A DNA stretch of 64,000 nucleotides from Clostridium pasteurianum (lineage in GTDB: Bacteria; Bacillota; Clostridia; Clostridiales; Clostridiaceae): contig NZ_MCGV01000001.1 of NCBI RefSeq assembly GCF_001705235.1, positions 2,294,001 to 2,358,000 of the forward strand. The letters run 5' to 3'. The stretch's first letter is position 1; each line of letters starts with the position of its first letter. The notes under the pieces are model-generated. The model had not been told where the DNA came from. It was given only the letters and a program-made list of their open reading frames with translations, and searched no databases. Shown here one piece after another: positions 1 through 64,000 of the stretch. Position numbers and translations under genes: made by a program.

Positions 1-1
1 C

Positions 2-1120
2 GATATTAGCGGTATTGAGAATCTAACAAACCTACAATATCTTAGTTTGGAGGATAGTTCAGTAGGTCTTTTTAATGATATAACACCATTAAAAGGTTTA
101 ACTAATTTAAAATTTCTTAAAATAATAAATAATAGGATATCAGATATAAGTCCATTAAAAAATTTAACAAAACTGCAATCACTTTGCTTAGATAATAATG
201 AAATAATGGATGTAACACCGTTAAAGGGTTTAACTAATTTAAAATCTCTTGATCTAGAAGAAAACAAAATAAAAGATGTAAGTTCATTAAAAGGGTTATC
301 TAGATTAACTAATCTTGATCTTGATGACAACGAAGTAGGAAGTATAAATGATTTAAGTACATTAACCAAGTTAACAACATTACGTTTGGATCATAATGTG
401 ATTACAGATATAAGTCCTTTAGAAGGATTAACTAATCTTAACTTAATTATTTTAAGCGGAAACGAAATAAGTAGTATTGAGCCATTAGAAAAATTAACTG
501 AACTACAGAATCTTGATTTAAGAGGTACTCACATAAAGGATATAACTACTTTAAAAGGTTTATATAAGTTGCAAGAACTTTATTTAGATGATAATGAAAT
601 AACGGATGTTACTCCGCTAAAAAACTTGAAGAATTTGAAGGAGTTATATTTAAGTTGGAATCCAGTAAAAGATGTAAGTTCTTTAGATGGAATGCCAAAC
701 TTACAAGTTCTTAATTTGTATAATACTAAAGTACAAAGTGTATCATTAAGTAATTTGCCAAATTTGGAATTGTTAAATTTAGGTAATACAAGAGAACTAA
801 CTAATGTATCTTTAAATGGATTGCCTAAATTACAATCAGCTTATATAACGTTTTGTAAATTTGTAGTAAAATTTTCATTTAATAATTTGCCTAATTTAAC
901 TTTTCTTGATTTAAGTAGTGAGGGTCCAATTGATTTGAATCAAATTAAAGGATTAACTAGTTTAGTATATCTTAAGTTGTATGATGATAGGATAAGTAAT
1001 GTAGATATATTAAAGGAATTTACAAATTTAAAAACGCTTATTTTATGGGGAGATCAAATAAGTGATACTGATAAAAATGGGTTAAAGCAAGCATTACCTA
1101 ATTGCGATATACAATATTAA
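2..1120 (+). CDS. Internalin-type leucine-rich repeat protein, 5' end outside window
   Basis: The frame is open to the left edge of the window. The residues before the first possible start (TTG at 47) read as another repeat (DISGIENLTNLQYL), so this is the C-terminal part of a longer protein. About sixteen 22-residue repeats of the form DISPLKxLTxLxxLxLxxNxI are visible; this is the internalin/SDS22 class of LRR that makes a curved protein-binding surface. The last repeats (about residues 225-290 counting from TTG) are degenerate, with NLPNL cores. The protein ends in a short cap, ALPNCDIQY. No membrane anchor or sortase motif is seen at the C-terminus. Binding partner and location cannot be told; a signal peptide would lie outside the window. 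A structured terminator element follows. Confidence 0.9.
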   Translation, partial: DISGIENLTNLQYLSLEDSSVGLFNDITPLKGLTNLKFLKIINNRISDISPLKNLTKLQSLCLDNNEIMDVTPLKGLTNLKSLDLEENKIKDVSSLKGLSRLTNLDLDDNEVGSINDLSTLTKLTTLRLDHNVITDISPLEGLTNLNLIILSGNEISSIEPLEKLTELQNLDLRGTHIKDITTLKGLYKLQELYLDDNEITDVTPLKNLKNLKELYLSWNPVKDVSSLDGMPNLQVLNLYNTKVQSVSLSNLPNLELLNLGNTRELTNVSLNGLPKLQSAYITFCKFVVKFSFNNLPNLTFLDLSSEGPIDLNQIKGLTSLVYLKLYDDRISNVDILKEFTNLKTLILWGDQISDTDKNGLKQALPNCDIQY

Positions 1121-1159
1121 TCAATTAAATTAATATAAAGGTATTTATTTTTTCTTGAT

Positions 1160-1236
1160 GATTTATAGGGAGCGTTCACAGAAAGGTGATGTCCTGTAAA
1201 TATTGCAGCTTCAATTATTGTTGCTGCTTTTTTTTT
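1160..1236 (+). ncRNA. Structured terminator element, copy 1
   Basis: A 10-nt helix (GATTTATAGG at 1160-1169 with CCTGTAAATA at 1193-1202, nine pairs) is followed two bases later by a GCAGC...GCTGC hairpin (1205-1227) and nine T. A second copy lies at 2275-2349. The terminator half is identical in both, while the first helix differs but still pairs. It may only end the LRR transcript, or it may be a small RNA. Its end lies 25 bp before the -35 box of the rubrerythrin promoter. Confidence 0.6.
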
Positions 1237-1260
1237 ATTCAAAATACTTTTAAAAATATA

Positions 1261-1289
1261 TTGACAATAACTTTTAGTGGTAGTATTAT
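1261..1289 (+). promoter_or_regulatory. Sigma-A type promoter of rubrerythrin-like gene
   Basis: TTGACA at 1261-1266, a 17-bp spacer and TATTAT at 1284-1289, about 60 bp before the ATG at 1351. Both boxes are close to consensus. Confidence 0.75.
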
Positions 1290-1350
1290 AAGAATATAAT
1301 CAATTGAGCACAATTAAATTTAGAAAAATTAATATAAAGGGGATAATAAT

Positions 1351-1764
1351 ATGGAAAAAGTAAATTTTATAGGTCAAACAAAGAACAGTGAAATAGAGGA
1401 GCTTATAGGAAGAGGCTTTAAGGGTGAATCGGGAGCAGTAGGTATATACTATGGCTTGGCACTTGTTTGCAGGGAAAAAGGTTTAGATGATATTGCAGAA
1501 GGGCTTGAAAAAATAGCATCGGATGAGGCAAGACATGCTGGAATGTATGCAGTGTTAAATGGAATGATATCAGATGATGTTATAGCTCAAATAAATAAAT
1601 TCTTTAAGGTTGAGGCAAATGAACTTAAGAATGTAACTGCATTGGCAGAAAAAGCTGGAGAGCTAGGATTAAAAGATGCAAAAGAGATGATCGCTAAATC
1701 TTATTTTGATGAGGAAAATCACGTGAAGATATTAAAAGAATTATTTGAAAAGCACAGTAAGTAG
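1351..1764 (+). CDS. Ferritin-like rubrerythrin domain protein (no rubredoxin domain)
   Basis: A 137-residue four-helix diiron protein. Metal-ligand motifs are visible: GESGAVGIYY around E26, DEARHAGMY with E59 and H62, and DEENHVKIL with E121/E122 and H124. Rubrerythrins reduce hydrogen peroxide in anaerobes. This one lacks the rubredoxin FeS4 domain, so electrons would have to come from a separate rubredoxin or the role may differ. The start ATG follows AAAGGGGATAATAAT. It has its own promoter and terminator and is monocistronic. A full rubrerythrin with an N-terminal rubredoxin domain is encoded at 60480-61028, so the window carries two unlike members of the family. Confidence 0.85.
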   Translation: MEKVNFIGQTKNSEIEELIGRGFKGESGAVGIYYGLALVCREKGLDDIAEGLEKIASDEARHAGMYAVLNGMISDDVIAQINKFFKVEANELKNVTALAEKAGELGLKDAKEMIAKSYFDEENHVKILKELFEKHSK

Positions 1765-1782
1765 TTCATATTCAGGAGATAA

Positions 1783-1816
1783 AACATTGTATAATATACT
1801 TATACGATGTTTTTTT
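1783..1816 (+). terminator. Rho-independent terminator after rubrerythrin-like gene
   Basis: Arms AACATTGTATA (1783-1793) and TATACGATGTT (1801-1811) with one G-T pair, followed by a T tract. Confidence 0.75.
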
Positions 1817-1849
1817 ATGTATTAATAATAAGTAGGAGGAAGAGGTATA

Positions 1850-2134
1850 TTGAATTTTAAGGGAATTATAATAGCGGTAATTTCTTTTTTTATTATTGGA
1901 ATCTTTCATCCAATTGTAATTAAAACAGAATACTATTTTGGCAAAAAAGTGTGGCCTGTATTTTTAATATTAGGAGTACTTTTTATAGGAATATCTATTT
2001 TTCAAAAGCAAATTATTTTATCTGTAGTTATGGGCATTATTGGAGCTACTTGTTTATGGAGTATTAAAGAAATATTTGAACAGGAAGAAAGAGTTAAAAG
2101 AGGTTGGTTTCCAGATAATCCAAATAGAAAATGA
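1850..2134 (+). CDS. DUF4491 family small membrane protein
   Basis: A 94-residue protein with three hydrophobic segments (about residues 4-24, 33-50 and 54-72) and a charged tail. The patterns FHPIVIKTEYYFGKKVWP and LWSIKEIFEQEERVKRGWFP are typical of DUF4491, a family of unknown function common in Firmicutes and Bacteroidetes. The start is TTG at 1850; AGGAGG at 1834-1839 lies ten bases upstream and no ATG fits. It is transcribed alone between two terminator-like structures. Function is unknown. Confidence 0.8.
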   Translation: MNFKGIIIAVISFFIIGIFHPIVIKTEYYFGKKVWPVFLILGVLFIGISIFQKQIILSVVMGIIGATCLWSIKEIFEQEERVKRGWFPDNPNRK

Positions 2135-2274
2135 ACAAATTTTAACAAATACTTAATCTACATTTTTAGTTCTTAAAATTTATATAATATTTAAAATATA
2201 TAATAGTAAATGAAATGAGCTTAGTTAGTTTTGTTAATTTGTAAATGTAAAGTTGTTTTTTGTTCTCTTTAAAG

Positions 2275-2349
2275 GATTTACAGGAAGTGTTCCCCGGCAT
2301 GCAATATCTTGTAAATCTTGCAGCTTCAATTATTGTTGCTGCTTTTTTT
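2275..2349 (+). ncRNA. Structured terminator element, copy 2
   Basis: GATTTACAGG (2275-2284) pairs with CTTGTAAATC (2308-2317) over ten bases. Two bases later comes the GCAGC...GCTGC hairpin (2320-2342) and seven T. The tail is the same sequence as in copy 1 at 1160-1236. The rest of the 390-bp gap between 2134 and 2525 holds AT-rich DNA with two TATAAT boxes (2433-2438 and 2441-2446) that may serve the polygalacturonase, with no clear -35 box. Confidence 0.6.
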
Positions 2350-2524
2350 ATACTATTATATTGATAAAAGAATTAAAATGGTGATTGCAAGAAAAATAAC
2401 ATGAAAAATTGAGATGCTTTAGCCAATACATTTATAATAGTATAATATGTTCATACCATAAATTGAATAAGGACTTAAAAATTGGTAGAATATAAATATA
2501 CTAAAAATTGGAGGGTGAGTTAAA

Positions 2525-4132
2525 ATGGAGAAGAAATTCAATCTAAAGTCTATGCTTTTTATAGCAACTTGTTTATTTGTAGCCTGCTTTGTTAACGTTA
2601 ACAAAACAGAAGCTAAGGCAGATACTGTAAATGTGCCTCAGAATGTCACAGTTCCAAGTCTTGGATATTCGGACAGCAGTGTTACTATAATTTGGGATAA
2701 ACCATTAGATTATTCAAAGGTTAAAAGCTATAATATTTATGAAAATAATTCTTTATTAGCTAATACAACAAAATTGAATTATACAGTTTTTAATTTAAAG
2801 CCAGATTCAGTTTACACATTTAAGGTTCGTGCAAAATATGCGGATAATACTGAGTCACCTGATAGTAATGTGGTAACACAAAAAACAGCTGTAAGAACTC
2901 AAATCTTTGATGTAACTAAATACGGTGCAGTAGGTGATGGAAAAACCTTAAGCACTAGTAAAATTCAAGCGGCAATAAACGCTTGCACAGATGGAGGTAC
3001 TGTTGTAATTCCAAGTGGTACGTTTTTATCTGGAGCATTATATTTAAAAAGTAATATGTCATTAAGGATAGATGGAACACTTCTTGGTAGTGATAATACT
3101 GATGATTATGCTTTTACAAGTAAGAGATTTCCATATTATGATACAAGCAATTATATGGGTCTTATAAATGCGTATACAACTAGCTATGGAAGTATTTCTA
3201 ATGTTAAGATATATGGAAATGGAACTGTAAGCGGTGGAACTTATTCAAAAGGAAATCTTACAACCCTTGGACAAGCTCAAACCAAACTAAAAGGAGATAA
3301 AGCAAGGGGAGATTTAATTACAGCTAAGGGAGTAACAGGTCTTTATCTCGGAGGACTTAATATTATAAATCCATCAGAACATTCTATATTTGTAGGCTAT
3401 AGCAAGAATGTAACAGTAGATGGAGTTTCAGTTAAAACTTACGGTATACACAATGCAGATGGTATAGATTTAGCTACTACTGATAGTGCAAATGTATTTA
3501 ATAGTTATTTCGATAATGGAGATGACTGTATAAATCTTAATGCAGGCTATGGTATGGATGCAGTAAAAGAAAATATACCTGATAGCAATATTAGAATATT
3601 TAATTGTACCACTGGGCGCGGTCACGGAGGGGTAGTTTTTGGAAGCTACACAGGAGCATGGATTGAGGATGTTTCAGTTGAGGATTGTATTTTTAATGGA
3701 ACAAACATAGGCCTTAGATTTAAAACAAGCAAAGATATAGGTGGAGGAGCTAGAAGAGTTACGATAAGAGATATTTCTATGAGTAATATTTTAAAAGATG
3801 CAATATTTTTTGACAGTAATTATGGGCTTACTAAAGTACAAAATCCAGCACCAGTACCAGGACATTTTGAAGATATTTCTTTATCAAATATTAGTTGCCA
3901 GAAGGCTGGAGGATATGGAATATGGGCAAATGCTCTTCCAACTCAATACAACAGTGGAATAAACTTAACAAATGTTACTTTGGATTCATGTAAAAAGGGT
4001 GCATCAATAAATTATCTTAAGGATAGTACATTTAATGGAGTTACTTTTACAAATAGTGGAGCAGCACCTTGGAAGATTGGAAATGGAACTACAAGTAATG
4101 TTAAATATGTAGGTTGTACACCTCAGCCTTAG
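2525..4132 (+). CDS. Secreted polygalacturonase (GH28) with fibronectin type III domain
   Basis: 535 residues. The first 31 form a signal peptide with a hydrophobic core and an AKA-like cleavage site. A fibronectin type III domain follows (about 37-122), then a GH28 right-handed beta-helix (about 128-535). The GH28 catalytic signatures are intact: NAD with D312, DD at 333-334, GHG at 366-368 and RFK at 398-400. The spacing D312-D333 matches family members. The longer stretch between DD and GHG than in fungal endo-enzymes suggests an exo-type or bacterial subfamily. It hydrolyses alpha-1,4-galacturonan in pectin outside the cell. A strong ribosome site (GGAGGGTGAG) precedes the ATG. It is monocistronic with a hairpin behind it. 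Confidence 0.93.
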   Translation: MEKKFNLKSMLFIATCLFVACFVNVNKTEAKADTVNVPQNVTVPSLGYSDSSVTIIWDKPLDYSKVKSYNIYENNSLLANTTKLNYTVFNLKPDSVYTFKVRAKYADNTESPDSNVVTQKTAVRTQIFDVTKYGAVGDGKTLSTSKIQAAINACTDGGTVVIPSGTFLSGALYLKSNMSLRIDGTLLGSDNTDDYAFTSKRFPYYDTSNYMGLINAYTTSYGSISNVKIYGNGTVSGGTYSKGNLTTLGQAQTKLKGDKARGDLITAKGVTGLYLGGLNIINPSEHSIFVGYSKNVTVDGVSVKTYGIHNADGIDLATTDSANVFNSYFDNGDDCINLNAGYGMDAVKENIPDSNIRIFNCTTGRGHGGVVFGSYTGAWIEDVSVEDCIFNGTNIGLRFKTSKDIGGGARRVTIRDISMSNILKDAIFFDSNYGLTKVQNPAPVPGHFEDISLSNISCQKAGGYGIWANALPTQYNSGINLTNVTLDSCKKGASINYLKDSTFNGVTFTNSGAAPWKIGNGTTSNVKYVGCTPQP

Positions 4133-4171
4133 AAATATAGTGATATCTATATTATTCAAAAATACTTATAG

Positions 4172-4199
4172 TGGATTCTACATTTTAGCGTAGAATCCA
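4172..4199. terminator. Hairpin between convergent genes
   Basis: TGGATTCTAC (4172-4181) pairs perfectly with GTAGAATCCA (4190-4199). The T tract is weak on the plus side. It lies between convergent genes and could end both transcripts. Confidence 0.6.
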
Positions 4200-4210
4200 T
4201 ATATTTTATA

Positions 4211-5623
4211 TTAAAGATAAAAGACATGTACAAATTTTAATGCAGCGAATAAGGCAAAGATAAGAAGGTATCTTCTCTTTAATAAAAAGTCACTTTTCTT
4301 CAATAAAAAAGCAGAGACAATCAGAAACATTATAGATAAAACAAAGGATGTTCTTGAACCAGATGCATACATTGTTGGTGAAACGAACATCATACAGGAA
4401 GAACATATTCCAGCAATATATATTAAAGTTATGTATACACCTTTTTTAGAAAAGTCATATAAATACAGTATAAAATATGGAACTGAAAAAATTATTATAG
4501 GCCATATAAAAAATTTTATTATTGTTAATTTTCTTAGAGCAAATGGATTAGGAAAATTAAAATTAAAGAAATACCAGTATAAATGATTATATATAAATAT
4601 GTACCAATTTGGAAAATCAGTTTCCTTCATAAATGTCCTTGGTACAAATTCACTGGCAGAAAATAATACGGATAAAAGAATAAGTATACATCCGGATAAT
4701 GGTATCAATATAGATAATTTATTTTTTATACCTTTATCTTTTGTGAATAATGCTATGCTTAATGATAGCAGTGCTAAAAGAACAAGCATCCTGTTAGTAA
4801 CAAGTAGTGAATTTAGAAGCCACTGAATTCCATTAAATGCAAATTCCCACTTACTCAATAGATGAAAATTAGGGGCAAAGTTTATTGCCTCCTTGGAAGC
4901 TCTTACATAACTTCCAGGTGCAACAAAAAGTACGATTGCACTGAATAGCATAAGCAAGTTTTCCAATATTAGAAACTTATAGATTTTTTTATCTCTAATA
5001 TATATATGTATGTTTATTATTAAAGCAAAAGTTAAAAATACAAGACACACTTGTTCTTCACCCAGAGATGCTAAAATTGCGCAAAACAGATAGAATATAT
5101 TGAAGGTTCCTTTATAGTGACATTTTAATGCATCGATGAATGGTAAAATGGCAAATAGTCCAGCAGACATACACCATAGGTATACAATAGAACCAGTTAT
5201 CCATATTACTGATTCCAATATTACACCTTTACCTATAAATATTAAAGATAAGCATATGTATGAATTGGTAATAAATCTTTTTTTATTGTCTTCTTTATCA
5301 GTGATAATTCTGCTAATGGAATATGCTATAGTTACTATACATATTGGATTAATTATTTTCCATAGGCAACCATTATCATTAAATATATAATAAAATATAA
5401 TCTCTGAACTTAGTCTACCTGTCCATGATATGTATCTCATATATAAATAATTTATAAGTGAGTATTGGCTTGATACTTTTTTAAACCAAAAATCATCACC
5501 AACCTGCATTTTACAATTTAAATGTATACATATCATAATGACAAAAAGAATTAAAAAAGGTATGATGTTCAATAGTTTTGATGCTGTCTTTTTATCAAGT
5601 GTTTTATCCTTAAAGTAGTTCAC
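4211..5623 (-). CDS. Polytopic membrane protein, DUF6056-like
   Basis: About 470 residues with some ten or more hydrophobic helices. The N-terminal part carries a GDDFWF motif after the first helix, then SWTGRLSSEI. This D-D plus W-x-GR arrangement is seen in DUF6056 proteins and resembles membrane glycosyltransferases of the GT-C fold, where the acidic pair lies in the first outside loop. I chose GTG at 5623 because a strong AGGGGGG ribosome site lies just upstream. The longer GTG at 5656 overlaps the previous stop codon (GTGA) and is the alternative. It forms an operon with the 189-residue protein upstream. A role in cell-surface glycan modification is inference. Confidence 0.65.
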   Translation of the reverse strand: MNYFKDKTLDKKTASKLLNIIPFLILFVIMICIHLNCKMQVGDDFWFKKVSSQYSLINYLYMRYISWTGRLSSEIIFYYIFNDNGCLWKIINPICIVTIAYSISRIITDKEDNKKRFITNSYICLSLIFIGKGVILESVIWITGSIVYLWCMSAGLFAILPFIDALKCHYKGTFNIFYLFCAILASLGEEQVCLVFLTFALIINIHIYIRDKKIYKFLILENLLMLFSAIVLFVAPGSYVRASKEAINFAPNFHLLSKWEFAFNGIQWLLNSLLVTNRMLVLLALLSLSIALFTKDKGIKNKLSILIPLSGCILILLSVLFSASEFVPRTFMKETDFPNWYIFIYNHLYWYFFNFNFPNPFALRKLTIIKFFIWPIIIFSVPYFILYLYDFSKKGVYITLIYIAGICSSCMMFVSPTMYASGSRTSFVLSIMFLIVSAFLLKKSDFLLKRRYLLIFALFAALKFVHVFYL

Positions 5624-5652
5624 TATGAATCCCCCCTGAATGTCTATAAGTA

Positions 5653-6222
5653 TCACAATTTAAATGTACGATTTGTCCAAATAAAGTACTTACTTTTACC
5701 TTTAGTTAATTCTATGCCTATTTTATAACTTTTATTTTTTGGCAGATTACTGATTTTAAAATTAGATATTATCCCACAGTTGTCATAAACAATTCTATGT
5801 GGTTGTCCAATATCATTTTTAGTATCACATGTTAAATGCGAGGAACTATTTATAACACTGTCACTATGAGGAATACCATTAAAAAAATCTGTAACATCTC
5901 TTCTTTGCACTATTATTGTTGTAAGTTTATACAGATTTCCATCTTCACTTTTTAATATTATAGTTGGCATGATATTAAAAGAATTAGTACCTTTGATAAA
6001 AGCCCATCCCTCTATGTTTCCTACATTGCCTGCTGTATTAATATTAATAGAATCAATACTATATTGTATGTTTTTTTTATTGTTTTTAAAAGATATACTT
6101 TTATGTAATTGGGTAACTTGCAATTGCTTTTTTTGATCTAAATCATATCCAACCAGGAGTATAGTCATTAAAACAGTAATGGTTGTAACAACTAGAATTA
6201 GCTTTTTGTCTAGTTTTATCAT
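5653..6222 (-). CDS. Membrane-anchored or secreted protein of unknown function
   Basis: 189 residues with one N-terminal hydrophobic segment (about 8-27), then a soluble extracytoplasmic part rich in Asn, Ser and Ile, with short beta-type stretches and two Cys (C134, C151). I do not recognise the family. GGAGG lies about 14 bases before the ATG. It overlaps or nearly abuts the multi-helix membrane protein downstream, so the two probably work together at the envelope. Confidence 0.6.
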   Translation of the reverse strand: MIKLDKKLILVVTTITVLMTILLVGYDLDQKKQLQVTQLHKSISFKNNKKNIQYSIDSININTAGNVGNIEGWAFIKGTNSFNIMPTIILKSEDGNLYKLTTIIVQRRDVTDFFNGIPHSDSVINSSSHLTCDTKNDIGQPHRIVYDNCGIISNFKISNLPKNKSYKIGIELTKGKSKYFIWTNRTFKL

Positions 6223-6380
6223 AGATATTTATTTATCCTCCGATATAATCTTTTAGATATTTTGTATTAAATGTTATATGATTTTCGTTAAATAGAATTA
6301 AATACCACATACTTGATGCTTTACAAAAAAATGTAAAATAATTTCATACATAGGCTATCCTATCCATTGATATTTAGAGC

Positions 6381-6426
6381 AACTATAATACGATATTACA
6401 TTATAATATAATATCGTATTATAGTT
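6381..6426. repeat. Perfect 18-bp AT-rich palindrome
   Basis: AACTATAATACGATATTA (6381-6398) is perfectly inverted at 6409-6426. It lies between two minus-strand genes, downstream of the penicillin-binding protein. There is no T tract on the minus side, so it is not a standard terminator. It could be an operator or a cruciform. Confidence 0.6.
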
Positions 6427-6488
6427 AACTAAAATATCAAAACCATCAGATATTTAAAATGTATGCATTAATTGTTTATTAGATACAT

Positions 6489-8507
6489 TTATTTACCAAA
6501 TTGCTGAAATATGGCTTTTACATTTGGGGTCACATAAGAACTGCCACCCTTATTCTTTACATTTTCATACATCTCAAGAACTAGAAGTTTTGGATTATTT
6601 GTGTTTACAGCTATAAACCATCCATTTTCTGTTCCATTAGTATCAGTTTGCGATTTTTTAATTTCTGCAGTGCCAGTTTTACCTGCAATAGGCAAGTCAG
6701 GCATGTATGCTCCGTGTCCAGTGCCTTCAGGACTTGCAACTACTTGACTAAGATCATTTAATACAGTATTTACAGTATTTTGTGAAAATGCTTTTGATAT
6801 TAGCACTTTTCCAGGAGTACCCTTGCTTGAATTTAAATATGGAGCAATTATATTTCCGTCATTTACAAAACAAGTATAGATTGAGGCAAGTTGTACAGGA
6901 TTCATAAGAACTTGACCTTGACCATAGCCTGAATCTGCAAGTTGTATATCGTCTTTAATTTTACCATCTGAAGTTATCTGAGAAGTTTGAAGTCCATATT
7001 CAAAAGGTATTGTGCTGCCTATTCCTAGTTTTTTTGTTTGAGATAAGAAGTTATCCTTTCCAATGGCAAGAGCTGTTTTTGCAAAATATATGTTATCAGA
7101 ATGCACAAGAGCATTTACTAAATTAGCAGGTTCACTGTATGATTCATCTCTTGTAACGTAATAGCTCCCCCAGCTGCTATTTTCCTGCCATTTAAGACCT
7201 GAGATTTTTTTATCTTCATCCACATTTAATTTATTAGCATCAAGAGCAATAGAAGCAGTTATTGGTTTAAATGTTGAACCAGGCGCAAAAGTGGTTTTAA
7301 ATCTGTTCAGAAGAGGCTTATTCCCATCGTTTTGAAGAGAATTCCACTTATCACTGGACATGCCTAAGATAAAATCATTTGGATCATACGATGGAGCACT
7401 TACAAGAGCTAATACAGCACCAGTTTTTGGCTGCATAGCTACGGAAGCTCCAGAGTCGGATTTATATTGATCATACATCGTACTTTGAAGATTTGTATCT
7501 ATAGTCAAATCAACATCCTTTCCATTTTTAGGAGCTCTTTTACCTAGTGTTTTTACTTTTTCACCATATTTATTATCTATATAAATTTCAGCTCCATCTG
7601 TGGCTTTTAATTGATTTTCATATATTTTTTCAAGTCCGGCTTTTCCAATAACACTGTCTTTACTGTAGCCTTTATCACTTAATTTCTTAAGCTCTTCGGC
7701 ACTTATATTTTGCACATAGCCTGTTAATAGACCTGCTTTTTCTTTTAGGGGATAAACTCTAGCAGGGGTCTTATCAATCATAACGCCGGGTATCTTTAAA
7801 AGATTTGATATTTTATCGGTATCATCCATGGATAGTTTTCCAACAGATATAAACATATCAGGCTGAACGTATGAAGCAGAAAGTTTCTTATTAATGTCAT
7901 TTACATCTATGTTTAAAATACTTGCAATTTGTTTCTTAGAGTTTTCAGCATCTGAGCCTAATTTTTTAGGTACGATACCAACTGTTTCTATGTATCCATT
8001 TTGTGCAAGGTACTGTCCATTTGAACCTTTTATTTCTCCACGTTTTGCGGAGGTTTTGTCAACTCTTATTTTGTATCCATTCTTTAAATCAGGATGAATC
8101 ATTTGGCTAGTCCAATTTAAGCACCAGTTTTTTGAATCGTCCTTTTTGAAATATGCAGTATCATCAAAGGTTATTTTACCTGCAGCTGTGTCCATTGTAA
8201 CTTTAAAGGGAATGGATACGTTACCGCTGGAATCCTTTTTATAAGATTTTGGGTAGTATGGAGTTATTGCAATTTTAGTAAGATCAATTCCACTATATAT
8301 ATTTTGGTATCTAGCTATAAAGTCTTTCTCAGAAATAGATTTTTTACTGCTTTTGCTTAAAATACTGTACATAGTTTTATAATCTTTTTTTGTCCAGGCA
8401 GCATTGTATTTTTCAAATGAAGATTTAGGATTGTCAGAAAAACTACATCCAGAGGAAAGAAAAAGAAGTAAAAGAAACAAAGAAAATAATAAATACTTTT
8501 TTTTCAT
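6489..8507 (-). CDS. Class B penicillin-binding protein with MecA-type N-terminal domain
   Basis: 672 residues. A lipoprotein signal ends in LSSGC (C21), unlike the usual uncleaved anchor. Residues about 28-135 match the NTF2-like MecA_N domain, about 150-310 the PBP dimerisation domain and about 345-670 the transpeptidase. The active-site motifs are intact: STFK with S411 and K414, SDN at 470-472 and KTG at 610-612. Such proteins cross-link peptidoglycan outside the membrane. The MecA_N layout is shared with low-affinity PBPs of staphylococci and PBP3 of Bacillus, so reduced beta-lactam affinity is possible but not shown. AAGGAGATAACT precedes the ATG. It is alone, with no blaR/mecR neighbour. 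Confidence 0.9.
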   Translation of the reverse strand: MKKKYLLFSLFLLLLFLSSGCSFSDNPKSSFEKYNAAWTKKDYKTMYSILSKSSKKSISEKDFIARYQNIYSGIDLTKIAITPYYPKSYKKDSSGNVSIPFKVTMDTAAGKITFDDTAYFKKDDSKNWCLNWTSQMIHPDLKNGYKIRVDKTSAKRGEIKGSNGQYLAQNGYIETVGIVPKKLGSDAENSKKQIASILNIDVNDINKKLSASYVQPDMFISVGKLSMDDTDKISNLLKIPGVMIDKTPARVYPLKEKAGLLTGYVQNISAEELKKLSDKGYSKDSVIGKAGLEKIYENQLKATDGAEIYIDNKYGEKVKTLGKRAPKNGKDVDLTIDTNLQSTMYDQYKSDSGASVAMQPKTGAVLALVSAPSYDPNDFILGMSSDKWNSLQNDGNKPLLNRFKTTFAPGSTFKPITASIALDANKLNVDEDKKISGLKWQENSSWGSYYVTRDESYSEPANLVNALVHSDNIYFAKTALAIGKDNFLSQTKKLGIGSTIPFEYGLQTSQITSDGKIKDDIQLADSGYGQGQVLMNPVQLASIYTCFVNDGNIIAPYLNSSKGTPGKVLISKAFSQNTVNTVLNDLSQVVASPEGTGHGAYMPDLPIAGKTGTAEIKKSQTDTNGTENGWFIAVNTNNPKLLVLEMYENVKNKGGSSYVTPNVKAIFQQFGK

Positions 8508-8852
8508 AGTTATCTCCTTAACTAAACATTTTTATAATTTTATAAAATATTAAGGTTTTGGAATAAAATTCAATTACAGCTATTGAAATGCCCAAAATTC
8601 CTAAATATATAATTATATATAATAATTATAGTATTAAATTTTTACTTTTTAAATGCAAAATAAAAATATGCCTCAGTAAACGTAAAAAGTTTCTTTGTTT
8701 TTTGTAATAAGTAGACATAAAATGCAATTAAAATTATGCAGAAAGAACATAGAATTGAAATTAACTATATGATAATATGATATCAAATTAATTGAAAATA
8801 AAATCTAAAAATACTATTAGTAACAATAAAAAACCATAAGGAGATTTAAAAA
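8508..8852. promoter_or_regulatory. Divergent AT-rich intergenic region
   Basis: This separates the divergent penicillin-binding protein and amidase genes. A weak minus-strand promoter candidate has TTGAAT (8568-8573 complement) and TATTTT (8544-8549 complement) 18 bp apart. On the plus strand TTGAAA at 8792-8797 has no well-spaced -10. I see no gene, repeat or riboswitch here. Confidence 0.3.
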
Positions 8853-9668
8853 ATGAAAATTAAAGTTTCTTGCGTTCAAATGAGGCCAATATTAAAAGAT
8901 GTAAAAACTAATTTAGAAAAAATGACTGAATTTATTGAGCAAGTAATGAAAAAACAAAGCAATACCGATTTAATAGTATTTCCTGAGTTAATAACCTCTG
9001 GATATGAATGTGAAGATGAGTTTTATAATTTTGCAGAAACAATGCAGGATGGTCTTAGTATAAAAGTAATAGGCGAACTTGCTAAAAAGTACAATACAAA
9101 TATAATATATGGATTTCCTGAAAGAGACAGCAATAAAAGTAATATAATTTATAACTCATCTGTTTTCATTGATAATAGCGGTAAAGCAATTGATACATAT
9201 AGAAAAGTTCATTTATTTGATACAGAGAAAAAATACTTTACACCAGGTTCAGAATTTCCTGTGTTTGATACTTCTTTTGGAAAGATTGGGATAATGATTT
9301 GCTGGGATACAGCTTTTCCTGAAGTAGCTAGGATATATAGTTTAAAGGGAGCGGAACTTATCGTTGTGAGTACAAATTGGGAAAAACCATATTCTGATGA
9401 TTGGGATTTGGTAACTAGAGCGAGGGCTTTTGATAACTGCGTGTATTTAGCAGCAGCTAATAGAATTGGAGATGATAAAAATCTAGGATTCTTTGGACAT
9501 AGTAAAATTGTGGATCCTCTTGGGAAGCCAATTAAAGAACTAAATGAAGAAGTAGAGGGAATAATTTCAGCAGAGCTTGATCTAGAAACACCTAAAAAAT
9601 TAAGAAAAGAATATTATACATTTTTTAAGGATAGAAGACCTGAGCTTTATAAAGAAATAATAAATTAA
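8853..9668 (+). CDS. Carbon-nitrogen hydrolase (nitrilase superfamily amidase)
   Basis: 271 residues, full length for the family. The catalytic triad is readable: E45 in VFPELIT, K118 in YRKVHLFD and C150 in GIMICWDTAFPE. These enzymes hydrolyse amide or carbamoyl C-N bonds in the cytoplasm through a thioester on the cysteine. Closest in pattern are the omega-amidase and N-carbamoyl amidase branches, but substrate cannot be assigned from sequence. The start ATG follows AAGGAGATTT. It is a single gene ending at a good terminator. Confidence 0.85.
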   Translation: MKIKVSCVQMRPILKDVKTNLEKMTEFIEQVMKKQSNTDLIVFPELITSGYECEDEFYNFAETMQDGLSIKVIGELAKKYNTNIIYGFPERDSNKSNIIYNSSVFIDNSGKAIDTYRKVHLFDTEKKYFTPGSEFPVFDTSFGKIGIMICWDTAFPEVARIYSLKGAELIVVSTNWEKPYSDDWDLVTRARAFDNCVYLAAANRIGDDKNLGFFGHSKIVDPLGKPIKELNEEVEGIISAELDLETPKKLRKEYYTFFKDRRPELYKEIIN

Positions 9669-9722
9669 TAGTTGATTTGCAAAGGATATACTTAAATGTA
9701 TAGGCTGCAATTTATAAGGATT

Positions 9723-9759
9723 AACAGAGCTTAATATTGAAATTAGGCTCTGTTTTTTT
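9723..9759 (+). terminator. Rho-independent terminator after amidase gene
   Basis: AACAGAGC (9723-9730) pairs with GCTCTGTT (9747-9754), followed by a T run. Confidence 0.85.
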
Positions 9760-9824
9760 ATATATAAAAGCATAGTTAATTTTGCAATCTTTAAGAGCTA
9801 TTTATTGAAAACCTTATCGTAAAA

Positions 9825-9846
9825 ATCTTTATACAATCTTTATACA
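9825..9846 (+). promoter_or_regulatory. Tandem 11-bp repeats, candidate KdpE operator
   Basis: ATCTTTATACA occurs twice with no gap (9825-9835 and 9836-9846), placing two TTTATACA half-sites exactly 11 bp apart on one face of the helix. The known E. coli KdpE site has TTTATA and TTTACA half-sites at similar spacing. A GATAAT -10-like box lies at 9885-9890 with a poor -35, as expected for an activated promoter. KdpE binding is inference. Confidence 0.55.
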
Positions 9847-9925
9847 GTGGCTTAAAATCTTAATCCCAATTTTACATTAATGGTGATAATATGAGGACAG
9901 AAATTAAACGAGAGGGGGAAAATAT

Positions 9926-10021
9926 ATGCTTGATGTTGTTTTTTTAGCTTTAATAGCATTAGGATTTTTGGGTCTAAGATATTTTACAAACTGGTGTGAA
10001 AAGGTCATAAGTAAAAAGTAA
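9926..10021 (+). CDS. kdpZ: Kdp operon small membrane peptide (first gene)
   Basis: A 31-residue peptide with one hydrophobic helix (about residues 3-20) and a basic tail ending VISKK. AGAGGGGGAA lies just before the ATG. It is the first gene of the kdp operon, 20 bp before the KdpF-like peptide. From memory, small genes called kdpZ and kdpY precede kdpA in the C. acetobutylicum operon; that naming is recalled and could be wrong in detail. It may stabilise or regulate the pump. It is too short for usual gene-finding thresholds. Confidence 0.65.
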   Translation: MLDVVFLALIALGFLGLRYFTNWCEKVISKK

Positions 10022-10041
10022 ATTATAGGGGAGGATTTAAT

Positions 10042-10119
10042 ATGATACTTTTAGCTATTATAGTGATTTGTCTTTTTATTTATTTATGTTATGCATTATT
10101 CAATCCCGAAAAATTTTAG
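10042..10119 (+). CDS. kdpY: KdpF-like small membrane subunit
   Basis: A 25-residue peptide, one membrane helix ending in YALFNPEKF. The C-terminal Y-x-L-x-x-x-E-x-F pattern matches KdpF of other bacteria, the small subunit that stabilises the KdpABC complex. GGGGAGG lies eight bases before the ATG. It is located immediately before kdpA, as kdpF is elsewhere. The symbol follows my recollection of the C. acetobutylicum naming; functionally I would call it KdpF. Confidence 0.7.
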   Translation: MILLAIIVICLFIYLCYALFNPEKF

Positions 10120-10136
10120 GTAATGGAGGTTAAACC

Positions 10137-11810
10137 ATGGAAATATTACAAATAGCAATTATACTCATTGTATTTGTGCTTCTGTGTGTACCTATAGGAA
10201 AATATATGTACAAGGTTGCAGAGCATAAGAAAACTTTTTTAGATCCCGTACTTGATAAGGTAGATAACTTTATTTACAAAATTTCAGGAATACACAAAGA
10301 TGAGGAAATGGGCTGGAAACAGTACGTCCTTGCACTCTTAATGTGTAATGCCATCCCGGCATTTATTGGATATATAATTTTAAGAATTCAGGCTATAAGC
10401 ATTTTTAATCCTAATCATATAAAGGGAATGGAGCAAGGACTTACTTTTAATACAATAATAAGCTTTTTAACTAATACAAATCTTCAAGATTATGGAGGGG
10501 AATCTGGAGTATCTTATTTATCTCAAATGACAGTAATGACATTCTTTATGTTTTTCGCTGCTGCAACAGGAATATCAGTAGCACTTGCATTTATAAGAGC
10601 TCTTGCAGGGAAGAAGAAAATTGGAAACTTCTATGTTGATCTTGTAAGAGTTATAACAAGAATATTACTGCCTTTTTCAATTATAGTTGCTGTGTTTTAT
10701 ATAAGTCAGGGTGTCCCACAAACACTTTCAGCTAATAAAACAGTTACAACTATAGAAGGTAAACTTCAAGATATTCCACTTGGACCGGTTGCAAGCCTTG
10801 AGTCAATAAAACTTATAGGAACTAATGGAGGAGGATTTTTTAGTGCTAACTCAGCTCATCCTTTTGAAAATCCAACACCACTTACAAATACAGTTCAGAT
10901 AATAACATTAATTGTTTTAGCTGGTTCAATGGTAATTTGTTTTGGACACATGATAAAAAAGAAAAAACAAGCTATTGCAATATTTGCTGCTATGATGGTA
11001 CTTCTTTTAGCGGGAGTTGCAGTATGTTATTCCGCAGAAAAATCAGGGAATCCAGTGTTAGCACGTGTGGGACTTAGTCAAGCCATGGGAAATATGGAAG
11101 GCAAGGAAATGAGATTTGGAATAGGTTCAACATCACTTTTCACAACAGTTACCACTGATACTTCTTGTGGTGCAGTAGATACCATGCATGATTCATTAAC
11201 GCCAATAGGAGGAACCGTTCCACTTATAAATATGATGTTAAATGTTATTTTTGGAGGTGTTGGGGTTGGCTTTATGAACATGATAATGTATGCCATCTTA
11301 ACTGTTTTCCTCTGCGGACTTATGGTTGGAAGAACACCGGAGTTTCTAACTAAAAAGATTGAGGGTAAGGAGATTAAATTAGTTGCATTTGCTATAATAA
11401 TACATCCTTTCTTAATATTAATGTCAACAGCTATTGCACTTAGTACAAAGCAGGGGTTGGCTGGAATATCAAATCCAGGCTTCCATGGACTTACGCAGAT
11501 TTTATATCAATTTACAAGTTCGGCGGCTAATAATGGTTCTGGGTTTGAAGGACTCGGTGATAATACTATGTTCTGGAATACTTCAGCTGGAATAGTTATG
11601 TTTTTAGGAAGATATCTATCAATAATAATACTTCTTGCAGTAGCAGGTTCTCTTGCCGCTAAAAAATCAGTACCTGTAAGTAGTGGAACATTTAAAACGG
11701 ATAATGCAGTTTTTACAGTAACACTAATAGTTATAGTTATCATAATTGGAGCACTTACTTTTCTTCCAGCAGTTGCTCTAGGACCAATTTCAGAATATCT
11801 TACGCTGTAG
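10137..11810 (+). CDS. kdpA: Potassium-transporting ATPase subunit A
   Basis: 557 residues with about ten membrane helices, the normal KdpA length. This subunit forms the K+-selective channel related to the SKT/Trk superfamily. Selectivity-loop segments are visible, for example TNGGGFFSANSAHPFENP, TTVTTDTSCGAVDTMHDS and FTSSAANNGSGFEG. ATGGAGG precedes the start. It is followed 18 bp later by kdpB in the same operon, expected to be induced under potassium limitation by KdpDE. Confidence 0.97.
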   Translation: MEILQIAIILIVFVLLCVPIGKYMYKVAEHKKTFLDPVLDKVDNFIYKISGIHKDEEMGWKQYVLALLMCNAIPAFIGYIILRIQAISIFNPNHIKGMEQGLTFNTIISFLTNTNLQDYGGESGVSYLSQMTVMTFFMFFAAATGISVALAFIRALAGKKKIGNFYVDLVRVITRILLPFSIIVAVFYISQGVPQTLSANKTVTTIEGKLQDIPLGPVASLESIKLIGTNGGGFFSANSAHPFENPTPLTNTVQIITLIVLAGSMVICFGHMIKKKKQAIAIFAAMMVLLLAGVAVCYSAEKSGNPVLARVGLSQAMGNMEGKEMRFGIGSTSLFTTVTTDTSCGAVDTMHDSLTPIGGTVPLINMMLNVIFGGVGVGFMNMIMYAILTVFLCGLMVGRTPEFLTKKIEGKEIKLVAFAIIIHPFLILMSTAIALSTKQGLAGISNPGFHGLTQILYQFTSSAANNGSGFEGLGDNTMFWNTSAGIVMFLGRYLSIIILLAVAGSLAAKKSVPVSSGTFKTDNAVFTVTLIVIVIIIGALTFLPAVALGPISEYLTL

Positions 11811-11828
11811 GTAGGGGGGAAATTAATT

Positions 11829-13886
11829 ATGAAAGATAATAAATCAAAATTTATTACTAAGGATATATTTAATGAAGCAGTTATTGAATCTTTTAAAAAA
11901 TTAAATCCCAAGTATATGATGAAGAACCCAGTTATGTTTGTGGTTGAAATTGGATTTCTTGTTACAGTTCTTCTTACTATTGTTCCTAATATATTTGGGG
12001 ACAAGGGAAATAATTTAAGAATTTATAATGCTATTGTAGCAGTAATTTTATTTATAACAGTATTATTCGCTAATTTTGCAGAATCTGTAGCAGAAGGACG
12101 TGGAAAAGCTCAAGCAGATACACTTAAAAAAACCAAAAAAAATACTATAGCAAAATATATAGATGAAAATGAAAATATTAAAACTATAAATGCCGACGAA
12201 TTAAAAAAAGGAGATATAGTACTTGTACAAAATGGTGATGTAATACCAAATGATGGAGAGGTTATTGAGGGCATTGCATCCGTAGATGAATCTGCAATTA
12301 CTGGAGAATCAGCACCGGTTATGAAGGAACCAGGAGGAGATTTTGCATCTGTTACAGGTGGAACAAAGGTTGTAAGTGACTGGATAAAGGTTAAAATAAC
12401 AGCAACTCCAGGGGAATCCTTTCTTGATAAGATGATTAATCTTGTAGAAGGTGCTTCAAGGCAGAAAACTCCTAATGAAATTGCACTTAATACAGTACTT
12501 GTAAGTTTAACCTTAATATTTTTAATTGTACTTGTTGCCCTTTATCCTATGGCAGTATACACAGGTGTAAAAATTCCTATGTCAACTTTAATAGCTCTTC
12601 TAGTATGTCTTATTCCTACAACTATAGGTGGACTTTTATCAGCAATAGGTATAGCTGGAATGGATAGAGTCACAAGATTTAATGTAATAGCAATGTCAGG
12701 AAAGGCTGTAGAGGCTTGCGGCGATGTTGATACTATGATTTTAGATAAAACAGGAACTATAACTTATGGAAATAGGTTAGCAGCTGATTTTATACCCGTT
12801 GGAGGAGCAGATAAACAAAAACTTATAGATTACGCAGTTATGTGTTCCTTAAAAGACGATACTCCAGAGGGTAAATCCATAGTTGGGCTTGGAAAGAAAC
12901 TTGGAATTACAATAGATACTGAAAAATATGAAAATGTAGAATTTGAAGAATTTACAGCTCAAACGAGAATGAGCGGAGTTAACTTAAAAGATGGCACAAG
13001 GGTTAGAAAAGGTGCTTACGATGCTATAAATAAAAGAGTAAAAGATTTAAAGGGTGTCATCCCTGATGATTTGGAAGGGTCTGTAAATGATGTGGCAAAG
13101 CTTGGAGGAACGCCGCTTGTAGTATGTGTTGATAATAAGATTTATGGCGTTATATATCTTAAGGATACAGTAAAGGCTGGACTTGTAGAGAGATTTGAAA
13201 GGCTTAGAGAAATAGGAATAAAAACGGTTATGTGTACAGGTGATAATCCTCTAACAGCTGCAACTATAGCAAAGGAAGCAGGGGTTGATGGATTTATTGC
13301 AGAATGTAAGCCTGAGGATAAAATAGAAGCCATAAAGAAGGAACAAGATGAAGGAAAACTCGTAGCAATGACAGGTGATGGAACAAATGATGCTCCAGCA
13401 TTAGCACAGGCAGATGTTGGTCTTGCAATGAACAGTGGAACAACTGCTGCGAAGGAAGCTGCTAATATGGTTGATTTGGATTCTGATCCTACTAAGGTAC
13501 TTGAGGTTGTAGAAATAGGAAAACAACTTTTAATAACAAGGGGAGCGCTTACTACTTTTAGTATAGCTAATGATGTTGCTAAATACTTTGCAATAATACC
13601 AGCAATTTTTACAATAGCGATACCACAGATGCAGGTTATGAACATTATGAAACTATCTACACCTTATAGTGCAATACTATCGGCTCTTATATTCAATGCT
13701 ATAATAATACCAGCTCTAATACCTATTGCCATGCGAGGTGTAAAATATAAGCCTATGAAATCAGAAGCATTACTTTTAAAGAATATGCTTATATATGGGC
13801 TTGGTGGTGTTATAGTTCCTTTTATAGGTATTAAGGCAATAGATTTAATAATAACACCAATGGTTAGAATTCTTAATTTAGGTTAA
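11829..13886 (+). CDS. kdpB: Potassium-transporting ATPase ATP-binding subunit B
   Basis: 685 residues, a P-type ATPase of class IA. It contains the TGES actuator motif (AITGESAPV), the phosphorylation site DKTGTITYG with D306, and the hinge motif [18 protein letters not shown]. Helices flank the soluble domains as expected. It hydrolyses ATP to drive K+ uptake through KdpA. GGGGGG upstream is the ribosome site. It lies between kdpA and kdpC with short spacers. Confidence 0.97.
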
Positions 13887-13902
13887 AGGAGGCTTGATTA
13901 TT

Positions 13903-14514
13903 GTGATAAAGTATTTAAAAACTTCTCTCAGATTAAGTATTGTTTTGATAATAGTTTGTGGACTTATATATCCACTTTTTATAACAGGAGTAGGTCAGAC
14001 TATTTTTCATAATAAGGCGAATGGAAGTATAGTTACTTTTAAAGGTAAAGAGGTTGGCTCTGCACTTTTAGGACAAAATTTTACGGACAAAAGGTTTTTT
14101 AGGGGAAGGGTTTCTTCTATAAATTATAATACCTATACTGAAAAAGATGTGAAGGATGGAAAATATACTGGAGTTAGCTCAGGCTCACAAAATCTAGCAC
14201 CATCTAATAAGGCTTTAAAGGATAGAGTTAAAAAGGATATAGCTGATTTTCTAAAGGATCATCCGGGAGTTAAAAAATCTGATATACCAACGGATCTTTT
14301 AACTAGTTCAGGTTCAGGTCTCGACCCAGATATAAGTCCTAAAGCTGCTGAGATTCAAATACCTGCAGTATCTAAAGCAACAGGAATAAGTGATAGTAAA
14401 CTTAAAGATATAGTGCAAAAATATACAGAGGGAAAAACATTTGGTGTACTTGGAGAGGACAGAGTTAATGTTCTTAAGGTTAATCTTGAAATAGCTTCTA
14501 TGATAAAAAAATAG
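13903..14514 (+). CDS. kdpC: Potassium-transporting ATPase subunit C
   Basis: About 203 residues: one N-terminal membrane helix, then a periplasmic-type domain with the family pattern [20 protein letters not shown] and a C-terminal [18 protein letters not shown]-like segment. It links KdpA to KdpB. I chose GTG at 13903 because the AAAGGAGG ribosome site (13885-13892) would touch a start at TTG 13894 but is ten bases from the GTG. The gene starts 16 bp after kdpB. Confidence 0.95.
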
Positions 14515-14532
14515 TAAAATAGGGTGAAGATA

Positions 14533-14880
14533 ATGAAAAAATTTGCTATTGTAATAGGTTCAATTATTATAATAAGTATAGTTGGTTATTTCTTTATTAA
14601 ATATCAGACGAACTATAAGTACAATCCATATGCGGGAAAATATTTATCAGAAAAAGGAAATGTTACTTTAGTATTGAATAAGAATAATAACAATTGTACT
14701 ATTATATATAATGAATATAGAGATGCTTTTTCTACACAGGGTAAGTATTTTGTTATAAACAACAAGATAAAGATAGCAATCAATAAGAATAAAGAAAATT
14801 ATGCTGGCAAGAAAGTTCTCAAAGGGATTTTTAGGGGAGATACAATCGAATTAGATAAGACTATTTATTACAAACAATAA
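14533..14880 (+). CDS. kdpX: KdpX-like membrane-anchored small protein
   Basis: About 115 residues: an N-terminal membrane helix (about 3-20), then a soluble outside domain rich in Asn, Lys and Tyr with beta-strand spacing (GKYLSEKGNVTLVLN, KGIFRGDTIELD). It looks like a small lipocalin-like or DUF-type barrel, but I cannot name the family. It sits between kdpC and kdpD. I recall a kdpX gene in the C. acetobutylicum operon and use that name on position. ATG at 14533 follows AGGGTGA; GTG at 14524 is less likely. A perfect hairpin follows before kdpD. Confidence 0.65.
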   Translation: MKKFAIVIGSIIIISIVGYFFIKYQTNYKYNPYAGKYLSEKGNVTLVLNKNNNNCTIIYNEYRDAFSTQGKYFVINNKIKIAINKNKENYAGKKVLKGIFRGDTIELDKTIYYKQ

Positions 14881-14891
14881 TAAAATTCATT

Positions 14892-14929
14892 TTATGGGTA
14901 AACCACAAGTAAATATGGTTTACCCATAA
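14892..14929 (+). promoter_or_regulatory. Perfect 14-bp hairpin between kdpX and kdpD
   Basis: TTATGGGTAAACCA (14892-14905) is perfectly inverted at 14916-14929, six bases before the kdpD ribosome site. There is no T tract. It could stabilise or process the upstream pump mRNA, or be a binding site. It would separate pump expression from the sensor genes. Confidence 0.6.
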
Positions 14930-14949
14930 TTAGAATGGAGGAAGTTTAT

Positions 14950-17646
14950 ATGGATACTAATTATAAAAGGCCTGATCCATATTATCTTTTAAATAAAATT
15001 GACAAGGAAGAAGATAAAGAAAATAGAGGAAAATTAAAAATATTTTTTGGATATTCTGCTGGTGTTGGTAAGACATATGCAATGCTTAGAGCGGCTCATG
15101 AGACAAAGAAAATGGGTAAAGATATAGTTATAGGATATATAGAACCGCATGGTAGAAGAGATACTATGGAATTAACTAAGGGACTTCCTGAAATTCCTAT
15201 AAAAAATATTAATTATAATGGAGTTATTTTAAGAGAATTTGATATTGATAAAGCACTTTTAAGGAAGCCAGAGATAATACTTGTGGATGAATTAGCGCAT
15301 ACAAATGCTAAAAGTCAAAGGAATAGAAAAAGGTGGCAGGATATAGAGGAACTTTTGGACGCGGGAATTGATGTGTACACAACCTTAAATGTACAGCATA
15401 TTGAAAGTTTAAATGATATTGTAGCAAATATAACTCATATTTCTGTAAGAGAAACCATTCCAGATAAGGTTTTTGATGATGCTGACAAGGTAGAATTAAT
15501 AGATATTGAGCCGGATGAACTTTTAAAAAGATTTAGTGACGGAAAGGTTTATAAAAAAGACCAACTTAAAAGAGCCTTTCACAATTTTTTTACCAAAAAT
15601 AACTTGTATGCCTTAAGGGAAATTGCTTTAAGGAGAACTGCTGATAGAGTTAACTTTGAAATTGAGATTGCAAGATTATCAAAAGGACAAATTACTGTAA
15701 TGGCAACCTCGGATCAGATACTTGCATGTATAGGTACTTCTCCATCTTCTGCTAGAATAATAAGAACGGCAGCTAGAATGTCAGAAGTATATCATTCAAA
15801 ATGGATAGCACTTTATGTTGATACGGGTAGAACACTAAATAAGGCTGATAAGGAAACTTTAAATTCAAATTTTAGATTAGTAGAACAGCTTGGTGGTGAG
15901 CTTGCAACTGTCAGCGGAGAAAATGTGGCAGATCAAATAATAAGGTATGCAGAGCTTAGAAATACAACTAAAATAATAATAGGAAAAAATCATAAAAAAA
16001 CAGGAACAATACTGCATTTTTACGCTAGAGATGTAGTTGATAAACTTATAGATTCTAGCTCTTATATAGATGTGTATATGATACCAAATTCCTCATATTA
16101 CAGTGATAAGAAGAAGAAAATTTTACCCAAAATAATCAGTGAGTCTAAAGTATCCTATAAGGACTTAATTAGAACTATACTAATTATGGCAACTACTGTT
16201 GGAATAGCCAAGATTTTTGATTATGGAGGGTTTTCCAATGTTAATGAAATAATGATTTTTATTTTGGGTGTTATTATAGTTTATATGACAACTACAGGAC
16301 AGATTATGGGAATAATATCATCCTTTGTTGGAGTACTTATATTTAATTATATGTTTACAGAACCAAGGAATTCTTTTAGAGTTTATGATAAGAGTTATAT
16401 TGTGACTTTTCCAATAATGATGATAGTTGCTTTTATAGTAGGGGGACTTACCAATAAGGTACAAAGAGAAGCACAAAGTTCAAGTATAAGGGAAAAAAGA
16501 ACGCAGACACTTTATATTGTAAGTGGAAAACTGTTAAGTGCAGTTGGAACTTATGATGTTGTATCTATAGGAATAAAATATATATCAAGACTTGTAAATA
16601 GAAATGTAATATGTTATCTAGCAAATAATAATAAGCTTTCAACACCTTTTGTTTATAAGAAGGATAAGGGAGCTAAAGAAGAAATTATAATGGATAAGGA
16701 CGAGAATGCAGCAGCGTATTGGACATTTTTAAATGGAAAGGAATCAGGCTGTGGAACTAACACTTTTTATAAAGCTAAGGGATACTATGTTCCAATAAAA
16801 ATTAAAAACAAAATACTTGGTGTAATTGGCGTGTCATGTCCCAGTGGACCTTTAAGACCAGAAAAGAAGTTTATGGTAGAGACTGTAACCAGCCAAATTG
16901 CTATCGCACTTGATAGAGAAATTTTATCAAAAGAGCAGGAAAAATCAAAAGTGGAGATAGAGAGGGAGAGGCTTAGAAGTAATCTTTTGAGATCTATTTC
17001 GCATGATTTAAGAAGTCCTCTGGCTGGTATAAAGGGAGCTGTAAGTACTATACTGGAAAATGGAGAAGCTATAGGAGAAGGGACAAAAAAGGAATTACTG
17101 AATGGAATATATGATGATACTGAATGGCTCATAAGATTAGTTGAAAATCTACTTAGTATGACAAGGTTTGACGAAGGAAGTATGGAAATAAAGAAAGATA
17201 TTGAGCTGGTAGAAGAGGTTATTTCTGAAGCGGTACAGAGAAGTTCAAAATATTTTAAAGACCATAAAATAAAGGTAAATATCCCCGAGAATGTTATAAT
17301 GGTATCTATGGATGGAAGTTTAATTGAACAGGTTATAATAAATCTTCTAGATAACGCCTCGAAATTTTCACCGAAGGGTTCTACTATAGAGATAAAAGTA
17401 TATGAAGATGAAAAAAATGTTGTTTTTGAAGTAATAGATAGTGGACAGGGAATTTCGGAAGATATACTGCCCAATATATTTGATAGATTTTTTACAAATG
17501 GAAGTAAAATATCCGATTCAAGGCGTGGTGTGGGTCTTGGCCTTGCAATTTGCAAATCTATAGTGGAAGCTCATGGTGGTATGATACAGGCTATTAACTC
17601 AAAAAGTGGGGGAGCTATTTTTAAGTTCAATATTCCTAAAGAATGA
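14950..17646 (+). CDS. kdpD: Osmosensitive K+ channel histidine kinase KdpD
   Basis: About 898 residues. Order: N-terminal KdpD sensor domain with a P-loop (GYSAGVGKTYAML) and VDELAHTNA, a Usp-like domain around ITVMATSDQILACIG, four membrane helices (DUF4118) around residues 405-500, a GAF domain, then HisKA with SISHDLRSPLAGIKG and HATPase_c with LLDNASKFS, DSGQGIS and GVGLGLAICKS. It senses potassium or turgor limitation and phosphorylates KdpE. ATG at 14950 is preferred; the ATG at 14935 overlaps the GGAGGAAG ribosome site. Confidence 0.96.
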   Translation: MDTNYKRPDPYYLLNKIDKEEDKENRGKLKIFFGYSAGVGKTYAMLRAAHETKKMGKDIVIGYIEPHGRRDTMELTKGLPEIPIKNINYNGVILREFDIDKALLRKPEIILVDELAHTNAKSQRNRKRWQDIEELLDAGIDVYTTLNVQHIESLNDIVANITHISVRETIPDKVFDDADKVELIDIEPDELLKRFSDGKVYKKDQLKRAFHNFFTKNNLYALREIALRRTADRVNFEIEIARLSKGQITVMATSDQILACIGTSPSSARIIRTAARMSEVYHSKWIALYVDTGRTLNKADKETLNSNFRLVEQLGGELATVSGENVADQIIRYAELRNTTKIIIGKNHKKTGTILHFYARDVVDKLIDSSSYIDVYMIPNSSYYSDKKKKILPKIISESKVSYKDLIRTILIMATTVGIAKIFDYGGFSNVNEIMIFILGVIIVYMTTTGQIMGIISSFVGVLIFNYMFTEPRNSFRVYDKSYIVTFPIMMIVAFIVGGLTNKVQREAQSSSIREKRTQTLYIVSGKLLSAVGTYDVVSIGIKYISRLVNRNVICYLANNNKLSTPFVYKKDKGAKEEIIMDKDENAAAYWTFLNGKESGCGTNTFYKAKGYYVPIKIKNKILGVIGVSCPSGPLRPEKKFMVETVTSQIAIALDREILSKEQEKSKVEIERERLRSNLLRSISHDLRSPLAGIKGAVSTILENGEAIGEGTKKELLNGIYDDTEWLIRLVENLLSMTRFDEGSMEIKKDIELVEEVISEAVQRSSKYFKDHKIKVNIPENVIMVSMDGSLIEQVIINLLDNASKFSPKGSTIEIKVYEDEKNVVFEVIDSGQGISEDILPNIFDRFFTNGSKISDSRRGVGLGLAICKSIVEAHGGMIQAINSKSGGAIFKFNIPKE

Positions 17647-17662
17647 TCAGGAGGGGATTAAT

Positions 17663-18361
17663 ATGAATGATAAACCTTATGTTCTTTTAGTAGAAGATGA
17701 TAAGCCTATAAGAAATTTTATAACTACAGCGCTTTTAACACAGGGATATAAATGTATAGAGACTGATAAGGGAAATGAAGCTATTGCTCTTTCTATGTCT
17801 AATAATCCTGATATTATAATATTAGATTTAGGTCTTCCAGATATAGATGGTATTGAGGTTGTAAAAAAGATACGAGAATGGTCAAAGACTCCTATAATAA
17901 TTGTTTCAGCAAGGGATAATGAGCATCAAAAGGTTGAGGCACTTGATAAAGGAGCAGATGACTATTTAACGAAACCCTTTGGAATAAGTGAGTTGCTTGC
18001 AAGAATAAGGGTGTCTTTAAGGCATGTTAAGATAAATAAAAAGGAGGACAAAGACCTAGAGTCTTTTAAGGTAAGGAATTTATCTGTGGATTTTAAAAAG
18101 AGGCAAGTATTAGTAAATGATAAAGAAGTACATTTGACTCCTATTGAATATAAGATAATGTTTTTATTATGCAAGTATTCAGGGAGAGTTTTAACTCATA
18201 ATTTTATAATAAATGAAATATGGGGAGCTCAAGTAGGAAATGAAGCTCAATCACTCAGGGTATTTATGGCAAGTCTTAGAAGGAAAATAGAAAAAGATCC
18301 AGCACAGCCGGAATATATATATACTGAGGTTGGTGTGGGATATAGGTTAATAGATGAATAA
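17663..18361 (+). CDS. kdpE: Response regulator KdpE (OmpR/PhoB type)
   Basis: 232 residues: receiver domain with acidic pocket EDD near residue 11, phospho-acceptor Asp in ILDLGLPDIDG and Lys in LTKPFG, then a winged-helix DNA-binding domain ending VGVGYRLIDE. It activates the kdp promoter. ATG at 17663 follows GGAGGGG; a longer in-frame reading into kdpD is not needed. It is the last gene of the operon. A composite palindrome begins seven bases after its stop codon. Confidence 0.95.
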   Translation: MNDKPYVLLVEDDKPIRNFITTALLTQGYKCIETDKGNEAIALSMSNNPDIIILDLGLPDIDGIEVVKKIREWSKTPIIIVSARDNEHQKVEALDKGADDYLTKPFGISELLARIRVSLRHVKINKKEDKDLESFKVRNLSVDFKKRQVLVNDKEVHLTPIEYKIMFLLCKYSGRVLTHNFIINEIWGAQVGNEAQSLRVFMASLRRKIEKDPAQPEYIYTEVGVGYRLIDE

Positions 18362-18367
18362 AAAAAA

Positions 18368-18845
18368 TTGAAATAACAGTGCTTTGAACATTAAAAAAAC
18401 CCTATAAATCTTATCATAATTGAGGTTTGGGTCAAGGACCCATTATCCTTCTTTATAAAATACAGGCGATCTTAATGTCTACGATTAACAACCATGATTT
18501 ATTAATTAAAAGATTTATATAAAACTTTTACAATGTAGAGATTGGCTGTTTGAAGTTAAGAAGGATAATGGGCTAAAGCCCAAGCCTCGTGTATGATAAA
18601 ATTGAAAACTCTAAGTATTTTACTATTTTTTCACCAAGATTTATTAGGATTTTTTAGGTATCTGATAGAAAATAATAAGTCCATGTTGTGAGATAATTTT
18701 GTGTAATACGAGGAAACTGGTTCCGATAATACTGGGAAGTCTTAACGGGTTCAGTTGATGAAATATTACGCAAAATTAGCCACTAGATAGACTTATTATT
18801 TTTTTGAAGATGCCTTTAATTGTTACTTCAGCACTGTTATTTCAA
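18368..18845. repeat. Nested palindromic element, copy 1 (composite)
   Basis: Outer arms TTGAAATAACAGTGCT (18368-18383) and its exact complement (18830-18845). Inside are a second arm pair (AAACCCTATAAATCTT with AAGATTTATTAGGATTT), a long palindrome module at 18411-18599 whose arms share GGGT...CCCATTATCCTTCTT and its complement, half of the conserved-loop hairpin (18602-18635), and a 138-bp nested module at 18668-18805. It starts seven bases after the kdpE stop. There is no open reading frame. It may also end the kdp transcript. Confidence 0.8.
18668..18805. repeat. Nested module M, copy 1
   Basis: About 138 bp, bounded by AAATAATAAGTC and GACTTATTATTT. An internal helix pairs TAATTTTGTGTAATA with TATTACGCAAAATTA, and an inner loop carries CGAGGAAACTGGTTCC. 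A second copy at 22126-22260 is highly similar, including the loops. It is inserted in the right arm of the surrounding palindrome. Confidence 0.7.
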
Positions 18846-18857
18846 TTTGAAAGTGGA

Positions 18858-18892
18858 GCAAGGAAAATATTCCTCTGTCCCTACGGAATATT
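18858..18892. repeat. Satellite hairpin module, copy 1
   Basis: GCAAGGAAAATATTCC followed by CTACGGAATATT; related copies lie at 23046, 44847, 54827 and 60225, each about 14 bp after a large palindrome. It is followed by TGCTGAC...GTCAGCA (18911-18936). The remaining sequence to 19100 holds no gene. Confidence 0.65.
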
Positions 18893-19108
18893 ATTATATA
18901 CGGGGGTTGAGTGCTGACATTGCTTTGCTCGTCAGCAGGTTATAGGCGTCAGTAATAAACTAATAACATTAAAAAATTTTGGGATAATAATTATAAATTA
19001 TTGGTGTAACAACATATTTTTTATAACTTACAAGTATAGAGTTTTTAACCTTTCATATACTATTTGTATTATATAGCATATAAAAGCTTAAATTTAAAAT
19101 AGGAAAAA

Positions 19109-19137
19109 TTGTAAATACGTATTTATTACTATATAAT
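19109..19137 (+). promoter_or_regulatory. Promoter of YpmS-like gene
   Basis: TTGTAA (19109-19114), a 17-bp spacer and TATAAT (19132-19137), 36 bp before the chosen start. Confidence 0.6.
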
Positions 19138-19172
19138 AGTTACTAAAATAAGGTTTAATGGAGGGCGTTAGT

Positions 19173-19757
19173 ATGGTGAAAAAGAAAATTGGATTTTTTG
19201 TCACGCTTTTAATAATTATTCTTATAATTTCAGGTATTATATTTTCTATAAGTCCTGTAAAAAATATATCTCTTCCAAAAAATAAAGGAACAGTTGATGG
19301 ACAAATTGCACAATTAGACAGTAAAGTGAATGTTAAAAGTGACAGAATTGAAGTAAGCTATTTTTTAACTGAAGATGATTTTAATAATATGCTATATAGA
19401 TATATCAAAAATGACGTAAATCTTAGTGGACTAAAAACAGAAGCTCGTAATAATCAAATAAAAGTTTATGCTAATACTAAAGTTTTAAGTATAATACCAA
19501 CTCAAGTTATAATTGATTTTGAACCTTATGTAAAAAATGATACAATTAATTTTACTCTTAAAAATGTTAGTGTCGGAAGAATTTCTGTGCCTAAAGCATA
19601 TTACAATAAAATTCTAAAGAAAATAAACTCTGCGTATGTATATGTACAGAATAACGATATTATTTTAAAGAAAAAATCTATAGAACCTTTTAAGGTGAAA
19701 AATTATAGTGTTAATAGTGGCAAGATAAGATTAGATTTATATTACTACACTAAATAG
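19173..19757 (+). CDS. YpmS-like DUF2140 membrane-anchored protein
   Basis: About 194 residues: one N-terminal membrane helix (about 4-26) and an outside domain. The segment FEPYVKNDTINFTLKNVSVGRI followed by a VPKAYYNKILKKI helix matches the YpmS/DUF2140 family of Firmicutes, whose function is unknown but is thought to act at the cell envelope. ATG at 19173 is chosen since the ATG at 19158 lies inside the GGAGGG ribosome site. The gene is followed 27 bp later by the PucR-type regulator. Confidence 0.7.
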   Translation: MVKKKIGFFVTLLIIILIISGIIFSISPVKNISLPKNKGTVDGQIAQLDSKVNVKSDRIEVSYFLTEDDFNNMLYRYIKNDVNLSGLKTEARNNQIKVYANTKVLSIIPTQVIIDFEPYVKNDTINFTLKNVSVGRISVPKAYYNKILKKINSAYVYVQNNDIILKKKSIEPFKVKNYSVNSGKIRLDLYYYTK

Positions 19758-19784
19758 TTATAGGATTTTGTGAGGTGAAAATAA

Positions 19785-20957
19785 TTGATTTCATGTAGGA
19801 ACATAGTAGAACTTCCTCAGTTAGAACAACTTAAATTAGTGGCTGGAGAGGGTGGACTTGATAGGATAATCCTGTGGGCACATGTGGCTGAATCACCGCA
19901 AGCTAGCAATTGGGTTACAAATGGAGCTTTAATGCTTACTACTGGAAATTCAATAAAAGAGGACAATTTATTGAATTTAGTGAGAAATATCAGCAGTAAA
20001 AATCTTTCTGGGCTTATTGTAAGTATAGGATCTTGTATAAAAAGAGTTCCGAAGGAGGTTAAGGACTATGCTAATAGTATAAACTTTCCCATCTTTGAGT
20101 TACCTTCTGAAGTAGATATTTCTAAAATCGTAGAAAGTATATGCAGGGCTACATTTGTAAGTGAAATAGAAGATAAAAATACGACTGAACCTATGGAAAA
20201 CTTAATACGTGGTAAAGTGGAATATAGCAATGAATTTTTAAAAAATGAGTTTCTGTATGGATATGATATAAACAGTAGTTATACAGTCATTGTAGTCAAT
20301 ATAGATAAGGATAAGTCTAATCAAAAATATGACACAAATAAAATTATGGAAAAAGGCGTAAATGAAGTTATGCATAAATTTAATAAAAAAATTTTGTGTA
20401 CATGCAAGGATGATTTATATATCATAATTATGACTATTTTAAGTAATATAAAAGAAGAGACTAACTTAGTGGTTCAGGAGTTAAAAAATTATATAAGTAG
20501 AAATATCCCAAGGGTTGATATTAAAATAGGATGTGGAAGAGAATGCTCTAAAAAAAGTGAAATATATAAAAGCTTTAATCAGGCAATTTTTGCATTGAAG
20601 TTTTTACAAATAAATAAAGAGCATGACTATATGTGCTTTTATGATAATCTCGGAGTGTATAGAATCTTTTATGAGGTTCAAGATAAGGGAGAATTAGAAG
20701 ATATATATAATGATATTTTAGGCAGATTAATTGATTATGATTTGAAAAAAAATAGTAATTTAGTTGAAACTTTAAAAGCGTATTTAGATGAAGATGGAAA
20801 TTTAAGCAAGGTATCTGATAAACTTTTTATTCATAGAAATACTTTAAAATATAGAATTCAAAAAATGCAGAATATAATGAATTGCAGTTTAAAGGATGCT
20901 AATGTAAGGTTTAATTTATTTTTAGCATTTAAGTTAAAGAAATTTATGAATCTTTAA
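19785..20957 (+). CDS. PucR-family transcriptional regulator
   Basis: 390 residues. The N-terminal PucR domain (about 5-125) has the pattern LVAGEGGLDRIILWAHVAESPQ; a degenerate GGDEF-like middle domain (about 165-290) follows, then a C-terminal helix-turn-helix of the HTH_30 type with LSKVSDKLFIHRNTLKYRIQKM. Members control purine, amino-acid or nucleotide-derived nitrogen use, but the target here is not evident because no catabolic gene is adjacent. TTG at 19785 follows GTGAGGTGAAAATAA. Confidence 0.85.
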   Translation: MISCRNIVELPQLEQLKLVAGEGGLDRIILWAHVAESPQASNWVTNGALMLTTGNSIKEDNLLNLVRNISSKNLSGLIVSIGSCIKRVPKEVKDYANSINFPIFELPSEVDISKIVESICRATFVSEIEDKNTTEPMENLIRGKVEYSNEFLKNEFLYGYDINSSYTVIVVNIDKDKSNQKYDTNKIMEKGVNEVMHKFNKKILCTCKDDLYIIIMTILSNIKEETNLVVQELKNYISRNIPRVDIKIGCGRECSKKSEIYKSFNQAIFALKFLQINKEHDYMCFYDNLGVYRIFYEVQDKGELEDIYNDILGRLIDYDLKKNSNLVETLKAYLDEDGNLSKVSDKLFIHRNTLKYRIQKMQNIMNCSLKDANVRFNLFLAFKLKKFMNL

Positions 20958-21530
20958 AGAAATTATTAGTAGAAAATTTAACTTAAAATAATATAAATAT
21001 GAAATTTGTCAAAAAACATATTGATTTTTGATATACATATATGATAAAATTAATAAAAATGATAATTTAATAAAAATACAATGTGTTCATTAATTAATTA
21101 CTAAAAATATCATTTTTTTAAAGCTTGAAATATCATTTTAATAAAAGCTTTAGTAGTAGGGCTATTCAAGTGTGAAAAACAATATGCTGAGTTTCATAAA
21201 TCTTACTTTGATTTTTATTTAAAATAGTTTAAACATGTTTCTTTAACTACCTAAACCCCTATATTGAATAGCCCGAAATTTTTATGATAAAATAACATAC
21301 ATAATTCATTATAAATCTGCTATTTTAATAGAAGTTTGATGATTAAGGCTTTTATTTAAAATAGCAGATTATTTTTGTTAAAATTAGACGATAGACTTTT
21401 TTGGTGCAAGTATGTTAACATGATGGTGAATTGATTGGAAATGTAAAATGTTTTTTTACTTAAAGTAATATAAAGCTTGAAAATACATGTTATATGATAG
21501 GGTAATTAAAAAGAAAAGAGGTTAAAGTCT
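20958..21530. other. 573-bp non-coding region with three hairpins
   Basis: No open reading frame is seen. Palindromes: AAAGCTT...AAGCTTT around 21120-21152; GGGCTATTCAA (21159-21169) with TTGAATAGCCC (21264-21274) enclosing 94 bp; and AATCTGCTATTTTAA (21314-21328) with TTAAAATAGCAGATT (21356-21370), followed by ATTTTTG and so terminator-like. It may hold an untranslated RNA gene or decayed repeat units. No clear promoter was identified. Confidence 0.5.
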
Positions 21531-21953
21531 ATGAATATAGCATTTTTTTTGACACCCAAGAATGAGGTTATATATGAAAAAATAACTTCTACTATGAGAC
21601 AAGCACTCGAGAGGATGGAATATCATAGATATACAGCTATTCCGATATTAGATGATAATGGGAGATATGTAGGAACATTAACAGAAGGGGATTTGCTCTG
21701 GAAGCTAAAGAATACGCCAGAACTTGATTTTCAAAATACCAATAAAATTTTAATTGAAAATATACCTAGGCACATGAATAATAAACCGGTACGTATAGAT
21801 TCAGATATAGAGGATCTTTTATCAAAATCAGTAAGTCAAAATTTTGTTCCAGTAGTTGATGATAATGAGGTTTTTATTGGTATGATTAAGAGAAGTGACA
21901 TTATGAATTATTGCTACTCTAAAATATTTAAAAAGAATGAAAAAGAAGCCTAA
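21531..21953 (+). CDS. Tandem CBS-domain protein
   Basis: 140 residues made of two CBS motifs, about 10-70 (RYTAIPILDDNGRYVGTLTEGDLL) and 78-135 (NFVPVVDDNEVFIGMIKRSDIM). Stand-alone CBS pairs bind adenine nucleotides and act as regulatory subunits; the partner is unknown. AAAAGAGG precedes the ATG. A composite palindrome begins at its stop codon. It is the only gene in a repeat-rich 4-kb stretch apart from the insertion sequence. Confidence 0.85.
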   Translation: MNIAFFLTPKNEVIYEKITSTMRQALERMEYHRYTAIPILDDNGRYVGTLTEGDLLWKLKNTPELDFQNTNKILIENIPRHMNNKPVRIDSDIEDLLSKSVSQNFVPVVDDNEVFIGMIKRSDIMNYCYSKIFKKNEKEA

Positions 21954-22305
21954 AGAGAGGGAACATTGCTTCGGAACATTAAAAAAATTCTATAAATCTA
22001 AGGTAAAAAAATAGTAAAATACTAAGGGTTTTCAATAACTCACTAACGTTCAGACAAATTGAAAACTCTAAGTATTTTACTATTTTTTTGCCAAGATTTA
22101 TTAGAATTTTTTAGGCATCTGAAATAAAATAACAAGTTCATGTTGTGAGATAATTTTGTGTAATACGAGGAAACTGGTTCCGCCAATACTAGGCAGTATT
22201 AGAGGGTTCAGTTGACGAAATATTACGCAAAATTAGCCACTAGATGGACTTATTATTTTTTTGAAGATGCCTTCAATCGTTCCTTCAGCAATGTTCCCTC
22301 TCTTT
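21952..22305. repeat. Nested palindromic element, copy 2
   Basis: Outer arms AAAGAGAGGGAACATTGCT (21952-21970) and its complement (22287-22305). Next come AAAAAAATTCTATAAATCT and AGATTTATTAGAATTTTTT, then a complete conserved-loop hairpin: AAATAGTAAAATACTAAGGG pairs with the segment ending ACTATTTTTTT, around the loop AACTCACTAACGTTCAGACAA. Module M (22126-22260) sits in the right arm. The left arm begins at the stop codon of the CBS gene. Confidence 0.8.
22126..22260. repeat. Nested module M, copy 2
   Basis: About 135 bp, the second copy of the module at 18668-18805. It shares TTTTGTGTAATACGAGG, AAACTGGTTCCG and TATTACGCAAAATTAGCC, and is flanked by AGGCATCT and AGATGCCT, which also pair. 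Confidence 0.7.
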
Positions 22306-22318
22306 TGGGGTAAAGCAA

Positions 22319-23048
22319 TCATAACCACCGGCTTAGCCGGTGGTTTGCTCAGCCCTGTAAGGGCATATTACTGGCTGGGCTAAAAGCCCTCTGAATGGTC
22401 TGCCACTCGCATGTTTTCCCATGCAGTCGCTAAAGCGACTTATTTTTTCTTCTTTACTGATTCACCGGTGAACGGATCAACAAGTTCTTTTATACTCATC
22501 TGTTCATATGCCAAATCCTCTTGCAATTGATTTTTTATATACTCCTGTATTTTCTTTTTGTTTTTCCCAACTGTATCAACATAGTATCCTCTACACCAAA
22601 ACTCCCTGTTTCCATATTTGTACTTCAAGTTTGCATGCTGATCAAATATCATTAAACTACTTTTACCTTTCAAATATCCCATGAAACTTGATACACTTAT
22701 TTTAGGTGGTATTTCTACTAGCATGTGTATATGATCTGGACAAGCTTCTGCTTCTATTATTTGCACGCCCTTCCATTCACATAACTTTCTTATTATTTTT
22801 CCTATATTGTTTTTTATTTTACCGTATATTATTTGTCTCCTATATTTAGGTGCAAACACTATGTGATACTTGCAATTCCATGTCGTATGAGATAAACTAT
22901 TTGTGTCTTTCATTAGACATCCTCCTATGCTTTTATATTTGCGGTTGGCTAGACCTGCATTTATTTTAACATAGGAGTTTTTTTCTACTCAACGGCATAA
23001 GCCTTTTTTCTTCCACTTGCTTAGCAAGTGGTTTCCTTTGTTACACAA
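22319..23048 (-). mobile_element. IS200/IS605-family element (tnpA only)
   Basis: About 730 bp carrying one HUH transposase gene and no tnpB. End hairpins AACCACCGG-CTTAG-CCGGTGGTT (22323-22345) and CCACTTGC-TTA-GCAAGTGG (23013-23031) are of the subterminal type recognised by these transposases. The element interrupts the satellite hairpin module: GCAA before the insertion and GGAAGAAAATTCC after it rejoin to the GCAAGGAAAAAATTCC seen intact at 54827 and 60225. The boundary is ambiguous by three bases (CAA). No target duplication is seen, as expected for this family. Confidence 0.8.
22440..22913 (-). CDS. tnpA: IS200-type transposase TnpA (Y1 HUH)
   Basis: 157 residues, full length. The HUH motif is H61-I-H63 in CPDHIHMLVE, and the catalytic Tyr is probably Y125 in YIKNQ near the C-terminal helix. 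It moves as single-stranded DNA by peel-and-paste. The frame is intact, so it may be active. The tail GESVKKKK is normal. It lies inside the element at 22319-23048. Confidence 0.92.
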   Translation of the reverse strand: MKDTNSLSHTTWNCKYHIVFAPKYRRQIIYGKIKNNIGKIIRKLCEWKGVQIIEAEACPDHIHMLVEIPPKISVSSFMGYLKGKSSLMIFDQHANLKYKYGNREFWCRGYYVDTVGKNKKKIQEYIKNQLQEDLAYEQMSIKELVDPFTGESVKKKK

Positions 23049-23080
23049 GGAAGAAAATTCCTCCGTGCCTACGGAATTTT
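23046..23080. repeat. Satellite hairpin module, right part split by IS200
   Basis: GGAAGAAAATTCCTCCGTGC then CTACGGAATTTT, followed by TGCTGAC...GTCAGCA (around 23113-23142), the same order as after copy 1 at 18858. The left GCAA of the module lies at 22315-22318, on the other side of the insertion. Confidence 0.65.
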
Positions 23081-23149
23081 AGGAGTGAATATTGTGTATT
23101 AGGCATTATTAGTGCTGACATCGCTTCTCCCGTCAGCAGGTGATGGGGG

Positions 23150-23714
23150 GAGCCAAAACCTCATATACGATAATTATCCTTCTTAATTTCTTTTCTGTTT
23201 TTGTACCCTGGGGGTTGTAATTATGAAAAATTCTATAGTTTAATGTAATTATTTAAGGTCATAAAAATTCATTATAACAATTGAATGTACATTATAATAA
23301 AAATAAAAAAAGACTAATAAGTTTTTACAAAAAAATCTTTATGACCATTAAAATAAATGCTATAATAAAAAACGTGTGGCAAAAAAGTGTCGTATTACCT
23401 AATTTTATAGTAAAATTATAAAAATTTAAAAGAATAAGTACTCAAGGAGTATTTTGTTTTTTTGAATGATTATTTTCAACATAATAATGTTGATGATGAA
23501 AATATAATACTCATATTACCACCTGTTGTATTAATTACTTTTGTGCAAGCGGCAAGCAAATTTCATCTATCAAAATTAAAAGATATGTGTAGTATTTAGG
23601 CTAATATTGAATTGTGGCGGAAAATATAAAAGCATATCGGCTAAAAAGATGGGAGCATCAAGGATTGTTGACTTTCACAAGCGACTAAAGATTAAGAAAA
23701 AAAGGGAGAAGAAA
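23150..23714. other. Non-coding stretch with repeat fragments
   Basis: AACCTCATATACGATA and TTATCCTTCTT (23158-23185) are pieces of the long palindrome module found at 18411 and 54533. GAGTATTTTG (23448-23457) pairs loosely with ATAATACTC (23503-23511). An open frame from 23607 to the lipoprotein start exists but has no ribosome site and I do not consider it coding. No promoter was assigned with confidence. Confidence 0.4.
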
Positions 23715-24698
23715 ATGGACAAACTGAAAATAAAAAGATTATTACTTGTTCTTACCATTGTTTTTGCGAGTTGTACACTAATAACAGCTTGTAATATTAT
23801 GAATAAGCCTACAGAACCACAATGGGACTTGAAGACTAGAACTTACACTGATGATAAAGTAAAAATGACCTATATCAAAATTTGGGCGCAAGATATTAAA
23901 TATGATCACTACGATAACAATCAGAAAAGTTCCATCCAAACTATCAACGTGGATGGAAAAGATCAGATTGCAATTCGTGTATTTTGGAAATTACAAAACA
24001 ATTCCCAAAAAACAATTTCTTTTAAAGATCTTTATAAACACGCCATTAATGGGATTCCAGCAGCCAGTTCTGTAACCCAAGGTGGTAAAAAAGAAGATTT
24101 GTTGCGTATTAAAACTGATTCTTGGCCAACTGAGGATGGATATTATGGAGAGGATGATGACCACAAAGATTTGAAGCCTGGTGAATCCGTTAAGGTAGTT
24201 GATACATATGCGTTGAAAGACACAACAACACCAATTGTAATTTATTTTAATAAGGATTGGGAAAGCATCGGCAGTTACAAGATAAGCTGGACAGGAAAAG
24301 CTCCATACATTTATTTAAATGAATTAACAATGGACGCAATTACTAACGCTAATAAAATGGCAGAAACAAACAAAAAAGAGGATGCAGCCCAAAAGGATAA
24401 ACTTACAAAAACACTTGAGGGTATCACAGTGGATGAGAATGATAAATTAACATGGACCAAAGCAGATTATGATGCTTTGGTAGCGGATTATGGTGGTAAT
24501 GGTACTAAGCTGACAGATGTTCTTGCAAAATACCCTCATCCTAGGTTTAAAGATAAGTCTGATACTGATATTACATTAAGCTATGGAGATGCAGGAAGTG
24601 ATAATGCTAAACATTTTATATCTCTTAGTTTTCAACAAGTGTCAGGATCAGCATCTGATTTTACATTGGTCAGTAAAAGTGAAAAGGGCTTAAAATAA
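23715..24698 (+). CDS. DUF5067-like lipoprotein
   Basis: About 327 residues. A lipobox (LITAC, Cys about 22) follows the hydrophobic signal. Residues about 40-190 resemble the DUF5067 domain (immunoglobulin-like, with a WKLQNNSQKTISFKDLY segment and GESVKVVDTYALKD). A second small region near 240-327 has the repeat-like pattern LTKTLEGITVDENDKLTWTKADYDALV. Codon use (more CC- and CGT-type codons) looks less AT-biased than its neighbours, so transfer from another Firmicute is possible. The ATG at 23715 follows GGGAGAAGAAA. Function is unknown; surface location is likely. Confidence 0.65.
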   Translation: MDKLKIKRLLLVLTIVFASCTLITACNIMNKPTEPQWDLKTRTYTDDKVKMTYIKIWAQDIKYDHYDNNQKSSIQTINVDGKDQIAIRVFWKLQNNSQKTISFKDLYKHAINGIPAASSVTQGGKKEDLLRIKTDSWPTEDGYYGEDDDHKDLKPGESVKVVDTYALKDTTTPIVIYFNKDWESIGSYKISWTGKAPYIYLNELTMDAITNANKMAETNKKEDAAQKDKLTKTLEGITVDENDKLTWTKADYDALVADYGGNGTKLTDVLAKYPHPRFKDKSDTDITLSYGDAGSDNAKHFISLSFQQVSGSASDFTLVSKSEKGLK

Positions 24699-24789
24699 AC
24701 GCCTAGATAGAGTACAATAATTATTGCAATTTAGTAAGCGTCAGCGGATTTTAATTGCACAGTTATTGCCCGTGCTGTGTACATAAAAG

Positions 24790-24827
24790 CAAATCCCGGA
24801 TTTCTGAATCTAGGATTTGTTTTTTTA
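24790..24827 (+). terminator. Terminator after lipoprotein gene
   Basis: CAAATCC (24790-24796) pairs with GGATTTG (24813-24819), with a further inner GATT/AATC pair and a T run. Confidence 0.8.
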
Positions 24828-24893
24828 TTATCCGCATTAATCACGGCGAATATACTAAAGTTTTATTATAAATTGAAGTAAACGTTATATACT

Positions 24894-24922
24894 GTTGACT
24901 AATCAACCATATTGTGATAATT
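24894..24922 (+). promoter_or_regulatory. MarR operator overlapping promoter
   Basis: GTTGACTAATCAAC (24894-24907) is an inverted repeat (GTTGA/TCAAC). It contains TTGACT as a -35 box, with GATAAT at 24917-24922 after a 16-bp spacer. Autorepression by the MarR protein encoded next is a reasonable inference. Confidence 0.55.
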
Positions 24923-24943
24923 TTATTTATGGAAGGAGAATAT

Positions 24944-25405
24944 ATGGATACGGATATAAATAATTTAGCTAGATTAATAAATAGTATATATAGATGTAAT
25001 CAAGTTTATTTTGATAAAAAGCTTAAGGAATTTAATCTTACCATAGGAACATATCCATACTTGCTTAAGTTAAATAGACTGCCAGGTATAAGCCAAAATG
25101 ATATAAGTAAGGAACTAAATGTTGATAAAGCTATGTCAGCAAGAACAGTAAAAAAACTTATAGAACTTGGATATGTTAAAAAAGAAGAAAATGAGGAAGA
25201 TACAAGAGCTTATAGACTTTACTTAACAGATAAGGGCAAAAGCATTATTCCACAAATTAAAAAGGTTATTTATGAATTAATTCATATTTTAGTTAAGGGA
25301 AGTAACGAAGAAGAAATAAAAATATCAATGCAGTTCTTACAAAAAGTTTTATGTAATAGTAAAAGGTGTAGAGAACACTGCTGTGAAAGGATGAAAAAGG
25401 CGTGA
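24944..25405 (+). CDS. MarR-family regulator with Cys-rich tail
   Basis: About 153 residues: winged-helix MarR fold with ISQNDISKELNVDKAMSARTVKKLIELGYV as recognition region and the DTRAYRLYLTDKG wing. The C-terminus is unusual, with four cysteines in CNSKRCREHCCERMKKA, which suggests thiol or metal sensing. GGAAGGAG precedes the ATG at 24944. Its stop overlaps the GTG start of the exporter gene (GTGA), so the two are translationally coupled and the regulator probably controls the pump. Confidence 0.88.
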   Translation: MDTDINNLARLINSIYRCNQVYFDKKLKEFNLTIGTYPYLLKLNRLPGISQNDISKELNVDKAMSARTVKKLIELGYVKKEENEEDTRAYRLYLTDKGKSIIPQIKKVIYELIHILVKGSNEEEIKISMQFLQKVLCNSKRCREHCCERMKKA

Positions 25406-26859
25406 ATACTTTGCAAAATGAAACTTACAAAAAAAGATGGATAATTCTAGTTACAGTACTTTTAGTAACCCTTATGTCTACACTTGACGGCAGCATTGTA
25501 AATGTTGCATTGCCGGATATGTCAGCTAAGCTTCATGCAAGTATGGCAGCTGTTGAATGGGTGGTAACAAGTTTTCTTATAACAGTTGCAGCTACTATTT
25601 TGATATTTGGAAGACTTGGAGATATAAAGGGTAAGACGAAAGTATTTAAGTTTGGAATTGTACTATTTACAATTGGTTCACTTTTATGTGGATTTACTAA
25701 TTCTCTTTTAGTTTTAGTAATATCAAGAGTTATACAGGCAATAGGTGCTTCTGCAACGATGGCAACTAATCAAGGTATAATAACTCAAGTCTTTCCATCA
25801 AATGAAAGAGGCAGAGCACTTGGACTTTTAGGTACATTTGTGGCTTTAGGTTCCATGATAGGACCTCCAATAGGCGGATTCATAATTTCAATGTTCAGTT
25901 GGAAATATATATTTCTAATAAACATACCTATAGGGATAATTGTGTTTATATTTAGTATGAAAATACTGCCAAAATCTCAAAATGATGTTAAGGAGGATTT
26001 GGATGGTAAAGGAGCTGCATTATTTACTGTATTTACTGTATTATTATTTGGTGCATTAGTTCAGGGACAAAATACAGGATATAACAAATATATGATTGCA
26101 GCATTTGTAATTGCGTTTGTTTCTCTTATACTATTTTTGATTTTAGAAAAGAAAAAGAAACAACCTTTACTGGATTTGAGCATTTTTTCAAATAGCTTGT
26201 TTTCGGTTAGTATAATTTGTGCATTTATGTCCTTTACTGCAATTAGTGCATCCAATATAATACTTCCATTTTATTTTCAGGATACGTTAAAGTACTCGGC
26301 AGCAGTAACGGGAATATTTATGATGGTTTCCCCAATTGTTTTATCTGTAGTAGCACCATTTAGTGGATACCTATCAGATAAAATTGGTTCTGAAGTTTTA
26401 ACTTTTATAGGAATTTCTCTTACAAGTTTCGGATTATTTCTTATAAGCACTTTAACTGAAAAGTCATCGGTAGTCTTTTTAATAGCATATATAGTTATTA
26501 TGACTATAGGAAATGGAATGTTTCAGGCACCTAATAACAATTTAGTAATGTCTACTGTTCCACATAATAAGTTGGGGATTGCTGGAAGTGTAAATGCCCT
26601 TATAAGAAATCTAGGATTTGTCGTTGGAACATCTTTATCTACACTTATTTTGTATAATAGAATGAGCAGTAGAATGGGACATAGAGTAGTTGATTATATA
26701 AAAGGCAGAGATGATGTATTTATGTATGGAATGAAGTGGGTATATATTTGTGCAGCATTATTTTGTTTTATAGGAGCTATAATTACAGCTTTAAGATTTT
26801 ATAATAGTAAAAAAAAATCAAAGCAGAATCTAGATGATTTAGATGATAAAGCAGTGTAA
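25402..26859 (+). CDS. MFS multidrug exporter, DHA2 (EmrB/QacA) type
   Basis: 485 residues with about fourteen membrane helices. It shows the DHA2 signatures LDGSIVNVALP in the first helix, GRLGDIKGKTKVF between helices 2 and 3, and the motif C region ALGLLGTFVALGSMIGPPIGG. These proteins export lipophilic drugs by proton antiport. It starts with GTG overlapping the MarR gene. Substrate is unknown. A strong terminator follows. Confidence 0.92.
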   Translation: MNTLQNETYKKRWIILVTVLLVTLMSTLDGSIVNVALPDMSAKLHASMAAVEWVVTSFLITVAATILIFGRLGDIKGKTKVFKFGIVLFTIGSLLCGFTNSLLVLVISRVIQAIGASATMATNQGIITQVFPSNERGRALGLLGTFVALGSMIGPPIGGFIISMFSWKYIFLINIPIGIIVFIFSMKILPKSQNDVKEDLDGKGAALFTVFTVLLFGALVQGQNTGYNKYMIAAFVIAFVSLILFLILEKKKKQPLLDLSIFSNSLFSVSIICAFMSFTAISASNIILPFYFQDTLKYSAAVTGIFMMVSPIVLSVVAPFSGYLSDKIGSEVLTFIGISLTSFGLFLISTLTEKSSVVFLIAYIVIMTIGNGMFQAPNNNLVMSTVPHNKLGIAGSVNALIRNLGFVVGTSLSTLILYNRMSSRMGHRVVDYIKGRDDVFMYGMKWVYICAALFCFIGAIITALRFYNSKKKSKQNLDDLDDKAV

Positions 26860-26889
26860 TTTTAATTGCTTAAACATAATATAAATGAT

Positions 26890-26935
26890 AAAATAGTTAA
26901 AGACGTTTAATTAAATGTCTTTAACTATTTTTTTT
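26890..26935 (+). terminator. Terminator after MFS exporter
   Basis: AAAATAGTTAAAGAC (26890-26904) pairs perfectly with GTCTTTAACTATTTT (26917-26931), followed by T. Confidence 0.9.
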
Positions 26936-26948
26936 ATAAGGAGTAAAT

Positions 26949-27377
26949 ATGATTGAAAAAAGTATATCTTTAATTGCAAATTATATGTGGGGAAAATCCA
27001 TTGAAAACATTAAAAATACGCTATCAGAAGAACAAATAAAAGATTTTAATATGAATGATTATTACTATCTTACTATGATTTATGAACTTAAAAATCCCAA
27101 GCTAAGTGATATCGCGGATAAGCTTAAAGTGACAAAACCTGCGGTATCTGCTTTAGCTAAAAGACTTGCTAAGAATGAGATGGTCATAAAAATACAATCA
27201 GAGACGGATAAAAGAGTATATTATTTAAAACTCACAGAGAAGGCTCTTAAAATAATTGAGGGAGACAATGAACTATATCATGACATAGCCACAATTTTAG
27301 AAGAAAAGTTGGGAGATAATGAGGTAGAAGAATTATTACAGTACATAATTAAAAATATTAAGGGTGGGGTTAGATGA
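26949..27377 (+). CDS. MarR-family regulator
   Basis: 142 residues. The winged helix-turn-helix spans about 45-105, with PKLSDIADKLKVTKPAVSALAKRLAKNEMV and the TDKRVYYLKLTEKA wing. AAGGAG precedes the ATG. The stop codon overlaps the start of the small exporter gene (ATGA), so the pair is coupled. It probably represses that exporter in response to a substrate. Confidence 0.87.
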   Translation: MIEKSISLIANYMWGKSIENIKNTLSEEQIKDFNMNDYYYLTMIYELKNPKLSDIADKLKVTKPAVSALAKRLAKNEMVIKIQSETDKRVYYLKLTEKALKIIEGDNELYHDIATILEEKLGDNEVEELLQYIIKNIKGGVR

Positions 27378-27697
27378 GCTGGGTTTACCTGTTTTTTGCT
27401 ATAATAGCTGAGGTTTGTGGTACGACTTTGATGAAAAAATCTAATGGTTTTAGTGAAATCAGATATGCTGTGATTATGTTAATTTTCTATGTATTGAGTT
27501 TAAGTATGTTAACACTTGCACTTAAGAAAATAGATATAAGTGTTGCATATGCTATATGGTCCGCGGTTGGTATAGTACTAATAGTGATAATAGGTTTTAT
27601 AATGTTTAAAGAGCCTATAAATTTATATAAAGTACTATTCATTGGTTTAATTATAATAGGTGTTATAGGATTAAATTTAACATCTAAAGTTCATTAA
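27374..27697 (+). CDS. SMR-family small multidrug transporter
   Basis: 107 residues and four membrane helices, the standard EmrE size. The membrane-embedded essential Glu is in IAEVCGTTLMKKS (E13), and the SYAIW-like segment reads VAYAIWSAVG. These proteins work as dimers exchanging cations or guanidinium for protons. With a single gene it is likely homodimeric. Coupled to the MarR gene upstream. Confidence 0.9.
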   Translation: MSWVYLFFAIIAEVCGTTLMKKSNGFSEIRYAVIMLIFYVLSLSMLTLALKKIDISVAYAIWSAVGIVLIVIIGFIMFKEPINLYKVLFIGLIIIGVIGLNLTSKVH

Positions 27698-27711
27698 TAA
27701 ATTTAAATGTA

Positions 27712-27740
27712 TTGACAAAAACTGCAAAATTATATATACT
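27712..27740 (+). promoter_or_regulatory. Sigma-A promoter of hydrolase gene
   Basis: TTGACA (27712-27717), a 17-bp spacer and TATACT (27735-27740), 47 bp before the ATG at 27787. Confidence 0.75.
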
Positions 27741-27786
27741 AAACATATATAATTACTAGGTAAGATATATGTGAGGTGAAATCATA

Positions 27787-28590
27787 ATGCAGAAAGCAGT
27801 TGAAATAAATAGTAGAAATTTAATTTTAAGAGGAATGCTTCATATACCTGATAAAGTGGAGGGAAAAGTACCCATTGTTATAATATATCATGGCTTTTGT
27901 GGAAACAAAATGGGGCCTCACTTTATGTTTGTTAAATTATCGAGAGCTCTGGAAAAATTAGGAATTGCAAGCGCTAGATTTGATTTTGCTGGAAGCGGCG
28001 AAAGTGATGGAAAGTTTGAAAACATGACTTTTAATAAAGAAGTTTTTGATGCCAATAAGATTTTGGACTATGTAAAAGAACTTAAATTTGTTGACAAGAG
28101 CAGGATTGCAATACTTGGTTTTAGCATGGGCGGTGCTATAGCAAGTGTTATTGCAGGAGAGAGAAATGAAGAAATCAATACTTTATGTCTTTGGGCGCCA
28201 GCGGGAAATATGGAAGAAATAATATTATCAGACAATTATATTGGAAATGAATATGATGAATTTATTAAAAAGGGAACTTTTAGTGTGGAGGGTTTATCGT
28301 TAGGTAAAGAATTTGTAGATGATATTAAAACTGCTAATATTTTTAGTAAAGCAGCTAAGTATGATGGTAGAACTCTTATTGTCCATGGAACTAAGGATGA
28401 AATTGTGCCAATGGATACATCTAGACATTATATTGAAATTTATGGTAAAAACTCCGATTTGAAGTTTATAGATGGCGCTAACCACATGTTTGAAAAGAAC
28501 ATCTGGGAGAAGGAAATAATTTATATTACTCAAAAATATTTTTATGAAAAGTTAATTGGAAAAGAAAATTACAGCGAAAAGTTGGCATAA
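27787..28590 (+). CDS. Alpha/beta hydrolase (esterase)
   Basis: 267 residues. Catalytic triad: S113 in GFSMGGA, D204 in GTKDEIVP and H233 in ANHMF. The oxyanion segment is [10 protein letters not shown]. The pattern is close to clostridial and lactobacillal cinnamoyl/feruloyl esterases and related acyl esterases, with a lid insertion around 140-185. It lacks a signal peptide and should be cytoplasmic. It has its own promoter. Substrate is not certain. Confidence 0.85.
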
Positions 28591-28691
28591 TTAAAAAACA
28601 ATAAGCAGAATTCGTAAAAAGATGTAAAAGATATTGATATTTTGTATTGCATAGTATAGGGTTAAGGTATTATGATAAGTTTGGTGATATT

Positions 28692-29429
28692 ATGATAATA
28701 AAAGTGAATTCTGAAATTTTAAGTAGATTAACTAATACTGAAAAACAAGTAATTGAATATATAAACAATAATGATAATAAATTAATTAAAATGTCCATAG
28801 TAGATGTGGCGGAGGAGACATATACTTCTCCAGCTACTGTTTCTAGGGCTATAAAAAAGGCTGGAATTGATGGGTTTAGCCAGCTTAGGTATTTAATTTC
28901 TAAGGAAAGTAATGGGGATTCAGATTCTGGACAAGTTAATGAAATTATTAATAAATCCTTGATAGAAACTACTAATACTATAGAGAGAATATCAGTTGAG
29001 GATATTTTGAAAACGGTTAATTTAATAAAAAACTCTAGTAGAATTTATGTGCTTTCAAGGGGACTTACGGAGCTTGTTGGTGAGGAATTTACTTTGAAGC
29101 TTCAACTTCTGGGATATAATGGATTCTCTATTAAAGATCCAAATATAATGATGAAAATGAGTGGAAGTATGAAAAAGAATGAATTATTGTTTGCTTTTTC
29201 ACTTTACGGTAAAACACCAGAAATAATAAATTCAGCTGAAAATGCAGTTTCACTTGGCTGTAAGGTTATTTCATGCTGCTGCGGCGAGGATACAAAGCTT
29301 GAAAAATTATCAAGTATTTATTTGAATGGTTATAAGGATAAGAATATATCGATAAAGAAGTTTGAAGTTACATCAAGGTTGCCTCTTACTATAATATCTA
29401 GAATAATAATTGATTATTTATCACTTTAA
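28692..29429 (+). CDS. RpiR-family regulator (HTH_6 + SIS)
   Basis: About 245 residues: an N-terminal HTH_6 (about 1-75; MSIVDVAEETYTSPATVSRAI) and a SIS sugar-phosphate-binding domain (about 105-235; YVLSRGLTELVGEEFTLKL). RpiR proteins sense phosphosugars. Placed directly before a sugar-phosphate kinase and PTS operon, it is the likely regulator of that operon. ATG at 28692 follows GGTGATATT; the upstream ATG at 28647 lacks a ribosome site. A very stable terminator separates it from the PTS genes. Confidence 0.85.
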   Translation: MIIKVNSEILSRLTNTEKQVIEYINNNDNKLIKMSIVDVAEETYTSPATVSRAIKKAGIDGFSQLRYLISKESNGDSDSGQVNEIINKSLIETTNTIERISVEDILKTVNLIKNSSRIYVLSRGLTELVGEEFTLKLQLLGYNGFSIKDPNIMMKMSGSMKKNELLFAFSLYGKTPEIINSAENAVSLGCKVISCCCGEDTKLEKLSSIYLNGYKDKNISIKKFEVTSRLPLTIISRIIIDYLSL

Positions 29430-29465
29430 AAAATATTTTAATTTAGTATTCATAAATAAGTTAAG

Positions 29466-29519
29466 AAATGTTGATAGTGTATGTTGAAAGTTAACAACAT
29501 ACACTATCAACATTTTTTG
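29466..29519 (+). terminator. Perfect 21-bp terminator after rpiR-like gene
   Basis: A 21-base arm starting AAATGTTGATAG (29466-29486) is perfectly inverted at 29495-29515, with a seven-base loop and T run. It is unusually long for a terminator. Confidence 0.9.
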
Positions 29520-29643
29520 TATAAGTGAAAATGTTTTCAAATACTGAAAAGACTTTAGTATAGAAATGAACTAAAATAAAATTGTAAAGAAGATAAAACA
29601 TAAATCCATCGATGGTAGTAAAAATTGTATTACAAAATTGGGG

Positions 29644-30570
29644 GTGACTAAAACGATTTATACACTGACAACAAACCCAGCTATTGATATGAATATTAGA
29701 ACAAAATCTACAGAACCAAATGCAGTAAATAGAACAGAAAGTGTTAAATACTTTCCGAATGGTAAAGGGATAAATGTTTCACTAGTTTTAAACCATTTTG
29801 GAATGAAATCTACAATATTTGGATTCTTTGGAGGGTTTTCAGGAAATTATATTGTAGATGAACTTAAAAAAAGTAATTTTAATGTTAAGCCTTTATGGAT
29901 AGAGGGGATTACTAGAATAAATGTTTTTATAAGTGATGGAACTAATGAATTTAAATATGTAAATAAGGGTGCATTTGTTCCAGAAGAAGAGCAAGAAAAG
30001 TTTATTAATTATCTTAAGGCTTCAAAAGATTGTGAGTGTCTCATAATAAGTGGAAGCTTATCACCTGGAATTGACAAAAGTTATTATAAAAAAATACTTG
30101 AAATATGCAATCATAAATCAATAAAATGTATTCTTGACATAAGCACTCCAGAGTTGAAAAATTTATTGAAATATAAACCTCTTCTCATAAAGCCTAATGA
30201 CGAAGAAGTGAAGAAGATATTTGATCTAGACATTAAAAATGAAGATGATGCAAAAAAAGCTTTAATCAAAATTAGCAGCATGGGTGCACAAAATATACTA
30301 TTAACATTGGGAGACAAAGGAATGTACTTTTACGATGGTAACAAAATGTATTATTGTGACGCAGTAAAAGTAAAATTAGTAAGTTCAGCTTGTGCTGGAG
30401 ATGCATGTTTAGCAGCATTTCTAAGTGAGTGGTTTAATTCTAACAAGATAGAATATGCTCTAAAAAAAGCGTCAGCAGCAGGAGCAAATGTTGCAGAATC
30501 TGATGGTTTAGGGAAATTGGATAAAATTGATGAATATATAAAACAATTAAACGTTAGGGAGGTAAAGTAA
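29644..30570 (+). CDS. 1-phosphofructokinase-like sugar kinase (PfkB family)
   Basis: About 309 residues. PfkB signatures: an N-terminal TLTTNPAIDMN, the GKGINVS segment and a C-terminal region with SACAGDACLAAF, where the usual VGAGDS/SGAGDA form reads SACAGDAC. Family members FruK and LacC phosphorylate fructose-1-phosphate or tagatose-6-phosphate to the bisphosphate, which fits the aldolase encoded three genes on. The start is uncertain: GTG at 29644 and TTG at 29638 lack a spaced ribosome site, whereas GGGGGTGA is well placed for a rare ATT start at 29656, which would give the family-typical N-terminus. Confidence 0.85.
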   Translation: MTKTIYTLTTNPAIDMNIRTKSTEPNAVNRTESVKYFPNGKGINVSLVLNHFGMKSTIFGFFGGFSGNYIVDELKKSNFNVKPLWIEGITRINVFISDGTNEFKYVNKGAFVPEEEQEKFINYLKASKDCECLIISGSLSPGIDKSYYKKILEICNHKSIKCILDISTPELKNLLKYKPLLIKPNDEEVKKIFDLDIKNEDDAKKALIKISSMGAQNILLTLGDKGMYFYDGNKMYYCDAVKVKLVSSACAGDACLAAFLSEWFNSNKIEYALKKASAAGANVAESDGLGKLDKIDEYIKQLNVREVK

Positions 30571-31974
30571 ATGAAAAAAATACTTGCGGTTACAGGATGT
30601 CCAACAGGTATAGCACATACATTTATGGCTGAAGAAGCATTAAAAGAAGCAGCTAAGAAGTTTGGTGCAGAAATTAAAGTTGAAACTAACGGTGCAGTAG
30701 GGGTAGAAAACAAGATTACCGATGAAGATATGAAAGAAGCTATTGGTGTAATTATAGCAGCAGATAAAGATGTTCATCCTGATAGATTTAATGGCATGAA
30801 GGTTTTGGAAGTGCCTGTAAGTGAAGGAATAAATAAAGCTGAAGAGCTTGTTGATAGAATTATAAAAGGCAATGCACCTATAAGAAAAGGTGATGAAAAT
30901 ACTGACAGTGTGAATAAAGATAAAACAGTAGATATGGAAGAAAAGAAGAGTATTTTCAGAACAATTTATGTTCATTTAATGAGTGGAGTTTCATATATGC
31001 TTCCATTTGTTGTAGCAGGTGGTGTTTTAATAGCAATATCATTCTTATGGGGTATAAATTCATTTAATCCTAAATCAAGTGATTATAATGCATTTGCTGC
31101 AATGCTTTATAACATTGGTCAAAAAGCTTTTGGAGTAATGGTACCAGTATTTACAGCATATATTGCTGCATCAATAGCAGATAAACCAGGTTTGGTTCCA
31201 GGATTTGTTGGTGGACTTATAGCAGTAGAAACTGGTTCTGGATTTATTGGTGGAATAATTGCCGGTTTTGCAGCAGGTTACTTGATGGTATGGATGAAAA
31301 AACTATTAAAGGGACTTCCAAGACAGTTTGAAGGTTTAAAATCAATATTCATACTACCACTTTTAGGAGCATTGATAATAGGAATAATGATGTATTTGTT
31401 AGGTCAACCAGTATCATCAGTAAATAAAGGCTTGATGGCTTGGTTAAGCTCTATGCAAAAGGCTAACCCTATACTTCTAGGAATAATTGTAGGAATGATG
31501 TGTGCATTTGACTATGGTGGACCAGTAAATAAAGCAGCTTATGTTACAGGAACTATGTTACTTGGACAAGGTAACTACTATTTTATGGCAGGAGTTTCAG
31601 CAGCATGTATAACACCTCCACTAGTAATAGCTTTAGCAACTACTATATTTCCAAAAGCATTTGATGCAGACGAAAGGGCAGCAGGACTTGTAAATTATGT
31701 ATTAGGATGTACACATATTACAGAAGGTGCTATACCCTTTGCAGCAAAGGATCCAATAAGAGTCATACCGATATTAATGTTTGCTTCATCAATTTCATCA
31801 GTACTTTCATATGTGCTTAAGATACAAGTTCCAGCACCACATGGAGGATTTTTAATATTACCTTTAGTAAGTAAGCCTTTAGCATGGGTACTTTGCATAT
31901 TAGCAGGCTCTATAGTAGGGTCTATATGCTATGGGTCATATAGAACTATGATGAGAAAGAAACAAGCAGCATAA
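30571..31974 (+). CDS. PTS fructose-type EIIBC component
   Basis: 467 residues. The EIIB domain (about 1-100) has the phosphorylated Cys10 in TGCPTGIAHT. A linker of about 30 charged residues follows, then an EIIC domain (about 125-460) with around ten helices, including GMMCAFDYGGPVNKAA. It imports and phosphorylates a hexose of the fructose class. Unlike the usual fused EIIABC it lacks the A domain, which is encoded separately at 32899. GGGAGG precedes the ATG, and it directly follows the kinase stop. Confidence 0.93.
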   Translation: MKKILAVTGCPTGIAHTFMAEEALKEAAKKFGAEIKVETNGAVGVENKITDEDMKEAIGVIIAADKDVHPDRFNGMKVLEVPVSEGINKAEELVDRIIKGNAPIRKGDENTDSVNKDKTVDMEEKKSIFRTIYVHLMSGVSYMLPFVVAGGVLIAISFLWGINSFNPKSSDYNAFAAMLYNIGQKAFGVMVPVFTAYIAASIADKPGLVPGFVGGLIAVETGSGFIGGIIAGFAAGYLMVWMKKLLKGLPRQFEGLKSIFILPLLGALIIGIMMYLLGQPVSSVNKGLMAWLSSMQKANPILLGIIVGMMCAFDYGGPVNKAAYVTGTMLLGQGNYYFMAGVSAACITPPLVIALATTIFPKAFDADERAAGLVNYVLGCTHITEGAIPFAAKDPIRVIPILMFASSISSVLSYVLKIQVPAPHGGFLILPLVSKPLAWVLCILAGSIVGSICYGSYRTMMRKKQAA

Positions 31975-32016
31975 GTTGATTTTTAATAACGATTGTCTTA
32001 GAAAGGGGACTTTAAA

Positions 32017-32868
32017 TTGTTAGTTAGCGGTAATGAACTTTTAGAAGATGCGTTTAAAAATAATTATGCCATTCCTGCATTTAATTTTAACAACATGGAA
32101 AATGTTCAAGCTATAATTGATGGGGCTGAAGAGCTTAATTCACCAGTTATAATTCAAACAACAGAAGGTGCAATAAATTATGCGGGATTTGAATATATTG
32201 CGGATATTGGTATTGGAGCAGCTAGAAGAGCGAGAGTTCCAGTAGCACTTCATCTGGATCATGGTCAAAAGTTTCAATATGAAGTAAAGGCTATAAGATT
32301 AGGATGGACATCACTTATGATTGATGCTTCAAGGGAAGAGTTTGATGCCAATGTAGAGCGTGTCAAGGAAGTAGTAAAGGTAGCAAAACCACTTGGAATA
32401 TCTGTTGAAGCAGAAATAGGTAAAGTAGGTGGAAAAGAGGATGACATAGATTTTGATAGTAGTGTTTATACAACTGTAGATGAAGCAAAAAGATTTTATG
32501 ATGAAGTCCTTTGTGATTCACTGGCAGTGGCAGTAGGAACACAGCATGGAATTTATAAGGGAGAAGTAGTTCTTAATTTTGATAGAATAAAGGAAATAAA
32601 AAACGCTCTTAAAATTCCTATAGTATTACATGGATCTTCAGGAGTACCTCTTAATTTATTAAAAGAAGCCGTTCAAAGTGGGATAAATAAAGTAAACTTT
32701 GATACAGACTTAAAGCTTGCTAACCATAAGGCATTAAAGAGTTTCATAGAGAATAATCCTGATGTATATGATACTAGGAAGATATATAACAGTTGTAGGG
32801 AAGCTATGAAAGAGACTGTAAAAGAAAAGATTATGACATGTATGTCAAATAATCGTTCTTGGCTCTAG
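32017..32868 (+). CDS. Class II ketose-bisphosphate aldolase
   Basis: 283 residues. Zinc ligands are H82 in LDHGQ, H177 in GTQHGIYKGE and H205 in LHGSSGV, and catalytic D81 precedes the first. It cleaves fructose- or tagatose-1,6-bisphosphate to triose phosphates; which one cannot be read from sequence. The TTG start at 32017 follows GAAAGGGGAC. Its position between EIIBC and EIIA ties it to the same sugar. Confidence 0.92.
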   Translation: MLVSGNELLEDAFKNNYAIPAFNFNNMENVQAIIDGAEELNSPVIIQTTEGAINYAGFEYIADIGIGAARRARVPVALHLDHGQKFQYEVKAIRLGWTSLMIDASREEFDANVERVKEVVKVAKPLGISVEAEIGKVGGKEDDIDFDSSVYTTVDEAKRFYDEVLCDSLAVAVGTQHGIYKGEVVLNFDRIKEIKNALKIPIVLHGSSGVPLNLLKEAVQSGINKVNFDTDLKLANHKALKSFIENNPDVYDTRKIYNSCREAMKETVKEKIMTCMSNNRSWL

Positions 32869-32898
32869 GTATAAAGTTTAAATTGGAGAGTTGATAAT

Positions 32899-33345
32899 AT
32901 GAAGTTAACAGAATTATTAGATAAGAATGCAATGTGCCTTGATTTAAAAGCTAATACTAAATATGAAGTTATTGATGAAATGATAGGTCTATTGAGCAGT
33001 GCTGGAGTTATTAAAGACAGAGATTTATTTAAAAAGGAGATAATTAATAGAGAAAACCTTGGATGCACTGGCATTGGATTTGGGATTGCTATACCACATG
33101 CAAAGACATCGGCAGTTAAGAAGCCAACAGTAGCTTTTGGAATCAGTAAATCAGGAGTCGATTATGATTCTATTGATAGTAAAAAAGTAAATTTGATATT
33201 TATGATTGCAGTAGGTGATAATGACAGTGATTTACATCTTAAGGCTCTAGCTAATTTATCACGTTCACTTATGCATAAAGAGTTTAGAGAGAAGCTATTA
33301 AATGCAAAAACAGAGAATGATATATTAAATATTTTTAATAGCTAA
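32899..33345 (+). CDS. PTS fructose/mannitol-type EIIA component
   Basis: 148 residues, a single EIIA_2 domain with the phosphorylated H67 in AIPHAKT. It takes phosphate from HPr and passes it to Cys10 of the EIIBC protein. It is the last gene of the cluster. GGAGAGTTGATA precedes the ATG, and a terminator follows. Confidence 0.93.
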   Translation: MKLTELLDKNAMCLDLKANTKYEVIDEMIGLLSSAGVIKDRDLFKKEIINRENLGCTGIGFGIAIPHAKTSAVKKPTVAFGISKSGVDYDSIDSKKVNLIFMIAVGDNDSDLHLKALANLSRSLMHKEFREKLLNAKTENDILNIFNS

Positions 33346-33360
33346 ATATAAGAGTTATAG

Positions 33361-33398
33361 TAGACTAGCAAATTTAATTGTAGGGATTTGCTAGTCTA
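33361..33398 (+). terminator. Terminator of the PTS operon
   Basis: TAGACTAGCAAAT (33361-33373) and ATTTGCTAGTCTA (33386-33398) form a perfect 13-bp stem. Confidence 0.8.
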
Positions 33399-33447
33399 TT
33401 TATTATTTATAAATGTGATTATAATATAACAAAACAAATATGTCTCA

Positions 33448-33480
33448 TTTCACATAGTTTTCACACAATAATTTTATAAT
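33448..33480 (+). promoter_or_regulatory. Direct-repeat operator and -10 box of two-component operon
   Basis: TTTCACA occurs at 33448-33454 and 33459-33465, 11 bp apart, in place of a -35 box. TATAAT follows at 33475-33480. The same kind of repeat lies upstream of the glycosyltransferase gene at 35580-35597, suggesting autoregulation by the OmpR-type regulator encoded next. Confidence 0.55.
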
Positions 33481-33536
33481 ATTTTAAAGGTAATATGATA
33501 AAATTATTTGTAGCAAAATAAGGTGGGGTGATAAAT

Positions 33537-34211
33537 TTGGCAAGAAGAATATATTTAGTTGAAGATGAGAGAAGTTTGAATGTCCTACTAGATAAGTATC
33601 TTACGAAAGAGGGATACAGTGTAACTACATTTTATGATGGTAATTCTGCTAAACAGAAAATAAAGGATATGCCTGATTTATGGATATTAGATATAATGCT
33701 TCCAGATACGGATGGATATGAGCTTATTAAAGATATTAAGCAAAATAATAAAAGTACACCGGTTATATTTATGTCTGCACGTAATGAGGAACTAGATAGA
33801 GTAATTGGATTGGAACTTGGCAGTGACGATTATTTATCTAAACCTTTTTTGCCAAGAGAGCTTGTTATAAGAACTAATAAGCTTATGGAAAGAATATATA
33901 GTGATAATGAAGCTAAATATAATGATGATATAAAGATTGGAGAATATGTATTAAGCAAAAAACAGAGAGCTGTATTCTTTAGGGAGGAAGAGTTGCAGCT
34001 TACAAATAAGGAATTTGAGCTTTTAAGTTATCTTGTTGATAATAAAAACAATGTAATATCTAGGGATCAGATACTTATGTATGTATGGGGAAATGATTAT
34101 TTTGGTTCAGATAGGGTAGTAGATGATACTATAAGGAGACTTAGAAAAAAAGTAAGTAAACTAACTATAGAAACAATATATGGATATGGGTATAAGTTGG
34201 TGAATAGATGA
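33537..34211 (+). CDS. OmpR-family response regulator
   Basis: About 224 residues: receiver with VEDE near the start, phospho-acceptor Asp in LDIMLPDTDG and Lys in YLSKPFL, then a winged-helix domain with VVDDTIRRLRKKVSKL and the final YGYGYKLVNR. TTG at 33537 has GGTGGGG eight bases upstream; the GTG at 33528 lies within that site. Its stop overlaps the kinase start. It probably controls its own operon and the glycosyltransferase downstream. Confidence 0.9.
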   Translation: MARRIYLVEDERSLNVLLDKYLTKEGYSVTTFYDGNSAKQKIKDMPDLWILDIMLPDTDGYELIKDIKQNNKSTPVIFMSARNEELDRVIGLELGSDDYLSKPFLPRELVIRTNKLMERIYSDNEAKYNDDIKIGEYVLSKKQRAVFFREEELQLTNKEFELLSYLVDNKNNVISRDQILMYVWGNDYFGSDRVVDDTIRRLRKKVSKLTIETIYGYGYKLVNR

Positions 34212-35569
34212 TGAAGATGTTTAAGATAAAGACATTGACTATGAGAATATGGATGAGTTTTACTGCTATGATTCTTATAATAATCTGTAGTAGTTCAATG
34301 CTATATTTATTTGCATATAGAGCTTTTGATCAAAATGCTAAGATGCAGGACTTAAAAACATCTCAGGATATGCTCATTAAAAATAATAATTTTAATGAAC
34401 CCTTGAGATTTGATAAGATGAAAAACTTAGAAAAGAGCCAAAGTTTTATAGTTATAATGCAGAATGGCAATCCAGAAATTGAAGATGTAAATAAACCTCC
34501 CGATGGACCTATGCCTAAGGATGATGGGACTAAGAAGTGGATGGTTGGTTTTATAGATAAGGCAGGAAACTCTGAAAAGCAGTTTAAAGAAAACTATAAT
34601 AACTTAAAAGTACTTTTTATAATAAGTCCTTTAAGAAGTGGGTATGGCGAAAAGGCATATCTTATAACTTATATGCCTTACTTTGTAGACAATAGTATAT
34701 TATATTCAATCATGGTAATAGGAGCTTTGTTTATAATAATAGGTTTCTTTGCAGCAAAAATTGCAGCTGGACATATATCAAAGCCACTTAAAGAGCTAGA
34801 GAATTACACTAAGAAAATAGCCAGTAAAGATTGGAAGGAACCTATAGAGATTAATGGTGATGAGGAAATAGCAAGTTTAGCAAATTCTATGAATATTATG
34901 CAGAAAAAATTAAAATATGCTGATGAAGATGAGAAAATGTTTTTACAAAGTATATCACATGATTTGAAAACTCCAGTTATGGTTATAATGAGTCATGCGC
35001 AGGCAATTATTGATGGCATCTATATAAATTCAGTTGAAGAAACAGCTCAAATAATAAAGGATGAGTCTATTAGACTTGAAAAGAAAATTAAACAGATGCT
35101 ATATTTAAATACTCTTGATTATGTGCTAGAAAATAATGTCCAAAATGAAATAATAAATTTAAATGATCTTTTAGAGGAAATGGTACTTAGGTTTAAAGTA
35201 TTTAGTTGTAACATTGAAGTGGAATTTAGTAAAAATAATATTACTATCTTCGGAAATGAAGAGAAAGTAAGAATATCCATAGAAAATATATTTGATAATG
35301 CCATTAGGTATGTAAATAAAAAAATAAGGTTAAGTCTTAAAGAAGAAAATAAGTTTGCTGTTATAGAAATTTATAATGATGGAGACAAAATTTCAGATAA
35401 AAGTATAGACAAAATATTTGATAATTTATATAAGGACAAGAAGGGAAAATTTGGACTTGGACTTGCAATATCTAAGAAAATAATAAGCTTTTATGATGGA
35501 GAGATTAAGGCTGTTAATAAGGATATTGGGGTTAGCTTTATAATAAAATATCCAATATATAATAAATAA
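34208..35569 (+). CDS. Sensor histidine kinase
   Basis: 453 residues: two membrane helices (about 13-35 and 165-187) enclosing a 130-residue outside sensor region, a HAMP segment, HisKA with the phospho-acceptor His in SISHDLKTPVMV, and HATPase_c with ENIFDNAIRYV and FGLGLAISKKI. The ligand is unknown; the envelope-related neighbour gene suggests cell-wall or lipid-carrier stress. It starts inside the regulator stop codon (ATGATG). Confidence 0.9.
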   Translation: MMKMFKIKTLTMRIWMSFTAMILIIICSSSMLYLFAYRAFDQNAKMQDLKTSQDMLIKNNNFNEPLRFDKMKNLEKSQSFIVIMQNGNPEIEDVNKPPDGPMPKDDGTKKWMVGFIDKAGNSEKQFKENYNNLKVLFIISPLRSGYGEKAYLITYMPYFVDNSILYSIMVIGALFIIIGFFAAKIAAGHISKPLKELENYTKKIASKDWKEPIEINGDEEIASLANSMNIMQKKLKYADEDEKMFLQSISHDLKTPVMVIMSHAQAIIDGIYINSVEETAQIIKDESIRLEKKIKQMLYLNTLDYVLENNVQNEIINLNDLLEEMVLRFKVFSCNIEVEFSKNNITIFGNEEKVRISIENIFDNAIRYVNKKIRLSLKEENKFAVIEIYNDGDKISDKSIDKIFDNLYKDKKGKFGLGLAISKKIISFYDGEIKAVNKDIGVSFIIKYPIYNK

Positions 35570-35579
35570 GTTTTGTTAA

Positions 35580-35597
35580 TCACATAAAAATCACATA
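35580..35597 (+). promoter_or_regulatory. Direct-repeat operator upstream of glycosyltransferase
   Basis: TCACATA occurs at 35580-35586 and 35591-35597, again 11 bp apart, like the pair at 33448-33465. A weak -10 candidate CATATT (35605-35610) follows. Confidence 0.5.
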
Positions 35598-35704
35598 TAG
35601 ATTCCATATTACTACTATATTTCGCTAGTACAATTAAAATAATTTCTAAGGACGTAATGTCAATTACAATTTTTTATTAAAAAACTAGGAGAGGTGGAAG
35701 TAAT

Positions 35705-36670
35705 ATGGGATACGGAATAGTATACAGTATAGTTGTTCCAGTGTTTAATGAGGAATTAGTTATTTCAGAGTGTCATAGAAAACTTAAAGAAGTTATGGAT
35801 GGGACAAATGAAGAATATGAAATAATATTTGTTAATGATGGAAGCACGGATACAACAAGGAAGAAAGCAGAAGCAATTTGTAAGAAAGATAAAAATGTTA
35901 GGGTTGTAAATTTTTCAAGGAATTTTGGGCATCAGGCTGCCATAACTGCTGGAATGGATGTATCTAATGGTGAAGCTATTGTAGTAATAGATGCAGATCT
36001 TCAGGATCCCCCTGAGGCTATACCTAAGATGATTGAAAAATGGAAGCAAGGTTATGAAATTGTATATGGGAAAAGACTTAAGAGAGAAGGAGAGACTTTT
36101 CTTAAAAAAGTTACTTCAAAAATATATTATAGAATATTAAGTAGTATGACAAGTGTAGATGTTCCTGTAGATGTAGGTGATTTTAGGCTTATTGATAGGA
36201 AGGTCTGTGATGCACTATCGTCTTTACCTGAGAAGAGTAGATATGTAAGAGGACTTGTAAGTTGGGTAGGTTTTAAACAAACTTATGTTGAATTTGTAAG
36301 GCATGAAAGATTTGCAGGGAAGACAAAATATTCTTTAAGCAAAATGATTAAATTAGCTGTTGATGGTATAACATCTATGTCATATAAGCCTCTTTCATTT
36401 GCAAACTATTTTGGCTCAACATGTCTTACTCTTGGAATAATAGCATTTATAATTATAACAATAAAAAATGCGTTAAGTCATATTAGCATTTTAAGCCTTG
36501 GTTCAATTTTATCTATAAATATAGCTATGTTTGGTACAGTTTTTATAAGCAATGGAATTATGGGTCAATATATTTCAAGAATTTTTGAAGAAACTAAAGA
36601 AAGACCTGTATATATAATAGATAATATATTGAATTATAAAGAAGTAGAACATTATAAAGGTAAGGATTAA
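35705..36670 (+). CDS. Polyprenyl-phosphate glycosyltransferase (GT2, GtrB/DPMS-like)
   Basis: 321 residues. GT-A domain (about 5-230) with VNDGSTD, the DADLQDPPE metal motif and a GDFRLIDR region; two C-terminal membrane helices (about 238-262 and 272-298). Such enzymes load a sugar onto undecaprenyl phosphate for export and surface glycosylation. GGAGAGGTGG precedes the ATG. It follows the two-component genes and shares their operator-like repeats, so it is a likely regulon member. Confidence 0.9.
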   Translation: MGYGIVYSIVVPVFNEELVISECHRKLKEVMDGTNEEYEIIFVNDGSTDTTRKKAEAICKKDKNVRVVNFSRNFGHQAAITAGMDVSNGEAIVVIDADLQDPPEAIPKMIEKWKQGYEIVYGKRLKREGETFLKKVTSKIYYRILSSMTSVDVPVDVGDFRLIDRKVCDALSSLPEKSRYVRGLVSWVGFKQTYVEFVRHERFAGKTKYSLSKMIKLAVDGITSMSYKPLSFANYFGSTCLTLGIIAFIIITIKNALSHISILSLGSILSINIAMFGTVFISNGIMGQYISRIFEETKERPVYIIDNILNYKEVEHYKGKD

Positions 36671-36672
36671 TG

Positions 36673-36706
36673 AAGGGTCAGTTTACTTTCGAGTATGCTG
36701 ACCCTT
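36673..36706. terminator. Bidirectional terminator between convergent genes
   Basis: AAGGGTCAG (36673-36681) and CTGACCCTT (36698-36706), between the converging glycosyltransferase and MORN-like genes. Confidence 0.75.
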
Positions 36707-36712
36707 TAAATA

Positions 36713-37396
36713 TCAATATGGATTTTTATATGGAAAAGGGTGACTAAAGGCTAAATGCTCAATAGTAAAATTAAAATGATATAGGTCATATTCATCATTC
36801 GTACTATTATTAAATTGAATTTTATTATCAAAAAAGGATATAGCTAAAGGAATTACATCTAAATGTTTTTTGTTTTCTGCATTTATTTTAAGGCTAGGTT
36901 CATAAATTTCTATATCCGCATCTCCTAGGGATACAGTGACTTTATCTGAAGAAGTTAATAATGATTTCAGATTGCCGGATTCGTAGAAGTTAACTGAGTT
37001 GATGCCAGAAGTTAAATTTAAAATGTCTGAATTAAAAGTAGTGATTTTACCGATAGGAGTTGAAATTAAAGTTGGTTTACTTGAATTAAAGGACTTTATA
37101 TTGCCGCTTTCATAGAAGCTTACTAAATTTGCGGACAGAGTTCCAACTGGAGTGTTTATGTTAGTTTGAGTCTGCAAATATATACTTTTTAATCTTCCAT
37201 CTTCATAAAAACAAAGAGAATTCATGTGTTTATCACACTCATCATTTGAAAAGTTATATCGAGGGATTAAAGCACCACATGTAGTACTAATTGAATTTAT
37301 TTCATTTAACGTGCAAACTTTTATATTGCCATTAACATAATTTTTTCTATAAGTTATACCAAGTAAGGATTTATAATTTGTCATAGCATTTTCCAT
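36713..37396 (-). CDS. Repeat protein with MORN_2-like YESGNLKS motifs
   Basis: 227 residues with at least three spaced copies of FYESGNLKS-type motifs (FYEDGRLKSIYL, FYESGNIKSF, FYESGNLKSL) about 36-52 residues apart. They resemble the YYENGKLK core of MORN_2/YwqK-type repeats. No signal peptide or membrane helix is seen. Function is unknown. GGAGGTATTACTT precedes the ATG. It stands alone on the minus strand. Confidence 0.6.
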   Translation of the reverse strand: MENAMTNYKSLLGITYRKNYVNGNIKVCTLNEINSISTTCGALIPRYNFSNDECDKHMNSLCFYEDGRLKSIYLQTQTNINTPVGTLSANLVSFYESGNIKSFNSSKPTLISTPIGKITTFNSDILNLTSGINSVNFYESGNLKSLLTSSDKVTVSLGDADIEIYEPSLKINAENKKHLDVIPLAISFFDNKIQFNNSTNDEYDLYHFNFTIEHLAFSHPFPYKNPY

Positions 37397-37483
37397 AAGT
37401 AATACCTCCTATTTTGTAAAACTATCAATAACACATAAGATAATTTTACAAAATAAAAAAATGCATGTCAAATAATTATTAAA

Positions 37484-38272
37484 TTAACAAGAAACTTTTC
37501 TGGAAACAAGTGTAAAAGTTTTAGGGATTCCTTTATCAAAATTATCGCATGATAAGTTTGGTTCTTCATCAAGAGTTTTAATTGTAAAGCCAGAAGAGGC
37601 AACAGAGGTTACTATTTCCCCAAGGGTCCATTTCCTTAAAAGGACTTTTTCAGGTTCACTATTATCAAGTAGATATTTTGAAAAGGCAGCATCTTTTTCT
37701 TCTAGAGAAGTGTCAAAATAGTTTCCAGTTACTTTATGTTTCCTAACCTTGGCAGTTGTGCCCCTAGAGGTGATTAATTTAGTTGAGACTGGATGAAAGT
37801 CTCTGAGGATAAATGTTCCACCATTTTTAAGGAGTTTGTATATTAGCTCCATAAAAGGCGATAGATCAAGAAAATAATGTAGTATGCCCATTTCGGCAAA
37901 TACAATGTCATAATCCCCTGTTATAAAATTTTCAGGAAGTTTAAGTACATCACTTAAAATATAGTTTATTTTCACATTGGCTTTCTCAGCTAAATCTAAA
38001 GCATAATTCATGTTCCCCTTTGAAAAATCAACTACACTTACATCTGCACCTAATGAGGCAAGAGAAACTGCTTTGATTCCATTCGATCCCATGATGTTCA
38101 TTATTTTTTTACCGTTAACATCTCCAAATTTTTCTTTAAGTACTGATAAAAATTTATAGGGATTTTCGCATATTTTTTTGGCTGCATCATCTGGAGTTCC
38201 AAATCTTTCAACCCATGCACTATAGGTTTCTTTATTCCAGGCATCTTCATTTATATTAGTAATTTCATTCAT
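37484..38272 (-). CDS. Class I SAM-dependent methyltransferase
   Basis: 262 residues with a Rossmann core. Motif I is degenerate (IMNIMGSNGIKAVSLA), the acidic motif II is VVDFS, and motif IV is IVFAEMGILHYF. After it comes the LLKNGGTFILRDFHP segment. It methylates an unidentified small molecule or protein in the cytoplasm. GGAGG lies about ten bases before the ATG. It is likely monocistronic. Confidence 0.8.
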   Translation of the reverse strand: MNEITNINEDAWNKETYSAWVERFGTPDDAAKKICENPYKFLSVLKEKFGDVNGKKIMNIMGSNGIKAVSLASLGADVSVVDFSKGNMNYALDLAEKANVKINYILSDVLKLPENFITGDYDIVFAEMGILHYFLDLSPFMELIYKLLKNGGTFILRDFHPVSTKLITSRGTTAKVRKHKVTGNYFDTSLEEKDAAFSKYLLDNSEPEKVLLRKWTLGEIVTSVASSGFTIKTLDEEPNLSCDNFDKGIPKTFTLVSRKVSC

Positions 38273-38361
38273 TTAATTTAAGGCCTCCGTAGCAATTTTT
38301 ATGAAGTAACAGTTCTTTACTAATTATATATAAAAATAAGCCCCTTGAAAATAGGAGCTTA

Positions 38362-39045
38362 CTAAAACTTAATATACTTTATAAAAGGATAATGTTGAAT
38401 CATTAAAAGAAAATTAGATATATCATATGAATTAGGAATTTTAAGCACGAGATTTATATTAATAAGACTTGCCTTATTATCATCAGATTCCTTTTGTATC
38501 TTGAAACTTAATATATCTATATTTTTATCTTTGAATATGCACGTTAATTTGTCTACTGCATCTGGTTCATTTAATACCTTAATACTCAATTCCTCTGTTA
38601 GTGGATTAGCAAGCCAGAAAAAGTTTCTATGAAGAATAGTTTGTCCCAATAATATTACAAAGCAAGATAATAATCCTATACAATACATGCCTGAACCCAA
38701 AGCAAGTCCAACTCCAGCAGTAGCCCATATTCCGGCAGCGGTCGTTAATCCTTTTATGGATTGTTTTCTCATAAATATCATTCCAGCACCTAAAAAGCCT
38801 ACGCCGCTTACAACTTGTGCAGCAATACGTGAAGGATCTATTGATATATTTTGTGTACCTACTAGATCTTGGAAACCATATTTTGATACTATCATCATAA
38901 GAGCAGAGCTCAGGCAAACTATAAAGTGGGTTCTTATACCGGCTTCCTTCATTCTATTTTGTCTTTCGTAACCTATTAAGCATCCACAAATGCCAGCAAT
39001 TATTATTCTAATAAAATAAGTTAATTCAGTATTATAATTTAACAC
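38362..39045 (-). CDS. MgtC/SapB-family membrane protein
   Basis: 227 residues: four to five helices in the first 140 residues with the family motif CGCLIGYERQNRMKEAGIRTH and GVGFLGAGMIF, then an ACT-like C-terminal domain (about 150-227). MgtC proteins are linked to magnesium limitation and inhibit F-type ATPase or modulate membrane potential in other bacteria. Role here is inferred only. AGGAGATGACTT precedes the ATG. Confidence 0.9.
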   Translation of the reverse strand: MLNYNTELTYFIRIIIAGICGCLIGYERQNRMKEAGIRTHFIVCLSSALMMIVSKYGFQDLVGTQNISIDPSRIAAQVVSGVGFLGAGMIFMRKQSIKGLTTAAGIWATAGVGLALGSGMYCIGLLSCFVILLGQTILHRNFFWLANPLTEELSIKVLNEPDAVDKLTCIFKDKNIDILSFKIQKESDDNKASLININLVLKIPNSYDISNFLLMIQHYPFIKYIKF

Positions 39046-39227
39046 ATGAAGTCATCTCCTAATCAATTGGTATAATATTTATTATATAACAATATTATAG
39101 ATTAATTTACTGAAAATTTTGTTATTTTTGAAATTATTAATTTAAAATTTAGTCATTTGGTAAATAATAAATGCTATATGAAGATACACTTTATAAGTAA
39201 CAGTGAGCAATAAAATTTATTAACAAA

Positions 39228-39296
39228 TGAGAATCATTATTGACAATTATAAGACTAAGTGATATATTTAAGAAAACACCATACAGGGGAGGGGTA
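39228..39296 (+). promoter_or_regulatory. csoR-copA promoter with Fur-box-like and CsoR-operator-like sites
   Basis: TTGACA (39240-39245), a 17-bp spacer and TATATT (39263-39268). TGAGAATCATTATTG (39228-39242), overlapping the -35, matches the Fur consensus TGATAATNATTATCA at 11 of 14 fixed positions. ATACAGGGGAGGGGTAT (39280-39296), after the expected start site, has ATAC/GTAT ends around a G-rich core, like CsoR operators, though it also contains the ribosome site. Binding by either regulator is inference. Confidence 0.5.
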
Positions 39297-39299
39297 TAT

Positions 39300-39566
39300 G
39301 TGAACAAAGAAAAAAGCGAAGCTGTAAGAGCACTGAAAACTTCAAAAGGTCAAATTGAGGGGATAATAAAAATGATAGAAGACGGAAGGTATTGTATAGA
39401 TGTATCCAATCAGATAGTTGCTGCATCGTCACTTTTAAAGAAAGCTAATATGCTTATTTTAAAGCAGCATCTTAACCATTGCGTGAAGGAAGCTTTTATG
39501 CATGACAATGGGGAAGAGAAAGTTGACGAAATAATGGATTTACTTTCTAGAGTAATTAGCAAGTAA
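39300..39566 (+). CDS. csoR: CsoR-type copper-sensing repressor
   Basis: 88 residues, all-helical DUF156 fold. Copper ligands C32, H57 and C61 have the C-H-C spacing of CsoR. In the copper-free state it represses, and Cu(I) binding releases DNA. GTG at 39300 follows GGGGAGGGG; upstream in-frame ATG lacks a site. It is the first gene of the copper operon csoR-copA-copZ. Confidence 0.9.
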   Translation: MNKEKSEAVRALKTSKGQIEGIIKMIEDGRYCIDVSNQIVAASSLLKKANMLILKQHLNHCVKEAFMHDNGEEKVDEIMDLLSRVISK

Positions 39567-39595
39567 TAAAAAGTACAAAACAAGGAGAGGAGAGC

Positions 39596-41830
39596 ATGAA
39601 TAACAAAACTTTAAAAATAGAAGGAATGACTTGTGCTGCATGTGCAAGAACTGTTGAACGTGTAACAAGTAAATTAGAAGGAGTTACTAATTCTAATGTA
39701 AATTTAGCTACAGAAAAGTTAAGCATAAGTTTTGAAGAAGATAAGGTAAACATTGATGATATAAAAGATGCAATAACGAAAGCTGGATATAAAGCTTTTG
39801 ATAATATAATTTCTATAGACAGGGATAAAGAGAGAAAAGAAAAAGAGATAAAGTCACTCTGGAATAGATTTTTAGTATCAGCTTTATTTGCAGTTCCCCT
39901 ACTTATTATAGCAATGGTGCCTATGATATTTAATTCTATTGGAATTATGTTTCCACCAGCAATTGATCCTATGGTTCATCCTAAGATATATGGCATTTTG
40001 GAATTTGTACTAGTAATACCTATTATAATTAAGGGAAGAAAATTTTTTAAGGTTGGATTTAAAACTTTAATTAAGGGAAATCCTAATATGGATTCGTTAA
40101 TTGCCATTGGTTCATCAGCGGCATTTTTATACAGTCTATTTGGATTATATAGAATATTTAATGGCAGCAAAGAAGCGCAGCTTTATTTTGAATCTGCTGG
40201 AATTATATTAACACTTATAACCCTAGGAAAGTATATGGAAGCTGTTTCTAAGGGGAAAACTTCAGAGGCAATAAAAAAGCTTATTGGGCTGACACCCAAA
40301 ACTGCTATTGTTGTAAAGGGTGATAAGGAAGAGGAAATTCCCATAGATGAAGTTAAACCCGGCGATATTATAATTGTCAAACCTGGAGCTAAAATACCTG
40401 TGGACGGAATAGTAGTTGCAGGTACAACATCTATAGATGAATCAATGCTTACAGGAGAAAGTATTCCGGTCTCTAAAACTAAAGGTGATGAGGTTATAGG
40501 TGCAAGCATAAATAAAAATGGACTAATAAAGTACAAAGTTACAAAAGTCGGACGTGATACAGTGCTAGCACAAATTGTTAGGTTAGTTGAGGAGGCCCAG
40601 GGTTCAAAGGCACCTATTGCTAAACTTGCGGATATAGTGTCAGGTTATTTTGTGCCGGTAGTTATTGCACTAGCGGTTATATCAGCTTTAGCCTGGTATT
40701 TATCGGGTAAAGACGTAACCTTTACGCTTACTATATTTATATCGGTTCTAGTAATTGCTTGTCCATGTGCATTAGGATTAGCTACACCTACAGCCATCAT
40801 GGTTGGAACAGGTAAGGGTGCTGAATATGGAGTTCTTATAAAAAGTGGTACAGCACTTGAAAACACACATAAAATTAAAACAATAGTATTTGATAAGACA
40901 GGAACAATAACGGAAGGGAAACCTAAAGTAACAGATATAAAAGCATCAGAAGGGGAAGAAAATTATTTGCTTAGAATTGCTGCTTCTGTTGAAAAAAATT
41001 CAGAACATCCACTTGGTGATGCTATTGTTAGGGAAGCGCAAACTCGCAATTTAGACTTATTTAAAACTGATGAATTTAAAGCTGTGCCAGGTCATGGTAT
41101 TGAGGCTAGTATAAATGGAAGAAAAGTGCTTCTTGGAAACAAAAGACTTATGACTGATAATAATATTAAAATAGATAATATAATTGAAACTGCTGAGAAG
41201 TTAGCAAGTGAGGGCAAGACACCTATGTATATTGCACTTGATGGTGAAGCTAAGGGAATAATAGCGGTGGCAGATACAGTAAAGGAAAGCAGTGAAAGAG
41301 CAATAAAAAAACTTCATGAAAAAGCAATAGAAGTTGTAATGATAACTGGTGATAACAAAAAATCTGCTGATGCAATAGCTAAAAAGGTGGGAATAGACAG
41401 AGTACTTGCAGAGGTGCTTCCGCAGGATAAGGCAGCAGAAGTAAAAAAACTTCAAGATGAAGGTAAAAAAGTTGCTATGGTTGGAGATGGAATTAATGAT
41501 GCTCCAGCGCTGGCTCAAGCAGATATTGGCATGGCAATAGGAAATGGTACAGATATTGCTATGGAGTCAGCTGATATAGTTCTTATGAAGAGTGATCTAA
41601 TGGATGTAGCAGTAGCAATAGAATTAAGTCAGAAAACCATAAAGAATATTAAGGAAAATTTATTCTGGGCGTTTGGATATAACGTTATAGGCATACCTGT
41701 AGCTATGGGAATCCTATATTTGTTTGGAGGACCACTTTTAAATCCAATGATAGCGGCAGGAGCTATGAGTTTAAGTTCTGTTTCAGTATTAACTAATGCA
41801 TTAAGGTTAAAAAGATTAAATTTAAAATAA
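39596..41830 (+). CDS. copA: Copper-exporting P1B-type ATPase
   Basis: 744 residues. One N-terminal HMA domain with C13-A-A-C16, eight helices, the CPC motif at 389-391, phosphorylation site D433 in DKTGT, the SEHPLG motif and [14 protein letters not shown]. The CPC and HMA features indicate Cu(I) export. AGGAGAGGAGAGC precedes the ATG. It lies 29 bp after csoR and is followed by the chaperone gene. Confidence 0.95.
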   Translation: MNNKTLKIEGMTCAACARTVERVTSKLEGVTNSNVNLATEKLSISFEEDKVNIDDIKDAITKAGYKAFDNIISIDRDKERKEKEIKSLWNRFLVSALFAVPLLIIAMVPMIFNSIGIMFPPAIDPMVHPKIYGILEFVLVIPIIIKGRKFFKVGFKTLIKGNPNMDSLIAIGSSAAFLYSLFGLYRIFNGSKEAQLYFESAGIILTLITLGKYMEAVSKGKTSEAIKKLIGLTPKTAIVVKGDKEEEIPIDEVKPGDIIIVKPGAKIPVDGIVVAGTTSIDESMLTGESIPVSKTKGDEVIGASINKNGLIKYKVTKVGRDTVLAQIVRLVEEAQGSKAPIAKLADIVSGYFVPVVIALAVISALAWYLSGKDVTFTLTIFISVLVIACPCALGLATPTAIMVGTGKGAEYGVLIKSGTALENTHKIKTIVFDKTGTITEGKPKVTDIKASEGEENYLLRIAASVEKNSEHPLGDAIVREAQTRNLDLFKTDEFKAVPGHGIEASINGRKVLLGNKRLMTDNNIKIDNIIETAEKLASEGKTPMYIALDGEAKGIIAVADTVKESSERAIKKLHEKAIEVVMITGDNKKSADAIAKKVGIDRVLAEVLPQDKAAEVKKLQDEGKKVAMVGDGINDAPALAQADIGMAIGNGTDIAMESADIVLMKSDLMDVAVAIELSQKTIKNIKENLFWAFGYNVIGIPVAMGILYLFGGPLLNPMIAAGAMSLSSVSVLTNALRLKRLNLK

Positions 41831-41856
41831 TATATAAATACAAGGAGGAAATAAAA

Positions 41857-42114
41857 ATGGCTAAAAGAATATCAGTAGAAGGAATGAGCTGTGAACACTG
41901 TGCAGCTCATGTTAAAGAGGCACTAGAAGGGATTGGAGCTAACAATGTCAAGGTTAATTTAAAGAAAAAATCAGCATTAATAAGTAATGATGTGGAAGAT
42001 GAAAAAATAAAGGCAGCTATTGAGGATGCTGGTTATGAAGCTACTAAGATAGAAGAAGCTTCAGATGAAAGTACATCTAAACTAAAGGGATTTTTTAAGA
42101 AGGTTATGAAGTAA
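41857..42114 (+). CDS. copZ: CopZ-like copper chaperone
   Basis: 85 residues: an HMA fold with the GMSCEHCAAH copper motif (C12, C15) and an 18-residue charged C-terminal extension ending FFKKVMK that ordinary CopZ lacks. It would hand Cu(I) to CopA. Its last codon and stop (AAGTAA) form the first bases of a palindromic repeat, so the tail may have been altered when the repeat inserted. Confidence 0.88.
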   Translation: MAKRISVEGMSCEHCAAHVKEALEGIGANNVKVNLKKKSALISNDVEDEKIKAAIEDAGYEATKIEEASDESTSKLKGFFKKVMK

Positions 42115-42270
42115 CAGTATTTTATAATATTAAACAAAGCTCATAAGTTTTATCATATCTGGGGTTTGGATCAGAGATTCATTATAATTATTCAAGTTTT
42201 GTATATGTGGAAAGTGCTTATATAAAATAAAAAATTATAATGTTGCTTACCTAAACCTCATGTATGATAA
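42109..42270. repeat. Nested palindromic element, copy 3 (degenerate)
   Basis: It begins with AAGTAACAGT at 42109, overlapping the copZ stop. TTATCATATCTGGGGTTTGG (42150-42169) pairs with the segment 42251-42270 (CTAAACCTCATGTATGATAA), the same outer arms as the long palindrome module of copies 1 and 5. The right outer arm with ACTGTTACTT is lost, so this copy looks old or truncated. Confidence 0.6.
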
Positions 42271-42305
42271 TTTGCATTATATAATGTAAACTTTAGGAGG
42301 GTGTA

Positions 42306-42704
42306 ATGAATAATGAAGTTGTACTTGTAGAGTTCTTTGGTACTAAAGATAAAAATTCATGTGGTGGATGTGAAGGTAGTAAGAAGTCATGTTCTAATAA
42401 CTGTGGTGGATGTGGAACTTGTCATTCAAAAAAATCATGTTGTAGTAGTAAATCAATGTATGAACAATATTTGAATTTAAAAAAGTATATAAAAGAAACA
42501 GATATAAGTAATAATGTAGAAATACAATTTATAGATATGAAAAAAGTTAATTTAGATGAGTATGAATACATTAAAAAGGCTGTTGAAAAGAAATATACTC
42601 TTCCCATAATAGCTATTAATGAATATATAAGATTTTATGGAGGGATGCAGGAAGACATAATATATAATGCAATTAAAAAAGAATTGAATGACGTCTATAT
42701 GTGA
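42306..42704 (+). CDS. Cys-rich protein with thioredoxin-like C-terminal part
   Basis: 132 residues. After a VVLVEFFG strand come eleven cysteines within about residues 18-47 (CGGC, CSNNC, CGTC, CC groups). The rest (EIQFIDMKKVNLDEYEYIKKAVEKKY, then LPIIAINEYIRFYGG with a cis-Pro-like turn) resembles a thioredoxin-fold tail. The Cys insert sits where an active-site CxxC would be. Next to copper genes, metal binding or thiol handling is likely but unproven. GGAGG precedes the ATG. Confidence 0.6.
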   Translation: MNNEVVLVEFFGTKDKNSCGGCEGSKKSCSNNCGGCGTCHSKKSCCSSKSMYEQYLNLKKYIKETDISNNVEIQFIDMKKVNLDEYEYIKKAVEKKYTLPIIAINEYIRFYGGMQEDIIYNAIKKELNDVYM

Positions 42705-42838
42705 AATTCAAAATGACATATATTGGGCATCAAATAATAATTTTTTCTTTACTAGAAAACACAACATAAAAAGTAAATTAATATGTATTATATTTGAACA
42801 TATGTAATAATAAGTAATCAAAATTGCATTAAAGCCGG

Positions 42839-42894
42839 TTATTTTTAAAAAATTTTAAAAATAAATTGACAAAGTGCAATTGAAACTATATATT
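42839..42894 (+). promoter_or_regulatory. alsS promoter with adjacent AT palindrome
   Basis: TTGACA (42866-42871), a 17-bp spacer and TATATT (42889-42894). A 12-bp perfect inverted repeat (TTATTTTTAAAA and TTTTAAAAATAA, 42839-42864) ends one base before the -35 box and could be an operator or UP-like element. Confidence 0.6.
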
Positions 42895-42961
42895 AGGATA
42901 TTAGCCACTGAAAAGTTTTTTTGAAAAATTTATTTAAATTAAAAATAAGGGGTTAATGTCA

Positions 42962-44653
42962 ATGAGTGAAAGTTTAAAGCAAGAAAAGGATGTTAAAGTT
43001 TCAAAAATTTCAGAAGAGCAAAAAAAGTTAACTACTGCTGAATTAGTTGTAAAGTGCTTAGAAAATGAAAATGTAGAGTACATATTCGGTATACCCGGAG
43101 AGGAAAACTTAGCACTTATTAATGCTCTTAAGGAATCATCTATAAAATTTATAACTACACGTCATGAGCAAGGTGCTGCTTTTATGGCAGATGTATATGG
43201 ACGATTGACTGGTAAACCTGGTGTATGTCTTTCAACTTTAGGACCGGGAGCTACAAACCTTATGACAGGAGTTGCTGATGCAAATCTTGATGGGGCTCCT
43301 TTAGTAGCAATAACTGGACAAGTTGGAACAGATAGAATGCATATAGAATCACATCAACATCTCGATTTAGTTGCTATGTTTGCTCCTGTTACTAAGTGGA
43401 ACAAACAAATAGTAAGACCTGATACTGCACCTGAAATAGTTAGAAAAGCTTTTAAGACAGCAGTTGATGAAAAACCAGGCGCATGTCATATTGACCTTCC
43501 ACAAAATATTGCGGATATGCCTGTAGAAGGTAAACCGTTAAAACATACATTAGTTGATAAGAGTTTTGCATCATATAGCAGCATAGAAAAAGCAGCAATA
43601 GCAATATCTAGAGCTAAAAATCCACTTATACTTTCAGGAAACGGAGCAATACGTTCTAAAGCAAATAAAGCAGTTTTAAATATGGCTGAAAGATTAAATA
43701 TTCCAATTGCAAATACATTTATGGGTAAAGGAATAGTCTCTTTTAAGCATCCTCTTTCACTTTGGAGCATGGGACTAGCTCAAAAGGATTATGTTAACAG
43801 AATTTTTGAAAAGACAGATCTTGTTATTGCAATAGGTTATGATATAATAGAATATTCACCTAAAAAGTGGAACCCAAATGGAGATATTAATATAATCCAT
43901 ATAGGTGAAAATAGAGCTGAAGTAAATAAATGTTATCTTCCAGAAGTTGAAGTTATAGGTGATATATCAGATTCTATTTATGAAATAGTTAGGCGTTCAA
44001 ATAGAGTAAATGTACCGAAGCAAGTACTTAAGATAAGGGAAGATATGGAAAAAGATTATAAGGAATACAGTAACGATGATTGTTGTCCTATGAAACCTCA
44101 AAAAATATTGTATGATTTACGTAAGGTTATGGGTGAAGAGGATATAGTTATATCTGATGTTGGAGCTCATAAAATGTGGATAGCTAGAAATTATCATTGT
44201 TATAAGCCTAATACATGTATAATATCAAATGGTTTTGCATCGATGGGTATAGCAATTCCTGGAGCATTAGCAGCAAAACTTGTAAATCCAGATAAAAAGG
44301 TAGTTGCAGTTACAGGTGATGGTGGATTCATGATGAATTCTCAGGAACTTGAGACAGCTTTAAGAATTGGTACTCCTTTTGTAACTCTAATATTTAATGA
44401 TAGTAATTATGGACTTATAAAATGGAAGCAGGAAGAAAGATACGGAGAATCAGCATGTATACATTTTACGAATCCAGATTTTAAGATGTATGCTGAGAGC
44501 ATGGGACTTAAAGGATATAGGATTACAAAAGCTGAAGATCTTATTCCTACTCTTGAGGAAGCATTAGCGCAGGATGTACCAAGTGTAATTGATTGTCCTG
44601 TTGATTACAGCGAAAATCTTAAATTATCACATAAATTAGAGGAACTAAAGTAA
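42962..44653 (+). CDS. alsS: Catabolic acetolactate synthase
   Basis: 563 residues, a TPP-dependent enzyme. The catalytic Glu is in TRHEQGAA; the TPP-binding motif is GDGGFMMNSQELETALRIG with NDSNYGLIKW. The DLVIAIGYDIIEYSPKKWN segment matches AlsS-type rather than FAD-binding IlvB enzymes. It condenses two pyruvates to acetolactate for acetoin. No T-box or small subunit is attached, unlike the ilvB copy 6 kb away. ATG at 42962 has the better ribosome spacing. The final AAG-TAA overlaps a palindromic repeat. Confidence 0.9.
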   Translation: MSESLKQEKDVKVSKISEEQKKLTTAELVVKCLENENVEYIFGIPGEENLALINALKESSIKFITTRHEQGAAFMADVYGRLTGKPGVCLSTLGPGATNLMTGVADANLDGAPLVAITGQVGTDRMHIESHQHLDLVAMFAPVTKWNKQIVRPDTAPEIVRKAFKTAVDEKPGACHIDLPQNIADMPVEGKPLKHTLVDKSFASYSSIEKAAIAISRAKNPLILSGNGAIRSKANKAVLNMAERLNIPIANTFMGKGIVSFKHPLSLWSMGLAQKDYVNRIFEKTDLVIAIGYDIIEYSPKKWNPNGDINIIHIGENRAEVNKCYLPEVEVIGDISDSIYEIVRRSNRVNVPKQVLKIREDMEKDYKEYSNDDCCPMKPQKILYDLRKVMGEEDIVISDVGAHKMWIARNYHCYKPNTCIISNGFASMGIAIPGALAAKLVNPDKKVVAVTGDGGFMMNSQELETALRIGTPFVTLIFNDSNYGLIKWKQEERYGESACIHFTNPDFKMYAESMGLKGYRITKAEDLIPTLEEALAQDVPSVIDCPVDYSENLKLSHKLEELK

Positions 44654-44832
44654 CAGTATTGCTGGAACATTAAATAAAATTAATAAATCTAAGGGTGATA
44701 TTTTAAAAATCCTAAGAAATTTCAATAACTCACTAACGTTCAAACAGATTGAAATTTCTAAGTCTTTTCAAAATATCACCCTAAGATTTATACAATTTTA
44801 TTTAAATTGTTCCAGCAACACTGTTACTTTAG
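44647..44832. repeat. Nested palindromic element, copy 4 (complete simple form)
   Basis: 186 bp, almost fully self-complementary. Outer arms AAAGTAACAGTATTGCTGG and CCAGCAACACTGTTACTTT differ at one base. The middle arms contain ATTAATAAATCTAAGG and its near complement. The inner stem (GGTGATATTTT with AAAATATCACC) encloses the loop AACTCACTAACGTTCAAACA. It contains the alsS stop codon and probably also ends that transcript. Confidence 0.85.
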
Positions 44833-44846
44833 TCTGAGAGAAAGGC

Positions 44847-44881
44847 AAGGAAGAAATTCCTCCGTGCCTACGGAATTTTAT
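44847..44881. repeat. Satellite hairpin module, copy 3
   Basis: GCAAGGAAGAAATTCCTCCG then CTACGGAATTTT, 15 bp after palindrome copy 4. Confidence 0.65.
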
Positions 44882-45074
44882 CATAACTGGGGTTTTGAAC
44901 TATTATGTTAATAATTAAAAAAGAATGTAATTTTTCTCCGGGATACTACGAAAAACTTTTAAACTTATAACTACTTTCATTTCCTTAGTGGAAATGTTCT
45001 TTTATAAAATGTAGATTTTCCATAGCAAAGCGGCGGAAAATCATCATTAATTCTTAATTTTTAATTCTTCATTC
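44882..45074. other. Non-coding tail between alsS and the MocR gene
   Basis: It starts with TCATAACTGGGGTTTTG, a trace of the long palindrome module. A hairpin GATTTTCC (45014-45021) with GGAAAATC (45035-45042) lies near the end of the convergent MocR gene. Several TTAATTCTT-like short direct repeats follow. No gene is seen. Confidence 0.4.
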
Positions 45075-46523
45075 CTAATTGTTTTTTAAAATTTCGTGTA
45101 TACAATCTCCTATTATTTCACATCCGTTTTTTATTTGGCTTTCGCTTACTCTAGAAAAGCCAAGTCTGAATGTATCTAATCCAGTTTTATCGGTATAAAA
45201 TATATCACCAGGAGTAAAGACAACGCCTTTATCGTAGCATTTTTCTAGTAAAGTTCTAGAATTTATTCCTTTAATTTTTATGAAAATGTGAAGACCGCCT
45301 TCTCCCCAAATTTTTGTATATGGTATATATTTTTTGGCGTACTTAATGATTAATTCATATTTGTTTTTGTAGTATTTCTTTGCCCTTTTTACATATTTAC
45401 TAAAGTTTTCTCCACGCAAGTATTCATAGAGTATAGCTTGGTCTAAGAAAGAAGTGTGAATATTTATGCTTCTCTTAACGCTTTCAAAATAGGATGTTAA
45501 ATCTTTATCTGCTAGAACCCAGCCTATTCTCATTCCAGGAAAGAGTATTTTAGACAAGCTTCCTATGTATATAATATTGTTATTATTTGAATTTAATGCA
45601 GCTAAGGGTGTTATGTTTGAATTAGAGTATCTGAGCTCTTCGTTAAAGCCGTCTTCTATTATAGGTACATTAAAATTATTTAGTATACCTAAGGCTTTTA
45701 GACGCTTTTCAGGTGACATAACTATTCCAGTAGGGTTGTGATAAGTTGGAATTAAAAAAACTGCCTTTGGAACTTCTTTTTCAAGTTCACTTTTTAAAAT
45801 TTCAAGGTTGAGTCCATCATCTTCCATATCAATTCCTTTTATATTTAATCTATGAAGTTTCATGATTTTTAAGGATGTATTATGTGTTGGATTCTCGCAA
45901 AGAATTTTATCACCTTTTTTTGTTATAGAATGCAATACTATGTTTAAGCCTTCTGTAAAACCATTGGTTATTAAAATATCCTTATTTTCTGTATTGATTC
46001 CTTTACTATTCATATAGGATTTTAAATGATCAATAAGTGGTTTATAACCTTTTGCATAGCCATAATTTAATATGTTATTTCCTTCAAGAGAGATTATGTT
46101 TAGAAAGTCACGTTTAATTTCGTCTATATCAAATAAGTTTTTGTTAGGAGAAATACTATCAAAAGAAATCATATTTTTTTTACTTCTAAGTTCATGTTTT
46201 GTTGTGTCTAATATTTCTGCTTTCTTGGCATATGGGCTTATAAAATTATCCCATGATAAACTTTTAGTTACTGAGGACTTAACTTTTATATTTGAAACGA
46301 AACTTCCCTTTCCCTTAATTGTATCAGTATAACCTTCATTAGATAGGGATTCGTATACATCGATGATTGTATTTCTACTAACTCTAAGCATTAAACTCAT
46401 CTCACGTGTTGAAGGCAATTTCTCATTTTTTTGTAGTATACCTTTATCAATTAAATTTTTTATATAATTTTCAATTTGAACTTTTTTATGAGTACCTGAT
46501 GTGAATTTTAAATTAAAGATCAT
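45075..46523 (-). CDS. MocR/PdxR-type regulator (GntR HTH + aminotransferase fold)
   Basis: 482 residues. The N-terminal GntR winged helix (about 10-80) has LPSTREMSLMLRVSRNTIIDVYESL; an aminotransferase class I domain (about 115-475) has the PLP-lysine region IYIGSLSKILFPGMRIGW. MocR proteins sense PLP or amino-acid aldimines and often regulate pdxST or transporters. No vitamin B6 gene is adjacent. The gene is convergent with alsS, so a link to it is not supported. Confidence 0.88.
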   Translation of the reverse strand: MIFNLKFTSGTHKKVQIENYIKNLIDKGILQKNEKLPSTREMSLMLRVSRNTIIDVYESLSNEGYTDTIKGKGSFVSNIKVKSSVTKSLSWDNFISPYAKKAEILDTTKHELRSKKNMISFDSISPNKNLFDIDEIKRDFLNIISLEGNNILNYGYAKGYKPLIDHLKSYMNSKGINTENKDILITNGFTEGLNIVLHSITKKGDKILCENPTHNTSLKIMKLHRLNIKGIDMEDDGLNLEILKSELEKEVPKAVFLIPTYHNPTGIVMSPEKRLKALGILNNFNVPIIEDGFNEELRYSNSNITPLAALNSNNNNIIYIGSLSKILFPGMRIGWVLADKDLTSYFESVKRSINIHTSFLDQAILYEYLRGENFSKYVKRAKKYYKNKYELIIKYAKKYIPYTKIWGEGGLHIFIKIKGINSRTLLEKCYDKGVVFTPGDIFYTDKTGLDTFRLGFSRVSESQIKNGCEIIGDCIHEILKNN

Positions 46524-46661
46524 ACTTTCACCTCTATAAATGATAAAAAATTATCTATACTCTATATTGTTACACAAATATAAATTTAAATAAAGAATCA
46601 TTTTTAGATACTTTAAGACATGCACAGAATATAATGAAAAATGTTATTAAATGTAGTTTTA

Positions 46662-46690
46662 TTGTGTTTAGATACATTATATGGTATAAT
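46662..46690 (+). promoter_or_regulatory. Promoter of HD-GYP gene
   Basis: TTGTGT (46662-46667), 17 bp, TATAAT (46685-46690), about 118 bp before the TTG start. Confidence 0.5.
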
Positions 46691-46808
46691 GACTTAAAAT
46701 AATAAATTTAATTTGAAAATTTTAAATGATTTTAAAATTTAATTAAAGTACAGAATAAATTCGGACATAAAGATTGTATCTCTAGTATTTAAGATAGGGT
46801 GAGAAAAA

Positions 46809-47852
46809 TTGAGAAAATATATGATGAATACAATTGATTGTAATAGTGATTGTGTGCTTGCGGAAGATATATTTGTATGTAATACAAAACTTATTTCTAG
46901 ATATACCCCAATTAATGATTATATAAAGCAAAGTCTTTTTAGCAAAGGTATAAACGAAGTTAGTGTGTATAAAAAGAATGATAGCAAGGATATTTCTAGT
47001 AATAGTGAGGCCGATGAGTTTAAGGAAGGTTATGAAATAGCGGTATCGGATGTAAAGAAATTCGTTTTAAACATCTGTGATGGAAATAGTTTAGATTATG
47101 ATGAACTCTTGAATTTATCGGAAAAAGTATATGATAATATTGGAAAGTGTGATTACATGGTAAAGTATGCAAGAGAGATCAAAAATAATGATGAGTATAC
47201 TTTTTATCATAGTGTTAACGTAGCTTTTTATGGAATGCTTATAGCTAATTGGCTTAAACTCACAGATAATGAAATACGTGAAGTGATTTCTGCTGGAATT
47301 CTTCATGATTTAGGTAAAATTAAAATCGAAAATGAAATATTAAATAAACCTGGTAAACTTACTAATAGTGAATATGAGAAAATAAAGGAACATCCAGTTT
47401 ATGGATACGAAATGATTAATAATGATTCACGAATTAGTAATAAAGTAAAACTGGCTATTCTTCAACATCATGAAAGAATAAATGGGACAGGCTATCCATA
47501 TGGAATTAAAGCAGATGAAATAGATTTGTATTCTAAAATTATAGCAGTAGCAGATGTATATGATGCGATGACTTCGGATAGGGTATATAAAAAGAAGAAA
47601 TCTCCATTTATTGCATTTAAAATGTTTAGGACGGAAGGGATTTCTCTTTTTGATGCCAGTATACTTAGAACTTTTATGAGTAATATAACTGTTCATTTTA
47701 TAGGTGCAAAAGTTATATTGAATGATGGAAGAGAAGGGAAAATAGTATACATTCCACCGGATAATATATTACATCCTATATTAAAAGTGGATTCAAATTA
47801 TGTAGATTTCTCAAAAGATAGCGATAGTTATATAAGTGAAGTTATTATGTAA
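46809..47852 (+). CDS. HD-GYP domain phosphodiesterase
   Basis: 347 residues. An N-terminal region (about 1-115) of the DUF3391/MinC-like kind, the HD-GYP domain (about 125-295) with H166-D167 in ILHDLGK, HHE near 221 and the N-G-T-GYP signature at 225-230, then a small C-terminal beta domain. Active members hydrolyse cyclic di-GMP. Residues look complete. TTG at 46809 follows GGGTGAG with six-base spacing; ATG at 46821 is the alternative. A good terminator follows. Confidence 0.88.
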   Translation: MRKYMMNTIDCNSDCVLAEDIFVCNTKLISRYTPINDYIKQSLFSKGINEVSVYKKNDSKDISSNSEADEFKEGYEIAVSDVKKFVLNICDGNSLDYDELLNLSEKVYDNIGKCDYMVKYAREIKNNDEYTFYHSVNVAFYGMLIANWLKLTDNEIREVISAGILHDLGKIKIENEILNKPGKLTNSEYEKIKEHPVYGYEMINNDSRISNKVKLAILQHHERINGTGYPYGIKADEIDLYSKIIAVADVYDAMTSDRVYKKKKSPFIAFKMFRTEGISLFDASILRTFMSNITVHFIGAKVILNDGREGKIVYIPPDNILHPILKVDSNYVDFSKDSDSYISEVIM

Positions 47853-47856
47853 ACTA

Positions 47857-47901
47857 AAAAACGATGAGTAAAGAATGCTAAATTTTCTACTCATCGTTTT
47901 T
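47857..47901 (+). terminator. Terminator after HD-GYP gene
   Basis: AAAAACGATGAGTA (47857-47870) pairs with TACTCATCGTTTTT (47888-47901). Confidence 0.9.
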
Positions 47902-47992
47902 GTAATGCTGTGAAAAATATATTTAAGTAGTGCTACTGTAATAAGCCTATAAGGTTATGCAGCAGCTTTTCAATCACTTTTAATAAAAAAAT

Positions 47993-48247
47993 TTATTTTG
48001 CTAAGTCTTTTAATTCATCTTTGCACTTTTGACATATTCGTACACCTTTGAAATAACTTACGTCACTTAAGGAGTTACAGAATATGCATCCTGGAGCGTA
48101 TTTTCTTAAAATTATATGGTGTTCATCTTCGTCAACAAAGATTTCGAGAGAGTCGCCTTCAGCTACGGTTAATTGTGATCGGGTTTCTTTTGGTATAACG
48201 ATTCTACCAAGTTCATCTACTTTTCTAACAATTCCAATTGAATTCAT
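47993..48247 (-). CDS. AbrB/SpoVT-type transition-state regulator
   Basis: 84 residues. N-terminal swapped-hairpin AbrB domain (SIGIVRKVDELGRIVIPKE) and a C-terminal zinc-ribbon-like pair CIFC and CQKC. AbrB proteins control transition-phase genes. ATG at 48247 is nine bases from AGGAG; the GTG at 48256 touches it. A paralogue is at 61394, with the same two-CxxC tail. Confidence 0.9.
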   Translation of the reverse strand: MNSIGIVRKVDELGRIVIPKETRSQLTVAEGDSLEIFVDEDEHHIILRKYAPGCIFCNSLSDVSYFKGVRICQKCKDELKDLAK

Positions 48248-48446
48248 TTTATTCACTCCTATATAATTTATAGTATATTACAATTTTATAAAAGAAATTT
48301 AAAAATTCAAGGTACAAATTTTGAATATTTGGGAACTATTGATAAAAAACAGCAAAAAAATCAATGTTTTTTTTATTTTTTAAAATAAATTCAATTAAAT
48401 GTTAAAATAAGTAATTAATAAAGAGTAAATACTTGGATATATTCTC

Positions 48447-48475
48447 TTGACACTGATTGATGGATTTGTTATTAT
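48447..48475 (+). promoter_or_regulatory. Promoter of the ilvB T-box leader
   Basis: TTGACA (48447-48452), a 17-bp spacer and TATTAT (48470-48475). A TATAAT three bases further would need a 20-bp spacer. Confidence 0.65.
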
Positions 48476-48489
48476 AATCTTACAATATA

Positions 48490-48760
48490 GACAAAAGCTT
48501 TGAAGAGAAGGAGTATATATTTTTCTGAAATAAAGAGAGGAAATGATGGTGGAAAGTTTCCATGATGAAAATATAGAAGGTAGTCTCTGAGCAGTGAACT
48601 GAAAATTATTTTGATTAGTAGGTTTCAACGAAATTCCATCGTTAAAAGGAAAGTAGTATCGGCACTTGCCCGTACTATATATTGAGAGCGTATTCATACG
48701 AATATAGGTGGTACCGCGAAATTTAACCTTCGTCCTAAATAAATAGGACGGAGGTTTTTT
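48490..48760 (+). promoter_or_regulatory. T-box riboswitch of the ilvB operon
   Basis: The conserved T-box AGGTGGTACCGCG is at 48706-48718. The stem I region contains AGTA, AGAGAGGAAATGATGG and GGTGGAAAGTTTCC with pairing GGAAA/TTTCC. The terminator AACCTTCGTCCTA with TAGGACGGAGGTT and T run is at 48725-48760. Uncharged tRNA would favour the antiterminator. I cannot fix the specifier codon; the gene context implies a branched-chain amino acid. Confidence 0.93.
48725..48760 (+). terminator. Conditional terminator of the T-box
   Basis: A 13-bp stem with six-base loop and six T, directly following the T-box sequence; its 5' arm competes with antiterminator pairing. Confidence 0.9.
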
Positions 48761-48790
48761 ATATATAAAATATTTTTAGGGGTGAAAAAA

Positions 48791-50455
48791 ATGAAATTAA
48801 GTGGGGCAGAAATTATAATTAAATTACTAGAAGAGCAGGGCATAAAAGTTATTGCAGGTGTACCAGGAGGTTATAATCTTCCAATATATAATGCACTATA
48901 CAAAAGTAATATAAAACATGTTCTTGCAAGACATGAGCAAGGAGCGGGATTCATATGCCATGGTATAGCACGGACAACAGGTAGGGCATCAGTATGTTTT
49001 GCCACGTCAGGCCCAGGAGTTACAAATTTATTAACAGCAATTGCAGATGCAAAGCTAGATTCTATACCTATTGTAGCAATAACGGGTCAAGTTCCATATA
49101 AAGCTATGGGAACGGATTCTTTTCAGGAGGTTGATACTTATGGTCTTACATTACCTATAACTAAACATAATTTTCTTGTAAGATCGGCAAAGGAATTAAT
49201 TGATGTAATACCTAAAGCATTTAAAATAGCTGAAGAGGGAAGGCCAGGTCCAGTTGTCGTAGATGTTCCCAAAGATGTTCAAAATGAGAAAATTGAGTTT
49301 GAACTTTCAGAAAATATAGACAATACTACAAAAGAAAATAAATTAGATATATCTCAAATCAAAAAGATAGCTAAGGCTATAAATAAGTCACAAAAGCCAG
49401 TTATGATTATTGGAGGGGGAATAACTAATTCTAATTCAGGAGATTTAGTTAAGGTTATTGCCGAAAAAAATGATATTCCTGTTGCTTCAACTTTAATGGG
49501 AATAGGAACTTTTCCACCTGATAATAGGCGATATATTGGAATGCTTGGAATGCATGGAGCTTCATACACTAATTTTATAATAAATGAAGCCGATCTCATT
49601 TTGGTATTTGGAGCTAGGTTTGATGATAGAGCTACAGGAAATATAAATAAATTTTGTCCTAATGCATCAATTATTCATGTAGATATAGATGCCGCTGAAA
49701 TAGATAAGTTAAGAAAAAGTAAGTATTCTATTACAGGAGATGTGAAGGAGGTTTTAACTGAGCTTAATAAAGTTATAGATAATAACAAACGAGAAAAATG
49801 GTTTTCTTATATATATGAAATGAAAAAGAAGCATCCTTTTTATAATCCTGATTTAAATGATGACATGAAAAATCCAATAAATCTAGTTAAAACCATAAGT
49901 AAATTACTTGATGATGATACAATAATAACTACGGATGTAGGACAGCATCAAATGTGGACAGCACAATATTATAAGTTCAAACATCCAAGGACTCTTATTA
50001 CTTCAGGAGGACTTGGAACTATGGGATTTGGACTTCCAGCAGCTATTGGGGCAGCTATTGCAAATCCTTACAAGAAAGTTGTTTGTATAAGTGGTGATGG
50101 TTCAATTCTTATGAATATTCAGGAATTAGCAACGCTTCAAGAACTTAATCTTAATGTAACTGTAATTATTTTTAATAATGGGTATTTGGGACTTGTAAGG
50201 CAACAGCAGGAACTATTTTATAACAAGGAGTATATAGCTACTAAGTTTAATAGCAATCACAATTTTTCAGCTATAGCAGAAGGATTTGGGATTAAGGGTT
50301 ATTCTCTAAATTGTAAAAATTCACTGAATGTACTTGAAGAGGCATTGAAGAAGGTGGGACCATGTGTGATAGATGCACCTATTTATGAGTTTCAGAATGT
50401 TTTACCCATGGTTCCGCCTGGTGGTGGAAATTGTGAAATGGTAGGAGGTAAGTAG
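48791..50455 (+). CDS. ilvB: Acetolactate synthase large subunit (anabolic)
   Basis: 554 residues. Catalytic Glu in [15 protein letters not shown] regions VPITGQVP-like ([17 protein letters not shown]), [11 protein letters not shown] and [15 protein letters not shown] with [12 protein letters not shown]. These are IlvB-type rather than AlsS-type signatures. It makes acetolactate or acetohydroxybutyrate for Val, Leu and Ile. It is preceded by a T-box and followed by the small subunit. ATG at 48791 follows AGGGGTGAAAAAA. Confidence 0.94.
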
Positions 50456-50456
50456 A

Positions 50457-50747
50457 ATGGAAAATATAAACACTGTAATTATTGAATTAGTTGTTAGAAA
50501 TCATCCAGGTGTCATGTCACATATAACAGGGCTTTTTGCGAGACGTGCCTTTAACCTAGAAGGAATATTATGTTCTAAAATAGGTGCTGGAGAAAAAAGC
50601 CGCATGTATCTTCTAGTAAATGACGATGATAATCTTGAACAAATTATAAAACAACTTGAAAAGCTTTATGATATATTAAAGGTGACTGTTCATGATGATT
50701 ATAATGCACATGTTTTTGATGATATACAAAAGCTTATGACAAAGTAG
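50457..50747 (+). CDS. ilvN: Acetolactate synthase small subunit (ACT domain)
   Basis: 96 residues, essentially one ACT domain ([26 protein letters not shown]). This is the short IlvN/IlvM-like form, without the C-terminal activation domain of IlvH. It binds valine for feedback control of the large subunit. It starts one base after the ilvB stop; the AGGAGG site lies inside the end of ilvB. Confidence 0.9.
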
Positions 50748-50772
50748 AAAATATAACAGGAAGGTGAGGAAA

Positions 50773-51405
50773 ATGAGTAATCCATGGGAAAAAGTTTCTC
50801 TTAAAGATTATGAGAGTCATATGAAATTATCAACGGTACATCAGTTGCAGGAATTAAATGAAATTATGAAATCACAGATATATAAATATAAAATTAAAAC
50901 AGTTGCTATTTTAGGGGTAGCAGGTGGTAATGGTTTGCAGCATATAGACAGTTCAAAAATTGATAAGGTTTATGGTATTGACATAAATCAAAATTATTTA
51001 GATTGCTGCAAAGAAAGATATGAAAATTTAAAAGGCTGTCTTGTACTTAAAAAACTAGATTTATCTGATATAGAAAACGACTTACCAGAGGTAGATATTA
51101 TAATAGCAAATTTATTTATCGAATATATTGGTATTAATATGTTTATAAAACAATTATCAAAGAATTTACCTAAGTATGTATCCTGTGTAGTTCAAAAAAA
51201 TCCTGACACTAATTTTATGTCTGATTCACCTTATGTGAAAGTTTTTGATGAAGTTTCAGAGATGCATAAAGATATAGAAAAGAATTCTCTTGTAGAGGCT
51301 ATGAATACTATAGGTTATAGTTTGATTTTTTCCGAAGATCATTTATTACCTAATATGAAAAAGCTTGTTAGGTTGGACTTTGTAAATGAACAAAATGTTA
51401 AATAG
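50773..51405 (+). CDS. SAM-dependent methyltransferase, class I-like
   Basis: 210 residues. Motif I VAILGVAGGNGLQHID, acidic end of strand 2 YGIDINQNYLDCC and motif IV VDIIIANLFIEYIG fit the Rossmann methyltransferase fold. Substrate is unknown. It lies 25 bp after ilvN and is probably the last gene of the T-box operon, which is unusual for a branched-chain locus. ATG at 50773 follows GGAAGGTGAGGAAA. Confidence 0.75.
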   Translation: MSNPWEKVSLKDYESHMKLSTVHQLQELNEIMKSQIYKYKIKTVAILGVAGGNGLQHIDSSKIDKVYGIDINQNYLDCCKERYENLKGCLVLKKLDLSDIENDLPEVDIIIANLFIEYIGINMFIKQLSKNLPKYVSCVVQKNPDTNFMSDSPYVKVFDEVSEMHKDIEKNSLVEAMNTIGYSLIFSEDHLLPNMKKLVRLDFVNEQNVK

Positions 51406-51470
51406 TAATAATTTACTAGGCTATTAAGAGTAGCCAATGATTTAATAACATAATATTAGGAGTGATTTAG

Positions 51471-52658
51471 ATGAACAGTAACAAATTTGCAAAACGAAAT
51501 AATTTTATAACCTCTTCAGAAATAAGAGAAATATTAAAAGTAACTCAGCAGCCTGAAATAATATCCTTTGCCGGTGGACTTCCAGCACCAGAGCTTTTTC
51601 CAGTAAAAGAAATTAAAAAAGCCTGCATGGAAGTTCTAGAAAATAACGGTGAAGCAGCTCTTCAATACAGTACTACTGAAGGCTATGTACCATTAAGAGA
51701 AGCTATATGCAAAAGAATGGGGAACTTACAAATTCAAACATCTATAGATAATATACTTATGATTTCTGGCTCTCAACAAGCATTAGATCTTATGGGTAAG
51801 GCTTTTATCGATGAAGGTGATACTGTAATTTGTGAAAGCCCAACTTACCTTGCAGCTATAAACGCATTTAAGACATATATGCCTAAATTTAAGGGGGTAT
51901 CTATGGATGAACAAGGCATGATTATGGAGGAGCTTGAAGATGTACTTAAAAGCACTCCAAATGCAAAGTTCATTTATACAATACCAGACTTTCAAAATCC
52001 AACAGGAAGAACTATGGCTCTTGAAAGAAGAAAGAGAATGGTTGAGCTTGCTAATAAATACGATGTCGTTATACTTGAAGACAATCCTTATGGCGAAATT
52101 AGATTCGCAGGAGAAAAATTGCCTTCAATAAAACACTTTGATACTGAGGGACGAGTTGTTTATTTAAGCACTTTCTCTAAAATTTTTGCACCCGGTTTAA
52201 GACTTGGATGGATGTGCGCCGATAAAGATATAATGGAAAAATTAGTGCCCCTAAAGCAAAATGCTGATTTACATACAGATATATTTGCACAAATGATTAC
52301 GTCTAAATACTTAGAAATGTTTAATATAGATGAGCATATAGAAAAAATAAGAGAAATTTATAAGCATAGGAGACAGGTAATGGTTGATGCTATGAATAAA
52401 TATTTCCCCAAAAATATTAAGCATACGCTTCCTGATGGCGGATTGTTCTTATGGGTTATGCTTCCAGATGGTATGGATTGTCAGGTTATATTTGATAAGG
52501 CAATAGCTAACAACGTAGCTTTTGTTCCTGGAACTCCATTTTTCCCAAATAGAGATCATAAAAATCAATTTAGGCTCAATTATTCAAATATGACGGATGA
52601 TAGGATTGTTGAAGGAATTAAGAGGCTTGGTAAAGTAATAGCATCTGAGAACATATAA
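51471..52658 (+). CDS. PLP-dependent aminotransferase (fold I, 2-aminoadipate/valine-type)
   Basis: 395 residues. Features: ISFAGGLPAPELFP near the N-terminus, YSTTEGYVPLREAI, the PDFQNPTGRTM segment, EDNPYGEIRF and the PLP lysine in LSTFSKIFAPGLRLGWM. This class I subgroup is related to MocR C-domains, LysN and multi-substrate aminotransferases. Following the ilv genes, a role in branched-chain or aromatic amino-acid transamination is plausible. AGGAGTGATTTAG precedes the ATG. Confidence 0.88.
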   Translation: MNSNKFAKRNNFITSSEIREILKVTQQPEIISFAGGLPAPELFPVKEIKKACMEVLENNGEAALQYSTTEGYVPLREAICKRMGNLQIQTSIDNILMISGSQQALDLMGKAFIDEGDTVICESPTYLAAINAFKTYMPKFKGVSMDEQGMIMEELEDVLKSTPNAKFIYTIPDFQNPTGRTMALERRKRMVELANKYDVVILEDNPYGEIRFAGEKLPSIKHFDTEGRVVYLSTFSKIFAPGLRLGWMCADKDIMEKLVPLKQNADLHTDIFAQMITSKYLEMFNIDEHIEKIREIYKHRRQVMVDAMNKYFPKNIKHTLPDGGLFLWVMLPDGMDCQVIFDKAIANNVAFVPGTPFFPNRDHKNQFRLNYSNMTDDRIVEGIKRLGKVIASENI

Positions 52659-52666
52659 GATAGTGC

Positions 52667-52702
52667 TGCACTAAACTAAAAGTTTTAGTGCAGTAATTTT
52701 TT
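52667..52702. terminator. Terminator between convergent genes
   Basis: CTGCACTAAA (52667-52676) and TTTAGTGCAG (52684-52693), then TAATTTTTT. Confidence 0.8.
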
Positions 52703-52703
52703 A

Positions 52704-53096
52704 CTAAATAATTTTTACTGGATCACCTTTAAAGGAATATTGTGTGCAGGAAGCGTTATCTATATAAAATACTTCAAAGATACCATCGCCAAGTTTATAA
52801 AGTTTACTAGGACCAGTAGGGTCAGCAAGCATTGCAGCACGTGCTTCATCTCTGTCATCTCTTACCAATTTTCCAGTAAGTCTAATCCATGTACCATCTT
52901 TCCCCATACCAGAGATTTCTATTTTGGGATTATTAATCATTTGGGCATAGCATTTTTTTGTGTTGTTTGTACAAATATATGCTTTACCTTCAAATTCGCA
53001 TACAGAACTAAATGGACGTACATGAGGCTTATCACCCTCTACAGTTGAAATATAAAAAACACCTGTTTTCTTAAGGGCTTCAACAATTTTATTCAT
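52704..53096 (-). CDS. Pyridoxamine 5'-phosphate oxidase-like flavin protein
   Basis: 130 residues with a split-barrel FMN-binding fold: TVEGDKPHVRPFSSVCEFEGKAYICTN, then the MINNPKIEISG and WIRLTGKLV strands. This NimC/PPOX-like family includes small reductases and flavin-binding proteins of unknown role. It is divergent from an HxlR regulator, a common pairing in clostridia, which suggests redox or electrophile response. Confidence 0.85.
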   Translation of the reverse strand: MNKIVEALKKTGVFYISTVEGDKPHVRPFSSVCEFEGKAYICTNNTKKCYAQMINNPKIEISGMGKDGTWIRLTGKLVRDDRDEARAAMLADPTGPSKLYKLGDGIFEVFYIDNASCTQYSFKGDPVKII

Positions 53097-53186
53097 AATT
53101 TTCTTTTCTCCTCTCTATATTTGTGATATTATAGCTATGGTTTAATTATATAACATAGTAACTAAGAGACAAGTACGATATTTTAT

Positions 53187-53198
53187 GATACTAGTATC
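53187..53198. promoter_or_regulatory. Palindromic operator in divergent HxlR region
   Basis: GATACTAGTATC is a perfect 12-bp palindrome, flanked by further GATA half-sites at 53177-53180 and 53214-53217. It lies in the 129-bp region between the divergent flavin protein and HxlR genes. It is a likely HxlR binding site. Confidence 0.5.
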
Positions 53199-53225
53199 AA
53201 AAACGATACCGCTGGAGGTAGAAAT

Positions 53226-53564
53226 ATGAAAGAAAATTTATTCGGTGTATGCCCATATGTGACAGCACAGAAGGTATTAGCAGGTAAATGGACAATTTCG
53301 ATTTTACATATATTAAGTGTCAAAAAATCAATGCGATTTAATGAACTTCAGCGGATGATGCCGGAGAAAATGACTCATGCAACTTTATCTAGACAGCTAA
53401 AATATTTAGAAAAAGAAAATATGATAATACGTAAAGATTATAGACAAATACCACCGAGGGTAGAATATAGTCTCAGCGAAATAGGTGAGAAGTTTAAAAG
53501 TGTTTTGGATGAGCTAGAGAAGTGGGGAAAGGATTATATATCTTTTATGAATGGTAATTCGTAG
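53226..53564 (+). CDS. HxlR-family transcriptional regulator
   Basis: 112 residues, winged helix with conserved N-terminal Cys10 in GVCPYVTAQKVLAGKWT, the residue that senses thiol stress in HypR and YodB relatives. Recognition region: MTHATLSRQLKYLEKENMI. GGAGGTAGAAAT precedes the ATG. It probably controls the divergent flavin protein gene. Confidence 0.9.
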   Translation: MKENLFGVCPYVTAQKVLAGKWTISILHILSVKKSMRFNELQRMMPEKMTHATLSRQLKYLEKENMIIRKDYRQIPPRVEYSLSEIGEKFKSVLDELEKWGKDYISFMNGNS

Positions 53565-53633
53565 ACACGATATTCAAATCATAGTATCATTTTAATTAGA
53601 TAAGATTAATTGCAAGTTATGGAGGATTAGGAT

Positions 53634-54509
53634 ATGATAAAGCTAATTGTATCGGATATGGATGGGACTTTGATTGGAAGCAATAGAGATATATCAGAAG
53701 AAAATGTAAAAGCTATACATGAAGCACAGAGAAATGGTATTAAGTTTGCTATTGCAACAGGTAGAGCTTATGCAGATGTCAAGACTTTCTTGGATAAGTA
53801 CGGTATAGAGTGTGAGTGTGCTGTACTAAATGGCGGAGAGTATATGGATAAAGATGGTAAAACTATTGAGGGAATTTATATTAATAAAAAAAGAACAAAG
53901 GAAATTTTGAATACAATATCAAAATATGATTTGGCAGTTGAAATATATACAGATAATGGATATTATACTACAAACACAAAAGATGAAATCTTAAAAGAAC
54001 TTATGCAAAAAGGTAAAAGCTTACATCCCAATATAAAAACTGAAGAGGACGCTTATAATTATGCAATAACTCATCCACATTTTTGCAGTATGAATTATAT
54101 AAAAAACATAGATGATTTTATAGGCAGCAGTGTTAATGTTGGAAAATTTGTTTCGTTTGGAGATTCAATTGATAGCATAAATGAGCTTAAAAAGGAGCTT
54201 TGTAAGCTTCCTGGTTTAGCTATATCATCTAGCCTTTTAACTAATGTTGAAGTCAATGATATTAATGCAACTAAAGGAAAAATTTTAGTTAGAGCATCGG
54301 AAAAAATGGGGATTAAAAGAGATGAAGTTGCTATTTTAGGAGATGCATCGAATGACTATTCCATGTTTGAAGAATTTCCAATTTCATTTGCTATGGAAAA
54401 TGCTATACCGGAGATTAAGAAAGTTGCAAAATATATGACTGCAAGTAACATCGAAAACGGAGTTGCTAAGGCAATAACAGAAATACTGCGAAGTAACAGT
54501 GCTGAATGA
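53634..54509 (+). CDS. Cof-type HAD hydrolase
   Basis: 291 residues. HAD motif I D8-M-D10-GT, motif II ATGR, a C2B cap (about 80-190), motif III Lys near 215 and motif IV ILGDASNDYSMFEEF. These phosphatases act on sugar phosphates or flavin-type cofactors. The last residues (SNSAE) are encoded by the left arm of a palindromic repeat, so the natural C-terminus was probably altered by its insertion. Confidence 0.9.
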   Translation: MIKLIVSDMDGTLIGSNRDISEENVKAIHEAQRNGIKFAIATGRAYADVKTFLDKYGIECECAVLNGGEYMDKDGKTIEGIYINKKRTKEILNTISKYDLAVEIYTDNGYYTTNTKDEILKELMQKGKSLHPNIKTEEDAYNYAITHPHFCSMNYIKNIDDFIGSSVNVGKFVSFGDSIDSINELKKELCKLPGLAISSSLLTNVEVNDINATKGKILVRASEKMGIKRDEVAILGDASNDYSMFEEFPISFAMENAIPEIKKVAKYMTASNIENGVAKAITEILRSNSAE

Positions 54510-54811
54510 ACATTAAAAAAATTCTATAAATCTTATCATACGTGGGGTTTGGGTCAAGGACCCATTATCCTTCTTTATAAAATACAGACTATCTTAATGT
54601 TTACGGCTAATAACTTTGATTAATTCAAGAATCCATGTAAACCTTTTTACAATATAGAGATTGCCTGCTTGAAGTAAAGAAGGATAATGGGTTTCGCCCA
54701 AACCTCGTATATGATAATGTTCAAACAGATTCAAAACTCTAAGTATTTTATGATTTTTTTATCAGGATTTATTAGAATTTTTTTAAATCGTTCCTTCAGC
54801 ACTGTTACTTC
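54490..54811. repeat. Nested palindromic element, copy 5 (composite)
   Basis: Outer arms GAAGTAACAGTGCTGAA (54490-54506) and TTCAGCACTGTTACTTC (54795-54811). Then AAAAAAATTCTATAAATCT and its near complement. The long palindrome module (54533-54717) has arms with GGGTTTGGGTCAAGGACCCA and ATCCTTCTT, and complements ending CGTATATGATAA; its core is closely similar to copy 1. Only the right half of the conserved-loop hairpin remains, exactly as in copy 1. It overlaps the end of the HAD gene. Confidence 0.85.
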
Positions 54812-54826
54812 TCTTTTAGGGGTGAA

Positions 54827-54860
54827 GCAAGGAAAAAATTCCTCCGTGCCTACGGAATTT
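54827..54860. repeat. Satellite hairpin module, copy 4
   Basis: GCAAGGAAAAAATTCC followed by CTACGGAATTT; an intact form of the site occupied by IS200 at 22319. Confidence 0.65.
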
Positions 54861-54929
54861 GAAAACCATACCGTGACTGGAGGTTAGGCTATACTTTGTT
54901 ACTGATAATATTTAATATATTATATCTGG

Positions 54930-55050
54930 TAAGGAAGGATAACGATCATATATGGAGTTTGGGTCATGGAGCCATTATCCTTCTTAATTATCAATAGGCA
55001 TTTTCTATATTAATACTTTCTAAATTGCCCGAGCCTCGTGTAAGATAAAT
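54930..55050. repeat. Truncated long palindrome module
   Basis: AAGGATAACGATCATATATG, GGGTCATGGAGCCATTATCC and CGAGCCTCGTGTAAGATA match the long module of copies 1 and 5, but the outer AAGTAACAGT arms are absent and the right arm is incomplete. No gene lies between 54510 and 55140. Confidence 0.55.
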
Positions 55051-55140
55051 TGGAAAATTTTAAAATATGTATTGCAATAATATAAATGCACGAGTATAAT
55101 GAGAAATATAAGTTTAAATTAATTATTTAAGAGGAGGTCG

Positions 55141-55248
55141 ATGAATATGAAAAAATTTAGAGGAGTATCAGCAATCAATGCAGTTTTTGGCACATCTGAA
55201 TTGTTTCATAATTATATAAATACATACGACCTTAATGAGTTAATTTAA
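55141..55248 (+). CDS. 35-residue leader-like peptide
   Basis: A short frame starting ATGAATATG behind an excellent ribosome site (GAGGAGG at 55132-55138). The peptide begins MNMKKFRGVS and ends NTYDLNELI. No known family. It is followed 26 bp later by a strong terminator and then a heterodimeric ABC exporter. It may be a regulatory leader peptide or a small exported peptide. It is not a fragment of a longer frame. Confidence 0.55.
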   Translation: MNMKKFRGVSAINAVFGTSELFHNYINTYDLNELI

Positions 55249-55273
55249 ACAGTTATATTTTTACGTGAAATTT

Positions 55274-55304
55274 AAACCATAGGTTGTATGCCTATGGTTT
55301 TTTT
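55274..55304 (+). terminator. Terminator/attenuator 1 upstream of ABC genes
   Basis: AAACCATAGG (55274-55283) pairs with CCTATGGTTT (55291-55300), then T to 55304. Confidence 0.85.
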
Positions 55305-55353
55305 ATGCGTAATTTTTAAGGGATAGTTTTCCATATATGTATTATTATGTTTT

Positions 55354-55387
55354 AAAAGCCGTAGGATTTAAATTCTGCGGCTTTTTT
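55354..55387 (+). terminator. Terminator/attenuator 2 upstream of ABC genes
   Basis: AAAAGCCGTAG (55354-55364) pairs with CTGCGGCTTTT (55375-55385), then T. A second terminator only 50 bp after the first suggests conditional read-through into the exporter genes. Confidence 0.85.
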
Positions 55388-55419
55388 ATATATCTATCTA
55401 TAAAAAGGGAGTGTTTAAT

Positions 55420-55479
55420 ATGAGTAAAAAAGAAATTCTAAAAAAAGTAAAGGGCTGTGATTCTATATTTTATGCGTAA
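55420..55479 (+). CDS. 19-residue leader-like peptide
   Basis: ATG at 55420 behind AAAGGGAGTG. The peptide begins MSKKEILKKVKGCDS and ends IFYA. It contains a single Cys. It lies 33 bp before the ABC start with the exporter ribosome site in between. It could be a leader peptide or a very small secreted peptide; the frame may also be chance. Confidence 0.4.
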   Translation: MSKKEILKKVKGCDSIFYA

Positions 55480-55512
55480 CAAGGTTAAAGTTTGTTTTGG
55501 GGGGGATTCATA

Positions 55513-57306
55513 ATGAATGATATTTTTAAAATAACAAAGGGAAATAGAGCACGGTATACATTAGCTATATTATCTATAGGGGTGGCAACACTTATATCAA
55601 TGATTGAGCCTACAATAATTAAAATCACAATAGATTCAATTATAGGAAATAAAGAGTTATATGTACCTAAGATATTAAAAAACTTTATAGCACAAATTGG
55701 AGGAAGAAGTGTTTTAAGAGAAAATTTATGGATATGTGCTGGATGTATTGTTTTGCTAACAAGCATAAGAGGGATATTCTTGTATTTCAAAGGTAAATTT
55801 TCAGGAGAAGCTTCAGAAAATATGGCTAGAAATATGAGGATAAAACTGTATGATCATATTCAAAGATTGCCATATAAGTACCATGTAAGTGTGGAGTCTG
55901 GAGATTTAATTCAAAGATGCACTTCAGATGTTGAAACTGTTAGAAAGTTTTTTGCAGTGGAGCTAGTTGAAATAGGCAGAACATTTTTTATAGTACTTTT
56001 CTCAGCAATTATGATGCTGTCTTTAGATAAAAAGATGACTATCATATCTGTGATAACTATACCGGTGATATTTTTGGTATCGTTCATATTTTTCAATAAT
56101 ATAAGAAAACTCTTTGAAAAGTCAGATGAAGAAGAGGCTTCACTTACAGCAATGCTTGAGAGAAATATTGAAGGAGTAAGGGTAGTGAAGGCCTTTGGAA
56201 GAGAACAATTTGAGATAGAAAGATTCGATGAAAAAAATAAAAAATATAGAGATTTAAGCTTTGATTTGAATAAAAGTTTGTCAACGTATTGGGCAACATC
56301 TGATCTTATATGTACTATTCAAATAGGCATGGTTCTCATGTTTGGAATATATTTTGCTGTAAAAGGAGATATAAGCCTTGGAACAGCAGTAGCCTTTAAT
56401 ACTTATGAAAGTATGCTTTTATGGCCAATAAGGCAGCTTGGAAGGATTCTTTCGGATATGGGTAAGATGACAGTTTCTATTAAAAGAATAATGAATATTA
56501 TTAGCGAAGAAGAGGAAAAAGAAGAGGGTAAGGCACTAGAACCTGAATTAAAAGGAGAAATTACTTTTGAAAATGTTTGTTTTGAGTATGAAAAAGGCAA
56601 ACCAATAATTAATGATTTTAGTCTAAAGGTAAATAGAGGCGAAACTGTGGCTATTGTTGGGCCTACAGGAGCAGGAAAGTCATCACTTGTTCATCTTCTT
56701 TTAAGGCTTTATGACTATAAAAGTGGATCTATAAAAATTGATGGTGTGGAGCTTTCAGACATTTCAAGAAAGTGGATAAGAAAAAATATTGGGATTGTTC
56801 TTCAAGAGCCGTTTTTATACTCAAGGACGATAAAGGATAATATAAAAATGGCAAAGGGTGATGCTGATAAAAGCGAAATTATTAGTGCCGCATCCACTGC
56901 AGCAGTTCACAATGTCATAAAGTCATTTGAAAAAGGCTATGATACCATTGTTGGAGAAAAGGGAGTATCTTTATCCGGTGGCCAACGTCAGAGAGTAGCT
57001 ATTGCTAGAACTTTGCTAAATAAATTTCCAATACTTATTTTTGATGATTCGCTTAGTGCTGTAGATACAGAAACTGATAAAGTTATTAGGAACAAGCTTA
57101 AAAATAGGAATAAAGATGTAACGACCTTTATAATATCTCATAGAATTTCTACAGTTATGGATGCAGATAAAATTGTAGTATTGAAAGATGGAAAAATTGA
57201 GGCTATTGGAAAGCATGAAGAGCTTATAAAAGTTAAAGGAATGTACAAAACAATATGGGAAATACAAAATACATTAGTAGATGTAAAAGATAAGAAACTT
57301 GCATAA
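55513..57306 (+). CDS. ABC exporter half-transporter (heterodimer subunit 1)
   Basis: About 597 residues: six membrane helices (about 10-310), then a nucleotide-binding domain with Walker A GPTGAGKSS, signature LSGGQRQRVAIART, Walker B ILIFDDSLSAVD and H-loop ISHRIST. Walker B is followed by Asp (DDS) rather than the catalytic Glu, indicating the degenerate site of a heterodimer such as BmrC/BmrD or LmrC/D. ATG at 55513 follows GGGGGG. It is coupled to the second half-transporter 24 bp downstream. Confidence 0.93.
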   Translation: MNDIFKITKGNRARYTLAILSIGVATLISMIEPTIIKITIDSIIGNKELYVPKILKNFIAQIGGRSVLRENLWICAGCIVLLTSIRGIFLYFKGKFSGEASENMARNMRIKLYDHIQRLPYKYHVSVESGDLIQRCTSDVETVRKFFAVELVEIGRTFFIVLFSAIMMLSLDKKMTIISVITIPVIFLVSFIFFNNIRKLFEKSDEEEASLTAMLERNIEGVRVVKAFGREQFEIERFDEKNKKYRDLSFDLNKSLSTYWATSDLICTIQIGMVLMFGIYFAVKGDISLGTAVAFNTYESMLLWPIRQLGRILSDMGKMTVSIKRIMNIISEEEEKEEGKALEPELKGEITFENVCFEYEKGKPIINDFSLKVNRGETVAIVGPTGAGKSSLVHLLLRLYDYKSGSIKIDGVELSDISRKWIRKNIGIVLQEPFLYSRTIKDNIKMAKGDADKSEIISAASTAAVHNVIKSFEKGYDTIVGEKGVSLSGGQRQRVAIARTLLNKFPILIFDDSLSAVDTETDKVIRNKLKNRNKDVTTFIISHRISTVMDADKIVVLKDGKIEAIGKHEELIKVKGMYKTIWEIQNTLVDVKDKKLA

Positions 57307-57330
57307 TTTATTTGAAGGAGGTGACAGGTT

Positions 57331-59148
57331 TTGATAGCAAGACAAGAAGAAAAAGTTACTGAAAAAATTAATATGGGAATATGGAAAAAACTTTTTAAAT
57401 ATATTTCGGATTTTAAAAAGGGGATAATATTTCTTTTAATGCTCATGGCTGTAGTTGGTGGAATTGATTCTATAATGCCCCTTTTAACCAGTTATGCAAT
57501 AGATAATTTTATTGTAAAAAGAAGCATAAAGGGACTTAGCTATTTTGCAGGGATGTATTTTTTAATTATGGCATTTCAATCGTTAAATGTTAAGCTTTTT
57601 ATAAGGCAAGCGGGTAAAATTGAAACACATCTTGCCTATCATATACGTAAATTAGGTTTTAAAAGATTGCAGCAATTATCATTCTCATATTATGATAAAT
57701 CATCTACAGGGTGGCTTATGGCGAGAATGACATCGGATATTAATAGGCTTAGCGAAGTAATATCATGGGGGCTTATCGATGTGGTTTGGGCTGTTGTAAT
57801 GATGGGTGCATCAATTGTTGTAATGCTTCTAAGTAATGTTAAGCTTACAATTATAAGTATGAGTGTAATTCCACCACTATTTTTGATAGGAATGTTTTTT
57901 CAAAGGAGAATACTTAAAGCTTATAGGAATGTGAGAAAGTTAAATTCTCAAATTACATCTGATTTTAGTGAAGAGATAGCAGGAACTAAAACAACTAAAA
58001 CACTGGTTAGGGAAGATGAAAATTTATATGAATTTAAGTATGATGCAGATAATATGAGGTATTCATCTGTAAGAGCAGCTATATTTTCAGCTCTATTTCT
58101 TCCAATAGTAATAACTATGGGAAGTTTAGGTACAGGTTTTGTATTGTGGTTTGGTGGAAGCAAGGTGATTTTAGGAAGTCTGTCCTATGGTACTTTTGTT
58201 ATGTTTATAGCATATACAATACAGTTTTTTGATCCTGTAACGCAGCTTGCTGGTACAATAGCGGAAATCCAACAGGCTCAAGCATCTGCAGAGAGAATAA
58301 TATCGCTTGTAGAAACTGAACCAGATATATGGGATAGAGAAGATGTAATTAAAAAATATGGGGATTTATTTATTCCACATAAAGAAAATTGGGAAAAAAT
58401 TAATGGTGATATTGAGTTTAAAAATATATATTTTTCCTACAAAAATGGAGAAAAAGTATTTGATAACTTTAATTTAAAGGTTAATAAAGGAGAGACTATA
58501 GCTTTTGTAGGGGAGACGGGTTCGGGTAAAAGTACGATTGTAAATTTGCTGGGTAGATTTTATGAACCTGATAAGGGTGAGATATTAATTGATGGCGTAG
58601 ATTATAGAGATCGCTCTCTTTTATGGCTTCAATCTAATATTGGATACGTGCTTCAAAGTCCACAGCTTTTTGCAGGCACAATAAGAGAAAACATAAGATA
58701 TGGAAAACTTGATGCTACAGATAGTGAAATTGAAAAAGCTGCATGCCTTGCAGGAGTTAATGAGTTTATAGATAAAATGGAGAAAGGTTATGATACTGAT
58801 GTTGGTGAAAAGGGTGGAAATCTTTCAACAGGGCAAAAACAACTGATTTCATTTGCTAGGGCTATTGTTAGTAATCCGGCTATTCTCATTTTAGATGAGG
58901 CCACATCGTCAATTGATACTGAGACAGAAAGATTAATACAAAAGTCTATAGAAAATATTATTTCTAACAGAACAAGTTTTGTAGTTGCACATAGGCTTTC
59001 TACAATAGTTTCAGCAGATAAGATTATAGTTATGAAAAAGGGAAAGATTGTGGAGAGTGGAACTCATGATGAACTTTTAAGTAAAGGAGGATATTATTAC
59101 AAACTTTATTTAAATCAAGATTTAGAAGCAAAAGAAAAAGCTGTATAA
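57331..59148 (+). CDS. ABC exporter half-transporter (heterodimer subunit 2)
   Basis: 605 residues: membrane domain (about 25-320) and ATPase domain with Walker A GETGSGKST, Walker B LILDEATSSID with the catalytic Glu, and H-loop VAHRLST. The signature reads LSTGQKQLISFAR, where the usual LSGGQ is LSTGQ. One degenerate and one consensus site across the two subunits is the heterodimeric exporter pattern. TTG at 57331 follows GGAGGTGA. It probably exports drugs or peptides. Confidence 0.93.
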   Translation: MIARQEEKVTEKINMGIWKKLFKYISDFKKGIIFLLMLMAVVGGIDSIMPLLTSYAIDNFIVKRSIKGLSYFAGMYFLIMAFQSLNVKLFIRQAGKIETHLAYHIRKLGFKRLQQLSFSYYDKSSTGWLMARMTSDINRLSEVISWGLIDVVWAVVMMGASIVVMLLSNVKLTIISMSVIPPLFLIGMFFQRRILKAYRNVRKLNSQITSDFSEEIAGTKTTKTLVREDENLYEFKYDADNMRYSSVRAAIFSALFLPIVITMGSLGTGFVLWFGGSKVILGSLSYGTFVMFIAYTIQFFDPVTQLAGTIAEIQQAQASAERIISLVETEPDIWDREDVIKKYGDLFIPHKENWEKINGDIEFKNIYFSYKNGEKVFDNFNLKVNKGETIAFVGETGSGKSTIVNLLGRFYEPDKGEILIDGVDYRDRSLLWLQSNIGYVLQSPQLFAGTIRENIRYGKLDATDSEIEKAACLAGVNEFIDKMEKGYDTDVGEKGGNLSTGQKQLISFARAIVSNPAILILDEATSSIDTETERLIQKSIENIISNRTSFVVAHRLSTIVSADKIIVMKKGKIVESGTHDELLSKGGYYYKLYLNQDLEAKEKAV

Positions 59149-59170
59149 AAAAATAAGTGGAGGTAGCAAT

Positions 59171-60025
59171 TTGATAATTAAAGAATTAAAATATGTAGAT
59201 GAAAAATTAATAAAAGAAATCAAAGACTTAGTAGAGGTATGTAGGAAATTTGATGCATTGAAAGAAGAAATATATCTAAGTAACGAACTTAATTTTAATA
59301 AGGAAATAAAATATGTATTTGTTTTGTATGAAGATAATAAGTTAGTTAGCGTACTTTCCGTGTTTATACCAACAGAGATAGAAGGGGAGTTTTCTGCATA
59401 TACATTGCCGGAATATAGAAATAGGGGCTATTTTAAAGAACTTTTTAATAGAGCAAAAATGGAATTACAGAAATACAAAGTTTCTGATATATTACTTGTA
59501 TGTGAAGCTTCTTCTAAATCAGGCAAGGCAGTAGTTCAAAGGCTGGGTGCAAAATATGATTTTGCTGAATACAGTATGAAATATATTGGCAAAGATAAAA
59601 TTGATCTAAATAATTTTAAATCTCAATTATATACTGCAGATATGAAAGATATTGATGATTTGGCCAATATAAGTATGAATGGATTTAAATCAAACAGTTA
59701 TGAAGATTCAAAACAGTTTGTTAAGAGTATACTTGAATCTGAAGATAGAATTCAACTTTTAACCAAAGTAAATGATAAGTGCATAGGAATGGTATCTGTA
59801 GGAATTCATGAAGATAAATGTGGAATATTTGGAGTTGCCATTATGCCAGAGTATAGAGGAAATGGTTTTGGAAAAGAACTAGTTAAACTTGCTTTAAATT
59901 ATCTTATTAAAAGAAACTATGACAACATATGGCTTGATGTTGATAGCAAAAATGATATAGCTTTTAACTTATATAAAAGCATTGGTTTTGAGGTACAAAA
60001 TGCAGTTGAGTACTATAGACTTTAA
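59171..60025 (+). CDS. Double GNAT-type acetyltransferase
   Basis: 284 residues with two GNAT domains: the first about 10-130 (YTLPEYRNRGYFKELF) and the second about 145-284 (VAIMPEYRGNGFGKELVKLAL). The second has the full Q/RxxGxG/A acetyl-CoA loop. It follows the ABC genes by 22 bp and is probably in the same operon, which fits a resistance role, but the substrate is unknown. TTG start follows GGAGG. A palindromic repeat begins at its stop. Confidence 0.85.
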   Translation: MIIKELKYVDEKLIKEIKDLVEVCRKFDALKEEIYLSNELNFNKEIKYVFVLYEDNKLVSVLSVFIPTEIEGEFSAYTLPEYRNRGYFKELFNRAKMELQKYKVSDILLVCEASSKSGKAVVQRLGAKYDFAEYSMKYIGKDKIDLNNFKSQLYTADMKDIDDLANISMNGFKSNSYEDSKQFVKSILESEDRIQLLTKVNDKCIGMVSVGIHEDKCGIFGVAIMPEYRGNGFGKELVKLALNYLIKRNYDNIWLDVDSKNDIAFNLYKSIGFEVQNAVEYYRL

Positions 60026-60211
60026 GTAACAGTGCCTCAGAACGTTAAAAAAGCTCTATAAATCTAATGTATAAAAATCGTAAAATTACAAGATATTTCA
60101 ATAACTCGCTGAGAAAATGCTCAGACAAATTGAAATATCTAAAGATTTTACGATTTTTATACCAAGATTTATTAGAGTTTTTTTAAATCGTTCTGAAGCA
60201 CTGTTACTTAA
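60022..60211. repeat. Nested palindromic element, copy 6 (complete simple form)
   Basis: 190 bp. Outer arms TTAAGTAACAGTGC (60022-60035) and GCACTGTTACTTAA (60198-60211). Middle arms AAAAAAGCTCTATAAATCT and AGATTTATTAGAGTTTTTT show a compensated base change relative to copies 2 and 5. The inner stem TATAAAAATCGTAAAAT pairs with the segment ending CGATTTTTATA. The loop AACTCGCTGAGAAAATGCTC keeps the AATAACTC...CAGACAAATT frame of other copies. It contains the acetyltransferase stop codon. Confidence 0.85.
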
Positions 60212-60224
60212 ATTTAGAAGTAAA

Positions 60225-60258
60225 GCAAGGAAAAAATTCCTCCGTGCCTACGGAATTT
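60225..60258. repeat. Satellite hairpin module, copy 5
   Basis: GCAAGGAAAAAATTCC then CTACGGAATTTT, 14 bp after palindrome copy 6. The sequence from 60259 to 60333 holds no gene. Confidence 0.65.
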
Positions 60259-60333
60259 TGGGTACGAACTGTATGGATTTATTTTGTTATTTTCCGTAGT
60301 GGAATAGAGAAAAATTTAGCTTGCTTTTAATTT

Positions 60334-60449
60334 AAGAAAAGTAACAGTATTTTGGAAACTGTTTAAATAAAATTCAATAAGTCTTGCTTCAAATTATAAA
60401 AAGACTTATTGAATTTTATTTAATGTTCCAAAAGACTGTTACTTTTCTT
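60334..60449. repeat. Nested palindromic element, copy 7 (minimal form)
   Basis: 116 bp. Outer arms AAGAAAAGTAACAGT and ACTGTTACTTTTCTT; inner arms AAATAAAATTCAATAAGTCT and AGACTTATTGAATTTTATTT. The conserved AACTC loop is missing. It lies between convergent genes, 30 bp from the end of the rubrerythrin gene, and could act as a terminator for it. Confidence 0.8.
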
Positions 60450-60479
60450 CTGTATATTTAAAGTATGAGAGAGGACAAA

Positions 60480-61028
60480 TTAATTGTTAAAATATCTGTT
60501 TAATAAACCTCTGAAAGCAGAACCATGTCTAGCTTCATCTTTGCACATTTCATGAACAGTATCATGTATAGCATCATAATTAAGTTTCTTAGCTAAAGTA
60601 GCAAGCTCTTTTTTACCTTCGCAAGCTCCTTTTTCAGCATCAACTCTCATTTGAAGATTTGTTTTAGTATCAGCTGTTACAACCTCACCTAAAAGCTCTG
60701 CAAACTTTGAAGCATGATCAGCTTCTTCATAAGCTATTCTCTTGTAAGCTTCAGCAACTTCAGGATATCCTTCTCTATCTGCCTGTCTTGCCATTGCAAG
60801 GTACATTCCAACTTCTGTACATTCTCCTGTAAAATTAGCTCTTAAACCTTCTAAGACTTCTTTATCAACATCTTTAGCAATTCCTATTTTGTGCTCGTCA
60901 GCCCAGCCTTCAGTATCATCTTTAACTTCAACAAATTTATCAGCTCCAGCCCCACAAACAGGACATTTTTCTGGAGCATCCTCACCAGTATAGATATATC
61001 CACAAACAACACATTTAAATTTTTTCAT
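60480..61028 (-). CDS. Reverse rubrerythrin (NADH peroxidase component)
   Basis: 182 residues. The rubredoxin domain is at the N-terminus (C6, C9, C22, C25), then the ferritin-like diiron domain with [19 protein letters not shown] and [11 protein letters not shown]. This inverted order marks the reverse rubrerythrins of clostridia, which act as H2O2 and O2 reductases and are strongly induced by air. ATG at 61028 follows GGGAGGATTTTTAAA; the longer frame lacks a ribosome site. The promoter overlaps a PerR-box-like sequence. Confidence 0.93.
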
Positions 61029-61116
61029 TTTAAAAATCCTCCCTATCAATATCTTTTTAATATTTTTATTTAAACTTACTTTCATATATTTTTGCTAACT
61101 CTCTTTGACAATTCTT

Positions 61117-61145
61117 ATTATATAATAATTATTATTAATTTGCAA
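61117..61145 (-). promoter_or_regulatory. Reverse rubrerythrin promoter with PerR-box-like site
   Basis: On the minus strand TTGCAA (61140-61145), a 17-bp spacer and TATAAT (61117-61122). ATATAATAATTATTA at 61120-61134 matches the PerR consensus TTATAATNATTATAA at 12 of 14 fixed positions and overlaps the -10 and spacer. AT-richness lowers the weight of this match. The rest of the gap up to the abrB promoter holds nothing else I recognise. Confidence 0.55.
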
Positions 61146-61320
61146 TAGTTTTTTGAAAAATTTTTTTATATTACATACAATTGCAATTTGCATCAAAAGG
61201 GAAAAGGTAAGTACTTCTAGTTATTTGATGAAAATGTATGAAAATTAGGTTATAAAAATTATGTTTTCAAGATATTTTCAAGTTTTTAATAATTTTAATT
61301 AAATTTTATTTATATGTATG

Positions 61321-61368
61321 TTGACTTATAATGTAAATAATGCTATAATTTAAACAAACCAAGTCGAA
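61321..61368 (+). promoter_or_regulatory. abrB-like gene promoter with possible 0A box
   Basis: TTGACT (61321-61326), 17 bp, TATAAT (61344-61349). AGTCGAA at 61362-61368 differs by one base from the Spo0A box TGTCGAA and sits just after the expected start site, where Spo0A would repress. Confidence 0.6.
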
Positions 61369-61393
61369 TATTGTTATTTTAGGAGGTATAAAC

Positions 61394-61639
61394 ATGAAAT
61401 CAACAGGTGTAGTTAGAAGAGTAGACGAATTAGGAAGAATAGTTATTCCAATAGAATTAAGAAGAACATTAGAAATAGCAGAAAAAGATGCATTAGAAAT
61501 ATATGTGGATGGTGAACAAATAATATTAAAGAAATATCAACCAGCATGTATTTTCTGTGGTGATGCAAGAGACGTTGTTAATTATAGAGGAAAAAATATC
61601 TGTAAAAAGTGTTTACAAGAATTAAAAGAAGGAAGATAA
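61394..61639 (+). CDS. abrB: AbrB-type transition-state regulator
   Basis: 81 residues: AbrB domain (KSTGVVRRVDELGRIVIPIE) and a C-terminal CIFC...CKKC pair. The N-terminal half is very close to the AbrB of Bacillus. In C. acetobutylicum, AbrB proteins influence the switch from acid to solvent formation and sporulation; that link here is by family only. AGGAGG precedes the ATG, and a terminator follows. Confidence 0.92.
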   Translation: MKSTGVVRRVDELGRIVIPIELRRTLEIAEKDALEIYVDGEQIILKKYQPACIFCGDARDVVNYRGKNICKKCLQELKEGR

Positions 61640-61660
61640 GTAAAATCTTTTTACTAAGTG

Positions 61661-61703
61661 AAAATGTTACAAAGCTATTAAATGGTTTTGTAACATTTTT
61701 TTT
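61661..61703 (+). terminator. Terminator after abrB-like gene
   Basis: AAAATGTTACAAA (61661-61673) pairs with TTTGTAACATTTT (61687-61699), then T. Confidence 0.88.
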
Positions 61704-61813
61704 TGTGACTTTTAGGGAGTGCATTAAATACATATATAAATAAGTATATTTTATGATTTGATTATAATTGTAAACAATATTAAGTTTAGAATTTAAATAA
61801 ATTTCTGACAATA

Positions 61814-62497
61814 TTATTTTATAACTTTTTGATTACTTACAATGCTCTTTGTATCTATAGAGTTTAGTATATCAGTTACCAATTTTCTATTCCTATTATT
61901 TAAGTTTTTAAAGAATACAATTAATTCTTTTTCTTCGTATGAATATTGTAGTGTTTTATAATTACCATTATCTTGTGTTCCCATTGAATACGCCTGTACT
62001 ATTTCAGAATTGAAATTAATATTAGGTGTATCACCATTAAACATCCAATCCATACTTACATTGAAGTATTTACAAATCTTTAAAAGATCAAAGGCACAAA
62101 CATTTTTTCCCATGATTATTTCTCTAAAGGTGTCTTTTTGAATGTTTAACTTTAAGCATAGATTATCCACGCTTTCATGTGAATATTTTATAACGAACAT
62201 TAATCTCTTTGAAAAATCAACTTTAGCAGTAATATTATCAGAGTAGCTATTACTAGTGTCAGAGCAATTTACTTCATTAATAGATTTAGGAATAGCCCCA
62301 GTACCATAAACTATCCAATCATAACTTGTTTTAAAAAAGTTAGCAAAGGATATTAATGCCACTTTTGATGGCAGAAAATTATTTCTTTCATAATGACTTA
62401 TGTTACCTCTTTGCACTCCTGTCTTATCGGCAACTTGTTTTTGAGTAAGCCTATTGAGCTTTCGCAAATACTTTAGCCTTTCCCCAATTGAATTCAT
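61814..62497 (-). CDS. XRE-family regulator with tandem HTH
   Basis: 227 residues. First HTH (about 3-62): GERLKYLRKLNRLTQKQVADKTGVQRGNISHYER. A second Cro-like HTH (about 95-160): NLCLKLNIQKDTFREIIMGK with a VSMDWMFNGD end. The C-terminal 60 residues are helical. ATG at 62497 follows GGAGGTTTTTATT. The gene is divergent from a small XRE gene across three operator-like sites and is probably autoregulated. Confidence 0.85.
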   Translation of the reverse strand: MNSIGERLKYLRKLNRLTQKQVADKTGVQRGNISHYERNNFLPSKVALISFANFFKTSYDWIVYGTGAIPKSINEVNCSDTSNSYSDNITAKVDFSKRLMFVIKYSHESVDNLCLKLNIQKDTFREIIMGKNVCAFDLLKICKYFNVSMDWMFNGDTPNINFNSEIVQAYSMGTQDNGNYKTLQYSYEEKELIVFFKNLNNRNRKLVTDILNSIDTKSIVSNQKVIK

Positions 62498-62516
62498 AAT
62501 AAAAACCTCCAAAAAA

Positions 62517-62626
62517 AGCGTTTATTACGCAGGATTTTAAAGATAATTGACCTTTTCTTAATAAAAATGCAATAAAAACGCAGAAAACATAGCATATTTA
62601 TATTTGTAAAAAGCGTTTATAACGCA
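62517..62626. promoter_or_regulatory. Cluster of three GCGTTTAT-type operators
   Basis: AGCGTTTATTACGCA (62517-62531) and AGCGTTTATAACGCA (62612-62626) are near-identical inverted repeats. A weaker, inverted third site, TGCAATAAAAACGCA, is at 62568-62582. The first sits beside the ribosome site of the XRE gene. Centres are about 51 and 44 bp apart. Binding by the tandem-HTH protein is inference. The rest of the 364-bp gap is AT-rich with no gene. Confidence 0.6.
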
Positions 62627-62861
62627 TACAATAAAAAGGTGTTTGATAGATATATACATCAATTTAACAGTTTAATAAAAAACAATGGTATTTTTTATTA
62701 ATAATGAAATTTATTGAAATTTTAAGTTTTAATAATTAAGCAGTATATATTTTATTTTAACAAAAATTTCTTGTAAATTCGATAGTTTATTGAAAAAATA
62801 ATGATTTTTTTTAATATTTATGCAGATTCTCTTTTAAATATTGAAATCAGGGGGGATTTTT

Positions 62862-63080
62862 ATGGGAGAAAAAAGATGCCTTACTTCGCTCGGTATAGCA
62901 TGCAAAAAAAGAATGGTTGAGAAAAGTATATCGCAGACAGAATTAGCACAAAAAGTAGGAACAAGCAGTAAGTATTTAGATTTAATATTTCATGGAGAGC
63001 GAGCAGGTAAAAAGTATATATCCAGAATTGTCAAAGAATTAGGTATAAATCCTGATAATATAAATAAAAATATAGCTTGA
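62862..63080 (+). CDS. Small XRE-family HTH protein
   Basis: 72 residues, a single HTH: GIACKKRMVEKSISQTELAQKVGTSSKYLDLIFHGER. This short Cro-like form resembles clostridial and phage-type regulators that act with a partner. ATG at 62862 follows AGGGGGGATTTTT; the earlier TTG at 62841 is upstream of that site. It lies 115 bp before oppB. Confidence 0.8.
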   Translation: MGEKRCLTSLGIACKKRMVEKSISQTELAQKVGTSSKYLDLIFHGERAGKKYISRIVKELGINPDNINKNIA

Positions 63081-63195
63081 AAGTTTATAAATAAATAGAA
63101 TATGATTTCAATTTATATGTATTAATATACAAAGTTAAGTTGAATTTTAAAAATAAAAAAAACACTAAAGCGTATCAAACGAGAGGAGAAACAAG

Positions 63196-64000
63196 ATGGC
63201 TAAGTATATAATAAAGAGATTTATTGCAAGTATATTTACCTTGTGGTTAGTTGTAACATTAACCTTTTTTTTAGCTCATGCAATACCAGGAGGTCCATTT
63301 ACTAGTGAAAAAAAATTGCCTCCAGCAATTGAACAAAATTTAAAAGCAGAATATGGACTAGATAAGCCAATTAGTCAACAATATACATCTTATATTAAAA
63401 ATGCCTTACATGGTAACTTTGGAATGTCCATGCAGTATGAAGGAAGAATGGTTAGTGATATAATATCTTACTCATTCCCTAATTCAGCAAAATTAGGTGG
63501 AGTAGCTATGTTATTTGCAATCATAGTAGGAATATATTTAGGAGCTGTAGGAGCTCTTCATCAAAATAAGTGGCAGGATGGTATTAGTACTGTAGTTTCA
63601 ACATTTGGAGTAACTGTTCCTAATTTTGTTTTAGCAACATTGTTAATTTATATATTTTCATTAAAACTTCAGATTTTACCTGCAGTAGGATTTACGACAC
63701 CAGCTAATTATGTTATGCCAGCTCTTGCACTTGGCATATTTCCAATGGCTTTTATAACAAGATATACACGTTCAATGCTTGTAGATGTTTTAAATCAGGA
63801 TTATATTAGAACAGCAAAAGCTAAGGGATTGTCACAAACTATAGTAACGTATAAACATGCACTCAAAAACTCTTTAATACCAGTAGTAACATATTTAGGA
63901 CCAATAGTAGCAGGTATTTTAACTGGAAGTTTCGTTGTTGAGGCCATATTTGGTATACCAGGGCTTGGAAGAGAATTTGTATTAAGCATTGATAATAGAG
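63196..64000 (+). CDS. oppB: Oligopeptide ABC transporter permease OppB, 3' end outside window
   Basis: The frame is open to the right edge (268 codons visible). The start is ATG behind GAGAGGAGAAACAAG. The N-terminal helix (MAKYIIKRFIASIFTLWLVV), the IPGGPF loop, YGLDKPISQQYTSYI and the permease EAA-type segment near DYIRTAKAKGLSQ are typical of OppB/DppB. It forms the membrane channel with OppC for peptide import; the remaining opp genes should follow downstream. Confidence 0.93.
   Translation, partial: MAKYIIKRFIASIFTLWLVVTLTFFLAHAIPGGPFTSEKKLPPAIEQNLKAEYGLDKPISQQYTSYIKNALHGNFGMSMQYEGRMVSDIISYSFPNSAKLGGVAMLFAIIVGIYLGAVGALHQNKWQDGISTVVSTFGVTVPNFVLATLLIYIFSLKLQILPAVGFTTPANYVMPALALGIFPMAFITRYTRSMLVDVLNQDYIRTAKAKGLSQTIVTYKHALKNSLIPVVTYLGPIVAGILTGSFVVEAIFGIPGLGREFVLSIDNR

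Follow-up and report, generated by a model that had tools for sequence, protein, structure and literature searches.

The window analyzed here, a stretch of 64,000 nucleotides from Clostridium pasteurianum, carries related palindromes at all seven places where a sequence-only reading had located them. Copies 2, 4, and 6 have the architecture described in that reading, namely outer arms (AAGTAACAGTGCT / AGCACTGTTACTT), a second arm pair (TTCTATAAATCT / AGATTTATTAGAA), and inner stems that vary in sequence around a constant loop. A T-run follows the inner hairpin and is itself followed by a tail hairpin, the conserved tail (..AAGCAAGGAAAAAATTCCTCCGTGCCTACGGAATTTT) lying to the right of the right arm in most copies. 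The interior of copies 1 and 5 is rearranged in the same way, as had been recognized before: a separate palindromic module (TATCATA..GAGGTTTGGG.., hereafter M2) replaces the inner left stem, and copies 3 and 7 are partial.

Copies 1 to 6 all lie on the plus strand. Composite copy 1 (18366..18892) follows a kdpE-like gene (stop codon 18359-18361) and pairs AAATTGAAATAACAGTGCT at 18366-18384 with AGCACTGTTATTTCAATTT at 18826-18844; M2 occupies about 18412-18600, a module B (18656-18815) interrupts the right arm, and the tail hairpin lies at about 18858-18892. Copy 2 (21952..22318; arms AAAGAGAGGGAACATTGC / GCAATGTTCCCTCTCTTT, loop 22033-22060) overlaps the stop codon of a CBS-domain gene (21951-21953) and also holds module B within its right arm (22112-22275); its tail is split by an IS200-type insertion at about 22318-23045 and resumes at about 23045-23079. 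In partial copy 3 (42109..42270), which contains M2, a copZ-like gene ends at the TAA of the left arm AAGTAACAGTA (42112-42114). Copy 4, a full one (44644..44878; arms ACTAAAGTAACAGT.. / ..ACTGTTACTTTAGT, loop 44723-44750, tail 44833-44878), likewise has the stop codon of an acetolactate-synthase-like gene in its left arm (44651-44653). A HAD-hydrolase gene runs into the left arm of copy 5 (54490..54860) and stops there at 54507-54509; this copy is composite like copy 1, with M2 at about 54535-54722 and the tail at 54815-54860. Copy 6, again full (60021..60258; arms TTTAAGTAACAGTGC / GCACTGTTACTTAAA, loop 60099-60131, tail 60213-60258), has in its left arm the stop codon (60023-60025) with which a GNAT acetyltransferase gene ends. 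Copy 7 (60334..60449, no strand assigned) is a short palindrome with the same outer arms and without the constant loop, situated between two convergent reading frames. Copy 6 folds as RNA to -101.5 kcal/mol, whereas shuffled versions average -37.0 (z -15.6), and copy 4 folds as DNA with a z of -16.2.

For six of the seven copies, the start coincides with the stop codon of the preceding plus-strand gene or lies no more than about 6 nt from it, a feature absent from the sequence-only reading.

The family is far larger than the seven members first proposed, as the genome holds at least 108 distinct places, made up of 72 elements with both anchors and 36 further places among the matches listed. 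The anchored elements come from 67 stretches that amount to about 6% of the genome. They are about 200-240 bp long, and no gene of their own was seen inside them. Clostridium hydrogenum and C. guangxiense also have many copies, and three genomes have at least 67 matches each. Presence is patchy (15 of 58 genomes), and no copies were found in a C. acetobutylicum-like sister. Beyond these species, other genera and three further clostridial families have the same loop and inner stem combined with different arms, the loop being nearly fixed even across genera; no virus contigs with the loop type of this genome were found. Weak model matches in family f31 (L225, L226, and L231) contained no loop and were left out of the counts. 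Like miniature inverted-repeat elements (MITEs), these sequences are short, non-coding, and multi-copy with terminal inverted repeats, here with a tail that extends beyond the right arm.

Counting a stop codon within -40..+5 nt of the left anchor, we found a sense stop at 57 of 68 copies in this genome and at 40 of 51 in two relatives, against an antisense stop at only 1 of 68 and 2 of 49, respectively, and against about 4% for random positions under the same test (56/1360 and 39/1040). In half of the copies, the stop codon lies inside the element, and some elements sit between convergent genes. Where the stop lies in the arm, only 7 of 19 genes have exactly the native protein length; in most of them the last codons may therefore come from the element and not from the host, a point against the mobile-hairpin reading given below.

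Orthologous sites in relatives are mostly empty. For copies 1-4, comparison with three relatives gave 11 empty sites (over roughly 190 nt after the stop codon) and one filled site out of 12, and at 25 further sites in the C. acetobutylicum-like genome no element was present in the 72 nt examined after the stop. Empty and filled orthologous sites, another MITE hallmark, thus exist between species. Two loop-like matches in empty sites of the sister had no hairpin and were attributed to chance. A search of related plasmids for near-strain empty sites gave no match, and in the distant species comparisons at hand no target-site duplication was obvious by eye.

In copies whose left arm consists of host coding sequence, the right arm holds that sequence inverted. 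For 24 copies with the stop codon in the arm, the seven coding bases that precede it were compared with the right arm, and 156 of 168 positions pair, where shuffling predicts 86 (0 of 5000 shuffles reached either part of this result), and pairing drops to background beyond column 22, giving a sharp edge. In one element (L027), the gene and its orthologue in the C. acetobutylicum-like genome agree in all of the final 10 bases, and the right arm contains these bases inverted.

With little more than even confidence, we read these repeats as a non-autonomous family of mobile hairpins that enters gene 3' ends in one direction, supplies a new end, and stays palindromic through processes at the DNA level. 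The reading draws on copy number, clade-limited presence, empty sites, polarity, stop overlap, and the matches within the arms and to the host flank. An element would insert in a single orientation and replace the native end, in many cases a terminator and at times some codons as well. The new end would comprise a stop codon, a long hairpin followed by its T-run, and a tail hairpin at which transcription could stop, so that the element probably supplies a terminator. Since no terminator-like structure was detected at 11 of the 25 empty sites, replacement of a native terminator would apply to some sites only. Movement may depend on a trans-acting enzyme that targets the constant loop together with the CTAAG:CTAAG mismatches. 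Complementarity of the arms might be kept by DNA copying through template switching, at insertion or later, so that arm copying rather than selection on RNA pairing would maintain the palindrome.

An alternative that needs no copying, and that we consider possible but rather unlikely, is an element that inserted into a native terminator hairpin, whose leftover stems became its outer arms, different from site to site and paired from birth. Such retained stems are reported for EFAR repeats. Terminator-like hairpins indeed occur at 14 of the 25 empty C. acetobutylicum-like sites (4.6 expected on shuffling), and between close copies the outer arms evolve faster than the inner stem, with 61 both-sided changes in 17 outer-arm pairs against 42 in 40 inner-stem pairs. 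Unrelated terminators, however, would not share the strong consensus of the outer arms (AA-TAA-A-T), and of 77 tail matches in the stretches of this genome analyzed, 75 stand beyond a right arm, 71 of them assigned by an automatic rule and 4 of the other 6 by inspection. In addition, the arms of L027, L011, and copy 4 are unlike the native stems, as the hairpins at their empty sites, where seen in this distant outgroup, contain neither the stop codon nor the host bases of the arms.

Covarying stems are usually considered the best sequence evidence of a functional RNA, and the sequence-only reading had taken the paired changes and fixed loop to imply selection on a hairpin, as RNA or single-stranded DNA. 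The hairpin family, the near-fixed loop, and the covariation all hold. Outer columns 6-21 are 85-97% paired within copies; with the arms of different copies combined, the figure is 25-93%, depending on the column (93 versus 25 for column 20). Paired changes thus lie well in excess of chance. About half the stem pairs show several Watson-Crick types. Selection as RNA, on the other hand, was not supported. Sense-strand G-U pairs showed no excess over A-C mismatches in any of four sets (56 versus 66, 48 versus 77, 60 versus 76, and 29 versus 31), and in this genome transitions make up 61% of both-sided and 60% of one-sided changes. An apparent surplus of transversions among outer-arm double changes in ungapped alignments (84 versus 54 transitions) was set aside as probably due in part to mis-register, since gapped alignment gave 27 versus 34. 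Given the missing wobble excess, the equal transition shares, and the pairing of the arms with host coding sequence, the paired changes do not here demonstrate that an RNA hairpin is under selection. They could equally arise if one arm is copied from the other in DNA; selection may also act on the hairpin as single-stranded DNA or, in a two-way terminator, on both RNA strands.

The last of these, a vertically inherited two-way terminator, seems to us improbable. With both RNA strands selected, a G-U pair on one strand is an A-C mismatch on the opposite one and neither is favored, in keeping with their similar counts, while the location at gene ends (including convergent ones), the T-run, and the tail hairpin also fit. 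Such a terminator should not, however, be so strictly oriented (57 versus 1 of 68), lacking at 11 of 12 orthologous sites, or present in only 15 of 58 genomes, and its one-sided changes would not look neutral (60% transitions, G-U and A-C alike). We regard as more doubtful still a structured regulatory RNA at mRNA 3' ends under sense-strand selection, in line with the RNA option of the sequence-only reading. The sense orientation at stop codons would suit it, as would the apical loop constant across genera, the fixed A.A mismatches (67 of 68 and 49 of 50 copies), and a structure-level covariation of 0.704 against 0.180 shuffled, albeit with an alignment fitted to the structure. It is opposed by the four G-U counts, by both-sided changes without transition enrichment, and by the lack of any Rfam 15 family above the gathering threshold for the element. 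Unrelated inverted duplications, alike by chance or composition in an AT-rich genome with many palindromes, have next to no probability, being contradicted by shuffled controls and by an alignment that runs the full length of loop and inner stem and includes three species plus additional genera.

Arm copying itself, as part of the mobile-hairpin reading, meets counterevidence. Where outer pairs are mismatched, the change lies about as often in the right arm alone as in the left arm alone (9 versus 6 in this genome, 8 versus 5 in relatives), so no uncorrected intermediates with a host left arm and a donor right arm are visible. Tract-like double changes as a footprint of template switching were not significant either; copying in blocks predicts such tracts, and clustering at chance level (14 versus 9.8 expected, 194/2000 permutations; 3 versus 1.4, 285/2000) thus counts against it, as does the fixation of the A.A mismatches, which blind copying would erase.

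The closest known kinds are EFAR and YPAL. EFAR of Enterococcus faecalis (Venditti et al. 2007) are reportedly modular palindromic miniature insertion sequences of about 170 bp with two stem-loops, which enter stem-loop targets that are mostly lost, leave stem parts at their ends, and vary in presence between strains. Set against that description, the clostridial elements differ in that the stop codon often lies within them, their orientation is strongly one-way, the apical loop is constant over several families, and host coding sequence forms part of the flank that matches. The BOX elements of Streptococcus pneumoniae are likewise modular palindromic repeats of high copy number; we know of no stop-codon targeting or inverted host match among them. 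Topic searches of mostly open-access literature listed no description of such an element in these clostridia, nor did the loop strings occur in the literature searched.

EFAR are also named in PMC3733652, and the YPAL or RU-2 repeats of Yersinia (about 168 bp) have targets spanning or adjoining dyad symmetry, are co-expressed with upstream genes, and have known filled and empty sites (PMC2229807). The same review gives YPAL target-site duplications of 3-26 bp, which differ, as does the Yersinia host, from the clostridial case, where none was seen by eye. REP repeats are dispersed extragenic palindromes thought to be linked to IS200/IS605-type RAYT transposases (PMC3733652, PMC2817692); they measure 20-40 bp versus about 200 bp here, where only IS200-type Y1 genes were found. 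The Y1 protein in the window is IS200-type, scoring 32.8 of 80 bits and hence below the cut-off of the REP-tyrosine-transposase model. Template-switch mutations in hairpins, which act on DNA and keep stems paired without a G-U step (Monttinen and Loytynoja 2022, PMC8794818), are a mutation process rather than an element family, and the clostridial double changes are not clustered.

An IS200-type transposase could not be linked to the elements as their mover: a search confined to Y1 transposases yielded only two intact genes and one fragment, the one in the window lies inside the tail of copy 2, and no autonomous partner sharing the ends turned up in that search. Like the lack of an obvious target-site duplication, this counts against the mobile-hairpin reading. 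More speculatively, and with low confidence, a whole class of mobile hairpins could span several clostridial families, defined by a single apical loop (A[A/T]AACTCGCT..GCTCA[A/G]ACA) and mismatch-bearing CTAAG stems. Its members would insert one-way at gene ends and, by fold-back synthesis, reproduce the final bases of the host gene in inverted form in the far arm, each copy thus being born a perfect palindrome that matches its own gene and takes over stop codon and terminator. The common loop would make the mobilizing enzyme a tractable target, and the family offers a natural laboratory for arm copying in DNA. If at least a hundred gene ends were truly replaced, transcript ends have shifted in several clostridia. 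New here are the position and polarity at stop codons and covariation without wobble excess, accompanied by an inverted host copy. With strong covariation but no sign of tolerated wobble pairs, and with arms that match the coding sequence of the host, the family is a natural warning case. In the Rfam search, sub-threshold matches to microRNA hairpins were taken as chance, and the only matches above gathering score were a T-box and SECIS, both outside the elements.

The sequence-only reading had listed related palindromes at seven places in the window, and these are present as described (copies 1 to 7, left to right: 18366..18892, 21952..22318, 42109..42270, 44644..44878, 54490..54860, 60021..60258, and 60334..60449). 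They belong to a long hairpin-forming repeat that is not limited to these seven. As a BLAST query, copy 5 gives 160 matches, fragments included, in the host genome (4.68 Mb, two contigs), and copy 6 gives 344 candidates in a first look, 40 of which were scored. Sixty-six stretches around such matches and the window together make up 287 kb and hold 96 loop-like cores, some of them chance matches. By script, elements with both anchors (flanking marks) number 132 over all sequences collected, 72 of them from the host genome; joined with the other listed places, they occupy at least 108 distinct places there. The genome-wide covariance-model search that had been proposed for further copies yielded at least 67 matches to the core hairpin each in the host genome, Clostridium hydrogenum CUEA01, and C. 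guangxiense WZ_1 (the latter two hereafter the relatives), and true numbers are therefore higher. When the exact loop pattern was searched in about 85,000 species genomes, a set from which the host genome was possibly left out, 76 of the 78 stretches found were in C. hydrogenum and C. guangxiense. The C. acetobutylicum-like sister genome (G003) has no match to the covariance model of the core hairpin and, among the BLAST matches listed, none to those parts of the queries that belong to the element. At loci L007 (1.5-2.1 kb) and L058 (1.2-1.9 kb), element parts form head-to-tail arrays with a spacing of about 195-225 bp.

A typical copy starts with a left arm (AAGTAACAGTGCT-like), GGAACATTAAA, and an AT-rich stem, which lead to a constant loop made up of CAATAACTC, a small variable hairpin, and TCAGACAAATTG; the returning stem, GTTCC, the right arm, and about 18 constant bases follow. 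Most host copies then carry a tail hairpin, AAAATTCC..GGAATTTT. By the script's rule, 71 of the 77 tail matches come after a right arm, and the other six comprise four behind a divergent right arm (by reading), the split tail of copy 2, and one unexplained match. The tail of copy 2 is split by an inserted IS200/IS605-type Y1 transposase element (22318-23045; transposase frame 22440-22913 on the minus strand, 160.9 bits to the IS200 model); elsewhere the host genome has one more intact Y1 transposase gene and one fragment. Inside the CTAAG:CTAAG stem, A.A mismatches are fixed in 67/68 host copies and 49/50 copies of the relatives. A second palindromic module is found in copies 1 and 5 and a third, module B, in copies 1 and 2 (18656-18815 and 22112-22275). 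Module B is a separate 164-bp palindromic sequence, AGGCATCT..AGATGCCT, that interrupts the right arm at its T-run; there are four full-length copies in the host genome and further copies in both relatives. Module M2 (TATCATA..GAGGTTTGGG..CCTCGTGTATGATA; 18412-18600, 42150-42265, 54535-54722, and 54945-55050) is a palindromic repeat occurring both within the element and alone.

The element sits at gene ends in one orientation. A same-strand open frame of at least 80 codons that stops within -40..+5 of the left anchor accompanies 57/68 host elements and 40/51 in the relatives. For opposite-strand frames, with the stop window mirrored to the right side, the counts are 1/68 and 2/49, and for random positions in the same sequences 56/1360 and 39/1040. 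Because the stretches were picked for holding the element and not for genes, this polarity is no selection effect. With a wider stop window, 62/72 host elements have such a frame, and in 31 of these 62 the stop lies inside the element (at -16 or later): 24 at -15/-16, one at -4, and six at +4. In a read-through class the element codes for the protein end (..NNALEH, ..SNNASEH, ..SSIDLEH); at L004, L019, L023, L030, L034, and L061, the last residues (these and similar ones) come from the element arm.

In three related genomes, the sites of copies 1-4 are empty in 11 of 12 cases; the one filled case is the copy 1 site of C. hydrogenum. At another 25 sites, G003 has no element in the 72 nt shown; the stop lies within the arm at 17 of these, the frame continues into the element at five, and the stop is upstream at three. 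After the stop, 14/25 have a terminator-like hairpin that ends in a T-rich stretch (4.6 expected on shuffling), and 11/25 have none by this simple rule. At L015, two convergent genes share one terminator in G003 and have one element apiece in the host genome. Among 19 stop-in-arm genes (the 17 compared with G003 plus copies 3 and 4), native protein length is kept exactly in seven (L007, L010, L015 plus strand, L027, L037 minus strand, and copies 3 and 4); the remaining ones differ by a few codons in either direction. Empty sites, near-native protein lengths, and element-coded protein ends together argue for insertion close to the native stop, where the element would replace the downstream sequence.

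Right arms match the gene at which each copy sits. Where the stop is at -15/-16 (24 host copies), the seven coding bases ahead of it pair with the right arm at 156/168 positions (72/72 and 84/96), compared with 86 expected on shuffling right arms between copies; past column 22, pairing falls to background (28/96 vs 29). The right arms thus fit the genes next to them. G003 has exactly the gene end of L027, AAATAATTAA; the right arm at L027 is GTTAATTATTT, the commonest form being GTTACTTCNC. L011 and copy 4 have the same host-fitted right arm, with AAATTA and ACTAAA. The match could have arisen by fold-back synthesis at insertion or from retained target stems, as is reportedly the case for EFAR, a palindromic repeat of Enterococcus faecalis. 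It might also stem from arm copying after insertion, a process described in PMC8794818.

Stem covariation was read on a gapped alignment of 68 host copies, and likewise for the relatives. At least two Watson-Crick types occur at 38/80 stem pairs in the host and 42/80 in the relatives. One outer pair, found in all four types, is 91% paired versus 26% expected with arms exchanged between copies; the covariation that the sequence-only reading had pointed out exceeds chance. Its view that paired changes imply selection on a hairpin is not supported for RNA: selection acting on sense RNA should favor G-U, and G-U stays below A-C in all four data sets. Among all stem pairs with a pairing rate of 75% or more, host copies have 56 G-U, 66 A-C, and 78 other mismatches in 4297 cells, and the relatives 48, 77, and 39 in 3299; in other genera, G-U and A-C stand at 60 vs 76 (25 loci) and 29 vs 31 (8 palindromes in 7 loci). 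A route through G-U should also make both-sided changes mostly transitions; in 30 close pairs of host copies, transitions account for 61% of 126 both-sided and 60% of 203 one-sided changes, and in 19 pairs of relatives for 57% of 37 and 67% of 101. Block copying is disfavored by the lack of clustering of both-sided changes and by the persistent A.A mismatches. Equal G-U and A-C would also be expected if selection acted on hairpins in DNA or on both RNA strands.

A hairpin with a shared loop occurs in four clostridial families (f1, f16, f2, and f3). R1, a covariance model from the element core, has matches in 15/58 genomes at E<=0.001. Seven of these, rescanned, gave 44 (G007), 80 (G011), 45 (G023), 1 (G013), 20 (G025), 16 (G037), and 4 (G029) matches, which share A[A/T]AACTCG(C/G)..TCA[A/G]ACA, many with CTAAG stems. 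In other genera the outer arms are quite different and the palindromes measure 171-389 nt, except in G013 (63 nt); 11/24 loci have an inner stem with both CTAAG motifs. A sense-strand frame (at least 80 codons) stops within 25 nt of the palindrome start in 13/25 loci, versus 1/25 for the antisense counterpart. R3, a further model, was run against 216 genomes of the class (18 candidates scored per genome), and at least seven have a match at 1e-6; the loop was confirmed in the matches of f1 and f16 and not in those of f31.

Among known systems, the element is most like EFAR and YPAL (Yersinia), as a probably mobile palindromic repeat that may be drawn to gene-end stem-loops. It is placed within neither, the likeness to EFAR being one of description rather than of compared sequences, and no target-site duplication having been seen by eye. 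Two other features were met: a T-box leader at 48491-48740 of the window (Rfam RF00230, 121 bits) and, in another clostridial genome, a selenocysteine insertion sequence (SECIS_4; L191:777-814) above the gathering score.
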